Source of the DNA: a virus
DNA: 33,225 bases
IMG/VR virus record: IMGVR_UViG_3300009374_000020
Location: 1 to 33,225 of that record
Reading direction: 5' to 3' (one strand)
In this document: positions 1 through 33,225 of the stretch, piece after piece
How the letters are laid out: each line of letters starts with the position of its first letter
Position numbering within the stretch: the first letter of the stretch is position 1
Notes under the pieces: model-generated
Told to the model about the DNA's origin: nothing
The model's database searches: none
What the model saw: only the letters and a program-made list of their open reading frames with translations
Program-made: the position numbers and the translations under genes

Positions 1-353
1 AAAAAAAAAAAAAAAAAAAAAAAAAAGAAGAATAAAAATAAAAATATAACTTATGATAATAACTCTCTCTTGAGTGTTGATAGTTATGTTCATGAATGAA
101 TGCTTTGCTTTTGACTTTTTCAAATGGGTATGGGAGGGGTCTACAGATTACAAATGTTCCTACAATTAAATCAGTTAATCAATATTATGCTTTGAAGGGA
201 TATATTGCTTTGTTCGAATTCTAAACAAAGGTGTATTAATGACACCAAATTGAGGCTTGTTTCCTAACATAATATGCATTAAATTCAGACAGCAAATTTA
301 ATAATAATATATTCATCTTGTCATAAGAGGGATGAATAAAAAATGAGGGAAGA
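1..353. other. Gene-free left end with A-tract
   Basis: No convincing gene lies here. The window opens with 26 consecutive A residues followed by more A-rich sequence, which could be a true molecule end, a homopolymer or an assembly edge. A copy of the dispersed 23-bp palindrome lies at 208-230. It is followed by an AAAGGTG motif and a four-codon ORF (ATG at 239, stop at 251), too short to call as a gene. A weak promoter-like pair (TTGAGG at 250, TATGCA at 273, 17-base spacing) could drive the first gene, but the match is poor and unsupported. Confidence 0.5.
208..230. repeat. Dispersed 23-bp palindrome, copy 1
   Basis: Arms CTTTGTTC and AAACAAAG flank a seven-base centre GAATTCT. One arm base departs from the consensus GAACAAAG. 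The copy lies upstream of the first gene of the rightward arm and contains overlapping TTCGAA and GAATTC. Confidence 0.9.
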
Positions 354-374
354 ATGATAATGAAAGGAAGAATA

Positions 375-818
375 ATGAGAGAAAAAGATAACATATATCA
401 ATCTGGATTATTATCCCAAGAATCCTTAAATAAACTCCCAAGGACAGCTGTATTAAATTGTAGGTGTGATATTAAATCCCTTGCAACTATCCTATCCTTC
501 ATAATAGCAAAAGGGCATAGACCTCAATCAAAATCTGCAATCATTAGGACAGGGATAGATATGTTTGCAATCATCTTGAGGTTGAATGGGAAGGGAATGA
601 GTTTTGAGAAAACAGGGGAGGCATTAGTGTATCTTGAGAAACAAGGACTCTCTTTCCTTAAGGAGGGAGAGAAGAATAATTTAATTATGGAGATTCAAAA
701 GGAAAATATATCTACTGATTTTGATAACATTCCTATTCAACATGAAGGACAGGATATATCTGATGATGTTCAGAGAGCAATGTCTGAGTGGATGAATGAC
801 ATGGCTGATGAAAGATAA
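375..818 (+). CDS. Ribbon-helix-helix-like small phage protein
   Basis: A 147-residue protein of unknown function. Residues about 22-64 show a beta-strand (TAVLNCRCD), a helix ending in AKG, a short turn and a second amphipathic helix (SAIIRTGIDMFAIIL). This order resembles a ribbon-helix-helix DNA-binding fold, but the match is by eye only. The C-terminal half is charged and acidic. In-frame ATGs also occur at 354 and 360. I prefer 375 because AAAGGAAGAATA precedes it, the same ribosome-site layout used by several other genes here. It is the first gene of the rightward arm, downstream of palindrome copy 1. If it is RHH it could be an early regulator, which is inference. Confidence 0.7.
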   Translation: MREKDNIYQSGLLSQESLNKLPRTAVLNCRCDIKSLATILSFIIAKGHRPQSKSAIIRTGIDMFAIILRLNGKGMSFEKTGEALVYLEKQGLSFLKEGEKNNLIMEIQKENISTDFDNIPIQHEGQDISDDVQRAMSEWMNDMADER

Positions 819-896
819 TCAAGGGAATATATTAAAAAGATGTTGCATATGTCAAAATTTTGCTGTAAATTGTCAGTGTAATAATTAAAAAAAAAT

Positions 897-1433
897 ATGG
901 ACTTGACCATAGATAATAAACAAAAAAATCTAAAGATTGGATTTACAGGCTCAAGGAAGTTACCTTCTTTTGAGCAATATAATGCTATTAATACAATTCA
1001 ATCTAAATTGAGGAAAATGCTAATTATTGAAGATAGTAGTATTATTGAATTTCATCATGGAGATTGTATTGGAGCAGATAATCTTATTCAGAAAACCTTT
1101 TATAGTATGAAGAAATACTATGATGATAGAATACTATTAGTTATTCATCCTCCAACAAACTCATCCAAGAGAGCATTTTGTCCTGGAGATATTATTTATG
1201 AGAAATTTGATTACATTAAAAGAAATCATAATATTGTAGATAATACAAATATGTTAATTGCTTGTCCTGATGGATATGAAAGACAAAGGTCAGGAACTTG
1301 GGCAACTGTTAGATATGCAAGACAGAAAAAAAGATTTATAATAATTATCTACCCTGATGGTAAGATTGTTAAAGAGAATTCCAAGAATGGAATAAAATAC
1401 CTTCCTCTCACACTAATAGAGAGTGGGAGATGA
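897..1433 (+). CDS. SLOG/LOG-like nucleotide-binding Rossmann protein
   Basis: A 178-residue protein with the signature of the SLOG/DprA-like Rossmann superfamily: GFTGSR at residues 15-20, HHGDCIGAD at 53-61, HPP at 84-86 and GTWATVRYA at 133-141. Family members bind nucleotides or nucleotide-derived ligands. Related phage and bacterial proteins are mostly uncharacterised, and some SLOG proteins take part in antiviral signalling. The ligand and role here are unknown. The start at 897 follows an A-run with no visible Shine-Dalgarno, unlike most genes in this window, and there is no better in-frame start. It sits alone between two other small early genes. Confidence 0.75.
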   Translation: MDLTIDNKQKNLKIGFTGSRKLPSFEQYNAINTIQSKLRKMLIIEDSSIIEFHHGDCIGADNLIQKTFYSMKKYYDDRILLVIHPPTNSSKRAFCPGDIIYEKFDYIKRNHNIVDNTNMLIACPDGYERQRSGTWATVRYARQKKRFIIIIYPDGKIVKENSKNGIKYLPLTLIESGR

Positions 1434-1473
1434 AAGGAAGGAATTTGAATAATAAAACAGAAGGAGACATAAT

Positions 1474-1830
1474 ATGTCTATAGTTCATGCAACCTACAAT
1501 GAGAAAGACCCTGAGACAAAAGAAGTTATCTCAGCAACAGTTTATGATGTTGATTATAACTTCGGGGAAAATCTTGAAGAAGCCACACAACTCTTTGGAG
1601 AGAAAGTTGTTCTCTCAGCCTTTCAGGCAAGTGCAACAGTAACTCTCCAGTCAAGAATCCGAAGTCTTGCTAAGCAAGGAAAAGATGCTGATGAAATCAA
1701 AGAGATTTGTGCAAATTGGAAACCTGGTGTAACTGCTCCAAGAAAATCTCCTGTTGATAAGGTGATGGCGACTTATGAGAAAATGTCTGATGATGAGAAA
1801 GCTAAGTTCTTAGAAGCCCTCAAAGGTTAA
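1474..1830 (+). CDS. Conserved-looking small early phage protein, unknown function
   Basis: A 118-residue hydrophilic protein I do not recognise. A strong ribosome site (AAGGAGACATAAT) precedes the ATG. The N-terminal half looks beta-rich (SATVYDVDYNF). The rest is predominantly helical and charged, with KSPVDKVMATYEKMSDDEKAKF near the end split here as KSPVDKVMATY then EKMSDDEKAKF. Its codons include more C-ending triplets than its neighbours, which may reflect high expression. A long stem-loop follows 28 bases after the stop codon, suggesting this gene ends a transcript or has a stabilised 3' end. Confidence 0.7.
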   Translation: MSIVHATYNEKDPETKEVISATVYDVDYNFGENLEEATQLFGEKVVLSAFQASATVTLQSRIRSLAKQGKDADEIKEICANWKPGVTAPRKSPVDKVMATYEKMSDDEKAKFLEALKG

Positions 1831-1858
1831 TCATTCTCATATAAGATGAACATGAATA

Positions 1859-1942
1859 TCTCTCCTCTCACTCACCCAAGATTCCTCTCACAAAAAGACA
1901 CTGACCTATTTTTATATTCTGAGGAAGATGTGAGGGGAGAGA
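1859..1942 (+). other. Long imperfect stem-loop downstream of the 1474 gene
   Basis: TCTCTCCTCTCAC (1859-1871) pairs with GTGAGGGGAGAGA (1930-1942), giving 13 pairs with one G-U. Inside it TTCCTC (1882-1887) can pair with GAGGAA (1921-1926), and a run of A can pair with a run of T near the tip. A moderately T-rich tail (ATTCTTTT) follows. It could act as a terminator, an RNA-processing site ahead of the tRNA, or a 3'-end stabiliser. The pairing is visible in the sequence and the function is inferred. Confidence 0.6.
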
Positions 1943-1965
1943 ATTCTTTTGGTATGAATAAACAC

Positions 1966-1988
1966 CTTTGTTCAGATTATGAACAAAG
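1966..1988. repeat. Dispersed 23-bp palindrome, copy 2
   Basis: Perfect 8-base arms CTTTGTTC and GAACAAAG flank AGATTAT. The copy lies 14 bases upstream of the tRNA gene. Confidence 0.92.
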
Positions 1989-2002
1989 CATAATTAAGAA
2001 AT

Positions 2003-2074
2003 CGCAGGGTGGAGCAGAGGTAGCTCGCTTGACTCATAATCAAGAGGTCGGGGGTTCGATTCCCTCCCCTGCTA
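2003..2074 (+). tRNA. Initiator-like tRNA-Met (anticodon CAT)
   Basis: A full cloverleaf can be drawn by hand. The acceptor pairs GCAGGG with CCCTGC, the D stem is GAGC/GCTC, the anticodon stem is CTTGA/TCAAG around loop CTCATAA (anticodon CAT at 2035-2037), the variable loop is AGGTC and the T stem is GGGGG/CCCTC around TTCGATT. Two bacterial initiator hallmarks are present: an unpaired 1-72 position (C1 opposite U72) and an A11-U24 pair. The third hallmark, three consecutive G-C pairs at the base of the anticodon stem, is missing. Position 73 is A, followed by CAA rather than CCA, so the CCA tail would need to be added after processing. An intrinsic terminator follows 43 bases downstream. 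Palindrome copy 2 lies just upstream. A tRNA-Ile2 (lysidine-modified CAT) identity is less likely given the 1-72 mismatch. Confidence 0.9.
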
Positions 2075-2117
2075 CAAGAAGAAGATTGATTAAACAAACT
2101 GGACTGCTCTTCCAGAT

Positions 2118-2166
2118 AGAGGGAGTTGGGGTGTTATGAGCCTATTAAACAATTCCCTCTTTTTTA
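2118..2166 (+). terminator. Rho-independent terminator after the tRNA
   Basis: AGAGGGAGTTG (2118-2128) pairs with CAATTCCCTCT (2150-2160), 11 pairs with one G-U, followed directly by a T-run (2160-2165). It would end the tRNA transcript. From here to 2345 I see no gene, only smaller hairpins: AAAGAAAG at 2175 with CTTTCTTT at 2211, and an AAGG/CCTT hairpin followed by six T at about 2265-2275. A TATAAT at 2317 lacks a recognisable -35 partner. Confidence 0.85.
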
Positions 2167-2345
2167 TTCTAATCAAAGAAAGACTTCCTTTCATGAAGGT
2201 GATTGAAGGGCTTTCTTTCCATACATATATCCTTTATTAAAAGGTATTAGTGTGTGAAAGGGAGTCCTTCTTTTTTATGAAAGAATGACACAAAATTAAA
2301 CAACCTTAAAACTAAATATAATGGATAAAAGGAAAAGGACGAGGA

Positions 2346-2681
2346 ATGAAAAATAAAGTTTTTATAATTAATAAATCTGGGCATGATTTCTCAGATGCTA
2401 AGAGATTTGGAGATCTTATTTATTTATCAGAAGGAATGATTGATAGATATGCTATAACATCAATGTATAGGGAGTTTGTAGGAATTCTAAAAGAATCAAA
2501 TAAGGATGATTATATCCTCCTATCAGGATTGTCATCCATGTCTTCTATTGCTTGTTCAATCTTTGCATTTATACATGGAAGGTTAAATCTTTTGATATTT
2601 AGGAATGATAGATATATAACTAGAAAAATTGTGTTAAAAGAATTGATAGACCTTGAAGACCTTTTTGGTGAAAATGGATAA
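2346..2681 (+). CDS. Small phage protein, unknown function
   Basis: A 111-residue protein, alpha/beta in appearance. It opens with a strand (KVFIINKSG), has a central hydrophobic region (DYILLSGLSSMSSIACSIF) and a segment RLNLLIFRNDRYI. This gives a Rossmann-like alternation of strands and helices, but I cannot assign a family or activity. AAAAGGACGAGGA precedes the ATG. The gene follows the tRNA terminator, so it probably has its own promoter in the 2167-2345 gap. Palindrome copy 3 begins one base after its stop codon. Confidence 0.75.
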   Translation: MKNKVFIINKSGHDFSDAKRFGDLIYLSEGMIDRYAITSMYREFVGILKESNKDDYILLSGLSSMSSIACSIFAFIHGRLNLLIFRNDRYITRKIVLKELIDLEDLFGENG

Positions 2682-2704
2682 CTCTGTTCATATTCCGAAC
2701 AAAG
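2682..2704. repeat. Dispersed 23-bp palindrome, copy 3
   Basis: Arms CTCTGTTC and GAACAAAG flank ATATTCC, with one mismatch at the third arm position. The copy lies between two genes on the + strand. Confidence 0.88.
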
Positions 2705-2754
2705 GTGGTTTGTTAATAAAAACAGATAATAAAAAACAATAAGGAAGAATAATA

Positions 2755-3117
2755 ATGAAGAATGAACTTATATTAAATAAAGAAAGAATGGAAAGGATTA
2801 TTGATAACTTTATCAATGGACATATTCCTTTTACATTAAGTGTTGATAGAGAATGGAAGATAACTGCATCACATGGATTTATGGATGACTCAACCTTCAG
2901 GGAAGATATTAGATTTGTTCTCTGTCATTTTGATTTACTCATTAATTTTATTGATAGAATTATTATCGATAATGAGATGGCAAAAGCTGACCTTAGTGAT
3001 TTAGAGCATGAGCAATGTGAGAAGTTAGATAAAATTACTGACCTTGAAGATGTTTTGAGTGAGCAGAGAGTGAAGATTAATAAAATTAGATATCTTGTGA
3101 ATGAGAAAAGAAGATGA
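2755..3117 (+). CDS. Small protein with C-terminal coiled coil, unknown function
   Basis: A 120-residue protein with ribosome site AAGGAAGAATAATA before the ATG. The C-terminal third (about residues 75-118) is strongly charged with leucine/isoleucine spacing typical of a coiled coil (DLSDLEHEQCEKLDKI and onward). The N-terminal part is mixed alpha/beta. No catalytic motif is visible. The stop codon overlaps the next start as ATGA, so translation is probably coupled. Confidence 0.7.
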   Translation: MKNELILNKERMERIIDNFINGHIPFTLSVDREWKITASHGFMDDSTFREDIRFVLCHFDLLINFIDRIIIDNEMAKADLSDLEHEQCEKLDKITDLEDVLSEQRVKINKIRYLVNEKRR

Positions 3118-3275
3118 TTACAGGAACTTTCCTCATAAGTTACATGGCTCTCAGGATAATGGGAGGACATAAAAGTATTGAAGAATATCTTCCTCTATTT
3201 TTAGGAGGAAGTATATTATTTGATGTCTTATTATATATGGGTATTGCTGTTGAATACTTTGATAAGATGAATTAA
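3114..3275 (+). CDS. 53-residue membrane protein
   Basis: Small ORF starting within the ATGA overlap with the previous gene. It encodes a hydrophobic peptide with two candidate membrane segments, TFLISYMALRIMGG and LPLFLGGSILFDVLLYMGIA, and a short charged end. Translational coupling and gene-dense context support it as real. Function is unknown. Early phage membrane proteins of this size sometimes affect host membranes or superinfection, but nothing here shows that. Confidence 0.65.
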   Translation: MITGTFLISYMALRIMGGHKSIEEYLPLFLGGSILFDVLLYMGIAVEYFDKMN

Positions 3276-3302
3276 CAAAAAAAAAAGCAAGGAGAAATAA
3301 TA

Positions 3303-3542
3303 ATGCAACTTGAAATACAAATCATAGAAAAAGAGAAAGGTCAGAGGGCTAAAAAGATTCTAACATTTACAGTCCCATCAAAGTTGATCTTTTTAGGTAA
3401 AGTCAATGTTATCACAGGAATATATTCTGCTATCATGAGTTCTGTTAAGAGGATGGATAAGACAGTTGATGAGCAAGTAACAAAACATCTTGTAGAAGAA
3501 GAAATGAAAGGAGTAAGTGATGAAGCATACAATAACCTGTAA
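3303..3542 (+). CDS. Small early protein, unknown function
   Basis: A 79-residue protein with strong ribosome site AAGGAGAAATAATA. The N-terminal half is rich in alternating basic/acidic residues with beta-strands (QLEIQIIE, KKILTFTVPSKLIF). The C-terminal half is helical and acidic. No recognisable domain. The last 23 bases overlap the start of the zinc-finger gene that follows, whose ribosome site lies inside this gene. Confidence 0.65.
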   Translation: MQLEIQIIEKEKGQRAKKILTFTVPSKLIFLGKVNVITGIYSAIMSSVKRMDKTVDEQVTKHLVEEEMKGVSDEAYNNL

Positions 3543-3729
3543 TGAGTGTGAAGGAGAAGGTGTTGTTTCCATGAGTTGTTGTGGGGATAATATGCTTTAT
3601 GCAGATATAGATATCTGCCCAACCTGTGGAGAGCATTGTGGAATGGAGGAAGAAGAATGTGAGGAATGTGAAGGAGAGGGTGTTATTCCTATATCTATTC
3701 ATAAGAAAGATGAAGGAGGGGAAGGATGA
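3520..3729 (+). CDS. DnaJ-type zinc-finger (CxxCxGxG) small protein
   Basis: A 69-residue protein with two CxxCxGxG-type elements, CNECEGEG near the N-terminus and CEECEGEG near the C-terminus, separated by SCCGD and CPTCGEHCG. This is the arrangement of the DnaJ cysteine-rich zinc-binding domain, here standing alone without a J domain. It probably binds one or two zinc ions. Its partner is unknown. The ATG at 3520 follows AAAGGAGTAAGTG and is preferred to the in-frame GTG at 3517. The stop overlaps the next start (ATGA). Confidence 0.75.
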   Translation: MKHTITCNECEGEGVVSMSCCGDNMLYADIDICPTCGEHCGMEEEECEECEGEGVIPISIHKKDEGGEG

Positions 3730-3863
3730 TAACTATATTTAATTGGGTTGCTAATTTGTTCATGCTAGGTCTTAGTACTCTTTTTATAGGGTTAGGATTA
3801 TTCCTCCTAATTGTAATAATCATGACTATTATTGATGAGATTAGAAGGAGGAAAGAAAGATGA
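3726..3863 (+). CDS. 45-residue single-span membrane protein
   Basis: Small ORF in an ATGA overlap with the zinc-finger gene. It encodes a short N-terminus, one long hydrophobic helix (NLFMLGLSTLFIGLGLFLL continuing to about residue 36) and a basic tail RRRKER. The positive-inside rule suggests the C-terminus faces the cytoplasm. The stop again overlaps the next start (ATGA), and an AGGAGG-like site for the downstream gene lies in its last codons. Function unknown. Confidence 0.65.
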   Translation: MITIFNWVANLFMLGLSTLFIGLGLFLLIVIIMTIIDEIRRRKER

Positions 3864-4099
3864 GTATGGTTCCTGGAGATAAATTAAAATCATCTTGTCC
3901 TTGGTGTGATGGAGATATGGTTTGGGAAGCTATCATACATTGGGATGAGAGAGGAGCAGATAATCCTGATATTGTTGCTGTCTGTGATAATTGTGAGATA
4001 GCATATGAGCCTGCTGAACTCTCAAGAGTTCTAATGAGGGAAGGAAAATTAATTGAAGAAAAGGAGGTATATTTTGAAAAACCGACTACAAATGCATAA
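3860..4099 (+). CDS. Zinc-ribbon small protein
   Basis: A 79-residue protein with one CPWC knuckle at residues 13-16 and one CDNC knuckle at about 42-45, about 25 residues apart. This is a classic four-cysteine zinc ribbon. It is the third of three ATGA-coupled small genes after 3520. It overlaps the exonuclease gene by 26 bases, and the exonuclease ribosome site (AAGGAGG at 4061) is inside this gene. Possible roles include protein or nucleic-acid binding. No specific function can be claimed. Confidence 0.7.
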   Translation: MSMVPGDKLKSSCPWCDGDMVWEAIIHWDERGADNPDIVAVCDNCEIAYEPAELSRVLMREGKLIEEKEVYFEKPTTNA

Positions 4100-5063
4100 G
4101 ACTTGGGAGATATTTGATTCTTCCAAAATACAATGCTTTATAAGCTGTCCTAGACATTATTTTTATAGATATATTCTGGGATGGACTGCTGAGCAGACAT
4201 CAATTCACCTTGTCTTTGGAGAGGGTTGGCATAGGGCTATGGAAACCTTATTGAAGGAAGGGTATACTATTCAATCTGTGGAAAAAGGATATAATAGATT
4301 TTTGTCTTATTATAGACAATTCTTCACAGAAATTGAAGATGCTAATAATTACCCAAAGAGTCCTAATTCTATAAAACCTTCCCTATTAGAATACATAGGT
4401 AAGTGGGGAAGACAAGATGAAGGACAGGATGTTAAGTATACTGAGATTGCAGGGACAGTTCCTGTTAATGAGAAAAGAGTGATACATTTTAGGATGGATT
4501 CTGTTATTGATACTCCAAAAGGTATCATCAGTTTGGAACATAAGACAGGGAGTAGACTAACTGCAGGATGGTACGACCAATGGATGGTTAAGGTGCAAAC
4601 AGGAACATACCTTCATGTTCTTAGTAGTTTATATAATCCTGAATCTGTTTATGGAGTTATTATAAATGGAACTATCTTTAGGAAGGGAAAGAATGATTAT
4701 GTAAGACATCCTATTAGATTACATATAGATATGATGAATGTATGGCTTTGGGAGATTAATCACTATATTGATATGGTAGAATGGAATATGTATGAACTTT
4801 CACAGACAAGTGAGAGTGATAAAGTGATGTGTGCCTTTCCAAGAAATGGAGAGTATTGTACTAAGTGGGGGAGGACTTGTGAGTTTCATGATTTCTGTAC
4901 AGTTTGGGCAAACCCCTTACAAAGGTGTCATGAGATACCTATTGGATTGAGACAAGAATGGTGGAATCCTGCTGATAAAGAGGAGGAACTTCCTGAGGAA
5001 AGTGTGATTCATGTTGCTGACTTTCTTCAAGAGAGTCAAGTTGATAAACAACTAACAGAATAA
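4074..5063 (+). CDS. RecB/Cas4-like PD-(D/E)XK exonuclease, probable Fe-S type
   Basis: A 329-residue PD-(D/E)XK superfamily nuclease. From the TTG start, visible elements are a cysteine in the ISCPRHY motif (about residue 25), a histidine motif FGEGWHRAM (48-56), FRMDSVID with Asp at about 142, LEHKTG with the Glu-x-Lys of the active site at about 155-157, and a C-terminal cysteine group (about 262, 269, 275). One N-terminal plus three C-terminal cysteines is the pattern of Cas4/AddB-type 4Fe-4S nucleases. The start is chosen at TTG 4074 because AAGGAGG at 4061-4067 lies six bases upstream. The ATG at 4092 has no comparable site. The next genes encode a Sak4-like ATPase and a DUF669-like protein, so this is probably the exonuclease of a recombination/replication module. 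Confidence 0.87.
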   Translation: MKNRLQMHKTWEIFDSSKIQCFISCPRHYFYRYILGWTAEQTSIHLVFGEGWHRAMETLLKEGYTIQSVEKGYNRFLSYYRQFFTEIEDANNYPKSPNSIKPSLLEYIGKWGRQDEGQDVKYTEIAGTVPVNEKRVIHFRMDSVIDTPKGIISLEHKTGSRLTAGWYDQWMVKVQTGTYLHVLSSLYNPESVYGVIINGTIFRKGKNDYVRHPIRLHIDMMNVWLWEINHYIDMVEWNMYELSQTSESDKVMCAFPRNGEYCTKWGRTCEFHDFCTVWANPLQRCHEIPIGLRQEWWNPADKEEELPEESVIHVADFLQESQVDKQLTE

Positions 5064-5081
5064 AATAAGGAAAATAATAAA

Positions 5082-5909
5082 ATGGAACAACAAAGATTAG
5101 ACGTTAAAAGAAAGATTGATGATATTAGAAAGATGTATGCTGATAAGACGGGAGAAGGAATGTATTTCTCCGCTTTAATCATGGGTCTTTTTGGGAGTGG
5201 GAAAACAAGAATGATTGGAACAGGGAGAAAGCCTATATTAATTGATTCCTTTGACCCTAGAGGAACTATCACTCTTCATTCTGTTTTTCCTGATGAGGTT
5301 AGGAGAGGAGAGATAATCATAAGGTCCTTTTGGGATGAAAGACATAAGAGGCCTACTGAGTATGTAAAGTGGGAGAAGCAGTGGGAATCTGATATTAAGA
5401 GTGGATTCATAAGTGAGTTTGGAACATATGCTATTGATTCATTAACAACCTTCCTTGATGCTCTTGCTAATAGAGTTGGACAGAGGGAAGGAAGACCTGA
5501 AGGTAAATTGGCTATTCAAGATTATGTTCCTATCTATAACACTCTAAAGGATATTATAAAAATATCAAGTGCTCAAGATTGTGATTTCTTCCTAACCGCT
5601 CATCTTGTTACAGAACAGGATGAGGTAACAGGAAGGGTAAAGGCAGAGATTGATACCTATAAGAGATTGAAGAGTCAGATACCTATCTTGTTTACAGAAA
5701 AGTATGTTATGACAACTAAGGATTCTTCAAAGGGGACAATATATAAACTATTAACACAACCCTTTAGGGAATTTTCTGCCTCAACTCAGTTAGGTGCAGG
5801 AGATAAATTTAGTCGGGAGGAAGACCCTGATATTAAAAAACTTCTGAAGAAAGCAGGAATGTCCTGTAATGATAAGAAGGTAGATTGGTTGTCCGAAAAG
5901 GATGATTGA
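5082..5909 (+). CDS. Sak4-like RecA-fold ATPase (phage single-strand annealing type)
   Basis: A 275-residue AAA_24/Sak4-type P-loop ATPase. Walker A is GLFGSGKT at residues 35-42. The likely Walker B is YAIDSLT at about 116-122. The HLVT segment near 175 fits the sensor region of RecA-like proteins. Such proteins promote annealing or strand exchange during phage replication and usually sit beside an exonuclease and an SSB, exactly as here. The C-terminal 50 residues are charged and probably flexible. The start follows AAGGAAAATAATAAA. Palindrome copy 4 follows 11 bases after the stop codon. Confidence 0.85.
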   Translation: MEQQRLDVKRKIDDIRKMYADKTGEGMYFSALIMGLFGSGKTRMIGTGRKPILIDSFDPRGTITLHSVFPDEVRRGEIIIRSFWDERHKRPTEYVKWEKQWESDIKSGFISEFGTYAIDSLTTFLDALANRVGQREGRPEGKLAIQDYVPIYNTLKDIIKISSAQDCDFFLTAHLVTEQDEVTGRVKAEIDTYKRLKSQIPILFTEKYVMTTKDSSKGTIYKLLTQPFREFSASTQLGAGDKFSREEDPDIKKLLKKAGMSCNDKKVDWLSEKDD

Positions 5910-5920
5910 TAAATAACAAA

Positions 5921-5943
5921 CTTTGTTCAGAATCCGAACAAAG
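5921..5943. repeat. Dispersed 23-bp palindrome, copy 4
   Basis: Perfect arms CTTTGTTC and GAACAAAG flank AGAATCC. The copy lies between the Sak4-like and DUF669-like genes. A small hairpin (CCTCT at 5959 with AGAGG at 5972) follows, just before the ribosome site of the next gene. Confidence 0.92.
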
Positions 5944-5992
5944 CAACATAAACAAACACCTCTCTTTAATAAGAGGGGAAGGAGAATAACAC

Positions 5993-6385
5993 ATGGGTAT
6001 TTTAGACCTAAATCTAAATGAAGTACCGGACCTAAAAACTGTCTCACCAGGTGAGTATCAATTAAGAGTAACATCCGCTGAAGTTAAAGAATCAAAGAGT
6101 GGTAATCCTATGGTTCTTGTTGCTATGGCAATTGAAGATGAAGCAGATAGTCAAGTTGTTTTTGACCATCTTGTTCTTCCAACAGATGATTGCTCTGCAA
6201 GCCAGAAGAATAGTCGATTAAGAAAAATCAAGGCTTTTTGTGAAAGTTTCGATATTGATTATTCAGCAGGTGGAATTAATCCCGATGAGTGGAAAGGTCT
6301 AACAGGTTTTGCTATCCTGTCTGAGGAAAGTGATGCTGAGTATGGTGATAGTAATAGAATAAAACGTTATCAAGCTGGAGCATAA
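5993..6385 (+). CDS. DUF669-like protein, candidate ssDNA-binding protein
   Basis: A 130-residue protein resembling the phage DUF669 family. It has an N-terminal GEYQLRVTSAEVKESKSGNP segment followed by MVLVAMAIED, a middle region with polar loop and RLRKIKAFCESF, and an acidic C-terminal tail. DUF669 proteins are commonly found with Sak4/Erf-type recombinases and are thought to act as phage SSBs, which matches its place after the exonuclease and ATPase. The gene has a strong ribosome site (GGGGAAGGAGAATAACAC) just after a small hairpin. An intrinsic terminator follows 31 bases downstream, closing this transcript. Confidence 0.75.
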   Translation: MGILDLNLNEVPDLKTVSPGEYQLRVTSAEVKESKSGNPMVLVAMAIEDEADSQVVFDHLVLPTDDCSASQKNSRLRKIKAFCESFDIDYSAGGINPDEWKGLTGFAILSEESDAEYGDSNRIKRYQAGA

Positions 6386-6416
6386 TACAGCATAACAGTG
6401 TAACAGAGACGAATAG

Positions 6417-6462
6417 GACTCTCCCTTTGTCCTTGTACAGGGAGGGGGAGAGTCTTCTCTTT
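6417..6462 (+). terminator. Rho-independent terminator closing the recombination module
   Basis: GACTCTCCC (6417-6425) pairs perfectly with GGGAGAGTC (6446-6454), followed by TTCTCTTT. It ends the transcript of the DUF669-like gene and separates it from the small genes at 6480 onward. Confidence 0.82.
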
Positions 6463-6479
6463 ATGAAAGATAAGAAGGT

Positions 6480-6698
6480 ATGCAAACTATTTTTAATAAA
6501 AAAGATAAGGTGGTTAGAATGAGTCCAGATGAATTAAAGGATATTATCATAGATGTTATAGGAAAATATCCTAATATGAATGTTAGTTCAATGAGTGCTA
6601 GGAAGATGGTAGCAAGAGAAATTATAATGGAGATTGCTCCTTTAGGTTTCTTTAATAAGTTTGAAGAAGATAATGAAAGGAAGAAAAAAGATGAGTGA
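6480..6698 (+). CDS. Small protein, unknown function
   Basis: A 72-residue lysine-rich protein of unknown function. An alternative start at ATG 6519 (residue 14, MSPDELKDII) follows AAGGTGG at better spacing than the AAGAAGGT directly abutting 6480, so the true product may be 59 residues. The remaining sequence is a helical region ending in a charged tail. It overlaps the following RHH gene by eight bases. Confidence 0.6.
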   Translation: MQTIFNKKDKVVRMSPDELKDIIIDVIGKYPNMNVSSMSARKMVAREIIMEIAPLGFFNKFEEDNERKKKDE

Positions 6699-6939
6699 AA
6701 TGAAAAGAATTGGTAGAGCAAGACTTTCTATTGATGTGAATGAGAAGCAGGAACAATTTCTCAGAGAATTTATACCTTGGGGAGTTAAGAATAAAGTATT
6801 TAGTGTTATTATAGATGATTTAATGAAGGCTGTTCAGAAACATGGGTCTAATGTGATAGGTGCTCTTGTTAGTAGACATATAACAACTATGAATTTTGTA
6901 AAAGAATTAGATGGAGAAAAAGATGGCAACGATAGATGA
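6691..6939 (+). CDS. Ribbon-helix-helix-like DNA-binding protein
   Basis: An 82-residue protein. Residues about 9-16 (RARLSIDV) would form the DNA-contacting beta-strand. They are followed by helix A (NEKQEQFLREF), a turn (IPWGVKN) and helix B (FSVIIDDLMKAVQKHG), the standard ribbon-helix-helix order. RHH dimers bind palindromic operators, which makes this a candidate binder for the dispersed 23-bp palindrome. That link is inference. The ATG at 6691 is chosen because GAAAGGAAG lies seven bases upstream; the upstream in-frame TTG and ATG lack such a site. Confidence 0.7.
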   Translation: MSEMKRIGRARLSIDVNEKQEQFLREFIPWGVKNKVFSVIIDDLMKAVQKHGSNVIGALVSRHITTMNFVKELDGEKDGNDR

Positions 6940-7141
6940 TATAAATATGAGTATATCTGATATGTCTGAGGAAGAAGCATTCAAACTTATTATGGCTGTT
7001 AGGAAGAGAAGGAGAATATTCAAAGGGAAGAATAAGAAGAAGCAACAAGCTAGGAAAAAATTAATAGATGTCAATAAGATGTTAACTGGAATGTCTGATG
7101 ATATGAAAAGAATGTTAATTGAAAAACTTGAAGGGAATTAA
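6923..7141 (+). CDS. Small basic protein, unknown function
   Basis: A 72-residue protein. An acidic N-terminal helix (SDMSEEEAFKLIMAVRKRRR) leads into a strongly basic patch (KGKNKKKQQARKK) and a final helix with DDMKRMLIEKLEGN. The charge pattern suggests nucleic-acid or protein binding. ATG 6923 has GGAG six bases upstream, whereas the in-frame ATG at 6911 has no ribosome site. It overlaps the RHH gene by 17 bases and precedes the methyltransferase gene by 17 bases, in the same operon. Confidence 0.65.
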   Translation: MATIDDINMSISDMSEEEAFKLIMAVRKRRRIFKGKNKKKQQARKKLIDVNKMLTGMSDDMKRMLIEKLEGN

Positions 7142-7158
7142 TAAAGGAAATTAATAAG

Positions 7159-8523
7159 ATGAAATTACAAACAATAAAGACAGATAATGTAATTGTAAGA
7201 GATAGAGCAAGAGAAGATTTTGGGAACTTAAAAGAATTAATTGAATCATTTAAGAGAGAGGGAATAATCCAACCTCTTGCGGTTCAACAGACAGAGGAAG
7301 GATATATTCTTTTGGCAGGTGAGAGAAGATTAAGGGCTGCTAAAGAGAGTAAGATTGAAAATATTCCTGTTAGAATTTATGAAGAGGAATTATCAAATAT
7401 TGAAGTTAAGAGTATTGAACTTGCTGAGAATTTATATAGAAAGGATTTTGAGTGGCAGGAACAAGTTAAGTTGAAAAGTGATATTTGGGAGATTCAGCAG
7501 AAACTTCATGGAAAAAAGACATCTACAAGTCCTAATGCAAAGGGTGTTTCAAAGAGAGATGTTGCTTCTATTCTTGGAGATAGTCCTTCTGTTTTCACAG
7601 AAGATTTGAAGTTAGCAGAATTTATGAATGATATTCCTATATTAATGGAACAGAAGACAAAATCTGATGCTAAGAAAATGATGAAGAAATTAGAAAGAGA
7701 TGTTCAAACTTTTCATGCTGCTAAGGAATATAAGGAGAAAGAGGGAAAGAAGAGTATTAATAAAAAGATGAAAGGGATTATTGATAGTTATATTATTAAT
7801 GATTTCTTTAAGGGTGTGAAGAAGATAGGAGATAAAACAATAGATATTGTGGAGATTGACCCTCCTTATGCTATCAATCTAAAAGATCTAAAAAAGCAAT
7901 CAGGTGCTAAGACAGGAACACAAGAGTATAATGAAATTCCTATGGAAGAGTATGAAAAGTTTATGAAAAAAACTATTAAAGAATGTGTGAGAGTTATGAA
8001 GCAAGATAGTTGGTTACTTTGTTGGTTTGGTCCTGACCCTTGGTTTTCTATATTATGGAACATAATTAAAGATGAAGGTCTTGAAGGTATAGGAATCCCT
8101 GCTATTTGGTTTAAGGGAACTGGTCAGACAATGCAACCTAATTATTATATGGCTAATTCTTATGAAATGTTTTTCTATGCAAGGAAAGGAAAACCTGAAT
8201 TAAATGTAAAGGGAAGACCTAACGTCTTTCACTTTATGCCTGTCCCTCCTTCAAGAAAAATTCATCCTACAGAAAGACCTATTGAGATGATTTCTGAAAT
8301 CCTTAATGTTTTTGGAAGATTAGGTTCAACTGTTATGATACCCTTTCTTGGCTCTGGTAATACTATATTAGCAGCTAATAATAGAAAGATGAATGGCTTT
8401 GGTTTTGAGCTTTCTGAAACATATAAGAATAGATTTATTGAGAAAGTTAGTGGAATGAATATAATTGATTCTTTTAAGTCATATACAATTCCTGATAATC
8501 TTGATAAAAAGAAGGAAAGATAA
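7159..8523 (+). CDS. ParB-like/DNA methyltransferase fusion (beta-class, N6-adenine or N4-cytosine)
   Basis: A 454-residue two-domain protein. Residues 1-110 are a ParB/Srx-like nuclease domain with GERRLRAAK at 54-62 and ELAENLYRKD at 87-96. A helical, lysine-rich linker follows to about 205. The C-terminal half is an S-adenosylmethionine-dependent amino-methyltransferase: DPPY catalytic motif IV at 234-237, HPTERP at 369-374 and FLGSGNT motif I at 396-402. Motif IV before motif I marks the beta class. ParB-methylase fusions are known in phages and may protect or mark phage DNA. The target site cannot be read from sequence. The HNH gene follows two bases downstream, so the two may form a modification-linked pair. 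The gene contains only two CpG dinucleotides in 1365 bp. Confidence 0.88.
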   Translation: MKLQTIKTDNVIVRDRAREDFGNLKELIESFKREGIIQPLAVQQTEEGYILLAGERRLRAAKESKIENIPVRIYEEELSNIEVKSIELAENLYRKDFEWQEQVKLKSDIWEIQQKLHGKKTSTSPNAKGVSKRDVASILGDSPSVFTEDLKLAEFMNDIPILMEQKTKSDAKKMMKKLERDVQTFHAAKEYKEKEGKKSINKKMKGIIDSYIINDFFKGVKKIGDKTIDIVEIDPPYAINLKDLKKQSGAKTGTQEYNEIPMEEYEKFMKKTIKECVRVMKQDSWLLCWFGPDPWFSILWNIIKDEGLEGIGIPAIWFKGTGQTMQPNYYMANSYEMFFYARKGKPELNVKGRPNVFHFMPVPPSRKIHPTERPIEMISEILNVFGRLGSTVMIPFLGSGNTILAANNRKMNGFGFELSETYKNRFIEKVSGMNIIDSFKSYTIPDNLDKKKER

Positions 8524-8525
8524 TC

Positions 8526-9083
8526 ATGCCTGTCCTCTTTTTAGAGTTAGATAAGGTTAAGAATATAAAGATAAAACCTTCTATATTATTATGTCCTTCA
8601 ATTCCTCCCCCTCTTCATGGATTAAATCCAAGAACTATTATGGGTAAAACTTGGTGGGATAAAGAAAGAAAGAAGGCATATAGAAAACATGATGGGTGTT
8701 GTATGGCTTGTGGAAAAAGGGCAAAGTTGGAAGCACATGAAATGTATAGATATGAGTATAAAAACAAAAGAGCTTGGTTGTATGAGATTGTTGCTGTTTG
8801 TGTAGATTGTCATCTATTCATTCATTATGGAAGAACAAATATTCTTGCTCAGACGGGGAGATTGGATAAGAAGAGATTTAAGAAGATTATTCAAGATAAG
8901 ATGGAACTATTAAAAGAACATGATATGATAGAGGAAGCTATGAAAACAAAATTAATTCCTCCCATTGATAATTTCGGAGATGATTGGACTGAGTGGCATA
9001 TTATTATTTATGGAATTAAGTACTATTCTAAATTTAAGAATAGAGCTGATTGGAAGAATAAATATAATGCAACTCTCATATAA
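8526..9083 (+). CDS. HNH-type nuclease-like protein
   Basis: A 185-residue protein with the zinc-stabilised HNH layout: CMACGK (C-x2-C) at about residues 59-64, LEAHEMYRYEY providing a His-Glu pair, CVDCHLFIH at about 97-105 with the second C-x2-C and terminal His. The N-terminal GLNPRTIMGKTWWDKER region is typical of small phage HNH proteins. Likely roles are endonuclease, DNA packaging aid or homing, but none is shown. It starts two bases after the methyltransferase stop with AAGGAAAG upstream, so they are probably co-translated. Palindrome copy 5 follows 11 bases after the stop. Confidence 0.75.
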   Translation: MPVLFLELDKVKNIKIKPSILLCPSIPPPLHGLNPRTIMGKTWWDKERKKAYRKHDGCCMACGKRAKLEAHEMYRYEYKNKRAWLYEIVAVCVDCHLFIHYGRTNILAQTGRLDKKRFKKIIQDKMELLKEHDMIEEAMKTKLIPPIDNFGDDWTEWHIIIYGIKYYSKFKNRADWKNKYNATLI

Positions 9084-9093
9084 TTATAATTTG

Positions 9094-9116
9094 CTTTGTT
9101 CAGAATTCGAACAAAG
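9094..9116. repeat. Dispersed 23-bp palindrome, copy 5
   Basis: Perfect arms CTTTGTTC and GAACAAAG flank AGAATTC, giving the commonest version of the repeat with overlapping GAATTC and TTCGAA. It lies upstream of the structured leader of the polymerase operon. TATAAT at 9085-9090 lies directly before it, which would put the palindrome at the transcription start, but no -35 box matches. Confidence 0.93.
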
Positions 9117-9130
9117 TTGAAATAAAAATT

Positions 9131-9223
9131 CAGGAAGCAAACGACTACATACACGAATAGTGAATGAAATCATGCTTAGTTATGTGACACCAAAGGGCAT
9201 TGGTCGATGTGCCCTGCTTCCTG
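9131..9223 (+). ncRNA. Structured leader RNA before the polymerase operon
   Basis: A nine-base closing stem pairs CAGGAAGCA (9131-9139) with TGCTTCCTG (9215-9223). Stacked directly against its 3' strand is a hairpin GGGCA (9195-9199) with TGCCC (9210-9214). A further arm can form between ACATA (9147-9151) and TATGT (9181-9185). This three-armed layout ends eight bases before the ribosome site of the 9244 gene, so it may be a cis-regulatory element. It superficially resembles a tRNA acceptor and T arm but lacks a D arm, anticodon arm and CCA. I do not recognise a known riboswitch class. Confidence 0.6.
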
Positions 9224-9243
9224 ATAAACAAAGGAGAAATAAA

Positions 9244-9438
9244 ATGATAGACATAAAGAATCTTGATGAAACTGTTATGCAATCTAAAACAGTTGAGCAT
9301 ATAATAAAATTTCTAATGTATGGAAATAATGGAAGGATTGAATATAAGAAGAGTAAGAAAAGATTAATAAACTATTTTTATGTATGTAGAAATAAAATAA
9401 ATAAAAGAAGAGGAGGAGTTAGTGCAAAGAATAATTGA
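9244..9438 (+). CDS. 64-residue basic protein, unknown function
   Basis: Small basic protein starting at ATG 9244 behind a strong AAAGGAGAAATAAA site. An in-frame ATG at 9160 lies inside the structured leader and has no ribosome site, so it is not used here. The sequence is helical then increasingly basic (EYKKSKKRLINYF, NKINKRRGG). The final 17 bases overlap the polymerase start, and the polymerase ribosome site (GAGGAGG) is inside this gene, indicating translational coupling. Function unknown; a polymerase accessory role is only a guess from position. Confidence 0.7.
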   Translation: MIDIKNLDETVMQSKTVEHIIKFLMYGNNGRIEYKKSKKRLINYFYVCRNKINKRRGGVSAKNN

Positions 9439-11881
9439 TACTAGGCAGACTATAAAAAGAAGGATTGAAGGAAAAGGAAATAAGGAAGGAAAGATTGCTT
9501 TTGTTGGAGAATATCCTATTGGACAAGATATAAAAGCAGGAGAACCTTTATCAGGCCTTTCTGGAGAATTATTAAATAGTTTAATGCATACAACTGGAAT
9601 TGTTCGTTCAAACTGTTATATTACCCAAGTTATAAAAGAAGAAGTTAGGAAGGGTAGCTTAAAAGAAATTATAGATATAAAAAAAAGAATTCCAATTGAG
9701 TCTGATAAATTCAAAAGATATATGGAGGAACTAAAGAAGGAGTTAGAAGGAACAAAAGCAAATGTTATTGTAGCAGTTGGTGAAATTGCTTTATGGGCTC
9801 TAACGGGAATGAAGAGTGTAACAAAAAGAAGAGGTTCAATATATGAATCTTCTTTATTGGTGGGAAGAAAAGTTATACCTATTATTCATCCTTTAACTGC
9901 TATAAGACAGTATAATTTTAGGCACTTCATAGTATATGATTTAAGAAGAATTAAGAATGAGAGTGAGTTTCCTGAAGTTATTAGGAGGGAGAAGAATATG
10001 ATTATTCAACCTTCCTATATGGATGTTATGGAATTCTTAGCCAAATGCTCAGGTGTGAGTATGGTTGCCTTTGATATTGAGGTATCTAATGAAGAGGTTA
10101 ATTGTATAAGTTTTGCTTATAATGATAAGAATGTTATATCCATACCTTTTTTGAGGGGAGGGCAGGATTATTTTAATCCTAATCAGGAGGTATCAATATG
10201 GAAAGCCATATCTTATATTCTTGAGAATAGGGAAATTATTAAGTTAGCGCAGAATGGTGTTTTTGACTCAACTTTTTTATTAAGAAAATATGGTATAAAT
10301 GTTAGACCTATTGATGATACAATGGTAGCTCAGGCCATATTAATTCCTGACTTCCCCAAAGGTCTTGATTTTATAACATCTATTTATACAAATAATCCTT
10401 ATTATAAAGATGAAGGAAAGTTTAGGATAAAATCAGGAAGTGGAAGTGATAGAGATTTCTGGATGTATAATGCAAAAGATTCTATTGTTTTAATGGAGGC
10501 TTTTCCTAGGATGCTTGAAGAGTTGAGAGGGATGAAGAATATGGAAACTTATAGGAGACAGGTTAAGATGGTTGAACCTCTTGTTTATATCTCTGAAAGA
10601 GGGATAAGAATGGATGTGAAAGGGCTGAGAGATGAATCAAGAAGGGTTGGGAAGGAACTAGAATTTTGTGAAGAAGAATTGAATAAAATGACAAAGGGTG
10701 AGATTAATAATCCAAGAAGTCCTAAACAAGTTGCTGATTACTTTTACATAAGAAAGAGCATAAAGCCTTATGTTAATAGGAGTACAGGAAGACCTACAAC
10801 TAATGACGTTGCTTTAAAGAGGATTGCAAGAAAAGGATTTAAGGAGGCTGAGATTCTTCAAAAGATTAGAGGGATGGGAAAGATGAAATCTACCTATCTT
10901 GATATGAATCTTGATAAGGATGGAAGGATTAGATGTAATATGAATCCTGTAGGAGCTGCTGATTCAGGCAGGTTATCTTCATCTAAGACAATCTTTGGAA
11001 CAGGTGCTAATATGCAAAATCAGCCTTGGGAAATGAAAAAGTATATGTTGGCTGATGAAGGTTATATAATGTATAATATTGACCTTTCACAAGCAGATAA
11101 TAGATGTGTTGCATATGTTGCTCCGGAATTTGAGATGATACAGGCTTTTGAGACAGGAGTAGATGTTCATACAAAAACAGCCTCTTTAATATTTAAGAAG
11201 TCTTTAGATGAGATATCAAATAAGTCAGGGTCTAGTGTGATTGGAGATGGTAGGCACTCTGAAAGATTCTGGGGGAAGAAAGCAAATCACTCATTAAATT
11301 ATGGGGAAGGTTATAAAAGGTTTGCATTAGATAATGAAATACCTGAAAATGATGCGAAAGAAATTGTAGAGAGTTATCATTCTGTATATCCTGGTATAAG
11401 ACAGTATCATTCCTGGATTGAGAATCAATTAAGGGTGAATGGAAGAGTGTTAGAGAATCCTTATGGAAGAAGAAGAACATTTATGAGTAGATGGGGACAT
11501 GACCTCTTTAAAGAGGCTTATAGTTGGATACCTCAATCAACAGTTGCTGATAAGATGAATAAGGATGGTATTCTCTTTGTTTATTATAATCAACAGTGGT
11601 TTCATGATGTAGAAATATTAAATCAAGTTCATGACTCTCTAGTCTTTCAGATTCCTATATCAATAGGTTGGGAAAAGCATGCTGATATTATATTAAAAAT
11701 TAAGAGGTCTTTAGAATCAAGTATATCTTGGAGAATACAAACCTTCAATATCCCGACTGATATAGATGTTGGATTAAATTTAGGAAAGATGGGTGGAATA
11801 AGTGGATGGAAAAATAATCCTAGTTTAATTGATGTCTCAAAAGAGTTAGAAAGGATATATGAAGAATGTCTAGAAATGTAA
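9422..11881 (+). CDS. Family A DNA polymerase with N-terminal uracil-DNA-glycosylase-like domain
   Basis: An 819-residue replicative polymerase. Residues about 24-178 resemble a family 4/5 uracil-DNA glycosylase (VGEYPIGQD at 28-36, EPLSGLSG at 41-48, CYITQVIKE at 65-73, IIHPLTAIR at 154-162), a fusion known from SPO1-like phage polymerases. The 3'-5' exonuclease follows with FDIEVSN at 217-223 (Asp218, Glu220), NGVFD at 278-282 and YNAKDS at 349-354. The polymerase part has motif A DLSQADNR at 554-561, motif B RFWGKKANHSLNYG at 615-628 and motif C QVHDS at 735-739. The motif B position usually Phe or Tyr is His623. The GTG start at 9422 follows AGAGGAGGAGTTA. It overlaps both neighbours. It probably replicates the phage genome with the downstream helicase-like protein. 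Confidence 0.92.
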   Translation: MQRIIDTRQTIKRRIEGKGNKEGKIAFVGEYPIGQDIKAGEPLSGLSGELLNSLMHTTGIVRSNCYITQVIKEEVRKGSLKEIIDIKKRIPIESDKFKRYMEELKKELEGTKANVIVAVGEIALWALTGMKSVTKRRGSIYESSLLVGRKVIPIIHPLTAIRQYNFRHFIVYDLRRIKNESEFPEVIRREKNMIIQPSYMDVMEFLAKCSGVSMVAFDIEVSNEEVNCISFAYNDKNVISIPFLRGGQDYFNPNQEVSIWKAISYILENREIIKLAQNGVFDSTFLLRKYGINVRPIDDTMVAQAILIPDFPKGLDFITSIYTNNPYYKDEGKFRIKSGSGSDRDFWMYNAKDSIVLMEAFPRMLEELRGMKNMETYRRQVKMVEPLVYISERGIRMDVKGLRDESRRVGKELEFCEEELNKMTKGEINNPRSPKQVADYFYIRKSIKPYVNRSTGRPTTNDVALKRIARKGFKEAEILQKIRGMGKMKSTYLDMNLDKDGRIRCNMNPVGAADSGRLSSSKTIFGTGANMQNQPWEMKKYMLADEGYIMYNIDLSQADNRCVAYVAPEFEMIQAFETGVDVHTKTASLIFKKSLDEISNKSGSSVIGDGRHSERFWGKKANHSLNYGEGYKRFALDNEIPENDAKEIVESYHSVYPGIRQYHSWIENQLRVNGRVLENPYGRRRTFMSRWGHDLFKEAYSWIPQSTVADKMNKDGILFVYYNQQWFHDVEILNQVHDSLVFQIPISIGWEKHADIILKIKRSLESSISWRIQTFNIPTDIDVGLNLGKMGGISGWKNNPSLIDVSKELERIYEECLEM

Positions 11882-13044
11882 AAGATTGGATTAGTGGATT
11901 TGAGGAATATACTTTTAAGAGTGAACCACCTGACTTATATAAAAAGTGGGTTGCTATATCAGCAATAGCATCTGCCCTTCAAAGGAAAACATACCTTGAG
12001 TGGGGGTCAATAACTTTCTACCCTAATATGTATATTGTCCTTGTAGGTCCTTCTGGAAAGTGTAGGAAGGGGACAGCTATGGGACCTGCTAATGCTATTC
12101 TCAGAGAGTTAGGAATAAATATGGCTGCTGAAGCAATCACCAGAGAAGCTTTGATTAGGGAGATGAAGAATGCTGCTATCACAACTATTACTCCTGAAAC
12201 TGGAGAGGTTGACTTACACTCTTCTCTGACAATATATAGTCAGGAATTAACTGTCTTCCTTGGATATAATAATACTCAACTAATGTCAGATTTAACAGAT
12301 TGGTATGACTGTGCTCCTAGGTGGGTGTATAGAACAAAAAATATGGGGACTGATGATATCATAGGAGTTTGGGTTAATCTAATAGGAGCCACAACTCCTG
12401 AACTTATCCAAACAGCTCTTCCAAGAGATGCAGTTGGTGGGGGTCTGACAAGTAGAATTATATTTGTCTTTGAGGATAAGAAAGGAAAAATATCTCCATG
12501 TCCTTTCCTCTCAGAAAAAGAAATTATGTTGAAGGAAGATCTTGTTATTGACCTTGAGAAGATTAATATGATGAGAGGTCCTTTTAAGGTTACAGAAGAT
12601 TTCATTGAAAAATATTCTAAGTGGTACATAAAGCAGGAGGATAATCCACCTTTTGCTGATATACGATTTGCAGGATATTTTGAACGAAGACCTAATCACA
12701 CCATGAAACTATCCATGATTATATCTGCATCTGAGGGAGATAAGATGATTATAACAGGAGAACATTTTGAAAGGGCTCTTTCAATTATCTTACATACAGA
12801 GAAGAAAATGCCCTATACCTTTGGAGGATTAGGAAGAGCTCAGATGTCTGAAACTCTCCATAATGTTATGGTTCATATAGGTTCTGTTAAAACTCTAACA
12901 TTTAAGGATTTAATGAATATGTATAGATATGATGCTACTAAAGATGAATTAATGAATATAATTGAGACCTTAAAGTCAATGGGATTCTGCTCATTAAATT
13001 ATGATGGACAAGAATGGATTATAAAATATACAAAGAAAGAATGA
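11866..13044 (+). CDS. DUF3987-type helicase-like P-loop ATPase
   Basis: A 392-residue protein of the phage DUF3987/helicase-like group. A variant Walker A, GPSGKCRKGT, lies at residues 61-70. An ATPase core follows with LTIYSQELTVFLGY near 125-138 (probable Walker B region), VNLIGATTPE near 177 and an Arg-containing GGGLTSRIIFVFE. The last 60 residues look like a winged helix. These proteins are often found beside phage polymerases and are thought to act as replicative helicases or primase-helicases, but biochemical proof is sparse. It starts 16 bases inside the polymerase gene and is the last gene of the rightward arm. Confidence 0.78.
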   Translation: MSRNVKDWISGFEEYTFKSEPPDLYKKWVAISAIASALQRKTYLEWGSITFYPNMYIVLVGPSGKCRKGTAMGPANAILRELGINMAAEAITREALIREMKNAAITTITPETGEVDLHSSLTIYSQELTVFLGYNNTQLMSDLTDWYDCAPRWVYRTKNMGTDDIIGVWVNLIGATTPELIQTALPRDAVGGGLTSRIIFVFEDKKGKISPCPFLSEKEIMLKEDLVIDLEKINMMRGPFKVTEDFIEKYSKWYIKQEDNPPFADIRFAGYFERRPNHTMKLSMIISASEGDKMIITGEHFERALSIILHTEKKMPYTFGGLGRAQMSETLHNVMVHIGSVKTLTFKDLMNMYRYDATKDELMNIIETLKSMGFCSLNYDGQEWIIKYTKKE

Positions 13045-13055
13045 TGAATGGATAA

Positions 13056-13078
13056 CTTTGTTCAGAATTCGAACAAAG
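13056..13078. repeat. Dispersed 23-bp palindrome, copy 6, between the convergent arms
   Basis: Perfect arms CTTTGTTC and GAACAAAG flank AGAATTC. This copy takes up most of the 42-bp gap between the convergent replication and structural operons. There is no T-run on either side, so it is not a standard intrinsic terminator. Confidence 0.93.
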
Positions 13079-13086
13079 CATTATGA

Positions 13087-16000
13087 TTAATAAATAGGTT
13101 CTTCATCATTATCAGTTGGAAAGATTTGTTCATCATACATCTTATTAAATTCTTGAATTCTGAGAAGGAGAGTATTAGTAATATCTTCAAGAGCTTTCTC
13201 ATTAAACTCACCTGTTTCAACTGCATCATCTTTAAGGGTTTGAAGGTCAGTAGTAAAAAATCTTTTAAGTCCATGATTTCCATAAAGCTGTTTTAATTCC
13301 TTAGGAAGTCTTGTATAAGCAAAGGAGAAAGGTTTAATAACCATATTGAATAACTGTCCTAATTCTTTATTCAAGAGTTCTCTTGCCTCAGGGTCTTCAA
13401 TATCATCCTTCATGGCTTTTGTAATAGATATAATATTATTCAAAATATACTCAGCAATTTTTAACTCTTTTTTAGGAATACCTCCATATTTCAATGAAGG
13501 GTAAAGGATAGGAACAATATGTTTTCCAGATGCATCTTTATTATTATAAATTTCAGATGCAACCCTATAAACAGGATGAATCTCCCAACTATTTGATTTC
13601 AAAAGATGTTTGAGGGAGTTATCAACTTCAGGACCAAAAGCAGCCTTCCATCTTGAATAGTATTTTAAGAACATATTGTGAGGACCTGACCATACCAGGA
13701 CAGCTTCTCTCTCTCCTTCAGATGTTTGAACTTTCTTAGCATATCTTCTTCCAAACTCATCTCTATCAAAACCAAGAGCTAACATTAATAAATCCCAACC
13801 TATAAGAATTCCAAACATTCTCATAAAAGCCAACATATGATGTCTTGTCTGTTTAGGTGTTTTGATAGTTGGATTAATTGTCTGTCCGAAGGATTTTATC
13901 ATACCAATATACATCTTACCCATAGCAATCTTAAAGGTAGGTGTGAAGAATATTCGATTTAATTTCTGTCTTGTTGCAACAGGAACTCCTGCATAATCTC
14001 CATGATATAAGGCAGCTGTTTGAGCAGCCTCCCTATCAGTATATCCCTTATCTTTCAAATACCTAAAGGATATCTGTCTAACTGTTCCATCAAGAATCCA
14101 GGCTGTCTTCCATGATAGATTATATATAGTCTTCATGATATTAATAGGGCTCATTAAAACAGTCATCCCTGTTCCAAGAGCAATACCTTTATCAAGAACA
14201 AGAAGATTCCTTAATATATGAGTCCATGCTCCTCCTGCTTTAGACATGGCTTGAGCCACTCCTATTGTCTGTTGAAGGGGATTATTGAAAGGTGTGGAGG
14301 CTATTCCATTCTCCTTAGCTCTCCAATACATATCACTCTTTGTCCAGTAATCCTTAATAGCCTGAATCATATATAGAGGGAGTTTATATGTTGTCCAAGC
14401 TCCAATCATAAATCCCTGAATGGTGTCATACATAGGGAGGAAGAGAGGATTCCAGAAAGCCATCATCTTAGCAACATTCATACCTTTAGATATAATACCA
14501 ATATTTCTTGTTCTTGTTAAAATATCCTCAATTGATTCAGCAAGAATAGGGTGAAGTTTATAGTTCTTCATAAACATAGCACCCTTTGGAGCATGAACAA
14601 ATTTCTTTGTATTAAAGCCTTTTTTATGGATGATTTTCTTTCTCTTTGATACACCTTCACCCTTTTGAAAAGCTAATCCATCTTCTTCAGCTGCTCTTAA
14701 TAATTCAAGGACAGCAAAATCCCTCCCTTTATTTCTTCCATATGAGGCAAGGATATCTCCCAATTTAATATCACCTAATTCAATATCATTCTCTGGGTCA
14801 GCAATTATATCTGCTATTGTTATTGTTTTCCTTCTTTTAACGCCAACAAGGGAGAGAACTTTTTTAGCCATCTTTGGTTTATTCTTTAGGATGTTAGCAA
14901 ACCAGATGGCTGAAGGGATGGGCATATATCTAATATAATCTAATCTACTCAGAATACTTTCTAAATCTTTTAAGTCTTTAAGGTCAGTATCTTTTTTTGT
15001 TTTTCTATCTTTAATTTTTTCAATATTCTCAAGAGTTTCTATTTTCATCCTTTCCACAAAACCATATGTTAGGCCTTCAAGTCCTTTATATTCTTGTAAG
15101 GATGATTCAAGATAATTATGTAAAATATCATAAGCTTTTTGATATCTTACCTTAGATTCTTTTGGAAAGAATTGCCATTTTGATTTACTCTCATAAAGAA
15201 ATATAAGTTGATTCATGGCTTTGTTAGCTTCCTTAGATGACATTCCCTCCTTTCTAAATGCTTTATAAATATCTCTAATTGTCCTCAAAGAGTATTCTTC
15301 ATGATGAGCCTGAATGGAGGGCATAATCTTAAAATTCTCTCCAGTTCTTTGAGCATTAATCCTATTAAATCTTGATTGAAGATCTACATTATCCACAAAA
15401 CCTTGAAGCATATTCATAGAAAATTTTGCAAGATTTCCTAATCTTGTTTGTTTTCCCTCAGGATCTGTTAATGATGTTTCAGGGTCTTTAATTTTCTTCT
15501 GACTTTTTAATACACCTGCCTGAACTTCCTGAAGATAGGAAAAGAATTCTTTCTTTGCTTTTCTCTCTTTAGACTCTAATTTCTTTCTATAATGTCCATC
15601 TTCTTTTGACTTAGAATTCTTTAATTTCCTAGCAGTTACTTCCATATCTTCCAAAAGATTTTGATATTTTTCATCACCTTTTGTAACTTCACCCATCTTA
15701 TTTTGAAATTCATCACTCTCTATAATGAAGGATGTTTCAGCTTCTCCTGCCATTTCCATAAAGTCTTTTTTAACATTCTTAAAATCAATAGCCTTCACAC
15801 TTCCCATTGAACCTGCAAGAACAAGACCACCTACATATCCTCCTAAAAAACTTTCAGGAACTCCATGAAGCATCTGCCTAACAGTTCTTGCATTAGGGTC
15901 ATATGTAGCATCTATAGCATTTGTCATTAACTGTTCAAGTCCCTCTTCTCCTCCCTCAATCATCCCAGAAAGATTTGTTAATTTTCCTAGCTCAGTTACA

Positions 16001-16719
16001 GCAATCTTTGCAACTTTTCCTGGCTGTCTTTTGGCATAAGCGATTCCCATATCTTTCATAGCTTTTGTACCAATCTTTCTGAAGGTTGAGTTAAGAGCAC
16101 CAAAACCTAATCTTTCTGCAGCAAAAACAGTTGCTCCATATCCTGTTGCTATGATAGCCTCATGAGCTCCTGAAAGGTCTTTTCCTGTTTCCTCTTCAAA
16201 CGATTTAACAGCTCCTCTTCCCTCACCAGCTGCCATTAATCCATAGTGAGCAAGGACAGTTGGGACTGTTACAGTTTGTTGAGGTCCTGGAATCATCGCA
16301 GCAAAAGTTGGTGCAATTCCTCCTACAACACTTCCAAGAAATCTTGATACTCCAGGTCTAGTTGGACTTTCAACTGCAGACTCTGCTAAAATTTTAAGGG
16401 CATCTTTATGGTCACCAAAGAGTTCTTGATATGAAGCAGCTGGTTGAGCAACTGCTCCTTTATATACAGACCTTGAGAAATTTGTAAAAGCACCAATGCT
16501 CTCTTCTTCAGCTAACTGTTCTTGAATCATAATAGATTCTTTCAATACATCCTTTGTGAATGTTTGATAATCACCTAAATTGTAACTTTTAGACATCTCA
16601 TCAAAGAAAGTTATTCTCTTATCATCTTGAACAATATTTTGACTAAACTCAGAGAAAGTCCCTAAATTAAATTTACTCTGCCCTGCTTCATATAATCTAT
16701 TTAATCTAGATTCAGGCAT
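13087..16719 (-). CDS. Giant virion protein, probable ejected/internal protein
   Basis: A 1210-residue protein, last gene of the leftward structural operon. The N-terminal 120 residues are helical. Hydrophobic or glycine-rich stretches occur at about 125-190, 290-310 (GGYVGGLVLAGSMGS), 755-785 and 970-985. A charged coiled-coil-like region lies at about 340-420. The region around 920-990 (FFTPTFKIAMGKMYIG, then LIGWDLLMLALGF) resembles the large-polyvalent-protein-associated domains seen in very large podovirus internal proteins. Position after the glycine-zipper and peptidoglycan-binding proteins matches T7 gp16-like ejection proteins. No lytic transglycosylase motif was found. Start follows AAGGAAAACAAG. 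A role in DNA ejection is inference from size, membrane-active character and gene order. Confidence 0.75.
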   Translation of the reverse strand: MPESRLNRLYEAGQSKFNLGTFSEFSQNIVQDDKRITFFDEMSKSYNLGDYQTFTKDVLKESIMIQEQLAEEESIGAFTNFSRSVYKGAVAQPAASYQELFGDHKDALKILAESAVESPTRPGVSRFLGSVVGGIAPTFAAMIPGPQQTVTVPTVLAHYGLMAAGEGRGAVKSFEEETGKDLSGAHEAIIATGYGATVFAAERLGFGALNSTFRKIGTKAMKDMGIAYAKRQPGKVAKIAVTELGKLTNLSGMIEGGEEGLEQLMTNAIDATYDPNARTVRQMLHGVPESFLGGYVGGLVLAGSMGSVKAIDFKNVKKDFMEMAGEAETSFIIESDEFQNKMGEVTKGDEKYQNLLEDMEVTARKLKNSKSKEDGHYRKKLESKERKAKKEFFSYLQEVQAGVLKSQKKIKDPETSLTDPEGKQTRLGNLAKFSMNMLQGFVDNVDLQSRFNRINAQRTGENFKIMPSIQAHHEEYSLRTIRDIYKAFRKEGMSSKEANKAMNQLIFLYESKSKWQFFPKESKVRYQKAYDILHNYLESSLQEYKGLEGLTYGFVERMKIETLENIEKIKDRKTKKDTDLKDLKDLESILSRLDYIRYMPIPSAIWFANILKNKPKMAKKVLSLVGVKRRKTITIADIIADPENDIELGDIKLGDILASYGRNKGRDFAVLELLRAAEEDGLAFQKGEGVSKRKKIIHKKGFNTKKFVHAPKGAMFMKNYKLHPILAESIEDILTRTRNIGIISKGMNVAKMMAFWNPLFLPMYDTIQGFMIGAWTTYKLPLYMIQAIKDYWTKSDMYWRAKENGIASTPFNNPLQQTIGVAQAMSKAGGAWTHILRNLLVLDKGIALGTGMTVLMSPINIMKTIYNLSWKTAWILDGTVRQISFRYLKDKGYTDREAAQTAALYHGDYAGVPVATRQKLNRIFFTPTFKIAMGKMYIGMIKSFGQTINPTIKTPKQTRHHMLAFMRMFGILIGWDLLMLALGFDRDEFGRRYAKKVQTSEGEREAVLVWSGPHNMFLKYYSRWKAAFGPEVDNSLKHLLKSNSWEIHPVYRVASEIYNNKDASGKHIVPILYPSLKYGGIPKKELKIAEYILNNIISITKAMKDDIEDPEARELLNKELGQLFNMVIKPFSFAYTRLPKELKQLYGNHGLKRFFTTDLQTLKDDAVETGEFNEKALEDITNTLLLRIQEFNKMYDEQIFPTDNDEEPIY

Positions 16720-16739
16720 CTTGTTTTCCTTATATTAGA

Positions 16740-18698
16740 TTAAAGAGTTGGTCTATTATCTTTATCTTCTCCGCCTTTCTCAGGTGAAGGAGGTAAGGTT
16801 GATACAACTGTACTCAGCCATACTGGATTTAATCTGGATAGTTGGATAAATTGAGATAGCATCTGATTCCTTTCTTGCATAACCATTTCAGGTCTATCCC
16901 ACTGAAAGATTATTTTACCATCAGGAGTTTGAATCATATCAGGTTGATATTTATCTGCTAACATCTGATTAATATGTTTCCACCCTCTATCAAATAATGA
17001 TTTCTCCTGAGTAAATCTTTCCTTTCCTCCTCCTCCCTGACTCTTCATATTTTCAAGAACACCTTTATAAGCATATTCTTCTTGAGGAGACATATAATTC
17101 TCAATTTCTTTCTCAAGCATTCCTGCTTTTGCTCCTGCTAATCTTGTCTGAGCTTCATCAAGAGGACTAACTTTTGCTTCAGCAATAGCTTTCTGTTTTA
17201 ACTCAGGGGAGAGACTTGCCACATCAAGCCCTTTAATATCTTCTAATTTTTCTCCTGCCTTCAATCTTGATAGGAAGTTCTGATATTGTTCAGATTGAGT
17301 TTGTTGAATATTCATCTGTCCTAATCTTCCACCAAATCCCTGAGGGTCAAGAGCAACTGCAAACTCACTCATAGCCTGTCTAACAGCAGGTTGTTTGAGG
17401 AACATTCCTGTTTTTGCCATAGCTCCTTCAAATGCTCCAACTTTATCAGGCATATCTCCTGTAATATCTTCTGCCCCTGTAAGAGGAGCTTGATATTGTT
17501 GTTGCTTTAATGTAGGACTTTCTTTCAACTTTTTTATCTGAGCAGGTTGAATTTTTTGGTTTGGTTGAAGAGCTTGGGTTAATTGGTCAGGTGTTAATTG
17601 TTGACTACCCACTTGACTCTCTCCCATCTGTGCTAACTGAGCAGGTGTTAGAGGGGCAGAAGAAGGAGCAAACATCTCTTGTGCTTGTTGAATAGCATTC
17701 TGCTGAATATCATTTTGTGTTGGTTGAACTTGACCTTGCCCTCCTTGTTCTTGCTCTATCTTAGGTTGAGTAAGTTCTCCAGTTTCCATAATATATCTTG
17801 CCTCTTCTTCAGAAGCTTTTCTTATAACATTTCCAGAGTCTTTATCAAGAACATTTCCTGACAAAGGGTCATAAAAACCTGAGCCTATATCAATAACTTC
17901 TTCAACTCCTTTAAACTTTTTAGGCTGTTCACCTTGTTTACTCTGTTCAAGAACATTTTCATCAGGCTGTACAAGATTTTCCATTCTCTGAGCTCTCTCA
18001 TATTGTTGTATTTCTTCAGCACGATTTGAAGGAGGCATTAATGGCTGAGTTTCTGTTTTAGTAGATGATTGTATTGCTTGAGCCAATTCTGGTAATTGAC
18101 CAGCATCTTTTTGTGGGTCTTCAGACCCTTCTAAATTTAAGTTATACCCACCCCAATTATTAAACTCTTCTTTTAATTTTTGATTAGTACTAACTTCTAT
18201 AGGGTCTACTACCAAGGAAGCTCCTGGAAATTCATCCCCTCTCATACTACCTTTTGACTTAACAGGAGGCTGAAGGACATCCATAACTGCTTTTGTTTCC
18301 TCACCTACAATACCATCTTGTTTTAACCCCTTATCTTTTTGAAAATTTCTAACAGCCTTATTTGTCTTAGGTCCAAAATCTCCATCAACTGCTTCAGAAT
18401 AAAATCCTTGATTTGTTAACTGACCTTGTAATTCTTTAACAGCTGTTCCTGTATCATACTGCTTTAATTGAGCAGATTGTTGAGGAGGAGGATTTAATGA
18501 AGAAGGAGCAAGATTATCTATTAATCCAGTCTCATAATTTTTCTGAGGAATAGGTTTTGTAGGTTGCTCTATTAAATTATTTGGATTAGGCACATTTGGT
18601 TGAATATCTCCTTGAACCATCCCATACTGATTTGGTTGAATTTGTTGAGGGGGTGGATTAATTTGCATAAAAGCATTCATTAAGTCATTATTTGGCAT
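16740..18698 (-). CDS. Gln/Pro-rich virion protein with peptidoglycan-binding domain
   Basis: A 652-residue protein. Residues about 81-142 form a peptidoglycan-binding type 1 domain: DTGTAVKELQGQL, then DGDFGPKTNKAVRNFQ and DGIVGEETKAVM, the expected repeated pattern. The rest is unusually rich in Gln and Pro with long low-complexity linkers (for example QLTPDQLTQALQPNQ). A more ordered helical region lies at about 420-540. No hydrolase catalytic motif is visible, so the domain probably anchors rather than cuts the cell wall. Place among ejection-protein genes suggests a particle component that contacts the wall during DNA delivery. The start follows AAAAGGAAAATGAT. Confidence 0.78.
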   Translation of the reverse strand: MPNNDLMNAFMQINPPPQQIQPNQYGMVQGDIQPNVPNPNNLIEQPTKPIPQKNYETGLIDNLAPSSLNPPPQQSAQLKQYDTGTAVKELQGQLTNQGFYSEAVDGDFGPKTNKAVRNFQKDKGLKQDGIVGEETKAVMDVLQPPVKSKGSMRGDEFPGASLVVDPIEVSTNQKLKEEFNNWGGYNLNLEGSEDPQKDAGQLPELAQAIQSSTKTETQPLMPPSNRAEEIQQYERAQRMENLVQPDENVLEQSKQGEQPKKFKGVEEVIDIGSGFYDPLSGNVLDKDSGNVIRKASEEEARYIMETGELTQPKIEQEQGGQGQVQPTQNDIQQNAIQQAQEMFAPSSAPLTPAQLAQMGESQVGSQQLTPDQLTQALQPNQKIQPAQIKKLKESPTLKQQQYQAPLTGAEDITGDMPDKVGAFEGAMAKTGMFLKQPAVRQAMSEFAVALDPQGFGGRLGQMNIQQTQSEQYQNFLSRLKAGEKLEDIKGLDVASLSPELKQKAIAEAKVSPLDEAQTRLAGAKAGMLEKEIENYMSPQEEYAYKGVLENMKSQGGGGKERFTQEKSLFDRGWKHINQMLADKYQPDMIQTPDGKIIFQWDRPEMVMQERNQMLSQFIQLSRLNPVWLSTVVSTLPPSPEKGGEDKDNRPTL

Positions 18699-18728
18699 AT
18701 CATTTTCCTTTTCATTTTAATTTGTTAA

Positions 18729-18751
18729 CTGTGTTCAGAATTCGAACAAAG
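18729..18751. repeat. Dispersed 23-bp palindrome, copy 7
   Basis: Arms CTGTGTTC and GAACAAAG flank AGAATTC, with one mismatch at the third arm position. The copy lies between the glycine-zipper gene and the peptidoglycan-binding gene on the leftward operon. Confidence 0.9.
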
Positions 18752-18761
18752 GTGTATTTTA

Positions 18762-19739
18762 TCATCCTGAGAATGCTCCCACAAGAGCTCCAACTCCTGC
18801 ACCAATAGCAGTTCCAACTCCAGGAACAACAGAACCAATCGCTGCTCCTGTTGCTGCTCCTGATAAAGCACCTGATGCTGCTGATGCAATGTCAGAAGGT
18901 TTTTCAGGAAGGTATGTTCCTCCTCCTGGAGCAGCTAATACAGACCCTGCTTGTTTCATAACTTCAAGTTTCCACATAATATCCATTCTATCAATTTCAA
19001 GGTCTTTAGCATATTGCTCTTTCTTTAATATAGCAGCAAGACGATTAGTATCAGTTAGCATAGTTGCAACAGTTGAATTCATCTGAAGTTTTAATTGATA
19101 AAGAGATAAAACTTGTGTTAGACCAGTTTCATATAGTTGATGTTTTACTTTCTCAAAATCATAAATAAGGTTTTGCCTAAATGTAGATATATCTTTCCTT
19201 TTCTGTCTTTCAATGTTTGACATTCCTAATATGTATGCAGAAGAATTAATTGCATTAATTTCAGCCATCCCCCCAGAAAAGTTATTATGACTCTGAGCAT
19301 AATCCATACTAACCTTCTCAGTATATTCATCAACAAGTCCATCAATATATGAATCATCTATAACAGAATCAACCTTTATTTTAACAGCATCTTTAATTGT
19401 TTCCCAATCTGTTTGCTCATTTATGTCTTTTACAAGAACATCAAGATAATCTATTCTTTCTGTTGCAAGAGCAATTAAATTATCAGGATTATATGACTCA
19501 GCAGAATCATAGGGTGATGTTTGAGCATCTCCAATAATCATACCTAAATCATCATCATTAACATCCCAAGTACCAACCATATCCTCATGAAAATCCTCAA
19601 TATAAGGAGCAAAGCCCACAGTTCCTGCATTCCCCCCTCCCTTACATTCATCAATAGGTCCTGAGTATTCAAAGGAATCTTCTTCAATAACCTTCAATGT
19701 CTTCATATCTATTGTAACAGAATTATAAATCTTCATCAT
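18762..19739 (-). CDS. Internal virion/ejection protein with C-terminal glycine zipper
   Basis: A 325-residue protein. The first 110 residues are acidic. A central helical region follows. The C-terminal 40 residues are a glycine-zipper membrane segment (SGALSGAATGAAIGSVVPG continuing through GVGTAIGAGVGALVGAF). Such segments are found in podovirus ejection proteins such as the T7 gp14 and P22 gp7 class, which form membrane channels for DNA. GAGGAG precedes two adjacent ATGs. The second, at 19736, has better spacing, so the product may lack one residue. The gene overlaps the preceding gene's end by 17 bases. Function is inferred from the zipper and gene order. Confidence 0.75.
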   Translation of the reverse strand: MMKIYNSVTIDMKTLKVIEEDSFEYSGPIDECKGGGNAGTVGFAPYIEDFHEDMVGTWDVNDDDLGMIIGDAQTSPYDSAESYNPDNLIALATERIDYLDVLVKDINEQTDWETIKDAVKIKVDSVIDDSYIDGLVDEYTEKVSMDYAQSHNNFSGGMAEINAINSSAYILGMSNIERQKRKDISTFRQNLIYDFEKVKHQLYETGLTQVLSLYQLKLQMNSTVATMLTDTNRLAAILKKEQYAKDLEIDRMDIMWKLEVMKQAGSVLAAPGGGTYLPEKPSDIASAASGALSGAATGAAIGSVVPGVGTAIGAGVGALVGAFSG

Positions 19740-20211
19740 GCTCTCCTCTTTCTATGTTTTGTTTAATTGGGATAGTTATGTATTCCATACTACTTGCTTT
19801 CATAAATCTTTTTGTGAATGATAATATACTTTCTTCCTCAGTATATGCAGATAGATTATGACATCCTTTATGTTTTGCCTCTTTCAAAAGAGTTTGAATA
19901 CCATCTTTTATCATTCTAACAGGGATTGTTTTATCTGTGAATAGAGAATATATTAATAAGGATTTATGTTCTGAGCATTCATCTGATTGAACAGTTGTAG
20001 TTACATATCCATAAATAGTAATATCTTCAATATCATCCATTGAGTGTCTCTCAACAATAGACCAACAGTCCATTGTTCCCATTAGGATAGATGAGAGAAT
20101 AGAAGTCATTGTTCCATTCTGACTATTTATAGGAGGAAGAGTATCTTCAATATATGGAGAGATAACTTCCCAATATTCTGCCACCTGTTCAGGCATTAAT
20201 TTAACGAGCAT
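19723..20211 (-). CDS. Virion-associated protein, possible GNAT-like fold
   Basis: A 162-residue protein of mixed alpha/beta character. It opens with a helical segment (EQVAEYWEVISPYIEDTL). The middle has strands (DITIYGYVTTTV, HKSLLIYSLF) followed by a helix IKDGIQTLLKEAKHKGC and another strand LSAYTEEES. This resembles the GNAT-fold layout seen in T7 gp13-like internal proteins, though the acetyl-CoA loop is not convincing. It overlaps the nozzle-like gene by 11 bases and the glycine-zipper gene by 17. GAGGAGCTAGGA precedes its ATG. Probable role is as an assembly or internal virion protein, which is inference from context. Confidence 0.6.
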   Translation of the reverse strand: MLVKLMPEQVAEYWEVISPYIEDTLPPINSQNGTMTSILSSILMGTMDCWSIVERHSMDDIEDITIYGYVTTTVQSDECSEHKSLLIYSLFTDKTIPVRMIKDGIQTLLKEAKHKGCHNLSAYTEEESILSFTKRFMKASSMEYITIPIKQNIERGEHDEDL

Positions 20212-22093
20212 TCCTAGCTCCTCTCACATTCCTCTTATCAATAGAATTCCACCTTATACCTATATCTGAAAGTTGAATATCTGTATAGTTAGATGTCTTA
20301 ATCCTAACTCTAAATTCTGCTCCTGTTACTCTAATATAACCAATTCCCTCATGATTAACATTTACCCAACTTGAAGTTGTAAAACTTTCACTCTTCTGAT
20401 GTCTATAGTCAATAGCAACCTGGACAGTTGCTGAAGTTGTAAATATACCAAGCTCAACTTCCTTAATATGTTTTATTCCTCTCATACCCATATCAAAGAT
20501 ATCTGTAACAATCCTACTCTCAACATCCTCTTCCTCAGCATATATTCCCTTCAAATCTCCATCAATATAATCAAGAAATGTTACAATGTTATATTTAGAT
20601 TCTGTTGTTCCAAAAGGAGAAACACAAAATCCTTTTGTTCCACCTTTATCAGATACATAAAAAACCTTATCTGTTTCTTCATATCTAATTAACATATCTC
20701 CTGAGGATATTTCTGAGAAGAACTCTTTATACCCAATCTTCTTAGGCTCAAGATCTCCTCCCATTAACCAACCTTCTCCAAGTTCATCAAAGAAAAGATG
20801 AATATCCTCACTCCCCCCAACTTGATTCCTCTGTGAGATTCCTGTTGAAGATACTCTTTTCATACCGAAAGTATTGAGTGGCTTTATAACAGGAGTAAGA
20901 GCCCATATACCTTCTTCTCCATAAGCTACAATACTATGCCCTAAGGGCTTCATATGAATAATATCTTTTTGTGTAGGAAGAGGCATCCAACCAAAATCAT
21001 TCTTCTCAATCATTTCAAAAATTCTTGCTTTATCAATCACTCTCTCTTTAGGTATCAAGCCTCTCACAACAATATCAGGATATATTAACCAAAGAATGCC
21101 TTCCCCTATGGAAGACCAGAAAACATAATTCCCTCCCATATCATCATTATTCAAAGCATATTCTTGAGGTATCTCATCCTCCCAATTATCCCAAAGAATC
21201 TGCCATAAAGAAGATGACCAAATAGAAGAAGGAAGTCCTCCAATAACAACTCTCCCCTTAAACTCACATCCTGATTTTATTGCAAGATCTTCAACAAACA
21301 CTTTATTAGTCTGATTTAACATAAGAGGCATATTTGTTTGAAAGACAATATCTGTTCCATTCAGGAGATACCAAGCATCATACATATCTATAAAATGCCA
21401 ATCTTCTCCAGATGTAATAACTTTCTCAGTTGTTATATCCTGAGCATCATATGTTTTTATATGAGAGAAAGACCAATCACTCTCATCAACCTGAAATATC
21501 ATATCCTTATAACACATTAAGGTGATTGATTTTCCCCTAAAAAGAGTTGGAGTATGTCCAGAATTAAGAGGAATTCTAACACTCTTAATTGAGACACTTT
21601 GAACATCTCCTGAATATGCCAAACTTCCAAGACTCACAATACCACTTGAGCCTGCAATAACAGTTCCTGTATACTCATCCTCATCTGTTATTGATATAGC
21701 AGTTGTTCCTCCAACAATTAAAAGAAGAGTTCCAGAAACATAATTTTTTGTATCAATCTCATAATTATAAGTCTGCCCCTCAATTAACATATCATCTGTA
21801 TTGAATGTCTGTGTGAGAGCACCTGTTCCACCAGATGAGTGGGCATGGTCTCCTACATATGTCCAATTTCCAGTGTTTGTCCAATCACTAAGATCTCCAT
21901 CGAAATCATGATTTCTTAGAATATTAGGACCTTCAGAGAATAATGCAGAAATTGTCTTGAGAGGGATAAGCCCAGTTTCATTCAATTGAAGATTAAAACA
22001 CTCAATCAATCCAGGTGTATTATTTTTATTTTCACTAAATTTCCTTAAACCTTTCTGAGGATATTCAGTTAAATTAAGTGGGAATTCTCTCAT
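20201..22093 (-). CDS. Nozzle-like tail protein with carbohydrate-binding-like insert
   Basis: A 630-residue beta-rich structural protein between the adaptor/small protein genes and the internal-protein genes, the usual place for a podovirus nozzle. The N-terminus (TPGLIECFNLQLNETGLIPL) is typical of proteins in this position. Residues about 60-190 look like an inserted jelly-roll carbohydrate-binding module: NHDFDGDLSDWTNTGNW starts a pattern seen in CBM-like domains, ending near SVSIKSVRI. The remaining sequence contains repeated strands and many aromatic residues as in beta-propeller-like nozzle proteins. The inserted module might add surface contact to host glycans. That function is inference. 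Confidence 0.7.
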   Translation of the reverse strand: MREFPLNLTEYPQKGLRKFSENKNNTPGLIECFNLQLNETGLIPLKTISALFSEGPNILRNHDFDGDLSDWTNTGNWTYVGDHAHSSGGTGALTQTFNTDDMLIEGQTYNYEIDTKNYVSGTLLLIVGGTTAISITDEDEYTGTVIAGSSGIVSLGSLAYSGDVQSVSIKSVRIPLNSGHTPTLFRGKSITLMCYKDMIFQVDESDWSFSHIKTYDAQDITTEKVITSGEDWHFIDMYDAWYLLNGTDIVFQTNMPLMLNQTNKVFVEDLAIKSGCEFKGRVVIGGLPSSIWSSSLWQILWDNWEDEIPQEYALNNDDMGGNYVFWSSIGEGILWLIYPDIVVRGLIPKERVIDKARIFEMIEKNDFGWMPLPTQKDIIHMKPLGHSIVAYGEEGIWALTPVIKPLNTFGMKRVSSTGISQRNQVGGSEDIHLFFDELGEGWLMGGDLEPKKIGYKEFFSEISSGDMLIRYEETDKVFYVSDKGGTKGFCVSPFGTTESKYNIVTFLDYIDGDLKGIYAEEEDVESRIVTDIFDMGMRGIKHIKEVELGIFTTSATVQVAIDYRHQKSESFTTSSWVNVNHEGIGYIRVTGAEFRVRIKTSNYTDIQLSDIGIRWNSIDKRNVRGARNAR

Positions 22094-22102
22094 AAGCCTA
22101 TC

Positions 22103-22564
22103 CTAATTTTCCTGTGTTAAGAAAGTTCCTTGTAATGGTTTCATCCCTGATACCTCTACATAAAATAAGAAGAATGTTATCCAAACTCTCATATCTTTAA
22201 AAGCTTCTTCATCATATGCATCTATCATTCCAACAATTTTTGTTCCTTCTTCTACAACAATTCCTTTCCTCAATTCAGGAGAATCCTCATTAGGATTAAC
22301 TTCATACTTTGTCATAGAATTTCCATAATAAAAAGATATATTAAATAAAACTTTCTGTCTTGGTTTAGCATTTTCTAATTCAAAAAGAATATTCTTTATA
22401 TGAGCTTTAACAGGAACAACATACCTAAAGAATTCACCCATATAGTTAGGAACACCACAACCAGATATTGGGAGAGATTTAACAACCTTCTCATCATTCT
22501 TCCTTTCTAATCTTTCCTTTCTGAGTTTATCCCTCAGAGGTCTTGTATTAAATACTCTAGTCAT
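22103..22564 (-). CDS. Small structural protein, unknown function
   Basis: A 153-residue protein starting at ATG 22564 behind GGAGGAAGATTAAA. The longer in-frame extension to 22609 would overlap the adaptor gene and has no ribosome site. The N-terminus is very basic (LRDKLRKERLERKNDEK). The rest has beta-strands (FRYVVPVKAHIKNILFELE, ITFFLFYVEVSG). It sits between the adaptor and nozzle-like genes, so it may be a minor connector or assembly protein. I do not recognise a family. Confidence 0.65.
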   Translation of the reverse strand: MTRVFNTRPLRDKLRKERLERKNDEKVVKSLPISGCGVPNYMGEFFRYVVPVKAHIKNILFELENAKPRQKVLFNISFYYGNSMTKYEVNPNEDSPELRKGIVVEEGTKIVGMIDAYDEEAFKDMRVWITFFLFYVEVSGMKPLQGTFLTQEN

Positions 22565-22565
22565 T

Positions 22566-23321
22566 TTAATCTTCCTCCATCTGATTAATTCCTGATATAT
22601 CTTCTTCAACTAAACCAAAATCAATTCCTTGAAGGTCTAACTTAATTCCCTCAAGCCAATCTCTCATTCCTTCTCTATTCCTATGAACACTTTCAAGAGC
22701 ATAATTTGCAGCTTTAATTAATATCTCCGGATATTGAATTGTCCAGAATGATTTATCTGCATCAGCTGAAAGGGTCTTTGTGAAGAATTGTCCTAACACC
22801 TCAAGGGTATATGCTTCATCAGCAGGAGGCATCCAAACAATTCCTGTCTTTTTATATCTATCAGTTGTATCTTGAAAGACAAGATCTTCCCAACCATATG
22901 TAAAGGTATCATCATAATCACTTGATGTGATAGCTTCTTGTTCTGGAGCAAGATGAATAACAGACCTTGCATAATATGTAGGCTGTCCTGATGTTAAATC
23001 ACTAACAGGCTTAGCATATGTTTCCTTTAGCCAACCCAATTCTTTCTTCTCAAGAATAAACCTGCTATCAGCATTAGACATCCAAACTTCCTTAATTGCT
23101 CTCACACTATCAAGAGTTTGAAAAACTTGATTAACAGAAAGGTCAACTTTGAACCAAGCAAAACTTTCTCTAATTTCCTGAAGATTATCTAATAACCTTT
23201 GCCCTACATTGATATAATAATTAGCCCCATTATCAGTATAAGGCTCAGAAACAACAGAAGAGACAAGGTCAAACCTTCCACTCTCCTTAATTAGTTGGGT
23301 TCTAATTTCTCCTAAATTCAT
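22566..23321 (-). CDS. Head-tail adaptor protein (SU10/P22 gp4-like)
   Basis: A 251-residue protein. The N-terminus IRTQLIKESGRFDLVSS followed by ANYYINVGQRLLDNLQEI is characteristic of podovirus head-tail adaptors. The middle includes a VSDLTSGQPTYYA loop and DRYKKTGIVWMPP. The C-terminal helix ends acidic. Adaptors form a dodecameric ring under the portal and join it to the nozzle. The gene follows the capsid gene and precedes the nozzle-like gene, as expected. The start follows AAGAGGATAGT. The next gene begins two bases beyond its stop. Confidence 0.78.
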   Translation of the reverse strand: MNLGEIRTQLIKESGRFDLVSSVVSEPYTDNGANYYINVGQRLLDNLQEIRESFAWFKVDLSVNQVFQTLDSVRAIKEVWMSNADSRFILEKKELGWLKETYAKPVSDLTSGQPTYYARSVIHLAPEQEAITSSDYDDTFTYGWEDLVFQDTTDRYKKTGIVWMPPADEAYTLEVLGQFFTKTLSADADKSFWTIQYPEILIKAANYALESVHRNREGMRDWLEGIKLDLQGIDFGLVEEDISGINQMEED

Positions 23322-23322
23322 A

Positions 23323-23541
23323 CTATCCTCTTATTGCTAAATCCATATCTGTTTCAAGAGATACAGATAATTCAACTCCATTAATCTTTGAATAACCCTG
23401 AGCATTTTTTGATTCAACTTCTCTATGATTAACATTAATCCACCTAATTTGAACATCTGTCTTTTCTTCAAAACTTTTTAGAATATTCTCAACTTTTTTC
23501 TGAGTATTCTCAATTTCTTTTTTTAACTTCTTTATTGTCAT
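23323..23541 (-). CDS. Small coiled-coil protein between capsid and adaptor
   Basis: A 72-residue protein. The first 30 residues form a lysine-rich coiled coil (KKLKKEIENTQKKVENILKS). The rest is a short beta-rich tail. I choose ATG 23541 because AAAGGTG lies eight bases upstream. The longer in-frame start at 23571 would lie inside palindrome copy 8. The AAAGG ribosome site is itself partly the 3' arm of that palindrome. Function unknown; its place suggests a head or connector assembly protein. Confidence 0.65.
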   Translation of the reverse strand: MTIKKLKKEIENTQKKVENILKSFEEKTDVQIRWINVNHREVESKNAQGYSKINGVELSVSLETDMDLAIRG

Positions 23542-23550
23542 AATATTCAC

Positions 23551-23573
23551 CTTTGTTCGAATTATGAACAAAG
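23551..23573. repeat. Dispersed 23-bp palindrome, copy 8, overlapping a ribosome site
   Basis: Perfect arms CTTTGTTC and GAACAAAG flank GAATTAT. In the leftward transcript, the 3' arm (ending CAAAG) continues into GTG to give the AAAGGTG ribosome site of the coiled-coil gene. It directly abuts the terminator-like hairpin after the capsid gene and supplies that hairpin's T-rich tail. Confidence 0.93.
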
Positions 23574-23596
23574 TGGGGAGGGGTTAATCTCCCCAC
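23567..23596 (-). terminator. Terminator-like hairpin after the major capsid gene
   Basis: On the - strand GTGGGGAG pairs perfectly with CTCCCCAC (arms 23589-23596 and 23573-23580) around an eight-base loop. It is followed by TTTGTTC, moderately T-rich. It lies 32 bases after the capsid stop and could cut transcription so that capsid mRNA exceeds downstream mRNA, as the terminator after T7 gene 10 does. The comparison is by position; termination is inferred. Confidence 0.75.
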
Positions 23597-23628
23597 CTTA
23601 TTCATTCACCTATCAATCAACAATCTGA

Positions 23629-24915
23629 TTAATCCGCAGGATTAGCTAAACCAACACCATTAAGATAACCAAAAGCAAGAGGATGATGGAATTCAAATCC
23701 ACCTTCAGTTAAATATTCTTCTTTTGAACCATCAACAGCCTGATATCCACCTTCTCTCTCACCAGTGTCTTTCTTAAAGAAAGTATCATCAATGTAGTTG
23801 AAAGCCATATTAGCAGGATCTACTATAACCATAGAGTTCCTGTTTGTGGATTCATAAGAGAACAGAGGATGTGTTTTCAGCATTAATACACCAAAGGGTG
23901 TAATCCACTCAGTTACTTTCATCCCATAACTACCAGAAGTTGGATTCAAGTTAATATGCCCACCTGCTTTTGCAAGCTTGTTAATTCCTAACAAAGCCCC
24001 AGAACCACAGTAAGCAATCTTCTCTTGAGAACCATACCTGAAAATTTGCTCAAGTTTCTCATCAAGCCAATCTTCTCCTCCACCTGCCCAAGTTGCTACA
24101 CCAGACTGTTTAGTATAATCACTAACATTATCTGATGCAAACTCTTTGATGAATGGGACAATTCCTTGAGTTGTTCTTTCAGGTTTACCATTATCTCCAG
24201 TCCCTTCAGTCTTAATACTCCAGAAAGCCATTTTCTCTAATTCAATTGAATGAAGTTCAAGAGCTTCCCTTTTAGACTCTTTATACTGGTCTTCTGTACG
24301 AAGTCTAGTTTTTCGAGCAGTACGAGTAATATCCAAAGGTGTTCTAATAATTTGTGTGTAATTATAGTATTTCACAGGGTCATATGAAATAGCAGCTGGA
24401 ATCACTCCACCTTCAGCATTGATATTACTAATTATCAATATGGTATCACACTCTGATAAATCTCCACTAGAAGAGTTATCATCAGCTTCTAATAATTTCA
24501 CAGCAATCTTTGAGCTAGCTCCATTTAATGTAACACTAGTTACCTTACCAACAACATCTACATCATGGTCACTAGCATCTCTTAAAAGAACTTGATGTCC
24601 TGCACGAATTTCTTGAGCCACAGCAAGAGCAACTTTAACATATACAGTATCTCCAGATACTCCACCAGATACATAAACATCTACTAAAGCACTATCTGTG
24701 TATACATTTGTTACAGCTCCACCCTGACTGGCAAGATTCTTAGTCCACCAATTAAACTCCGGGTCATCAACTTGACTACTCTTAATTTTCGACGCTAACG
24801 CCGTAAGAGGAGCCATTCCATTAGGATACAGATAAAGGATGGTTTCCCTAAAACTTTTCGGTCTTTGGTCAGTTACCCAATCACCTGTTCCTCTCATTCC
24901 AAGAAATGCACTCAT
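23629..24915 (-). CDS. Major capsid protein
   Basis: A 428-residue protein between the decoration/scaffold genes and the head-tail adaptor. It resembles DUF5309/SU10-type major capsid proteins: an N-terminal segment with YPNGMAPLTALASKI, FNWWTKNLASQGG, a central helical region (EALELHSIELEKMAFWSIKTE) and a C-terminal region with MVIVDPANMAFNYID. It would adopt the HK97 fold and form the icosahedral head. Start ATG 24915 is preferred to ATG 24921 because AAAGGAG sits seven bases upstream of 24915 but only one base upstream of 24921. It uses several CGN arginine codons (24290-24330) where most genes here use AGA/AGG, consistent with high expression. Confidence 0.85.
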   Translation of the reverse strand: MSAFLGMRGTGDWVTDQRPKSFRETILYLYPNGMAPLTALASKIKSSQVDDPEFNWWTKNLASQGGAVTNVYTDSALVDVYVSGGVSGDTVYVKVALAVAQEIRAGHQVLLRDASDHDVDVVGKVTSVTLNGASSKIAVKLLEADDNSSSGDLSECDTILIISNINAEGGVIPAAISYDPVKYYNYTQIIRTPLDITRTARKTRLRTEDQYKESKREALELHSIELEKMAFWSIKTEGTGDNGKPERTTQGIVPFIKEFASDNVSDYTKQSGVATWAGGGEDWLDEKLEQIFRYGSQEKIAYCGSGALLGINKLAKAGGHINLNPTSGSYGMKVTEWITPFGVLMLKTHPLFSYESTNRNSMVIVDPANMAFNYIDDTFFKKDTGEREGGYQAVDGSKEEYLTEGGFEFHHPLAFGYLNGVGLANPAD

Positions 24916-24952
24916 TTGCATTCTCCTTTCATTTTATTAATTAAACAATCCG

Positions 24953-25291
24953 TTATGCATGGTTAGATGCAAGCTCAAACCACTCATATCCATCACTATA
25001 GAGAATAGAATATTCAGCAGCAGCATCTAATGTAATATCAGTCAAGCTTGAATCATCTCCATTATCTTCAATAGTAATATCATCAGTATCAGATCTTGCA
25101 ACCATATAGATTGTATAGATTCTTCCAGCAGATTCAGCAACATCAGGAAGTGTTATTGTAAAAGCATCTCCAGTTGTTGAAGCTCTCACAACCTGCTGTT
25201 CCACACTAAGCGTAACAGTAGCTTCAGGGAATAATTCCCCTCCTGTGTTCATCAGAATCTCTTCGTATTTTTGTTTGTCATTTATAGGCAT
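24953..25291 (-). CDS. Probable head decoration/fibre protein
   Basis: A 112-residue beta-rich protein. After a short helical N-terminus it has alternating strands (EATVTLSVEQQVVRAS, FTITLPDV, RIYTIYMVA, DITIEDNGD) and ends in YSILYSDGYEWFELA, a pattern common to phage head-decoration and fibre-tip domains. It lies directly upstream of the capsid gene and downstream of the scaffold. The gene has its own ribosome site (AGGAGAAATAA). A surface decoration role is inferred from position and fold pattern. Confidence 0.65.
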   Translation of the reverse strand: MPINDKQKYEEILMNTGGELFPEATVTLSVEQQVVRASTTGDAFTITLPDVAESAGRIYTIYMVARSDTDDITIEDNGDDSSLTDITLDAAAEYSILYSDGYEWFELASNHA

Positions 25292-25300
25292 TTATTTCTC

Positions 25301-26164
25301 CTATCCTATTAAATCATTAATTTCACCTTGAAGGGCTGAAACCTTTTTCTTTCTTTTCCTTTCATCACTCCTATTTCCAGAAGGTGAAGCAAAAGCAGGT
25401 TTTTTACCCTTCCTTCCCTTTTCATTAATTGCCTTAGCATTAGCTTTAATTCCTAATCTTTTCTTTGACTCTTTAGCCACACCCTCCATTAATTTAGGTG
25501 TGTCCCAATCAGGATTATTAGCTCTCAACTCTGTAGCAATCATTCCTACAAATTGCTTATATTCTCTTAAGTCAGGGTTAACCTGGTAGAACTCATTAAT
25601 AGCATTCTGTAATTCCATTCTTGAAGAAACAAGTCTTGTTACAACTTCAGGAGTTTGCTGAAGGCTTTGTTTAGTAGATTCTTCAATAGCATCATTCTTT
25701 GCTCTCTCATATACCTGTGTTAATAGACTATTCAAAGCCTCAGGTGTTAATAGAGCATCATTGAATTTATCATCATCTACAAACTTAAATTCCTTCTTCT
25801 TATCCTTTTTCCTTTCCTCTTCCTTTTTCTGAGGAGAAGGCTCAGGAATTCGATTTCCTGCAGTTTCTTCTAACAGTTTTCTGAGACGTTCATTTTCTTT
25901 CTGAAGATTATCTTCATCCTTTTCATCTTCATCCTTTTCATTTTCATCATCTTCTTCAGAATCTTCATCTTCTTCAGAATCTTCAGAATCTTTTTTATCT
26001 AATTCTTCATCTTCTTGTTCTTCTTCATCTTTCTGTTCTTCATCTTCCTGTTCTTTCTGTTCTTCTTCCTCTTCATCTTCATCTTTTTTAATATCTTCAT
26101 CTTCCTCAGATGGAGAAGCAAGATCTTCAAGAAGGTCATCTATCTCTTTATTAATATCGGGCAT
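25301..26164 (-). CDS. Acidic scaffolding protein
   Basis: A 287-residue protein. Residues about 16-92 are an extreme Asp/Glu/Lys low-complexity tract with repeated EDE, EEQ and SEED units. A coiled coil follows (NLQKENERLRKLLEETA), then a helical region with LTPEALNSLLTQVYERAK, and a basic C-terminus with RKRKKK. Acidic scaffolds with a basic capsid-binding tail are typical of podovirus assembly, and it lies between portal and capsid genes as expected. It would guide procapsid formation and then leave. The repetitive GAA/GAT codons also produce artefactual reading frames on the opposite strand. Confidence 0.85.
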   Translation of the reverse strand: MPDINKEIDDLLEDLASPSEEDEDIKKDEDEEEEEQKEQEDEEQKDEEEQEDEELDKKDSEDSEEDEDSEEDDENEKDEDEKDEDNLQKENERLRKLLEETAGNRIPEPSPQKKEEERKKDKKKEFKFVDDDKFNDALLTPEALNSLLTQVYERAKNDAIEESTKQSLQQTPEVVTRLVSSRMELQNAINEFYQVNPDLREYKQFVGMIATELRANNPDWDTPKLMEGVAKESKKRLGIKANAKAINEKGRKGKKPAFASPSGNRSDERKRKKKVSALQGEINDLIG

Positions 26165-26195
26165 TTTGTAGTCCTCTCATTATTTTATTATTTGA

Positions 26196-26444
26196 TTATT
26201 TCTTCCTACTTTCTTTAATATCATCTTCTTGCAATTTAATATCTTCAATTGCTAAATCAGGAAGATCTATAAGATTTTCAATCTCCATAATCATCCCTTG
26301 AAGACGATAAATTAAAGTAGGATTAGTTTCTTCTACCATCTTATTCATCATGAGGTTCTTTCTTTTTTCAAGAGCCTCTTCAACGAAAAACTTCCAAACT
26401 TTATTTAGTTTAAATTCTTGTATATCTCTCACACTTGTAGTCAT
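26196..26444 (-). CDS. Small helical protein between portal and scaffold
   Basis: An 82-residue almost entirely helical protein (FKLNKVWKFFVEEALEKRKN, then IYRLQGMIMEIENLIDL, and a charged tail). The start at 26444 follows AAAGGAGAACAATT. The first five bases of that ribosome site are the 3' arm of palindrome copy 9. The function is unknown. Position suggests a head-assembly accessory. Confidence 0.7.
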   Translation of the reverse strand: MTTSVRDIQEFKLNKVWKFFVEEALEKRKNLMMNKMVEETNPTLIYRLQGMIMEIENLIDLPDLAIEDIKLQEDDIKESRKK

Positions 26445-26454
26445 AATTGTTCTC

Positions 26455-26477
26455 CTTTGTTCAGAATCTGAACACAG
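26455..26477. repeat. Dispersed 23-bp palindrome, copy 9, overlapping a ribosome site
   Basis: Arms CTTTGTTC and GAACACAG flank AGAATCT, with one mismatch at the third arm position. Read on the transcribed - strand the 3' arm is intact and runs into GAG, forming the AAAGGAG ribosome site of the 26196-26444 gene. Confidence 0.92.
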
Positions 26478-28439
26478 TTACATCCCACCCATACCTTCTT
26501 GTGGCATAGGAATAAGGTTTCCTTTATCAACTTCTTGTTGAACACCTTCATCAGGCATAACTTGTGTTGGTTTCTTAATAAAATCTTCAACATTCTTTGC
26601 ACCCATCTGCCTAGCTACATGCTTAAAGATTCTACTCATATCAAGTGTTTGTGATATTTCAGGACTTCCTGCAAAAACCTGAAGAAGCTGTACCCATAAA
26701 TCTACAGGCTCCCCTCCTGGCATACTCCCATCATGAGGTATAACATCATAATCTACATTAATATCAAGAGGGCTAATTTTAACTCTATCTCCTTGAACAC
26801 CTAATTCTGTTTTAATGTTATCATCCCAATCACCTATAACTTTCGCATAAGTATCTTGACTCATTAATTGCTGGGTATGTGAAGCAAACATTCTTGCAAG
26901 AGGTTGCATCAGCTGAAGACCAATTATCTTTGCTGTCTTTTCTAGTTTAGATAAGGCAGATGTTCTAGCATCCCTAGCCTCAGTTGCACTTCTTCTCTCT
27001 CCACCTGTTCTCATAATTCCTTGAAGAATATCAGTCGCTCCAGATGACTTTGAAATCAAATCAGATATAAATGAAACATCTCTTAAGTGACCTGAAGTAA
27101 CATCATTAACTTGAAGCTGTTTTACACCCTGATCTATCAGACCTCTTCCCCAGAAAGCCTTCCTCAGTCTAATTGTTTTTCCAGGTCTTGGGCTTTTCAA
27201 ATCAAAGATATTAATAACAGAAGGATCTACAATCATCATATCATTGATAGCTTTCCTCACATTAGCAATATGACTTGAAAATAGCCAATCAGATGTTTCC
27301 TGAAGAGGATATATGGTTTCAAGTTTTGATATAGGTGAAGTACTATAACCATCATAATCAGATGAAGCAACAGCAACTGGATACTGATTATGGTCTAATC
27401 CAAGAGATCTTGCTTCAATAACAACTTCATCAGATGCAACTGTAAACATCCATTTTTCAGGATATTCCCCACTCCCAACTTTCCAATCTTTAGGAATGAT
27501 TGTAACATACATTCTTATATATTCAATAGGTCTTGTTGTATTAGATGAAGGTGTATCAGATACATCTCTCTGTCTTGCTGATTTCTCAGCTGATGTTGTT
27601 ACAGTCCTACAAAGTCCATCAGATAAATGTTGAAGATACTTAACATTAAATATATCTCCATCTCCTCTCTTCTCTTTAGATAGAAGAGTCATGATATTCT
27701 CTTTCTCAATCCACCCAACAAATTCTCCTTTTTGAACATCATGAGCTGCAATATTAGGGTCTGGGAGGTATGAGTAAGGGTCTATGTTCCTAACATTATT
27801 CCCTTCAAATAATAAACTCTCCTCAGTATTATCTCTTGATATTCCTGTTGGAGCAAATTTTCCAAGAATGTTTGAGAAAAATCCTTCTTCCTTTATAACA
27901 GTCTTAGTTCCCCAAAGTTCATCCCAGTAAGGTGAAACTGCTCCAAAGCCGTATGCAAAGTTATCTCTCCATGCAGTATGAAGATTAAGTCCTACACCAA
28001 ATCTTGTTATATGTTTATTAATTAGAAGTTCAAGAAGAGCACATCCTCCAACATCTTCAGGTCCTTGTCCTTCATACCTAAAGATTGGATTCTGAATAAA
28101 TGCAGCTGTTAGGTAGGTTAAAAGAGTTTCAAGAGTTGCATAACTAACTGGAACAATAATAGGATTTGTCTTAAATTTATCTTTCTTCTCATCAACATCT
28201 TCAGGTGTTATGTATGTTGTTAGAGTTCTATCAATCTGTTGCCAACTTGAATGCTTCTGACTAATCTTATCATAACTCTCTCTAGCCCTATCAAGAATTC
28301 TATCTCTAATCCTATCATGTTCTTTACTCCCAGGCTTCAGATTAACACCTTCAGGATAATCATAGTCATAGTTAACATTATTCAAATTAACATGACTCAT
28401 CCCTGTTCCTGTTAATCCTCCTCTAATTACATGTGGCAT
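26478..28439 (-). CDS. Portal protein
   Basis: A 653-residue podovirus portal. N-terminal helices with SSWQQIDRTLTTYI, then PVSYATLETLLTYLTAAF and NPIFRYEGQGPED, which match the portal clip/stem region. A long middle part includes WTENIMTLLSK-like helices and a C-terminal helical domain (RRSATEARDARTSALSKLEK, LMQPLARMFASHTQQL). It lies between the terminase/beta-rich genes and the scaffold. Portals form the 12-subunit channel through which DNA is packaged and ejected. The start follows AGGAGGAAAT. Its stop is directly followed by palindrome copy 9. Confidence 0.85.
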   Translation of the reverse strand: MPHVIRGGLTGTGMSHVNLNNVNYDYDYPEGVNLKPGSKEHDRIRDRILDRARESYDKISQKHSSWQQIDRTLTTYITPEDVDEKKDKFKTNPIIVPVSYATLETLLTYLTAAFIQNPIFRYEGQGPEDVGGCALLELLINKHITRFGVGLNLHTAWRDNFAYGFGAVSPYWDELWGTKTVIKEEGFFSNILGKFAPTGISRDNTEESLLFEGNNVRNIDPYSYLPDPNIAAHDVQKGEFVGWIEKENIMTLLSKEKRGDGDIFNVKYLQHLSDGLCRTVTTSAEKSARQRDVSDTPSSNTTRPIEYIRMYVTIIPKDWKVGSGEYPEKWMFTVASDEVVIEARSLGLDHNQYPVAVASSDYDGYSTSPISKLETIYPLQETSDWLFSSHIANVRKAINDMMIVDPSVINIFDLKSPRPGKTIRLRKAFWGRGLIDQGVKQLQVNDVTSGHLRDVSFISDLISKSSGATDILQGIMRTGGERRSATEARDARTSALSKLEKTAKIIGLQLMQPLARMFASHTQQLMSQDTYAKVIGDWDDNIKTELGVQGDRVKISPLDINVDYDVIPHDGSMPGGEPVDLWVQLLQVFAGSPEISQTLDMSRIFKHVARQMGAKNVEDFIKKPTQVMPDEGVQQEVDKGNLIPMPQEGMGGM

Positions 28440-28447
28440 ATTTCCTC

Positions 28448-29125
28448 CTAAACTTTCACAACCGTAAAGTTTGCTTCTTTAATTGTTATATCTCCAACCC
28501 CTGAGGTATTCCTAACTTTAACATTTACATATTCATTAGATGTTCCCATTGTATAGAGCATTTGAAGATGAACAGTTACATCAGTTGCATCTGCATTAAC
28601 TTTTTGTTTTGATTTTGTCTCAAGAGAAATAACATCAAAACAGAATTCAAATATATCTCCAGCTGTTTCAGCTCTAAAAGTCAGAGAGCAAGAAATTAAA
28701 TATGTGAAGTTATCTGATGTTATTGATATACCTGTTGCAAAACAAGTTACACCTATTTCAACTCCCGTAGAAAAATTTGAAATAGTATACCATTGATTTT
28801 GTATTAATATAGATATAGCAGTTGTATTTCCTGTTATGTATAATTCTCCTGCCTCAGTATCATAATCTCCATCTAATGAAATTGTAACAGTTCCATCCCC
28901 ATCATCACCCACTTGAATAGGAGAAGTTCCTGCAATAAAATTAGCTAAATTAGATATAATATCCAAAGATTTATCAGCTGCAACTTTAACTATTTTTCCT
29001 GCTGTAAGTTCATCAATAATATGATTAGCTGCTTTTGTAACTCCATCTGTTTCAACAGCATAATCAGCAGAATCTTGATAAAGATAAGGACCTATTCCTG
29101 AACCTTTTACCCACCTTTGAGTCAT
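28448..29125 (-). CDS. Beta-rich minor virion protein
   Basis: A 225-residue protein starting in an ATGA overlap with the terminase gene. The first 75 residues include GIGPYLYQDSADYAVETDG and helical segments. The rest is a beta-sandwich-like repeat of strands (YLISCSLTFRAETAGDI, VHLQMLYTMGTS, EYVNVKVRN), ending in FTVVKV. This pattern resembles phage fibre/decoration jelly-roll domains. No lytic or enzymatic motif is visible. Its place between TerL and portal genes suggests a head fibre or attachment accessory; this is inference. Confidence 0.65.
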   Translation of the reverse strand: MTQRWVKGSGIGPYLYQDSADYAVETDGVTKAANHIIDELTAGKIVKVAADKSLDIISNLANFIAGTSPIQVGDDGDGTVTISLDGDYDTEAGELYITGNTTAISILIQNQWYTISNFSTGVEIGVTCFATGISITSDNFTYLISCSLTFRAETAGDIFEFCFDVISLETKSKQKVNADATDVTVHLQMLYTMGTSNEYVNVKVRNTSGVGDITIKEANFTVVKV

Positions 29126-30729
29126 ACTTGACTCCCTTCAAAATATGTAGGAGTTGGACAAGTTTCATAATTCTCCCAATTAATCTTATCTTTTCTATCT
29201 CCCTCATACATATCTAATAATTCTTTATATTCATCCTCAGGATCTCCTGCAAATCCTCCAGGCATAAAGTATGTAAGGGACATTTCCATCAACTCCACAA
29301 TATATGCAGCTGCATCCATAATATCCCATCTCTTCGATTTCGGAAATCCTAAAAGCTGTTTTTCATAAGCCCCACAACCTACCTCATTATGATATATTAA
29401 TCCTTGTCTATAATATGAAACAAGAGAAGCAACCCTTGCTTTCTTTCCTCCATGTAATCCAGAGAATTCACCCTTTCCAGATCTTGCTTTCAGCCATACA
29501 AGGTCAAAATTATATCCTAACCTAATCATCTCATTCCTCAGAGGATGCTTAATAAACTCTTCAAGTCCTGTTACCTCAACAGCAAGAGTTCTTGAACCAT
29601 ATCTCATACATGTATTAAAAGCATCAGTATATAATTGCTCAGGATGATAAAATTCTCCTCTTGCTTCCCTCATATACATAGCTCCTGTTTCAGAATCGAT
29701 ACTCCATACAACAATTCCAGATTGAGCATTATGTAACTTTGTTGTCTTAGCAGGATCTATTATAACAACATGAGCCATTGATGATTTCCTATCAATGAAT
29801 TTTTTATCTCCTTCCTGATAATACTGAAAATACTCTGCACTAAACGAAGCATCTTCCTTAGATATAGGAATACTCTGATATTCTCTTGCAAAGACATCCA
29901 TAATCTTTTCTCTTCGATGCCTTTTCAACTCATTATCAAGATCTTTTTGAGATACAAAAGTTGGAGCAAGAGTATGATACTCATCATCACAAATACTTAA
30001 CCTTAAGCCATCCCAATCATCTGACTCTAAGAGGTGTTCAATTAAACTATCTTCATGCTTCACAGTATCAATATATATGTATCTCCAATCTTTCCCAATC
30101 ATTGGTTTAGCTTTCTCAACATCTCCAGTAAACCAAATCAATCTTTTCTTCCTTTGATCTTCATTATCAAGGGTATCTGTATCTTCAAGGTCATCTATGA
30201 TAAATAAATCAGGTCTATATCTAATCCAATTCTGTCCCCTGATTTGCTGACCACTTCCTCTAGGAACAATAATAGTATGTCCATTAGCTACCCATGTTTT
30301 CTTAGAGAACATTTTAGACTCATCCTTTCTAAGGTCAAGAGAAGATTCCCTAATATGCCCAAAAATCTGTGATACACCATCTGCAGTTAATAATTCCATC
30401 TTAATATTCTCAGTCTGCATCTCAGCTGATGTTGCAGAATTAGATATATAATCAATAAATCTCTTATCTCTATAAAGGATTGACTTAGCAGCAACAGTTC
30501 TTGCAATTGTTGTTTTCCCAATTCCTCTAGGAGCAGCTATTACAATCTTATTCCCTCCTTCATCAATCAAGTCAAAAATCTGGTCATGGAGGGGGCTGAA
30601 TTCTGCATTAAATGTATCTGGAAAGAAAGTCTTTGCAAACAACTTTGTAGACCGATAACATTCTACAAGAATATCATCAAGAGTAGAATCTCCTGTCATA
30701 AGAGATTTATCTGGGTCTATTTGTTTCAA
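29122..30729 (-). CDS. Terminase large subunit (TerL)
   Basis: A 535-residue packaging motor. Walker A APRGIGKTT lies at residues 66-74 and Walker B LFIIDDLED at 175-183. The nuclease domain shows VVIIDPAKT (Asp325), AVEVTG (Glu385) and WDIMDAAAY (Asp469/Asp472). TerL pumps DNA into the procapsid and cuts concatemers. No terminase small subunit was recognised in the window, so it may be unusual, very small or outside. The start is probably TTG at 30729, overlapping the previous stop as TTGA with weak ribosome signal; an in-frame ATG lies at 30699 but also lacks a good site. Confidence 0.9.
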   Translation of the reverse strand: MKQIDPDKSLMTGDSTLDDILVECYRSTKLFAKTFFPDTFNAEFSPLHDQIFDLIDEGGNKIVIAAPRGIGKTTIARTVAAKSILYRDKRFIDYISNSATSAEMQTENIKMELLTADGVSQIFGHIRESSLDLRKDESKMFSKKTWVANGHTIIVPRGSGQQIRGQNWIRYRPDLFIIDDLEDTDTLDNEDQRKKRLIWFTGDVEKAKPMIGKDWRYIYIDTVKHEDSLIEHLLESDDWDGLRLSICDDEYHTLAPTFVSQKDLDNELKRHRREKIMDVFAREYQSIPISKEDASFSAEYFQYYQEGDKKFIDRKSSMAHVVIIDPAKTTKLHNAQSGIVVWSIDSETGAMYMREARGEFYHPEQLYTDAFNTCMRYGSRTLAVEVTGLEEFIKHPLRNEMIRLGYNFDLVWLKARSGKGEFSGLHGGKKARVASLVSYYRQGLIYHNEVGCGAYEKQLLGFPKSKRWDIMDAAAYIVELMEMSLTYFMPGGFAGDPEDEYKELLDMYEGDRKDKINWENYETCPTPTYFEGSQV

Positions 30730-30872
30730 CTTTTCGGCTCACTAACTTTAATAATTTCAATAGTAATTTCATCTTGAAAGGTAAAATCTTCATCCTCCAC
30801 TCCTTCATCTGAAAGAATAATTTTCCCTTCATCAACAATCGCAAGATAATATCCTTCATAATCTCTACTCAT
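30726..30872 (-). CDS. 48-residue acidic protein ahead of terminase
   Basis: Small ORF between tailspike and terminase genes. It begins five bases after the tailspike stop and ends in a TTGA overlap with the terminase start. The product is acidic and beta/loop-like (YYLAIVDEGKIILSDE, then EITIEIIKV). It has a modest upstream AAGAGG-type site. Tight packing between two real genes supports it. A terminase accessory role is possible from position but not shown. Confidence 0.65.
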   Translation of the reverse strand: MSRDYEGYYLAIVDEGKIILSDEGVEDEDFTFQDEITIEIIKVSEPKS

Positions 30873-30877
30873 AATAA

Positions 30878-32473
30878 TCAACCAACCTCTTTTATAAGAG
30901 TAACTTTTCCTCTCATTAATTTAGTAACATTACTTGAAGCATCAACAACCTCTAAATCATAAACACCATAGGTAAAGTCATAGCTTGAAGTATCAGCTGC
31001 AGGAATATCTATCTCAATAGTTCCATTAGCCCCCCCAAGAGTTATCTCACTTCCTGATGTTAAGGAATCAATTTGTGTTCCTCCAATCCTATCATAAATG
31101 CTCATAGTTGCTGAATAATTAGTTAAATCAACAGCATCTTCATTAGAGTCTTTCCATAAAAGGGTTCTCTTAAAATTAGCACCTTGCTCAATATCAAGAT
31201 TAAATTTTCCTGCAGTCATATTAATTTTCCTTTCATATCTCTCAGTAATTATTATATTAGATGTTTCAACAGTCAGAGTTGTATTTTTATCATATCTATC
31301 ATCAATAACAGAATAATCTCCATCCCATCTAACAAAGAATTTTCCTCCTTTGGCTTCCAGAGTTATAACATCATAAGGATAAGCATATTGACTAACTCCA
31401 TTAATCGTAACAGTTACTCTATCTGTAATTGTATCAAGATTATGTCCACCCCCATAACTTCCAACATCTGATGTATCTTCTCCATGTGCAGGAGGTATAT
31501 GAGCATCATTCTCTCCTGCTCCCCCACCCCACAAATCAATACAAGGACTATCTGATTGAAGAGTAAAGTCATAAATATCTGGATTAATAAATTTAGGATA
31601 CATTGAATAAGAATGACTTCTAATTACCCAATGAGCATCATTAGGATTTACAAAGGCACTTGCAGGAAGTTCCATATCACATCCATATAAATACTCTGTC
31701 CCCTTTCCTAGTGTTCCTAAACCTACAGATCTTATTGTATATCTAGCAGGAAATCCTCTCCTCCCATCTCCACAAGCATAATAGATATTATTCCATATTG
31801 AAAGAGATACAAAAGTAGCAGGTGTTCCCGATTGATAGTGAACAAATATTCCCATAGTCATCCTATAGAAAACATTCTGATATACTTCAAGAATGCTCTG
31901 ATGATGATAATTCTGTCTTCTATATATACCTACAATAATATTCTCAGGCTCAGGTTGATAATAATATCCTTTAACCTTATCATTAATTGGAGTATAATCT
32001 CCAACAAAATCACAGTTAGATATATAAACATGAAGAAAATTATCTGATGCTCCTTGAACATCAATACTTCTATAAATTGTTTTATTAAGAAATAAAGATA
32101 CAAGATTAAAATTAGTATGAGCAAGAAATATAATATTCCTTATTTCCACACTTTTTGTAATAAGAAGATTTCCATCATCACTAATATAAAATAAAACTGA
32201 CCCATCAAAAATAGGTTTCTTTCCATCAGTAGGATATGGTTGAACAGTTACATTATGATAACTATCAACTGAATCAATAAAAATCCATTGAGGTTCATAT
32301 GACTCACAAGAATAAGTAAGTCCACCCTTAATATAAACATCTACATCAAGATTAGTTGTATTAGCAACTCCACTTCCTGGTGCAAATACCTTATCAAGAG
32401 TTTTATAAGGAGCTTCAATAGAACCATCTCCTGTTGTATCATCCCCTAAAATTCCATGAATATAGACATCCAT
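30878..32473 (-). CDS. Beta-helix tailspike/fibre protein with C-terminal phage tail domain
   Basis: A 531-residue protein. The N-terminus has GDDTTGDGSIEAPYKTL at residues 10-26, the entry motif of right-handed beta-helix proteins, followed by beta-helix-like repeats with many Asn and aromatic residues to about 330. A linker follows (TVTINGVSQYAYPYD). Residues about 419-531, beginning MTAGKFNLDIEQGANFKRTL, match a widespread free-standing tail-associated domain. That domain has its own in-frame ATG (31219) behind AAAGGAAAATTAAT, so a shorter 113-residue product may also be made. The protein probably recognises a host surface glycan or protein. No clear lyase residues were identified. Confidence 0.8.
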   Translation of the reverse strand: MDVYIHGILGDDTTGDGSIEAPYKTLDKVFAPGSGVANTTNLDVDVYIKGGLTYSCESYEPQWIFIDSVDSYHNVTVQPYPTDGKKPIFDGSVLFYISDDGNLLITKSVEIRNIIFLAHTNFNLVSLFLNKTIYRSIDVQGASDNFLHVYISNCDFVGDYTPINDKVKGYYYQPEPENIIVGIYRRQNYHHQSILEVYQNVFYRMTMGIFVHYQSGTPATFVSLSIWNNIYYACGDGRRGFPARYTIRSVGLGTLGKGTEYLYGCDMELPASAFVNPNDAHWVIRSHSYSMYPKFINPDIYDFTLQSDSPCIDLWGGGAGENDAHIPPAHGEDTSDVGSYGGGHNLDTITDRVTVTINGVSQYAYPYDVITLEAKGGKFFVRWDGDYSVIDDRYDKNTTLTVETSNIIITERYERKINMTAGKFNLDIEQGANFKRTLLWKDSNEDAVDLTNYSATMSIYDRIGGTQIDSLTSGSEITLGGANGTIEIDIPAADTSSYDFTYGVYDLEVVDASSNVTKLMRGKVTLIKEVG

Positions 32474-32479
32474 AATCTA

Positions 32480-32899
32480 TCAACCCTTTGTTCGAATTCC
32501 GAACATAGTTAATGTTTCAGCCAAATCCCTTGCTCTTCTTGGTGTCTGTTTTGCCCACTTACTATCAAGCATCTCTTTCCCAGCTTTCTCCCATTCTTTC
32601 TTCTTCAACAGTTCAATAGTCTTAACAAACTGCATAAAGCCATTTAATCCAATCTGATATATCATCTCAACAATCACATCTTGAACAGTTTGAGGCATCT
32701 CTCTAAACCACCAGAAACTTTCATAGCACCTAACAGTAGTATTAGCCAATTTCCGCTCCAAAATGATGGAGGCAATATCCTCATCCAGCCGTAGGTCTTT
32801 TATTGCGAAGCCGTAGCCGATGGTGAGATTCCCTTCAGAGTCATTGTAAACCCTGTTCCTGAATCCCTCATGCTTCTTGATTGAATCAATCAGATTCAT
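32480..32899 (-). CDS. Endolysin, T4-type lysozyme (GH24)
   Basis: A 139-residue lysozyme of glycoside hydrolase family 24. The catalytic triad is at T4 positions: Glu11 in HEGFR, Asp20 in YNDSEG and Thr26 in LTIGYG. It cleaves peptidoglycan at the end of infection. The holin-like gene overlaps by one base (TAATG), a usual holin-endolysin pair. Its last six residues before the final Gly are encoded by palindrome copy 10. The first 50 residues use CpG-containing codons, whereas the remainder has almost none, suggesting a mosaic gene. Confidence 0.92.
   Translation of the reverse strand: MNLIDSIKKHEGFRNRVYNDSEGNLTIGYGFAIKDLRLDEDIASIILERKLANTTVRCYESFWWFREMPQTVQDVIVEMIYQIGLNGFMQFVKTIELLKKKEWEKAGKEMLDSKWAKQTPRRARDLAETLTMFGIRTKG
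32486..32508. repeat. Dispersed 23-bp palindrome, copy 10, inside the lysozyme gene end
   Basis: Arms CTTTGTTC and GAACATAG flank GAATTCC, with one mismatch at the third arm position. Unlike the other copies it lies within coding sequence, specifying lysozyme residues near the C-terminus. In the leftward transcript its intact 3' arm runs into GG, giving the AAAGGG ribosome-site-like sequence before the tailspike ATG. Confidence 0.92.
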
Positions 32900-33147
32900 T
32901 ATTTTTTATTCCCAATTCCAAACCATGCAAGTCCAGAGCCAATCGTTGTAGCAAGACTTCTCAAAACAGCTCCTGCTGAATCAAAGAAATCTTCTTTCTC
33001 TGACAGTTTCCCAAACTTCCCAACTTCAAGGAAGAACTCTCCAAGTGCCCGAATGACTGCTTGAATAGCTATCAAAAACGCACCAAGTGTTGCAATAAGT
33101 TCGGCGTTCGTCATGCCTTCAATTAACTGTACTATTAGTTCGCCCAT
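32899..33147 (-). CDS. Probable holin
   Basis: An 82-residue protein with two hydrophobic segments, LIATLGAFLIAIQAVIRALG at about residues 17-36 and LRSLATTIGSGLAWFGI at about 62-78, separated by a charged hinge (EKEDFFD). It overlaps the lysozyme gene by one base (TAATG), as expected for a holin-endolysin pair. Holins open the inner membrane at a set time to release endolysin. Two membrane spans suggest a class II-like arrangement. Unlike most genes here, it is relatively rich in CpG. Confidence 0.75.
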   Translation of the reverse strand: MGELIVQLIEGMTNAELIATLGAFLIAIQAVIRALGEFFLEVGKFGKLSEKEDFFDSAGAVLRSLATTIGSGLAWFGIGNKK

Positions 33148-33225
33148 TATTTTAACCTCATGTTTTTATCTTGCAATGCTCTAACAATCATCATCCCCAC
33201 GACAATAACTGCAAATGCAAATCCT
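33147..33225 (-). CDS. Partial membrane protein at window edge
   Basis: The 3' end of a gene truncated by the window. Its last 25 residues read GFAFAVIVVGMMIVRALQDK followed by NMRLK. A hydrophobic span followed by a basic tail suggests a small membrane protein, perhaps a second holin, antiholin or spanin component. Its stop overlaps the holin ATG as TAATG. CpG use matches the lysis cassette. Confidence 0.55.
   Translation of the reverse strand, partial: GFAFAVIVVGMMIVRALQDKNMRLK

Follow-up and report, generated by a model that had tools for sequence, protein, structure and literature searches.

Dispersed palindromes of a phage genome as predicted loading sites of its own ParB-like methyltransferase fusion

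Sequence comparison within one phage clade indicates that the ten 23-bp palindromes dispersed over a linear 33 kb phage record (33,225 nucleotides, the whole stretch analysed and hereafter the window) are probably parS/OB-like loading sites of the phage's own ParB-like methyltransferase fusion, which would act with a small RHH-like partner protein. We put the probability of this reading at roughly three in four. As is typical of parS/OB-type sites, the palindromes are several in number, dispersed, and carried by the replicon that also encodes the proposed ParB-type reader. In the proposed mechanism, the HTH of the fusion would read the inner half-site with a fusion dimer sitting on the palindrome dyad, and the RHH-like protein would probably contact the outer CTATG/CATAG box, in the way that KorA is a partner of KorB. 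Clamps, predicted to be NTP-gated, would load at the sites and slide away. Since sites occur every 3–4 kb on both arms, loaded sliding clamps could reach the whole genome, and there they would methylate or shield phage DNA, control transcription globally, or both.

When the window was searched, ten copies of CTTTGTTC-N7-GAACAAAG were found as originally described, five of them exact and the other five each differing at one arm base, compared to a mean of 0.36 copies in dinucleotide shuffles (0 of 100 reached 10). The mismatch falls at the third arm base in copies 3, 7, 9 and 10 and at the eighth arm base in copy 1, again as had been claimed. The palindromes, which are assigned to neither strand, lie at 208–230 (copy 1), 1966–1988 (copy 2, 14 bp ahead of the tRNA-Met at 2003–2075 and inside a probably spurious ORF), 2682–2704 (copy 3, immediately 3' of a stop codon), 5921–5943 (copy 4, preceding a DUF669/SSB-like gene), 9094–9116 (copy 5), 13056–13078 (copy 6, where the early and late arms converge), 18729–18751 (copy 7), 23551–23573 (copy 8, 3' of the capsid gene and touching ORF 23323–23571 only in its TTG-start extension), 26455–26477 (copy 9, in the gap between the portal gene and the next gene, where the 3' arm overlaps a Shine-Dalgarno sequence) and 32486–32508 (copy 10). 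Nine copies are intergenic, and the exception is copy 10, which overlaps the final codons of the lysozyme ORF (32480–32899). CpG is indeed rare in the window (observed/expected 0.11), and TTCGAA is present in six palindrome copies and six times in the window in total. The further claim that symmetry stops at exactly 8 bp held for this genome, where the flanking base is never paired, but it was local only, since symmetric sites in relatives reach 29 bp, e.g. TTGCTATGTCCCAA-a-TTGGGACATAGCAA. Because the window is shorter than the genomes of its relatives (approximately 45–50 kb), it may lack additional copies.

Relatives were sought by an exact-arm scan of viral contigs, from which only multi-copy contigs were taken further; the many single matches look like chance or other sequence and were set aside. 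A search by terminase alone returned one weak locus, and a genome scan returned only four MAG-binned contigs, with no host assignable. A dispersed palindrome family was found in 43 of the 45 analysed contigs that encode the fusion, each genome with its own sequence. Among held-out genomes with the fusion, 14 of 19 contained such a family, one (G076) contained a weak family, and in four (G077, G082, G090 and M295) no clear family was seen in the portions examined. There were up to 20 copies per genome, with letters that vary from genome to genome; the copies avoid genes and occur once per approximately 3–4 kb. Palindromes lay 3' of the capsid gene in 22 of 29 relatives and 3' of DUF3987 in 17 of 32, compared to about 3–4 expected in each case, filling the junctions equivalent to those of copies 8 and 6, respectively. 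These findings answer the concern, raised with the original prediction, that related phages might lack the motif at equivalent positions: diverged palindromes occupy those junctions.

The spacing of the copies was more even than chance (CV of 0.50 compared to 0.97 under the null, and below the null mean in 31 of 31 genomes), and this evenness spans all gene classes. An intergenic palindrome is typical of operators, and a host DNA-binding protein whose operators are exploited by phages would account for such sites, but such an origin is very improbable, as the sites have their own sequence in each relative, shift in step with a phage protein and are evenly spaced across all gene classes. Genome-wide even spacing would also suit packaging, partition or replication sites of some other phage protein, and dispersed centromere-like sites are known from phage-plasmids. 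We give this alternative equally little credence: scanning the proteins of the window, which is a fragment, revealed no ParA-type gene, and covariation points to the ParB helix.

The sites are often found directly 3' of stop codons and their 3' arm often overlaps a Shine-Dalgarno sequence, as an RNA hairpin would if it acted in intercistronic gaps as a terminator, a translation element or a processing site. The pattern of changes makes a hairpin highly unlikely, however. In transcript sense, tolerated mismatches were A.C (68) more often than G.U (28), and single-sided changes numbered 61 compared to 9 compensated ones. Moreover, U-tracts were mostly absent and no Rfam family was matched, so that the U-tract or conserved stem of an intrinsic terminator or RNA hairpin family was not found. 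The A.C mismatches and single-sided changes support the earlier preference for a dimeric DNA-binding protein over a hairpin. A promoter module was also considered and rejected: computation found no conserved −10/−35 columns in the upstream half, and the downstream half was judged by eye. A weak transcript-orientation bias was observed among the sites (77 sense, 45 antisense and 76 ambiguous), which may come from the 3' arm acting as a Shine-Dalgarno sequence.

To return to the proposed loading sites, the inner pairs of the palindromes were found to vary with the ParB recognition helix (r=0.383, p=0.0005) and the outer pairs with the RHH-like strand (r=0.333, p=0.006) in partial Mantel tests on 38 genomes against a PolA background, tests of a kind that can be anticonservative. 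The cross terms of both comparisons were near zero. When 2357 protein windows in eight proteins were ranked for the inner pairs, the ParB helix window was second, and an exonuclease window was on a level with it. Portal and TerL windows had scored above the helix in an earlier scan with fewer genomes, and one PolA segment was also high-scoring; we tentatively read the high portal, TerL and PolA-segment scores as lineage effects together with small samples.

The covarying helix residue aligns with Gln158 of Noc, equivalent to Arg173 of C. crescentus ParB, which contacts parS G1, or A1 when the residue is Gln (PMC7383237). The aligned residue of the window is Pro143 (codon 7585–7587, + strand), at the position that covaries with site pair 6. 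In the phages, His was found with G at site pair 6 in 13 of 15 cases compared to 2 of 39 otherwise, and Gln with A in 4 of 4 compared to 0 of 50 otherwise (Fisher tests, without phylogeny correction). The His rule was fixed in writing before the held-out proteins were read. In the held-out genomes, His accompanied G in 4 of 4 cases compared to 0 of 9, Gln accompanied A in 2 of 2, and a further held-out genome (G071) had His together with GGTTA-N5 palindromes. Independent pairs on the tree agreed in direction (3.8 compared to 1.0, and 3.0 compared to 0), their number being too few for significance.

The gene for the fusion, the proposed reader of the inner half-site, lies at 7159–8523 (+ strand), its assignment as a ParB_N-HTH-N6/N4 methyltransferase resting on Pfam, an AF2 model, fold matches and covariation. 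ParB_N was recognised at the N-terminus (Pfam, 4.7e-14), and residues 2–96 of the model match M. xanthus ParB (Z 15.5, 1.7 A, 32% identity). Boxes I–III are near-invariant, with I37, P39, G54, R56, R57, E90 and N91 invariant across 33 homologues, as in proteins of the ParB-CTPase fold. Helices were predicted in the HTH region (residues 129–158; 7543–7632, + strand), which aligned weakly to the Noc HTH; the fold matches listed by VIA-align were mostly to methyltransferases, so that missing HTH matches in that list are uninformative. Residues 203–435 are a methyltransferase, and the canonical C-terminal dimerisation domain of ParB is absent; the methyltransferase domain might dimerise in its place. 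The motifs EIDPPY and PFLGSGNT and a fold match to M.BceJIV (Z 24.9) place it among beta-class N6/N4 DNA methyltransferases. Motif IV is altered yet the sites are kept in a Desulfofustis phage (DFPY), G061 (DIDY), G045 (DPDF) and G048 (DSPY), which counts against methylation as the sole output.

The RHH-like protein, the proposed outer-box reader and partner of the fusion, is encoded at 6691–6939 (+ strand) by a gene conserved next to that of the fusion, and it tracks the outer CTATG box. It had no significant Pfam match and no significant PDB sequence match, and its single-sequence structure model was poor (pLDDT 53). This protein alone might read the palindrome as an operator and be a global phage regulator, with the fusion a mere neighbour. 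In 24 of 40 genomes (4.2 expected) a palindrome was found at most 300 bp ahead of the RHH-like gene, which itself precedes the fusion, a finding that fits the loading-site reading as well; the outer pairs track the N-terminal strand, and the gene is missing from two outgroup phages, Mel-JY34 and VS-ABTNL-3, which have a more diverged fusion but no palindrome family. These two phages lack both the gene and the palindromes, so presence and absence cannot separate the two proteins. We consider this explanation unlikely, as the strand is nearly constant whereas the inner half-site changes freely, and the inner pairs do not track the strand (r 0.04) but follow the ParB helix, at a residue known to contact parS. 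Both proteins were on the list of binders originally proposed and are the two best candidates. The earlier interpretation is partly supported: it made no choice among operator, stoperator, packaging or partition site and punctuation; the evidence favours a parS/OB-like site of the fusion, and transcription punctuation was not supported.

A single phage protein binds the numerous scattered stoperators of a mycobacteriophage, and the present sites resemble these in number, dispersal and a predicted phage-encoded reader. Stoperators lack symmetry and follow the direction of transcription, whereas the present sites are near-perfect palindromes, one of them between convergent genes, and track a ParB-type HTH. 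Another related system is that of KorB, whose operators are dispersed over the replicon. KorB of plasmid RK2 (IncP) is a ParB-fold CTPase clamp with an HTH, 16-bp palindromic operators, a small DNA-binding partner and long-range action (PMC11790492). The phage system, its roles being predicted, resembles KorB/OB and KorA/OA in its ParB-fold protein with a putative HTH, dispersed palindromic sites, small candidate partner protein and, by prediction, action at long range. In contrast to KorB, the phage fusion carries a methyltransferase, and its sites are approximately 23–29 bp and evenly spaced over the phage genome; unlike KorA with its separate OA, the phage partner would share the fusion's own site. 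With ParB-parS and Noc-NBS the phage system shares boxes I–III, a putative HTH, a dyad site and, by covariation on the phage side, the same residue position at which Gln reads A and a basic residue reads G (PMC7383237). It differs in that a methyltransferase replaces the C-terminal dimerisation domain, in that a ParA-type gene was not recognised among the scanned window proteins, and in that its sites diverge from genome to genome. Excerpts of a recent report (Kaljevic et al. 2025, PMC12704722) describe fusions of a ParB-CTPase fold to an N6_N4 methyltransferase as enriched in phages; the window fusion has the same Pfam architecture, and those excerpts give neither a DNA site nor a tested function for such fusions.

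To these fusions, which are common in phages, we add covariation, candidate cognate sites for over 50 genomes from a single phage clade, and a specificity rule that can be read off directly, pairing His with G and Gln with A. As to output, the odds of whole-genome methylation or shielding are about even, KorB-like silencing is somewhat less probable, and the fusion itself may have a role akin to partition. The natural protein/site pairs allow direct tests of binding, NTP gating, sliding and methylation, and the clade offers a natural laboratory for protein-DNA co-evolution in which the whole site set of a genome shifts with one helix. We propose only tentatively that the fusion is a self-loading, genome-painting methyltransferase, a ParB-type NTP-gated clamp that would start from evenly spaced two-protein palindromes, slide from one to the next and so modify or coat the whole genome; if true, it would be a modification or anti-restriction machine of a kind so far undescribed.

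The window is a linear virus record of 33,225 bp with 34% G+C and represents a tailed-phage segment. Its early arm, on the plus strand, encoded exonuclease-like, AAA, DUF669/SSB-like, ParB-methyltransferase, UDG-PolA (a family A DNA polymerase with a fused uracil-DNA glycosylase domain, 9422-11881) and DUF3987 proteins, and the late arm lay on the minus strand. The nearest named phage, Desulfofustis phage LS06-2018-MD01, shared the gene order, with 42%, 53% and 39% identity for terminase, capsid and portal, respectively. The ten copies of the 23-bp palindrome (208-32508) were found exactly where the original prediction had placed them, compared to 0.36 expected, and none of 100 shuffled sequences reached ten. 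The CpG observed/expected ratio was 0.11, extreme beside G001 (0.44), G022 (0.47), the Desulfofustis phage (0.60), G016 (1.08) and G020 (1.21) among the relatives. A run of 26 A at 1-26, at the record start, is possibly an assembly edge. A tRNA-Met(CAT) gene was located at 2003-2075, 14 bp 3' of copy 2, and a terminator-like GC-rich hairpin (GTGGGGAGGGGTTAATCTCCCCAC, 23573-23596) abutted copy 8, 3' of the capsid gene.

An exact-arm scan of viral contigs, the first route to relatives, followed by whole-contig searches, yielded seven multi-copy contigs, all distant relatives of the window phage, with the same outer arms as the window and a spacer own to each. More relatives were gathered by the capsid protein and by the ParB-methyltransferase, and the motif was not used as a criterion. 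When 45 contigs were searched de novo for repeated palindromes, 43 had a dispersed family; for part of these contigs, the presence of the palindrome had been known before their full sequences were read. A family was present in 29 of 30 long contigs reached via the fusion protein; the exception, G034, had a weak 24-bp version (sequence L141). In this variant the dyad was one base longer, and in a 22-bp variant (L123) one base shorter. Related phages, in which the original prediction proposed to look for the motif, had dispersed palindrome families, their sequence differing from genome to genome. One sequence was repeated at the sites within a genome, up to 20 times in approximately 50 kb; between genomes, the inner half-site varied freely and the outer CTNTG box was mostly retained (TTGCTATGTCCCAA-a-TTGGGACATAGCAA; CTATGGTAAAT-a-ATTTACCATAG; CTATGGGGAAT..ATTCCCCATAG; TTGCTATGTTACAT-a-ATGTAACATAG; CTGAGCGGTCAA..TTGACCGCTCAG). 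No such family was found in five more distant phages (Mel-JY34, VS-ABTNL-3, Kuura, PaP2 and Tiera); Mel-JY34 and VS-ABTNL-3 encoded a diverged fusion and lacked the RHH-like protein. The palindrome is a clade-wide element.

The sites avoided genes (124 of 360 inside called ORFs compared to 330 expected). Their spacing was more even than that of random gene junctions in 31 of 31 genomes tested (mean CV 0.50 vs 0.97), with p<0.05 in 24. Sites occupied the junctions 3' of the capsid gene in 22 of 29 genomes, 3' of DUF3987 in 17 of 32 and 5' of the RHH-like gene in 24 of 40, where approximately 3-4 were expected for each. An RNA stem is not the conserved feature, because tolerated mismatches in the transcript sense were more often A.C (68) than G.U (28) and single-sided arm changes outnumbered compensated ones 61 to 9, which bears out the earlier claim that the uncompensated arm mismatches fit a conserved RNA hairpin poorly. 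In an Rfam search, tRNA was the only match.

The AF2 model of the fusion (7159-8523, plus strand; pLDDT 84.8) matched ParB structures over residues 2-96 (Z 15.5; 1.7 A); over approximately residues 203-435 it matched methyltransferases of the beta class, M.BceJIV and CcrM among them (Z 24.9; 2.2 A). ParB boxes I-III were near-invariant among the fusions. Methyltransferase motif IV was DPPY in most, and was altered, with sites and HTH kept, in the Desulfofustis phage (L035, DFPY), G045 (DPDF), G048 (DSPY) and G061 (DIDY).

The beginning of the HTH recognition helix was among the fusion columns with the strongest association with the inner half-site, and this helix ranked first in a window scan within the fusion. 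Among 2357 windows from eight phage proteins, scanned against a PolA background, the ParB helix took second place for the inner pairs, on a par with a window of the exonuclease; for the outer pairs, the N-terminal strand of the RHH-like protein (6691-6939, plus strand) ranked seventh. In a permutation test restricted to these two candidate contact elements, the correlation of inner pairs with the helix was r 0.383 (p 0.0005), that of outer pairs with the strand was r 0.333 (p 0.006), and the cross terms were near zero. Site and residue switched repeatedly on the PolA tree: the sisters G001 and G065 had TTCA with Phe and TCCA with His, respectively, and a GGTAA/His group lay next to G052 and L154 (TTCA, no His). 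Residue 314 in the methyltransferase domain (GIPAIW, 8098-8100), the top score in one fusion column scan, also covaried with pair 6 (Pro/Met vs Cys/Glu/Thr), which perhaps reflects an additional contact with DNA or an effect of lineage.

A rule that the residue after GxS is His when pair 6 is G, and in no other case, was fixed before further proteins were fetched. A site could be scored in 13 held-out genomes, and among these His was present in 4/4 with G and 0/9 others. Gln was present in 2/2 held-out genomes with A, a rule first noticed during this test and not predicted. One more genome, G071, had His, and its palindromes turned out to be of the GGTTA-N5 type. Over all genomes, His occurred in 13/15 with G compared to 2/39 otherwise, and Gln in 4/4 with A compared to 0/50 otherwise; tree-based independent pairs had the same direction and were too few for significance. 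The residue, Pro143 in the window protein (7585-7587), aligned with B. subtilis Noc Gln158 (7ol9, in a weak second segment), the counterpart of C. crescentus ParB Arg173; in that ParB, Arg contacts G1 and Gln contacts A1 of parS (PMC7383237). Pair 6 and its partner span 13 bp, and position 1 of parS and its partner 14 bp, and therefore the geometry is close. Contig G074 (64 kb) encoded two fusions, L300 and L301, with His and Lys as helix residues; either two genomes were mixed in the assembly or this phage has both systems.

Dispersed operators for a ParB-type protein, as proposed here for the fusion, are already known for RK2 KorB (PMC11790492), and PMC12704722 describes the ParB-N6_N4 methyltransferase fusion as a phage architecture. 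Searches of open-licence papers turned up neither the combination of the two nor the even spacing across whole genomes, the division of reading between inner and outer pairs, or the covariation from genome to genome.

We propose that the fusion most likely loads onto the palindromes as a ParB-type clamp, that the RHH-like protein would assist loading from its place at the outer box, and that the loaded fusion would spread over a few kb to the next site. Methyltransferases of the beta-class type often dimerise, and the methyltransferase may therefore stand in for the absent C-terminal dimerisation domain. As for the output, global silencing is a candidate well alive because the motifs of some members are altered and the system resembles KorB-KorA; we lean to whole-genome modification or shielding as the candidate because most members retain the methyltransferase motifs.

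Follow-up and report, generated by a model that had tools for sequence, protein, structure and literature searches.

The stretch of viral DNA analysed here (33,225 nt; the window) contains ten copies of a palindrome, CTTTGTTC-N7-GAACAAAG, that are very probably the sites of a ParB-methyltransferase fusion protein (ParB-MTase) encoded by the same phage. This link between site and protein is drawn from their sequence covariation across related phages. It is also probable that the palindromes are parS-like loading sites, giving the protein coverage of the whole phage genome.

Palindromes in the window

The ten copies each have at most one mismatch; in shuffled versions of the window, chance matches with up to three mismatches occur at 0.36 per shuffle (maximum 3). 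Positions are given without strand. Copy 1 (208..230; 1 mismatch) precedes the early operon and is followed by AAAGGTG-TATTA-ATG, but this frame has only four codons. Copy 2 (1966..1988) lies directly 5′ of a tRNA-Met(CAT), and copy 3 (2682..2704) begins on the base directly after a TAA stop. Copy 4 (5921..5943) has an AAA-ATPase gene on one side and a DUF669 gene on the other, and copy 5 (9094..9116) is found 5′ of the PolA gene. Copy 6 (13056..13078) is flanked by two convergent gene ends and has no gene start. Copy 7 (18729..18751) is located in the late region, away from any Shine-Dalgarno (SD) sequence.

The original prediction was that at late copies 8, 9, and 10 one palindrome arm runs into the SD sequence of the next gene, and the minus-strand sequence bears this out. 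Copy 8 (23551..23573), on the 3′ side of the major capsid gene, reads GAACAAAG-GTGAATATT-ATG and runs into AAAGGTG of a gene starting at 23541. Copy 9 (26455..26477) occupies the gap from the stop of a portal-like gene to the SD sequence AAAGGAG of a gene starting at 26444, and reads GAACAAAG-GAGAACAATT-ATG. Copy 10 (32486..32508) reads GAACAAAG-GGTTGATAGATT-ATG, with AAAGGG as the SD sequence of a gene starting at 32473; the upstream ORF extends through the palindrome with its 3′ end, so this copy is not strictly intergenic. Two of the 12 position weight matrix (PWM) matches in the window, at 25726 and 29413, were discarded as weak and within coding sequence.

Site families in related phages

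Relatives were collected with the capsid protein as query (80 relatives); the terminase query gave one distant relative. Site families were called by iterated PWMs, with no operator called for small, low-information loci, and the gene calls and site thresholds are approximations made for this analysis. Markov shuffles served as the palindrome control, since sequence reversal retains palindromes.

In each close relative the sites form a separate family of 7-23 members that keeps the layout and register but differs in its bases; such families were found in 20 full relatives and in many that are partial. An exact scan of IMG/VR for CTTTGTTC-N7-GAACAAAG found 29 scattered single matches; the relatives carry other bases. 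Most of the sites are intergenic (205/289), and nearly all relatives have one on the 3′ side of the capsid gene. Sites within genes occur at 0.017/kb in genes of 0.9-2.5 kb versus 0.192/kb in genes of at least 3.9 kb, and 12 of 17 giant genes have a site inside. The spacing is more even than for random intergenic gaps (CV 0.28-0.80 versus about 1; Fisher p about 1e-22), which suggests a clamp-coverage function.

The ParB-methyltransferase and its neighbors

The candidate palindrome binder is encoded at 7159..8523 on the plus strand, and has a ParB part (CTPase domain and helix-turn-helix, HTH) fused to an N6/N4 DNA methyltransferase. It matches ParB_N (E 5e-14) and TIGR00180 (67.7 bits versus a cut-off of 58.45). 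Boxes I-III of the ParB CTPases are present, and the CTP-motif residues G54, R56, R57, E90, N91, and R94 are invariant among the homologues. The N-terminal part was folded alone; with the entire protein as query, methyltransferases took up the list of structure matches. Its best structure matches are ParB, Noc, and KorB, and the alignment to Caulobacter ParB 6t1f covers 158 residues (within 3-185; Z 12.4, rmsd 3.2). Based on the predicted fold and the sequence, the protein has the central HTH with which a ParB would read a palindrome, and its recognition helix starts at S142-P143-S144. For other ParB-like fusions, binding of CTP, ATP, or GTP is reported (PMC12704722).

In place of the C-terminal dimerization domain of ParB there is the N6/N4 methyltransferase, and the protein is therefore a ParB fusion and not a canonical ParB. 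The predicted methyltransferase motifs are DPPY and FLGSGN (of the FxGxG type), and DPPY is kept in 98 of 103 homologues. The motif is altered in G001 (DPDW), G021 (DTDY), and L173 (DFPY), which retain palindromes, so methylation cannot be the sole use of the system. Two loci with ParB-MTase homologues, L174 and L175, yielded no multi-copy palindrome. A search for the partner ParA (PF13614) found none above the cut-off in 20 records, some possibly incomplete; the control was positive in 14/14 genomes.

Just 5′ of the ParB-MTase gene is a gene for a small protein with a ribbon-helix-helix-like (RHH-like) sequence (6661..6939, plus strand; true start uncertain), a possible partner. Between the two, in the same operon, is a gene for a small basic protein (6911..7141, plus strand). 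Homologues of the RHH-like protein are found in 21/21 genomes with palindromes and 0/4 without, which fits the presence and absence of palindromes even better than the distribution of ParB-MTase.

Covariation of site and recognition helix

The covariation set contains 49 diverged ParBs (<75% identity), with six operators taken by hand from an earlier clustering. Operator G at d6 corresponds to His at position 2 of the recognition helix in 47/49 ParBs, and for d6 this column ranks best of 428 ParB columns. Two loci depart from this rule: in L182, His goes with TGTCCA, and in L254, CGG goes with Arg. In a tree from which the HTH columns were left out, the d6 code involves about seven changes each in site and helix; none of 3,245 sets of tree-simulated labels reached 47 (maximum 43).

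For d4 the top ParB column is helix position 1 (Asp with G), and for d11 it is position +7 (Asp with C, and Ala with A/G outer bases). Held-out locus L259 (TGATGA) has Asp-Gln, with the Asp predicted for G at d4, and Ala stands at +7 in held-out locus L262, whose outer bases are AG. Among full genomes, a single ParB column, the His, separates the genomes with TGG sites; no column of the major capsid protein, TerL, PolA, portal, or other proteins does so. The His position corresponds to R173 of Caulobacter ParB (matched via the GKS motif, not by superposition), a base-contacting specificity residue (PMC7383237).

Proposed role of the sites

The site families, their covariation and spacing, and the ParB and methyltransferase folds and motifs are read from sequence; binding itself, nucleotide-dependent sliding, and methylation of phage DNA are inferred. 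Each half-site would be read by one HTH of the phage's own ParB-MTase. As in its homologues ParB, Noc, and KorB, the nucleotide-bound clamp may load at the site and slide along the DNA; at one site per roughly 3 kb, clamps moving in this way would cover the entire phage genome. The attached methyltransferase could then act on DNA bearing the phage's own sites. Site and recognition helix appear to have changed together, lineage by lineage, which would make the system private.

The loaded clamp may serve to methylate self DNA or to silence genes as KorB does. Self-addressed DNA marking is a possibility that is less than probable. The ParB clamp would load only at the phage's own palindromes and slide from site to site with the methyltransferase, so that methylation and protection would reach only DNA bearing the private address; address and reader would diversify jointly and competitors would gain nothing.

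A second reading, which we regard as credible but rather unlikely, keeps the same pairing of ParB and site and assigns it to KorB-like silencing or timing. Clamps loaded at the sites would reach promoters by sliding and hold down early or late transcription there, with the RHH-like protein perhaps acting as a lock, and the methyltransferase would be secondary. There is precedent in KorB, a sliding clamp of the ParB family that, together with its partner KorA, represses promoters at distances of up to 1.5 kb (PMC11790492). The position of the RHH-like gene next to ParB-MTase and its presence in 21/21 palindrome genomes agree with this, as do the altered methyltransferase motif in three site-keeping lineages and the lack of ParA above the cut-off in the 20 records. 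However, promoter control does not require sites at convergent gene ends (copy 6), sites in the middle of giant genes, or even spacing.

It is improbable that the palindromes are instead operators or stoperators of a separate repressor, for which the RHH-like protein (6661-6939) is the best candidate. Its distribution is exactly that of the palindromes, a site lies directly 5′ of its gene in several genomes, and phage operators typically are palindromes that diverge in specificity. Against this, the putative DNA-contacting strand of the protein (R-x-[ST]-x-[DE]) is near-constant while the sites change, and neither for d6 nor for d4 does any of its columns come near the signal in the ParB recognition helix. 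A search with Pfam models also did not confirm the RHH fold.

Transcription terminators, or recombination junctions for the exchange of gene modules, would suit the 205/289 intergenic sites, module boundaries being natural places of exchange, but both are very improbable: the stems are AT-rich, lack a T run, and show no covariation between arms, the terminator-like stem near copy 8 is separate and upstream, and recombination leaves the helix covariation and the sites within giant genes unexplained.

Overlap with Shine-Dalgarno sequences

The original prediction described one element acting on both DNA and translation. A DNA element is supported, as is the contribution of the arm to the SD sequence at three late genes; control of translation by a hairpin is not. 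In the hairpin model the arms would pair as RNA and hide the SD sequence, and we found no arm covariation among 289 sites in 20 genomes. Compared with independent half-sites, arm pairing is at or below expectation at all 12 positions (z -3.9 to +0.5), which gives no sign of base pairing maintained by compensatory change. The leader of copy 9 folds like its shuffles (z -0.01) and that of copy 10 modestly better (z -1.9). In the leader of copy 8 a separate terminator-like stem upstream of the palindrome dominates; the isolated copy 8 hairpin has -8.3 kcal/mol.

Overlap with an SD sequence occurs at 47/287 sites among the relatives, and an ORF start is within 22 nt at 157/287. In the window, seven of the ten copies have no gene start adjoining the arm and no SD overlap. 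One outcome named in advance as refuting the hairpin, a ribosome site retained in homologous phages without the palindrome, occurs in two genomes: in G014 and G020 the palindromes end in TCT and therefore cannot be SD sequences, and those of the next genes are separate and downstream (0 overlaps).

As had been noted, copies 9 and 10 carry their mismatch in the 5′ arm. It falls at d9, a position that is degenerate among the relatives (48% paired). At d9 a purine is found on the ribosome side in 29/55 cases versus 16/55 in the other arm (p=0.02, uncorrected; A-only test p=0.29), weak evidence that this free base is tuned on the ribosome side. Most likely the SD overlap is a side effect of site placement, because sites that end in purine-rich AAAG are fitted between a stop codon and a ribosome site. 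An RNA hairpin that hides the SD of late genes is largely refuted and has next to no probability, in spite of the overlaps, the folding of isolated copy 8, and the weak purine bias.

Comparison with known systems

Short repeats across a phage genome near gene boundaries are also found as Cluster A stoperators and Cluster K Start-Associated Sequences. Stoperators are asymmetric and oriented with transcription (PMC4351075), whereas the sites here are palindromic. Start-Associated Sequences overlap the ribosome site (PMC3203893), are non-palindromic, and are tied to start codons, within a few bases; the sites here are not so tied, with an ORF start within 22 nt at 157/287 and an SD overlap at only 47/287.

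The CTPase domain and HTH are shared with chromosomal ParB-parS and Noc-NBS. The parS site is TGTTTCAC-GTGAAACA, and like it the sites here have a TGTT-type half-site at nearly equal distance from the dyad. Unlike the sites of ParB-parS and Noc-NBS, they have an odd length, one central base, and longer outer arms (CT/AG); the system also differs in that no ParA was found and a DNA methyltransferase replaces the C-terminal dimerization domain. In ParB, as appears to be the case here, residues of the recognition helix, 173 among them, determine specificity (PMC7383237).

KorB and its OB operators on plasmid RK2 (IncP) are similar in combining a ParB-family HTH clamp with palindromic sites, and multiple sites occur in the window as well. 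KorB acts on transcription, slides from its sites, and works with a small DNA-binding partner (PMC11790492). It has no methyltransferase, and the accessible text of PMC11790492 does not report even genome-wide spacing or lineage-wise change of site and helix, both of which are present here.

Fusions of a ParB CTPase to an N6/N4 methyltransferase are enriched in phages (PNAS 2025, PMC12704722); the accessible part of that paper leaves their function open, with a possible anti-defense role. The window protein has the same domain combination, and that part gives neither DNA sites nor a specificity code for the fusions. The fusions themselves are known; we found no report in the literature of their DNA sites or specificity code. 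For these frequent phage proteins, candidate target sites can here be read from sequence and specificity residues named, and the dozens of naturally matched protein-site pairs are a data set on the co-evolution of ParB readers and their sites.

Cluster O mycobacteriophages (Corndog) contain 34 copies of a 17-bp repeat, TGTTCGG-N3-CCGAACA (PMC4351075). As here, there are many palindromes genome-wide, with the half-site TGTTC equally far from the dyad. A ParB-like protein is encoded there too (Firecracker gp94); it contains an HTH-like segment and aligns with the ParB-MTase family at a probability of 95.9. It differs in having no methyltransferase, the host and phage type are different, and about one third of the Cluster O sites are in genes. 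The loading-site reading proposed above offers a hypothesis for these unexplained Cluster O palindromes.

Palindromes in the window and in related genomes

The window contains ten copies of CTTTGTTC-N7-GAACAAAG, each with at most one mismatch (chance expectation 0.36 at up to three mismatches). These 23-bp sites are numbered along the window, from copy 1 at 208 to copy 10 at 32486. Five copies (1-5) are in the early region, which reads rightward, and four (7-10) in the late region, which reads leftward; copy 6 sits between two convergent gene ends and no gene follows it. A single tRNA-Met (CAT) gene, at 2003-2075, begins 15 bp past copy 2. Genes were called with a simple ORF caller. They include FAM23 (354-818), a ribbon-helix-helix (RHH)-like family near the early-operon start that is distinct from the RHH-like protein discussed below and for which 18 of the 25 compared genomes have a homologue, and PolA (9422-11881), an 819-amino acid protein that combines an N-terminal uracil-DNA-glycosylase-like domain with a 3'-5' exonuclease domain. 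A run of 26 A (1-26) opens the contig, a possible assembly or library artefact. The 33-kb window is probably a partial genome, because full-looking relatives are mostly 43-52 kb.

With the capsid protein as query, we gathered approximately 80 related contigs from IMG/VR (31-65% identity). Multi-copy palindromes with the same layout and other bases occur in the 19 full relatives examined (~54-64% capsid identity), including CTATGGTAATTAAATTACCATAG in G012, CTATGTTACATAATGTAACATAG in G004, CTATGGGGA-type sites in G009, CTTTGTTTAAAATTTAAACAAAG in G015, AGACTGTTTAA-type sites in G014 and AGATATATAAATTTTTTATTTATCT in G020. A further family, CTATGTCCCAA, belongs to Desulfofustis phage LS06-2018-MD01. 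Genomes carry 7-23 sites, and non-coding gaps make up 4-10% of the genomes yet hold 205 of the 289 sites. A site 3' of the capsid gene is present in nearly every relative; location is thus conserved even as the bases vary. A strong terminator-like stem (23574-23600; leader z -4.3) is found just 3' of the window's capsid gene, immediately before copy 8. No palindrome family was found in the 34-kb record G003, though its capsid identity is similar to that of palindrome-bearing relatives, or in the more distant Microcystis phage Mel-JY34, Vibrio phage VS-ABTNL-3 and Pseudomonas phage PaP2.

A ParB-methyltransferase fusion as proposed reader of the palindromes

Two candidate readers emerged from the conserved families scanned: the small RHH-like protein (6661-6939, + strand) and ParB-MTase (7159-8523, + strand), a ParB (CTPase domain and HTH) fused to an N6/N4 DNA methyltransferase. 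PDB profile searches of the latter match Noc, Spo0J, ParB, and KorB. In the full-length predicted model (pLDDT 83.7), residues 203-438 match DNA methyltransferases and the N-terminal part matches ParB/Noc. The N-terminal 200 residues modelled alone (pLDDT 90.5) match ParB, Noc, and KorB, with 158 residues aligned to Caulobacter ParB 6t1f (Z 12.4). CTP-motif residues are invariant in the family, and DPPY is present in 98 of 103 homologues. It is replaced in G001 (DPDW), G021 (DTDY), and L173 (DFPY), all of which retain palindrome families. No ParA scored above cut-off in the 20 records searched.

We collected 80 additional ParB-MTase loci and compared operator bases, numbered d1 to d12 outward from the central base, with protein columns in 49 ParBs below 75% identity (six operators were hand-set from earlier clustering). 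G at d6 and His at recognition-helix position 2 each occur in 12 of the 49 and the two characters agree in 47, the top of 428 ParB columns for d6. Helix position 1 ranks first for d4, Asp going with G, and position +7 ranks first for d11, where Asp accompanies C and Ala accompanies A/G outer bases. When the HTH columns were left out of the tree, the d6 base and the position 2 residue each changed about seven times on it; of 3,245 simulated labels matched for frequency and number of changes, none exceeded an agreement of 43. Two loci left out when the rule was found, L259 and L262, both conform. Among full genomes, the TGG genomes are set apart by the ParB His column, and also by one column each in a helicase and in an RHH protein, both from sets with just three TGG genomes; MCP, TerL, PolA, portal, exonuclease, tail, ssb, and AAA proteins have no such column. 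By the GKS motif, helix position 2 is equivalent to Caulobacter ParB R173, which touches base 1 of parS; Noc has Gln instead and reads A (PMC7383237). L259 has Gln at this position and A at d6. That the palindromes are sites read by ParB-MTase is well supported by these sequence comparisons.

Site spacing

Against randomly picked intergenic gaps, site spacing is more even at p<0.05 in 16 of the 19 genomes and at p<0.07 in 18 of them (combined p ~1e-22, from related genomes that are not fully independent). Genes of 0.9-2.5 kb are avoided (6 sites in 346 kb), and 12 of the 17 genes >3.9 kb contain sites, often mid-gene. Median intervals are mostly 2-4 kb and the longest usually 5-9 kb. A rule that long site-free stretches are avoided fits both the even spacing and the sites in long genes. 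Neither promoter control nor translation control calls for such avoidance.

Overlap with ribosome sites

The original prediction was that the palindrome arms pair in RNA and hide the Shine-Dalgarno (SD) of late genes. Reading the sites confirmed that arm GAACAAAG runs on into the next gene's SD in copies 8, 9, and 10, and that copies 9 and 10 have their mismatch in the distal arm. This layout is absent from the other seven copies (e.g., copy 2 precedes the tRNA, copy 6 is geneless, and the SD of copy 7 is separate and downstream). Pairing of the arms in RNA would predict compensatory changes at mismatches. Across 289 sites in 20 genomes, per-position pairing equals or falls below that of independent half-sites (z -3.9 to +0.5). 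The mismatch position of copies 9 and 10, d9, is paired in only 48% of sites, and most G012 sites have TGG in one arm versus TGT in the other. Folding z is -0.01 for leader 9 and -1.9 for leader 10, and another stem, not the palindrome, dominates the fold of leader 8. Of 287 sites, 47 overlap an SD, and these belong to families with palindromes ending in purines; the G014 and G020 palindromes end in TCT, with no SD overlaps and separate ribosome sites. On these grounds we regard the RNA hairpin as very unlikely. The SD overlap does exist but is incidental, the free base being at most weakly tuned.

Proposed mechanism and comparison with known systems

We propose that ParB-MTase would load at the phage's private sites and slide, covering the genome, and that the attached methyltransferase would act on self DNA. 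A sliding range of ~1.5 kb from its sites is given for KorB in PMC11790492, so sites every ~3 kb would result in near-full genome coverage. The three lineages with altered catalytic motifs retain sites, and therefore occupancy itself may also count, by analogy with KorB-like silencing. The RHH-like neighbour is found wherever the palindromes are and may be a partner of ParB-MTase.

A part of PMC12704722 describes phage proteins in which ParB is fused to an N6/N4 methyltransferase, and gives neither target nor function. In Corndog-type phages, TGTTCGG-N3-CCGAACA occurs in 34 copies, with no function assigned, alongside a ParB-like gene (PMC4351075). In an incomplete literature search, we found no paper making the link for the fusions or for the Corndog-type repeats. 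The ParB-like gp94 of Firecracker, a Cluster O Mycobacterium phage (L264, 14529-16037), aligns with the ParB part of the ParB-MTase family, and the 17-bp palindromes of this phage have a TGTTC half-site in the same register as window-type palindromes. Given the gp94 alignment, the idea of a clamp loading at private sites may extend to the Corndog-type palindromes.
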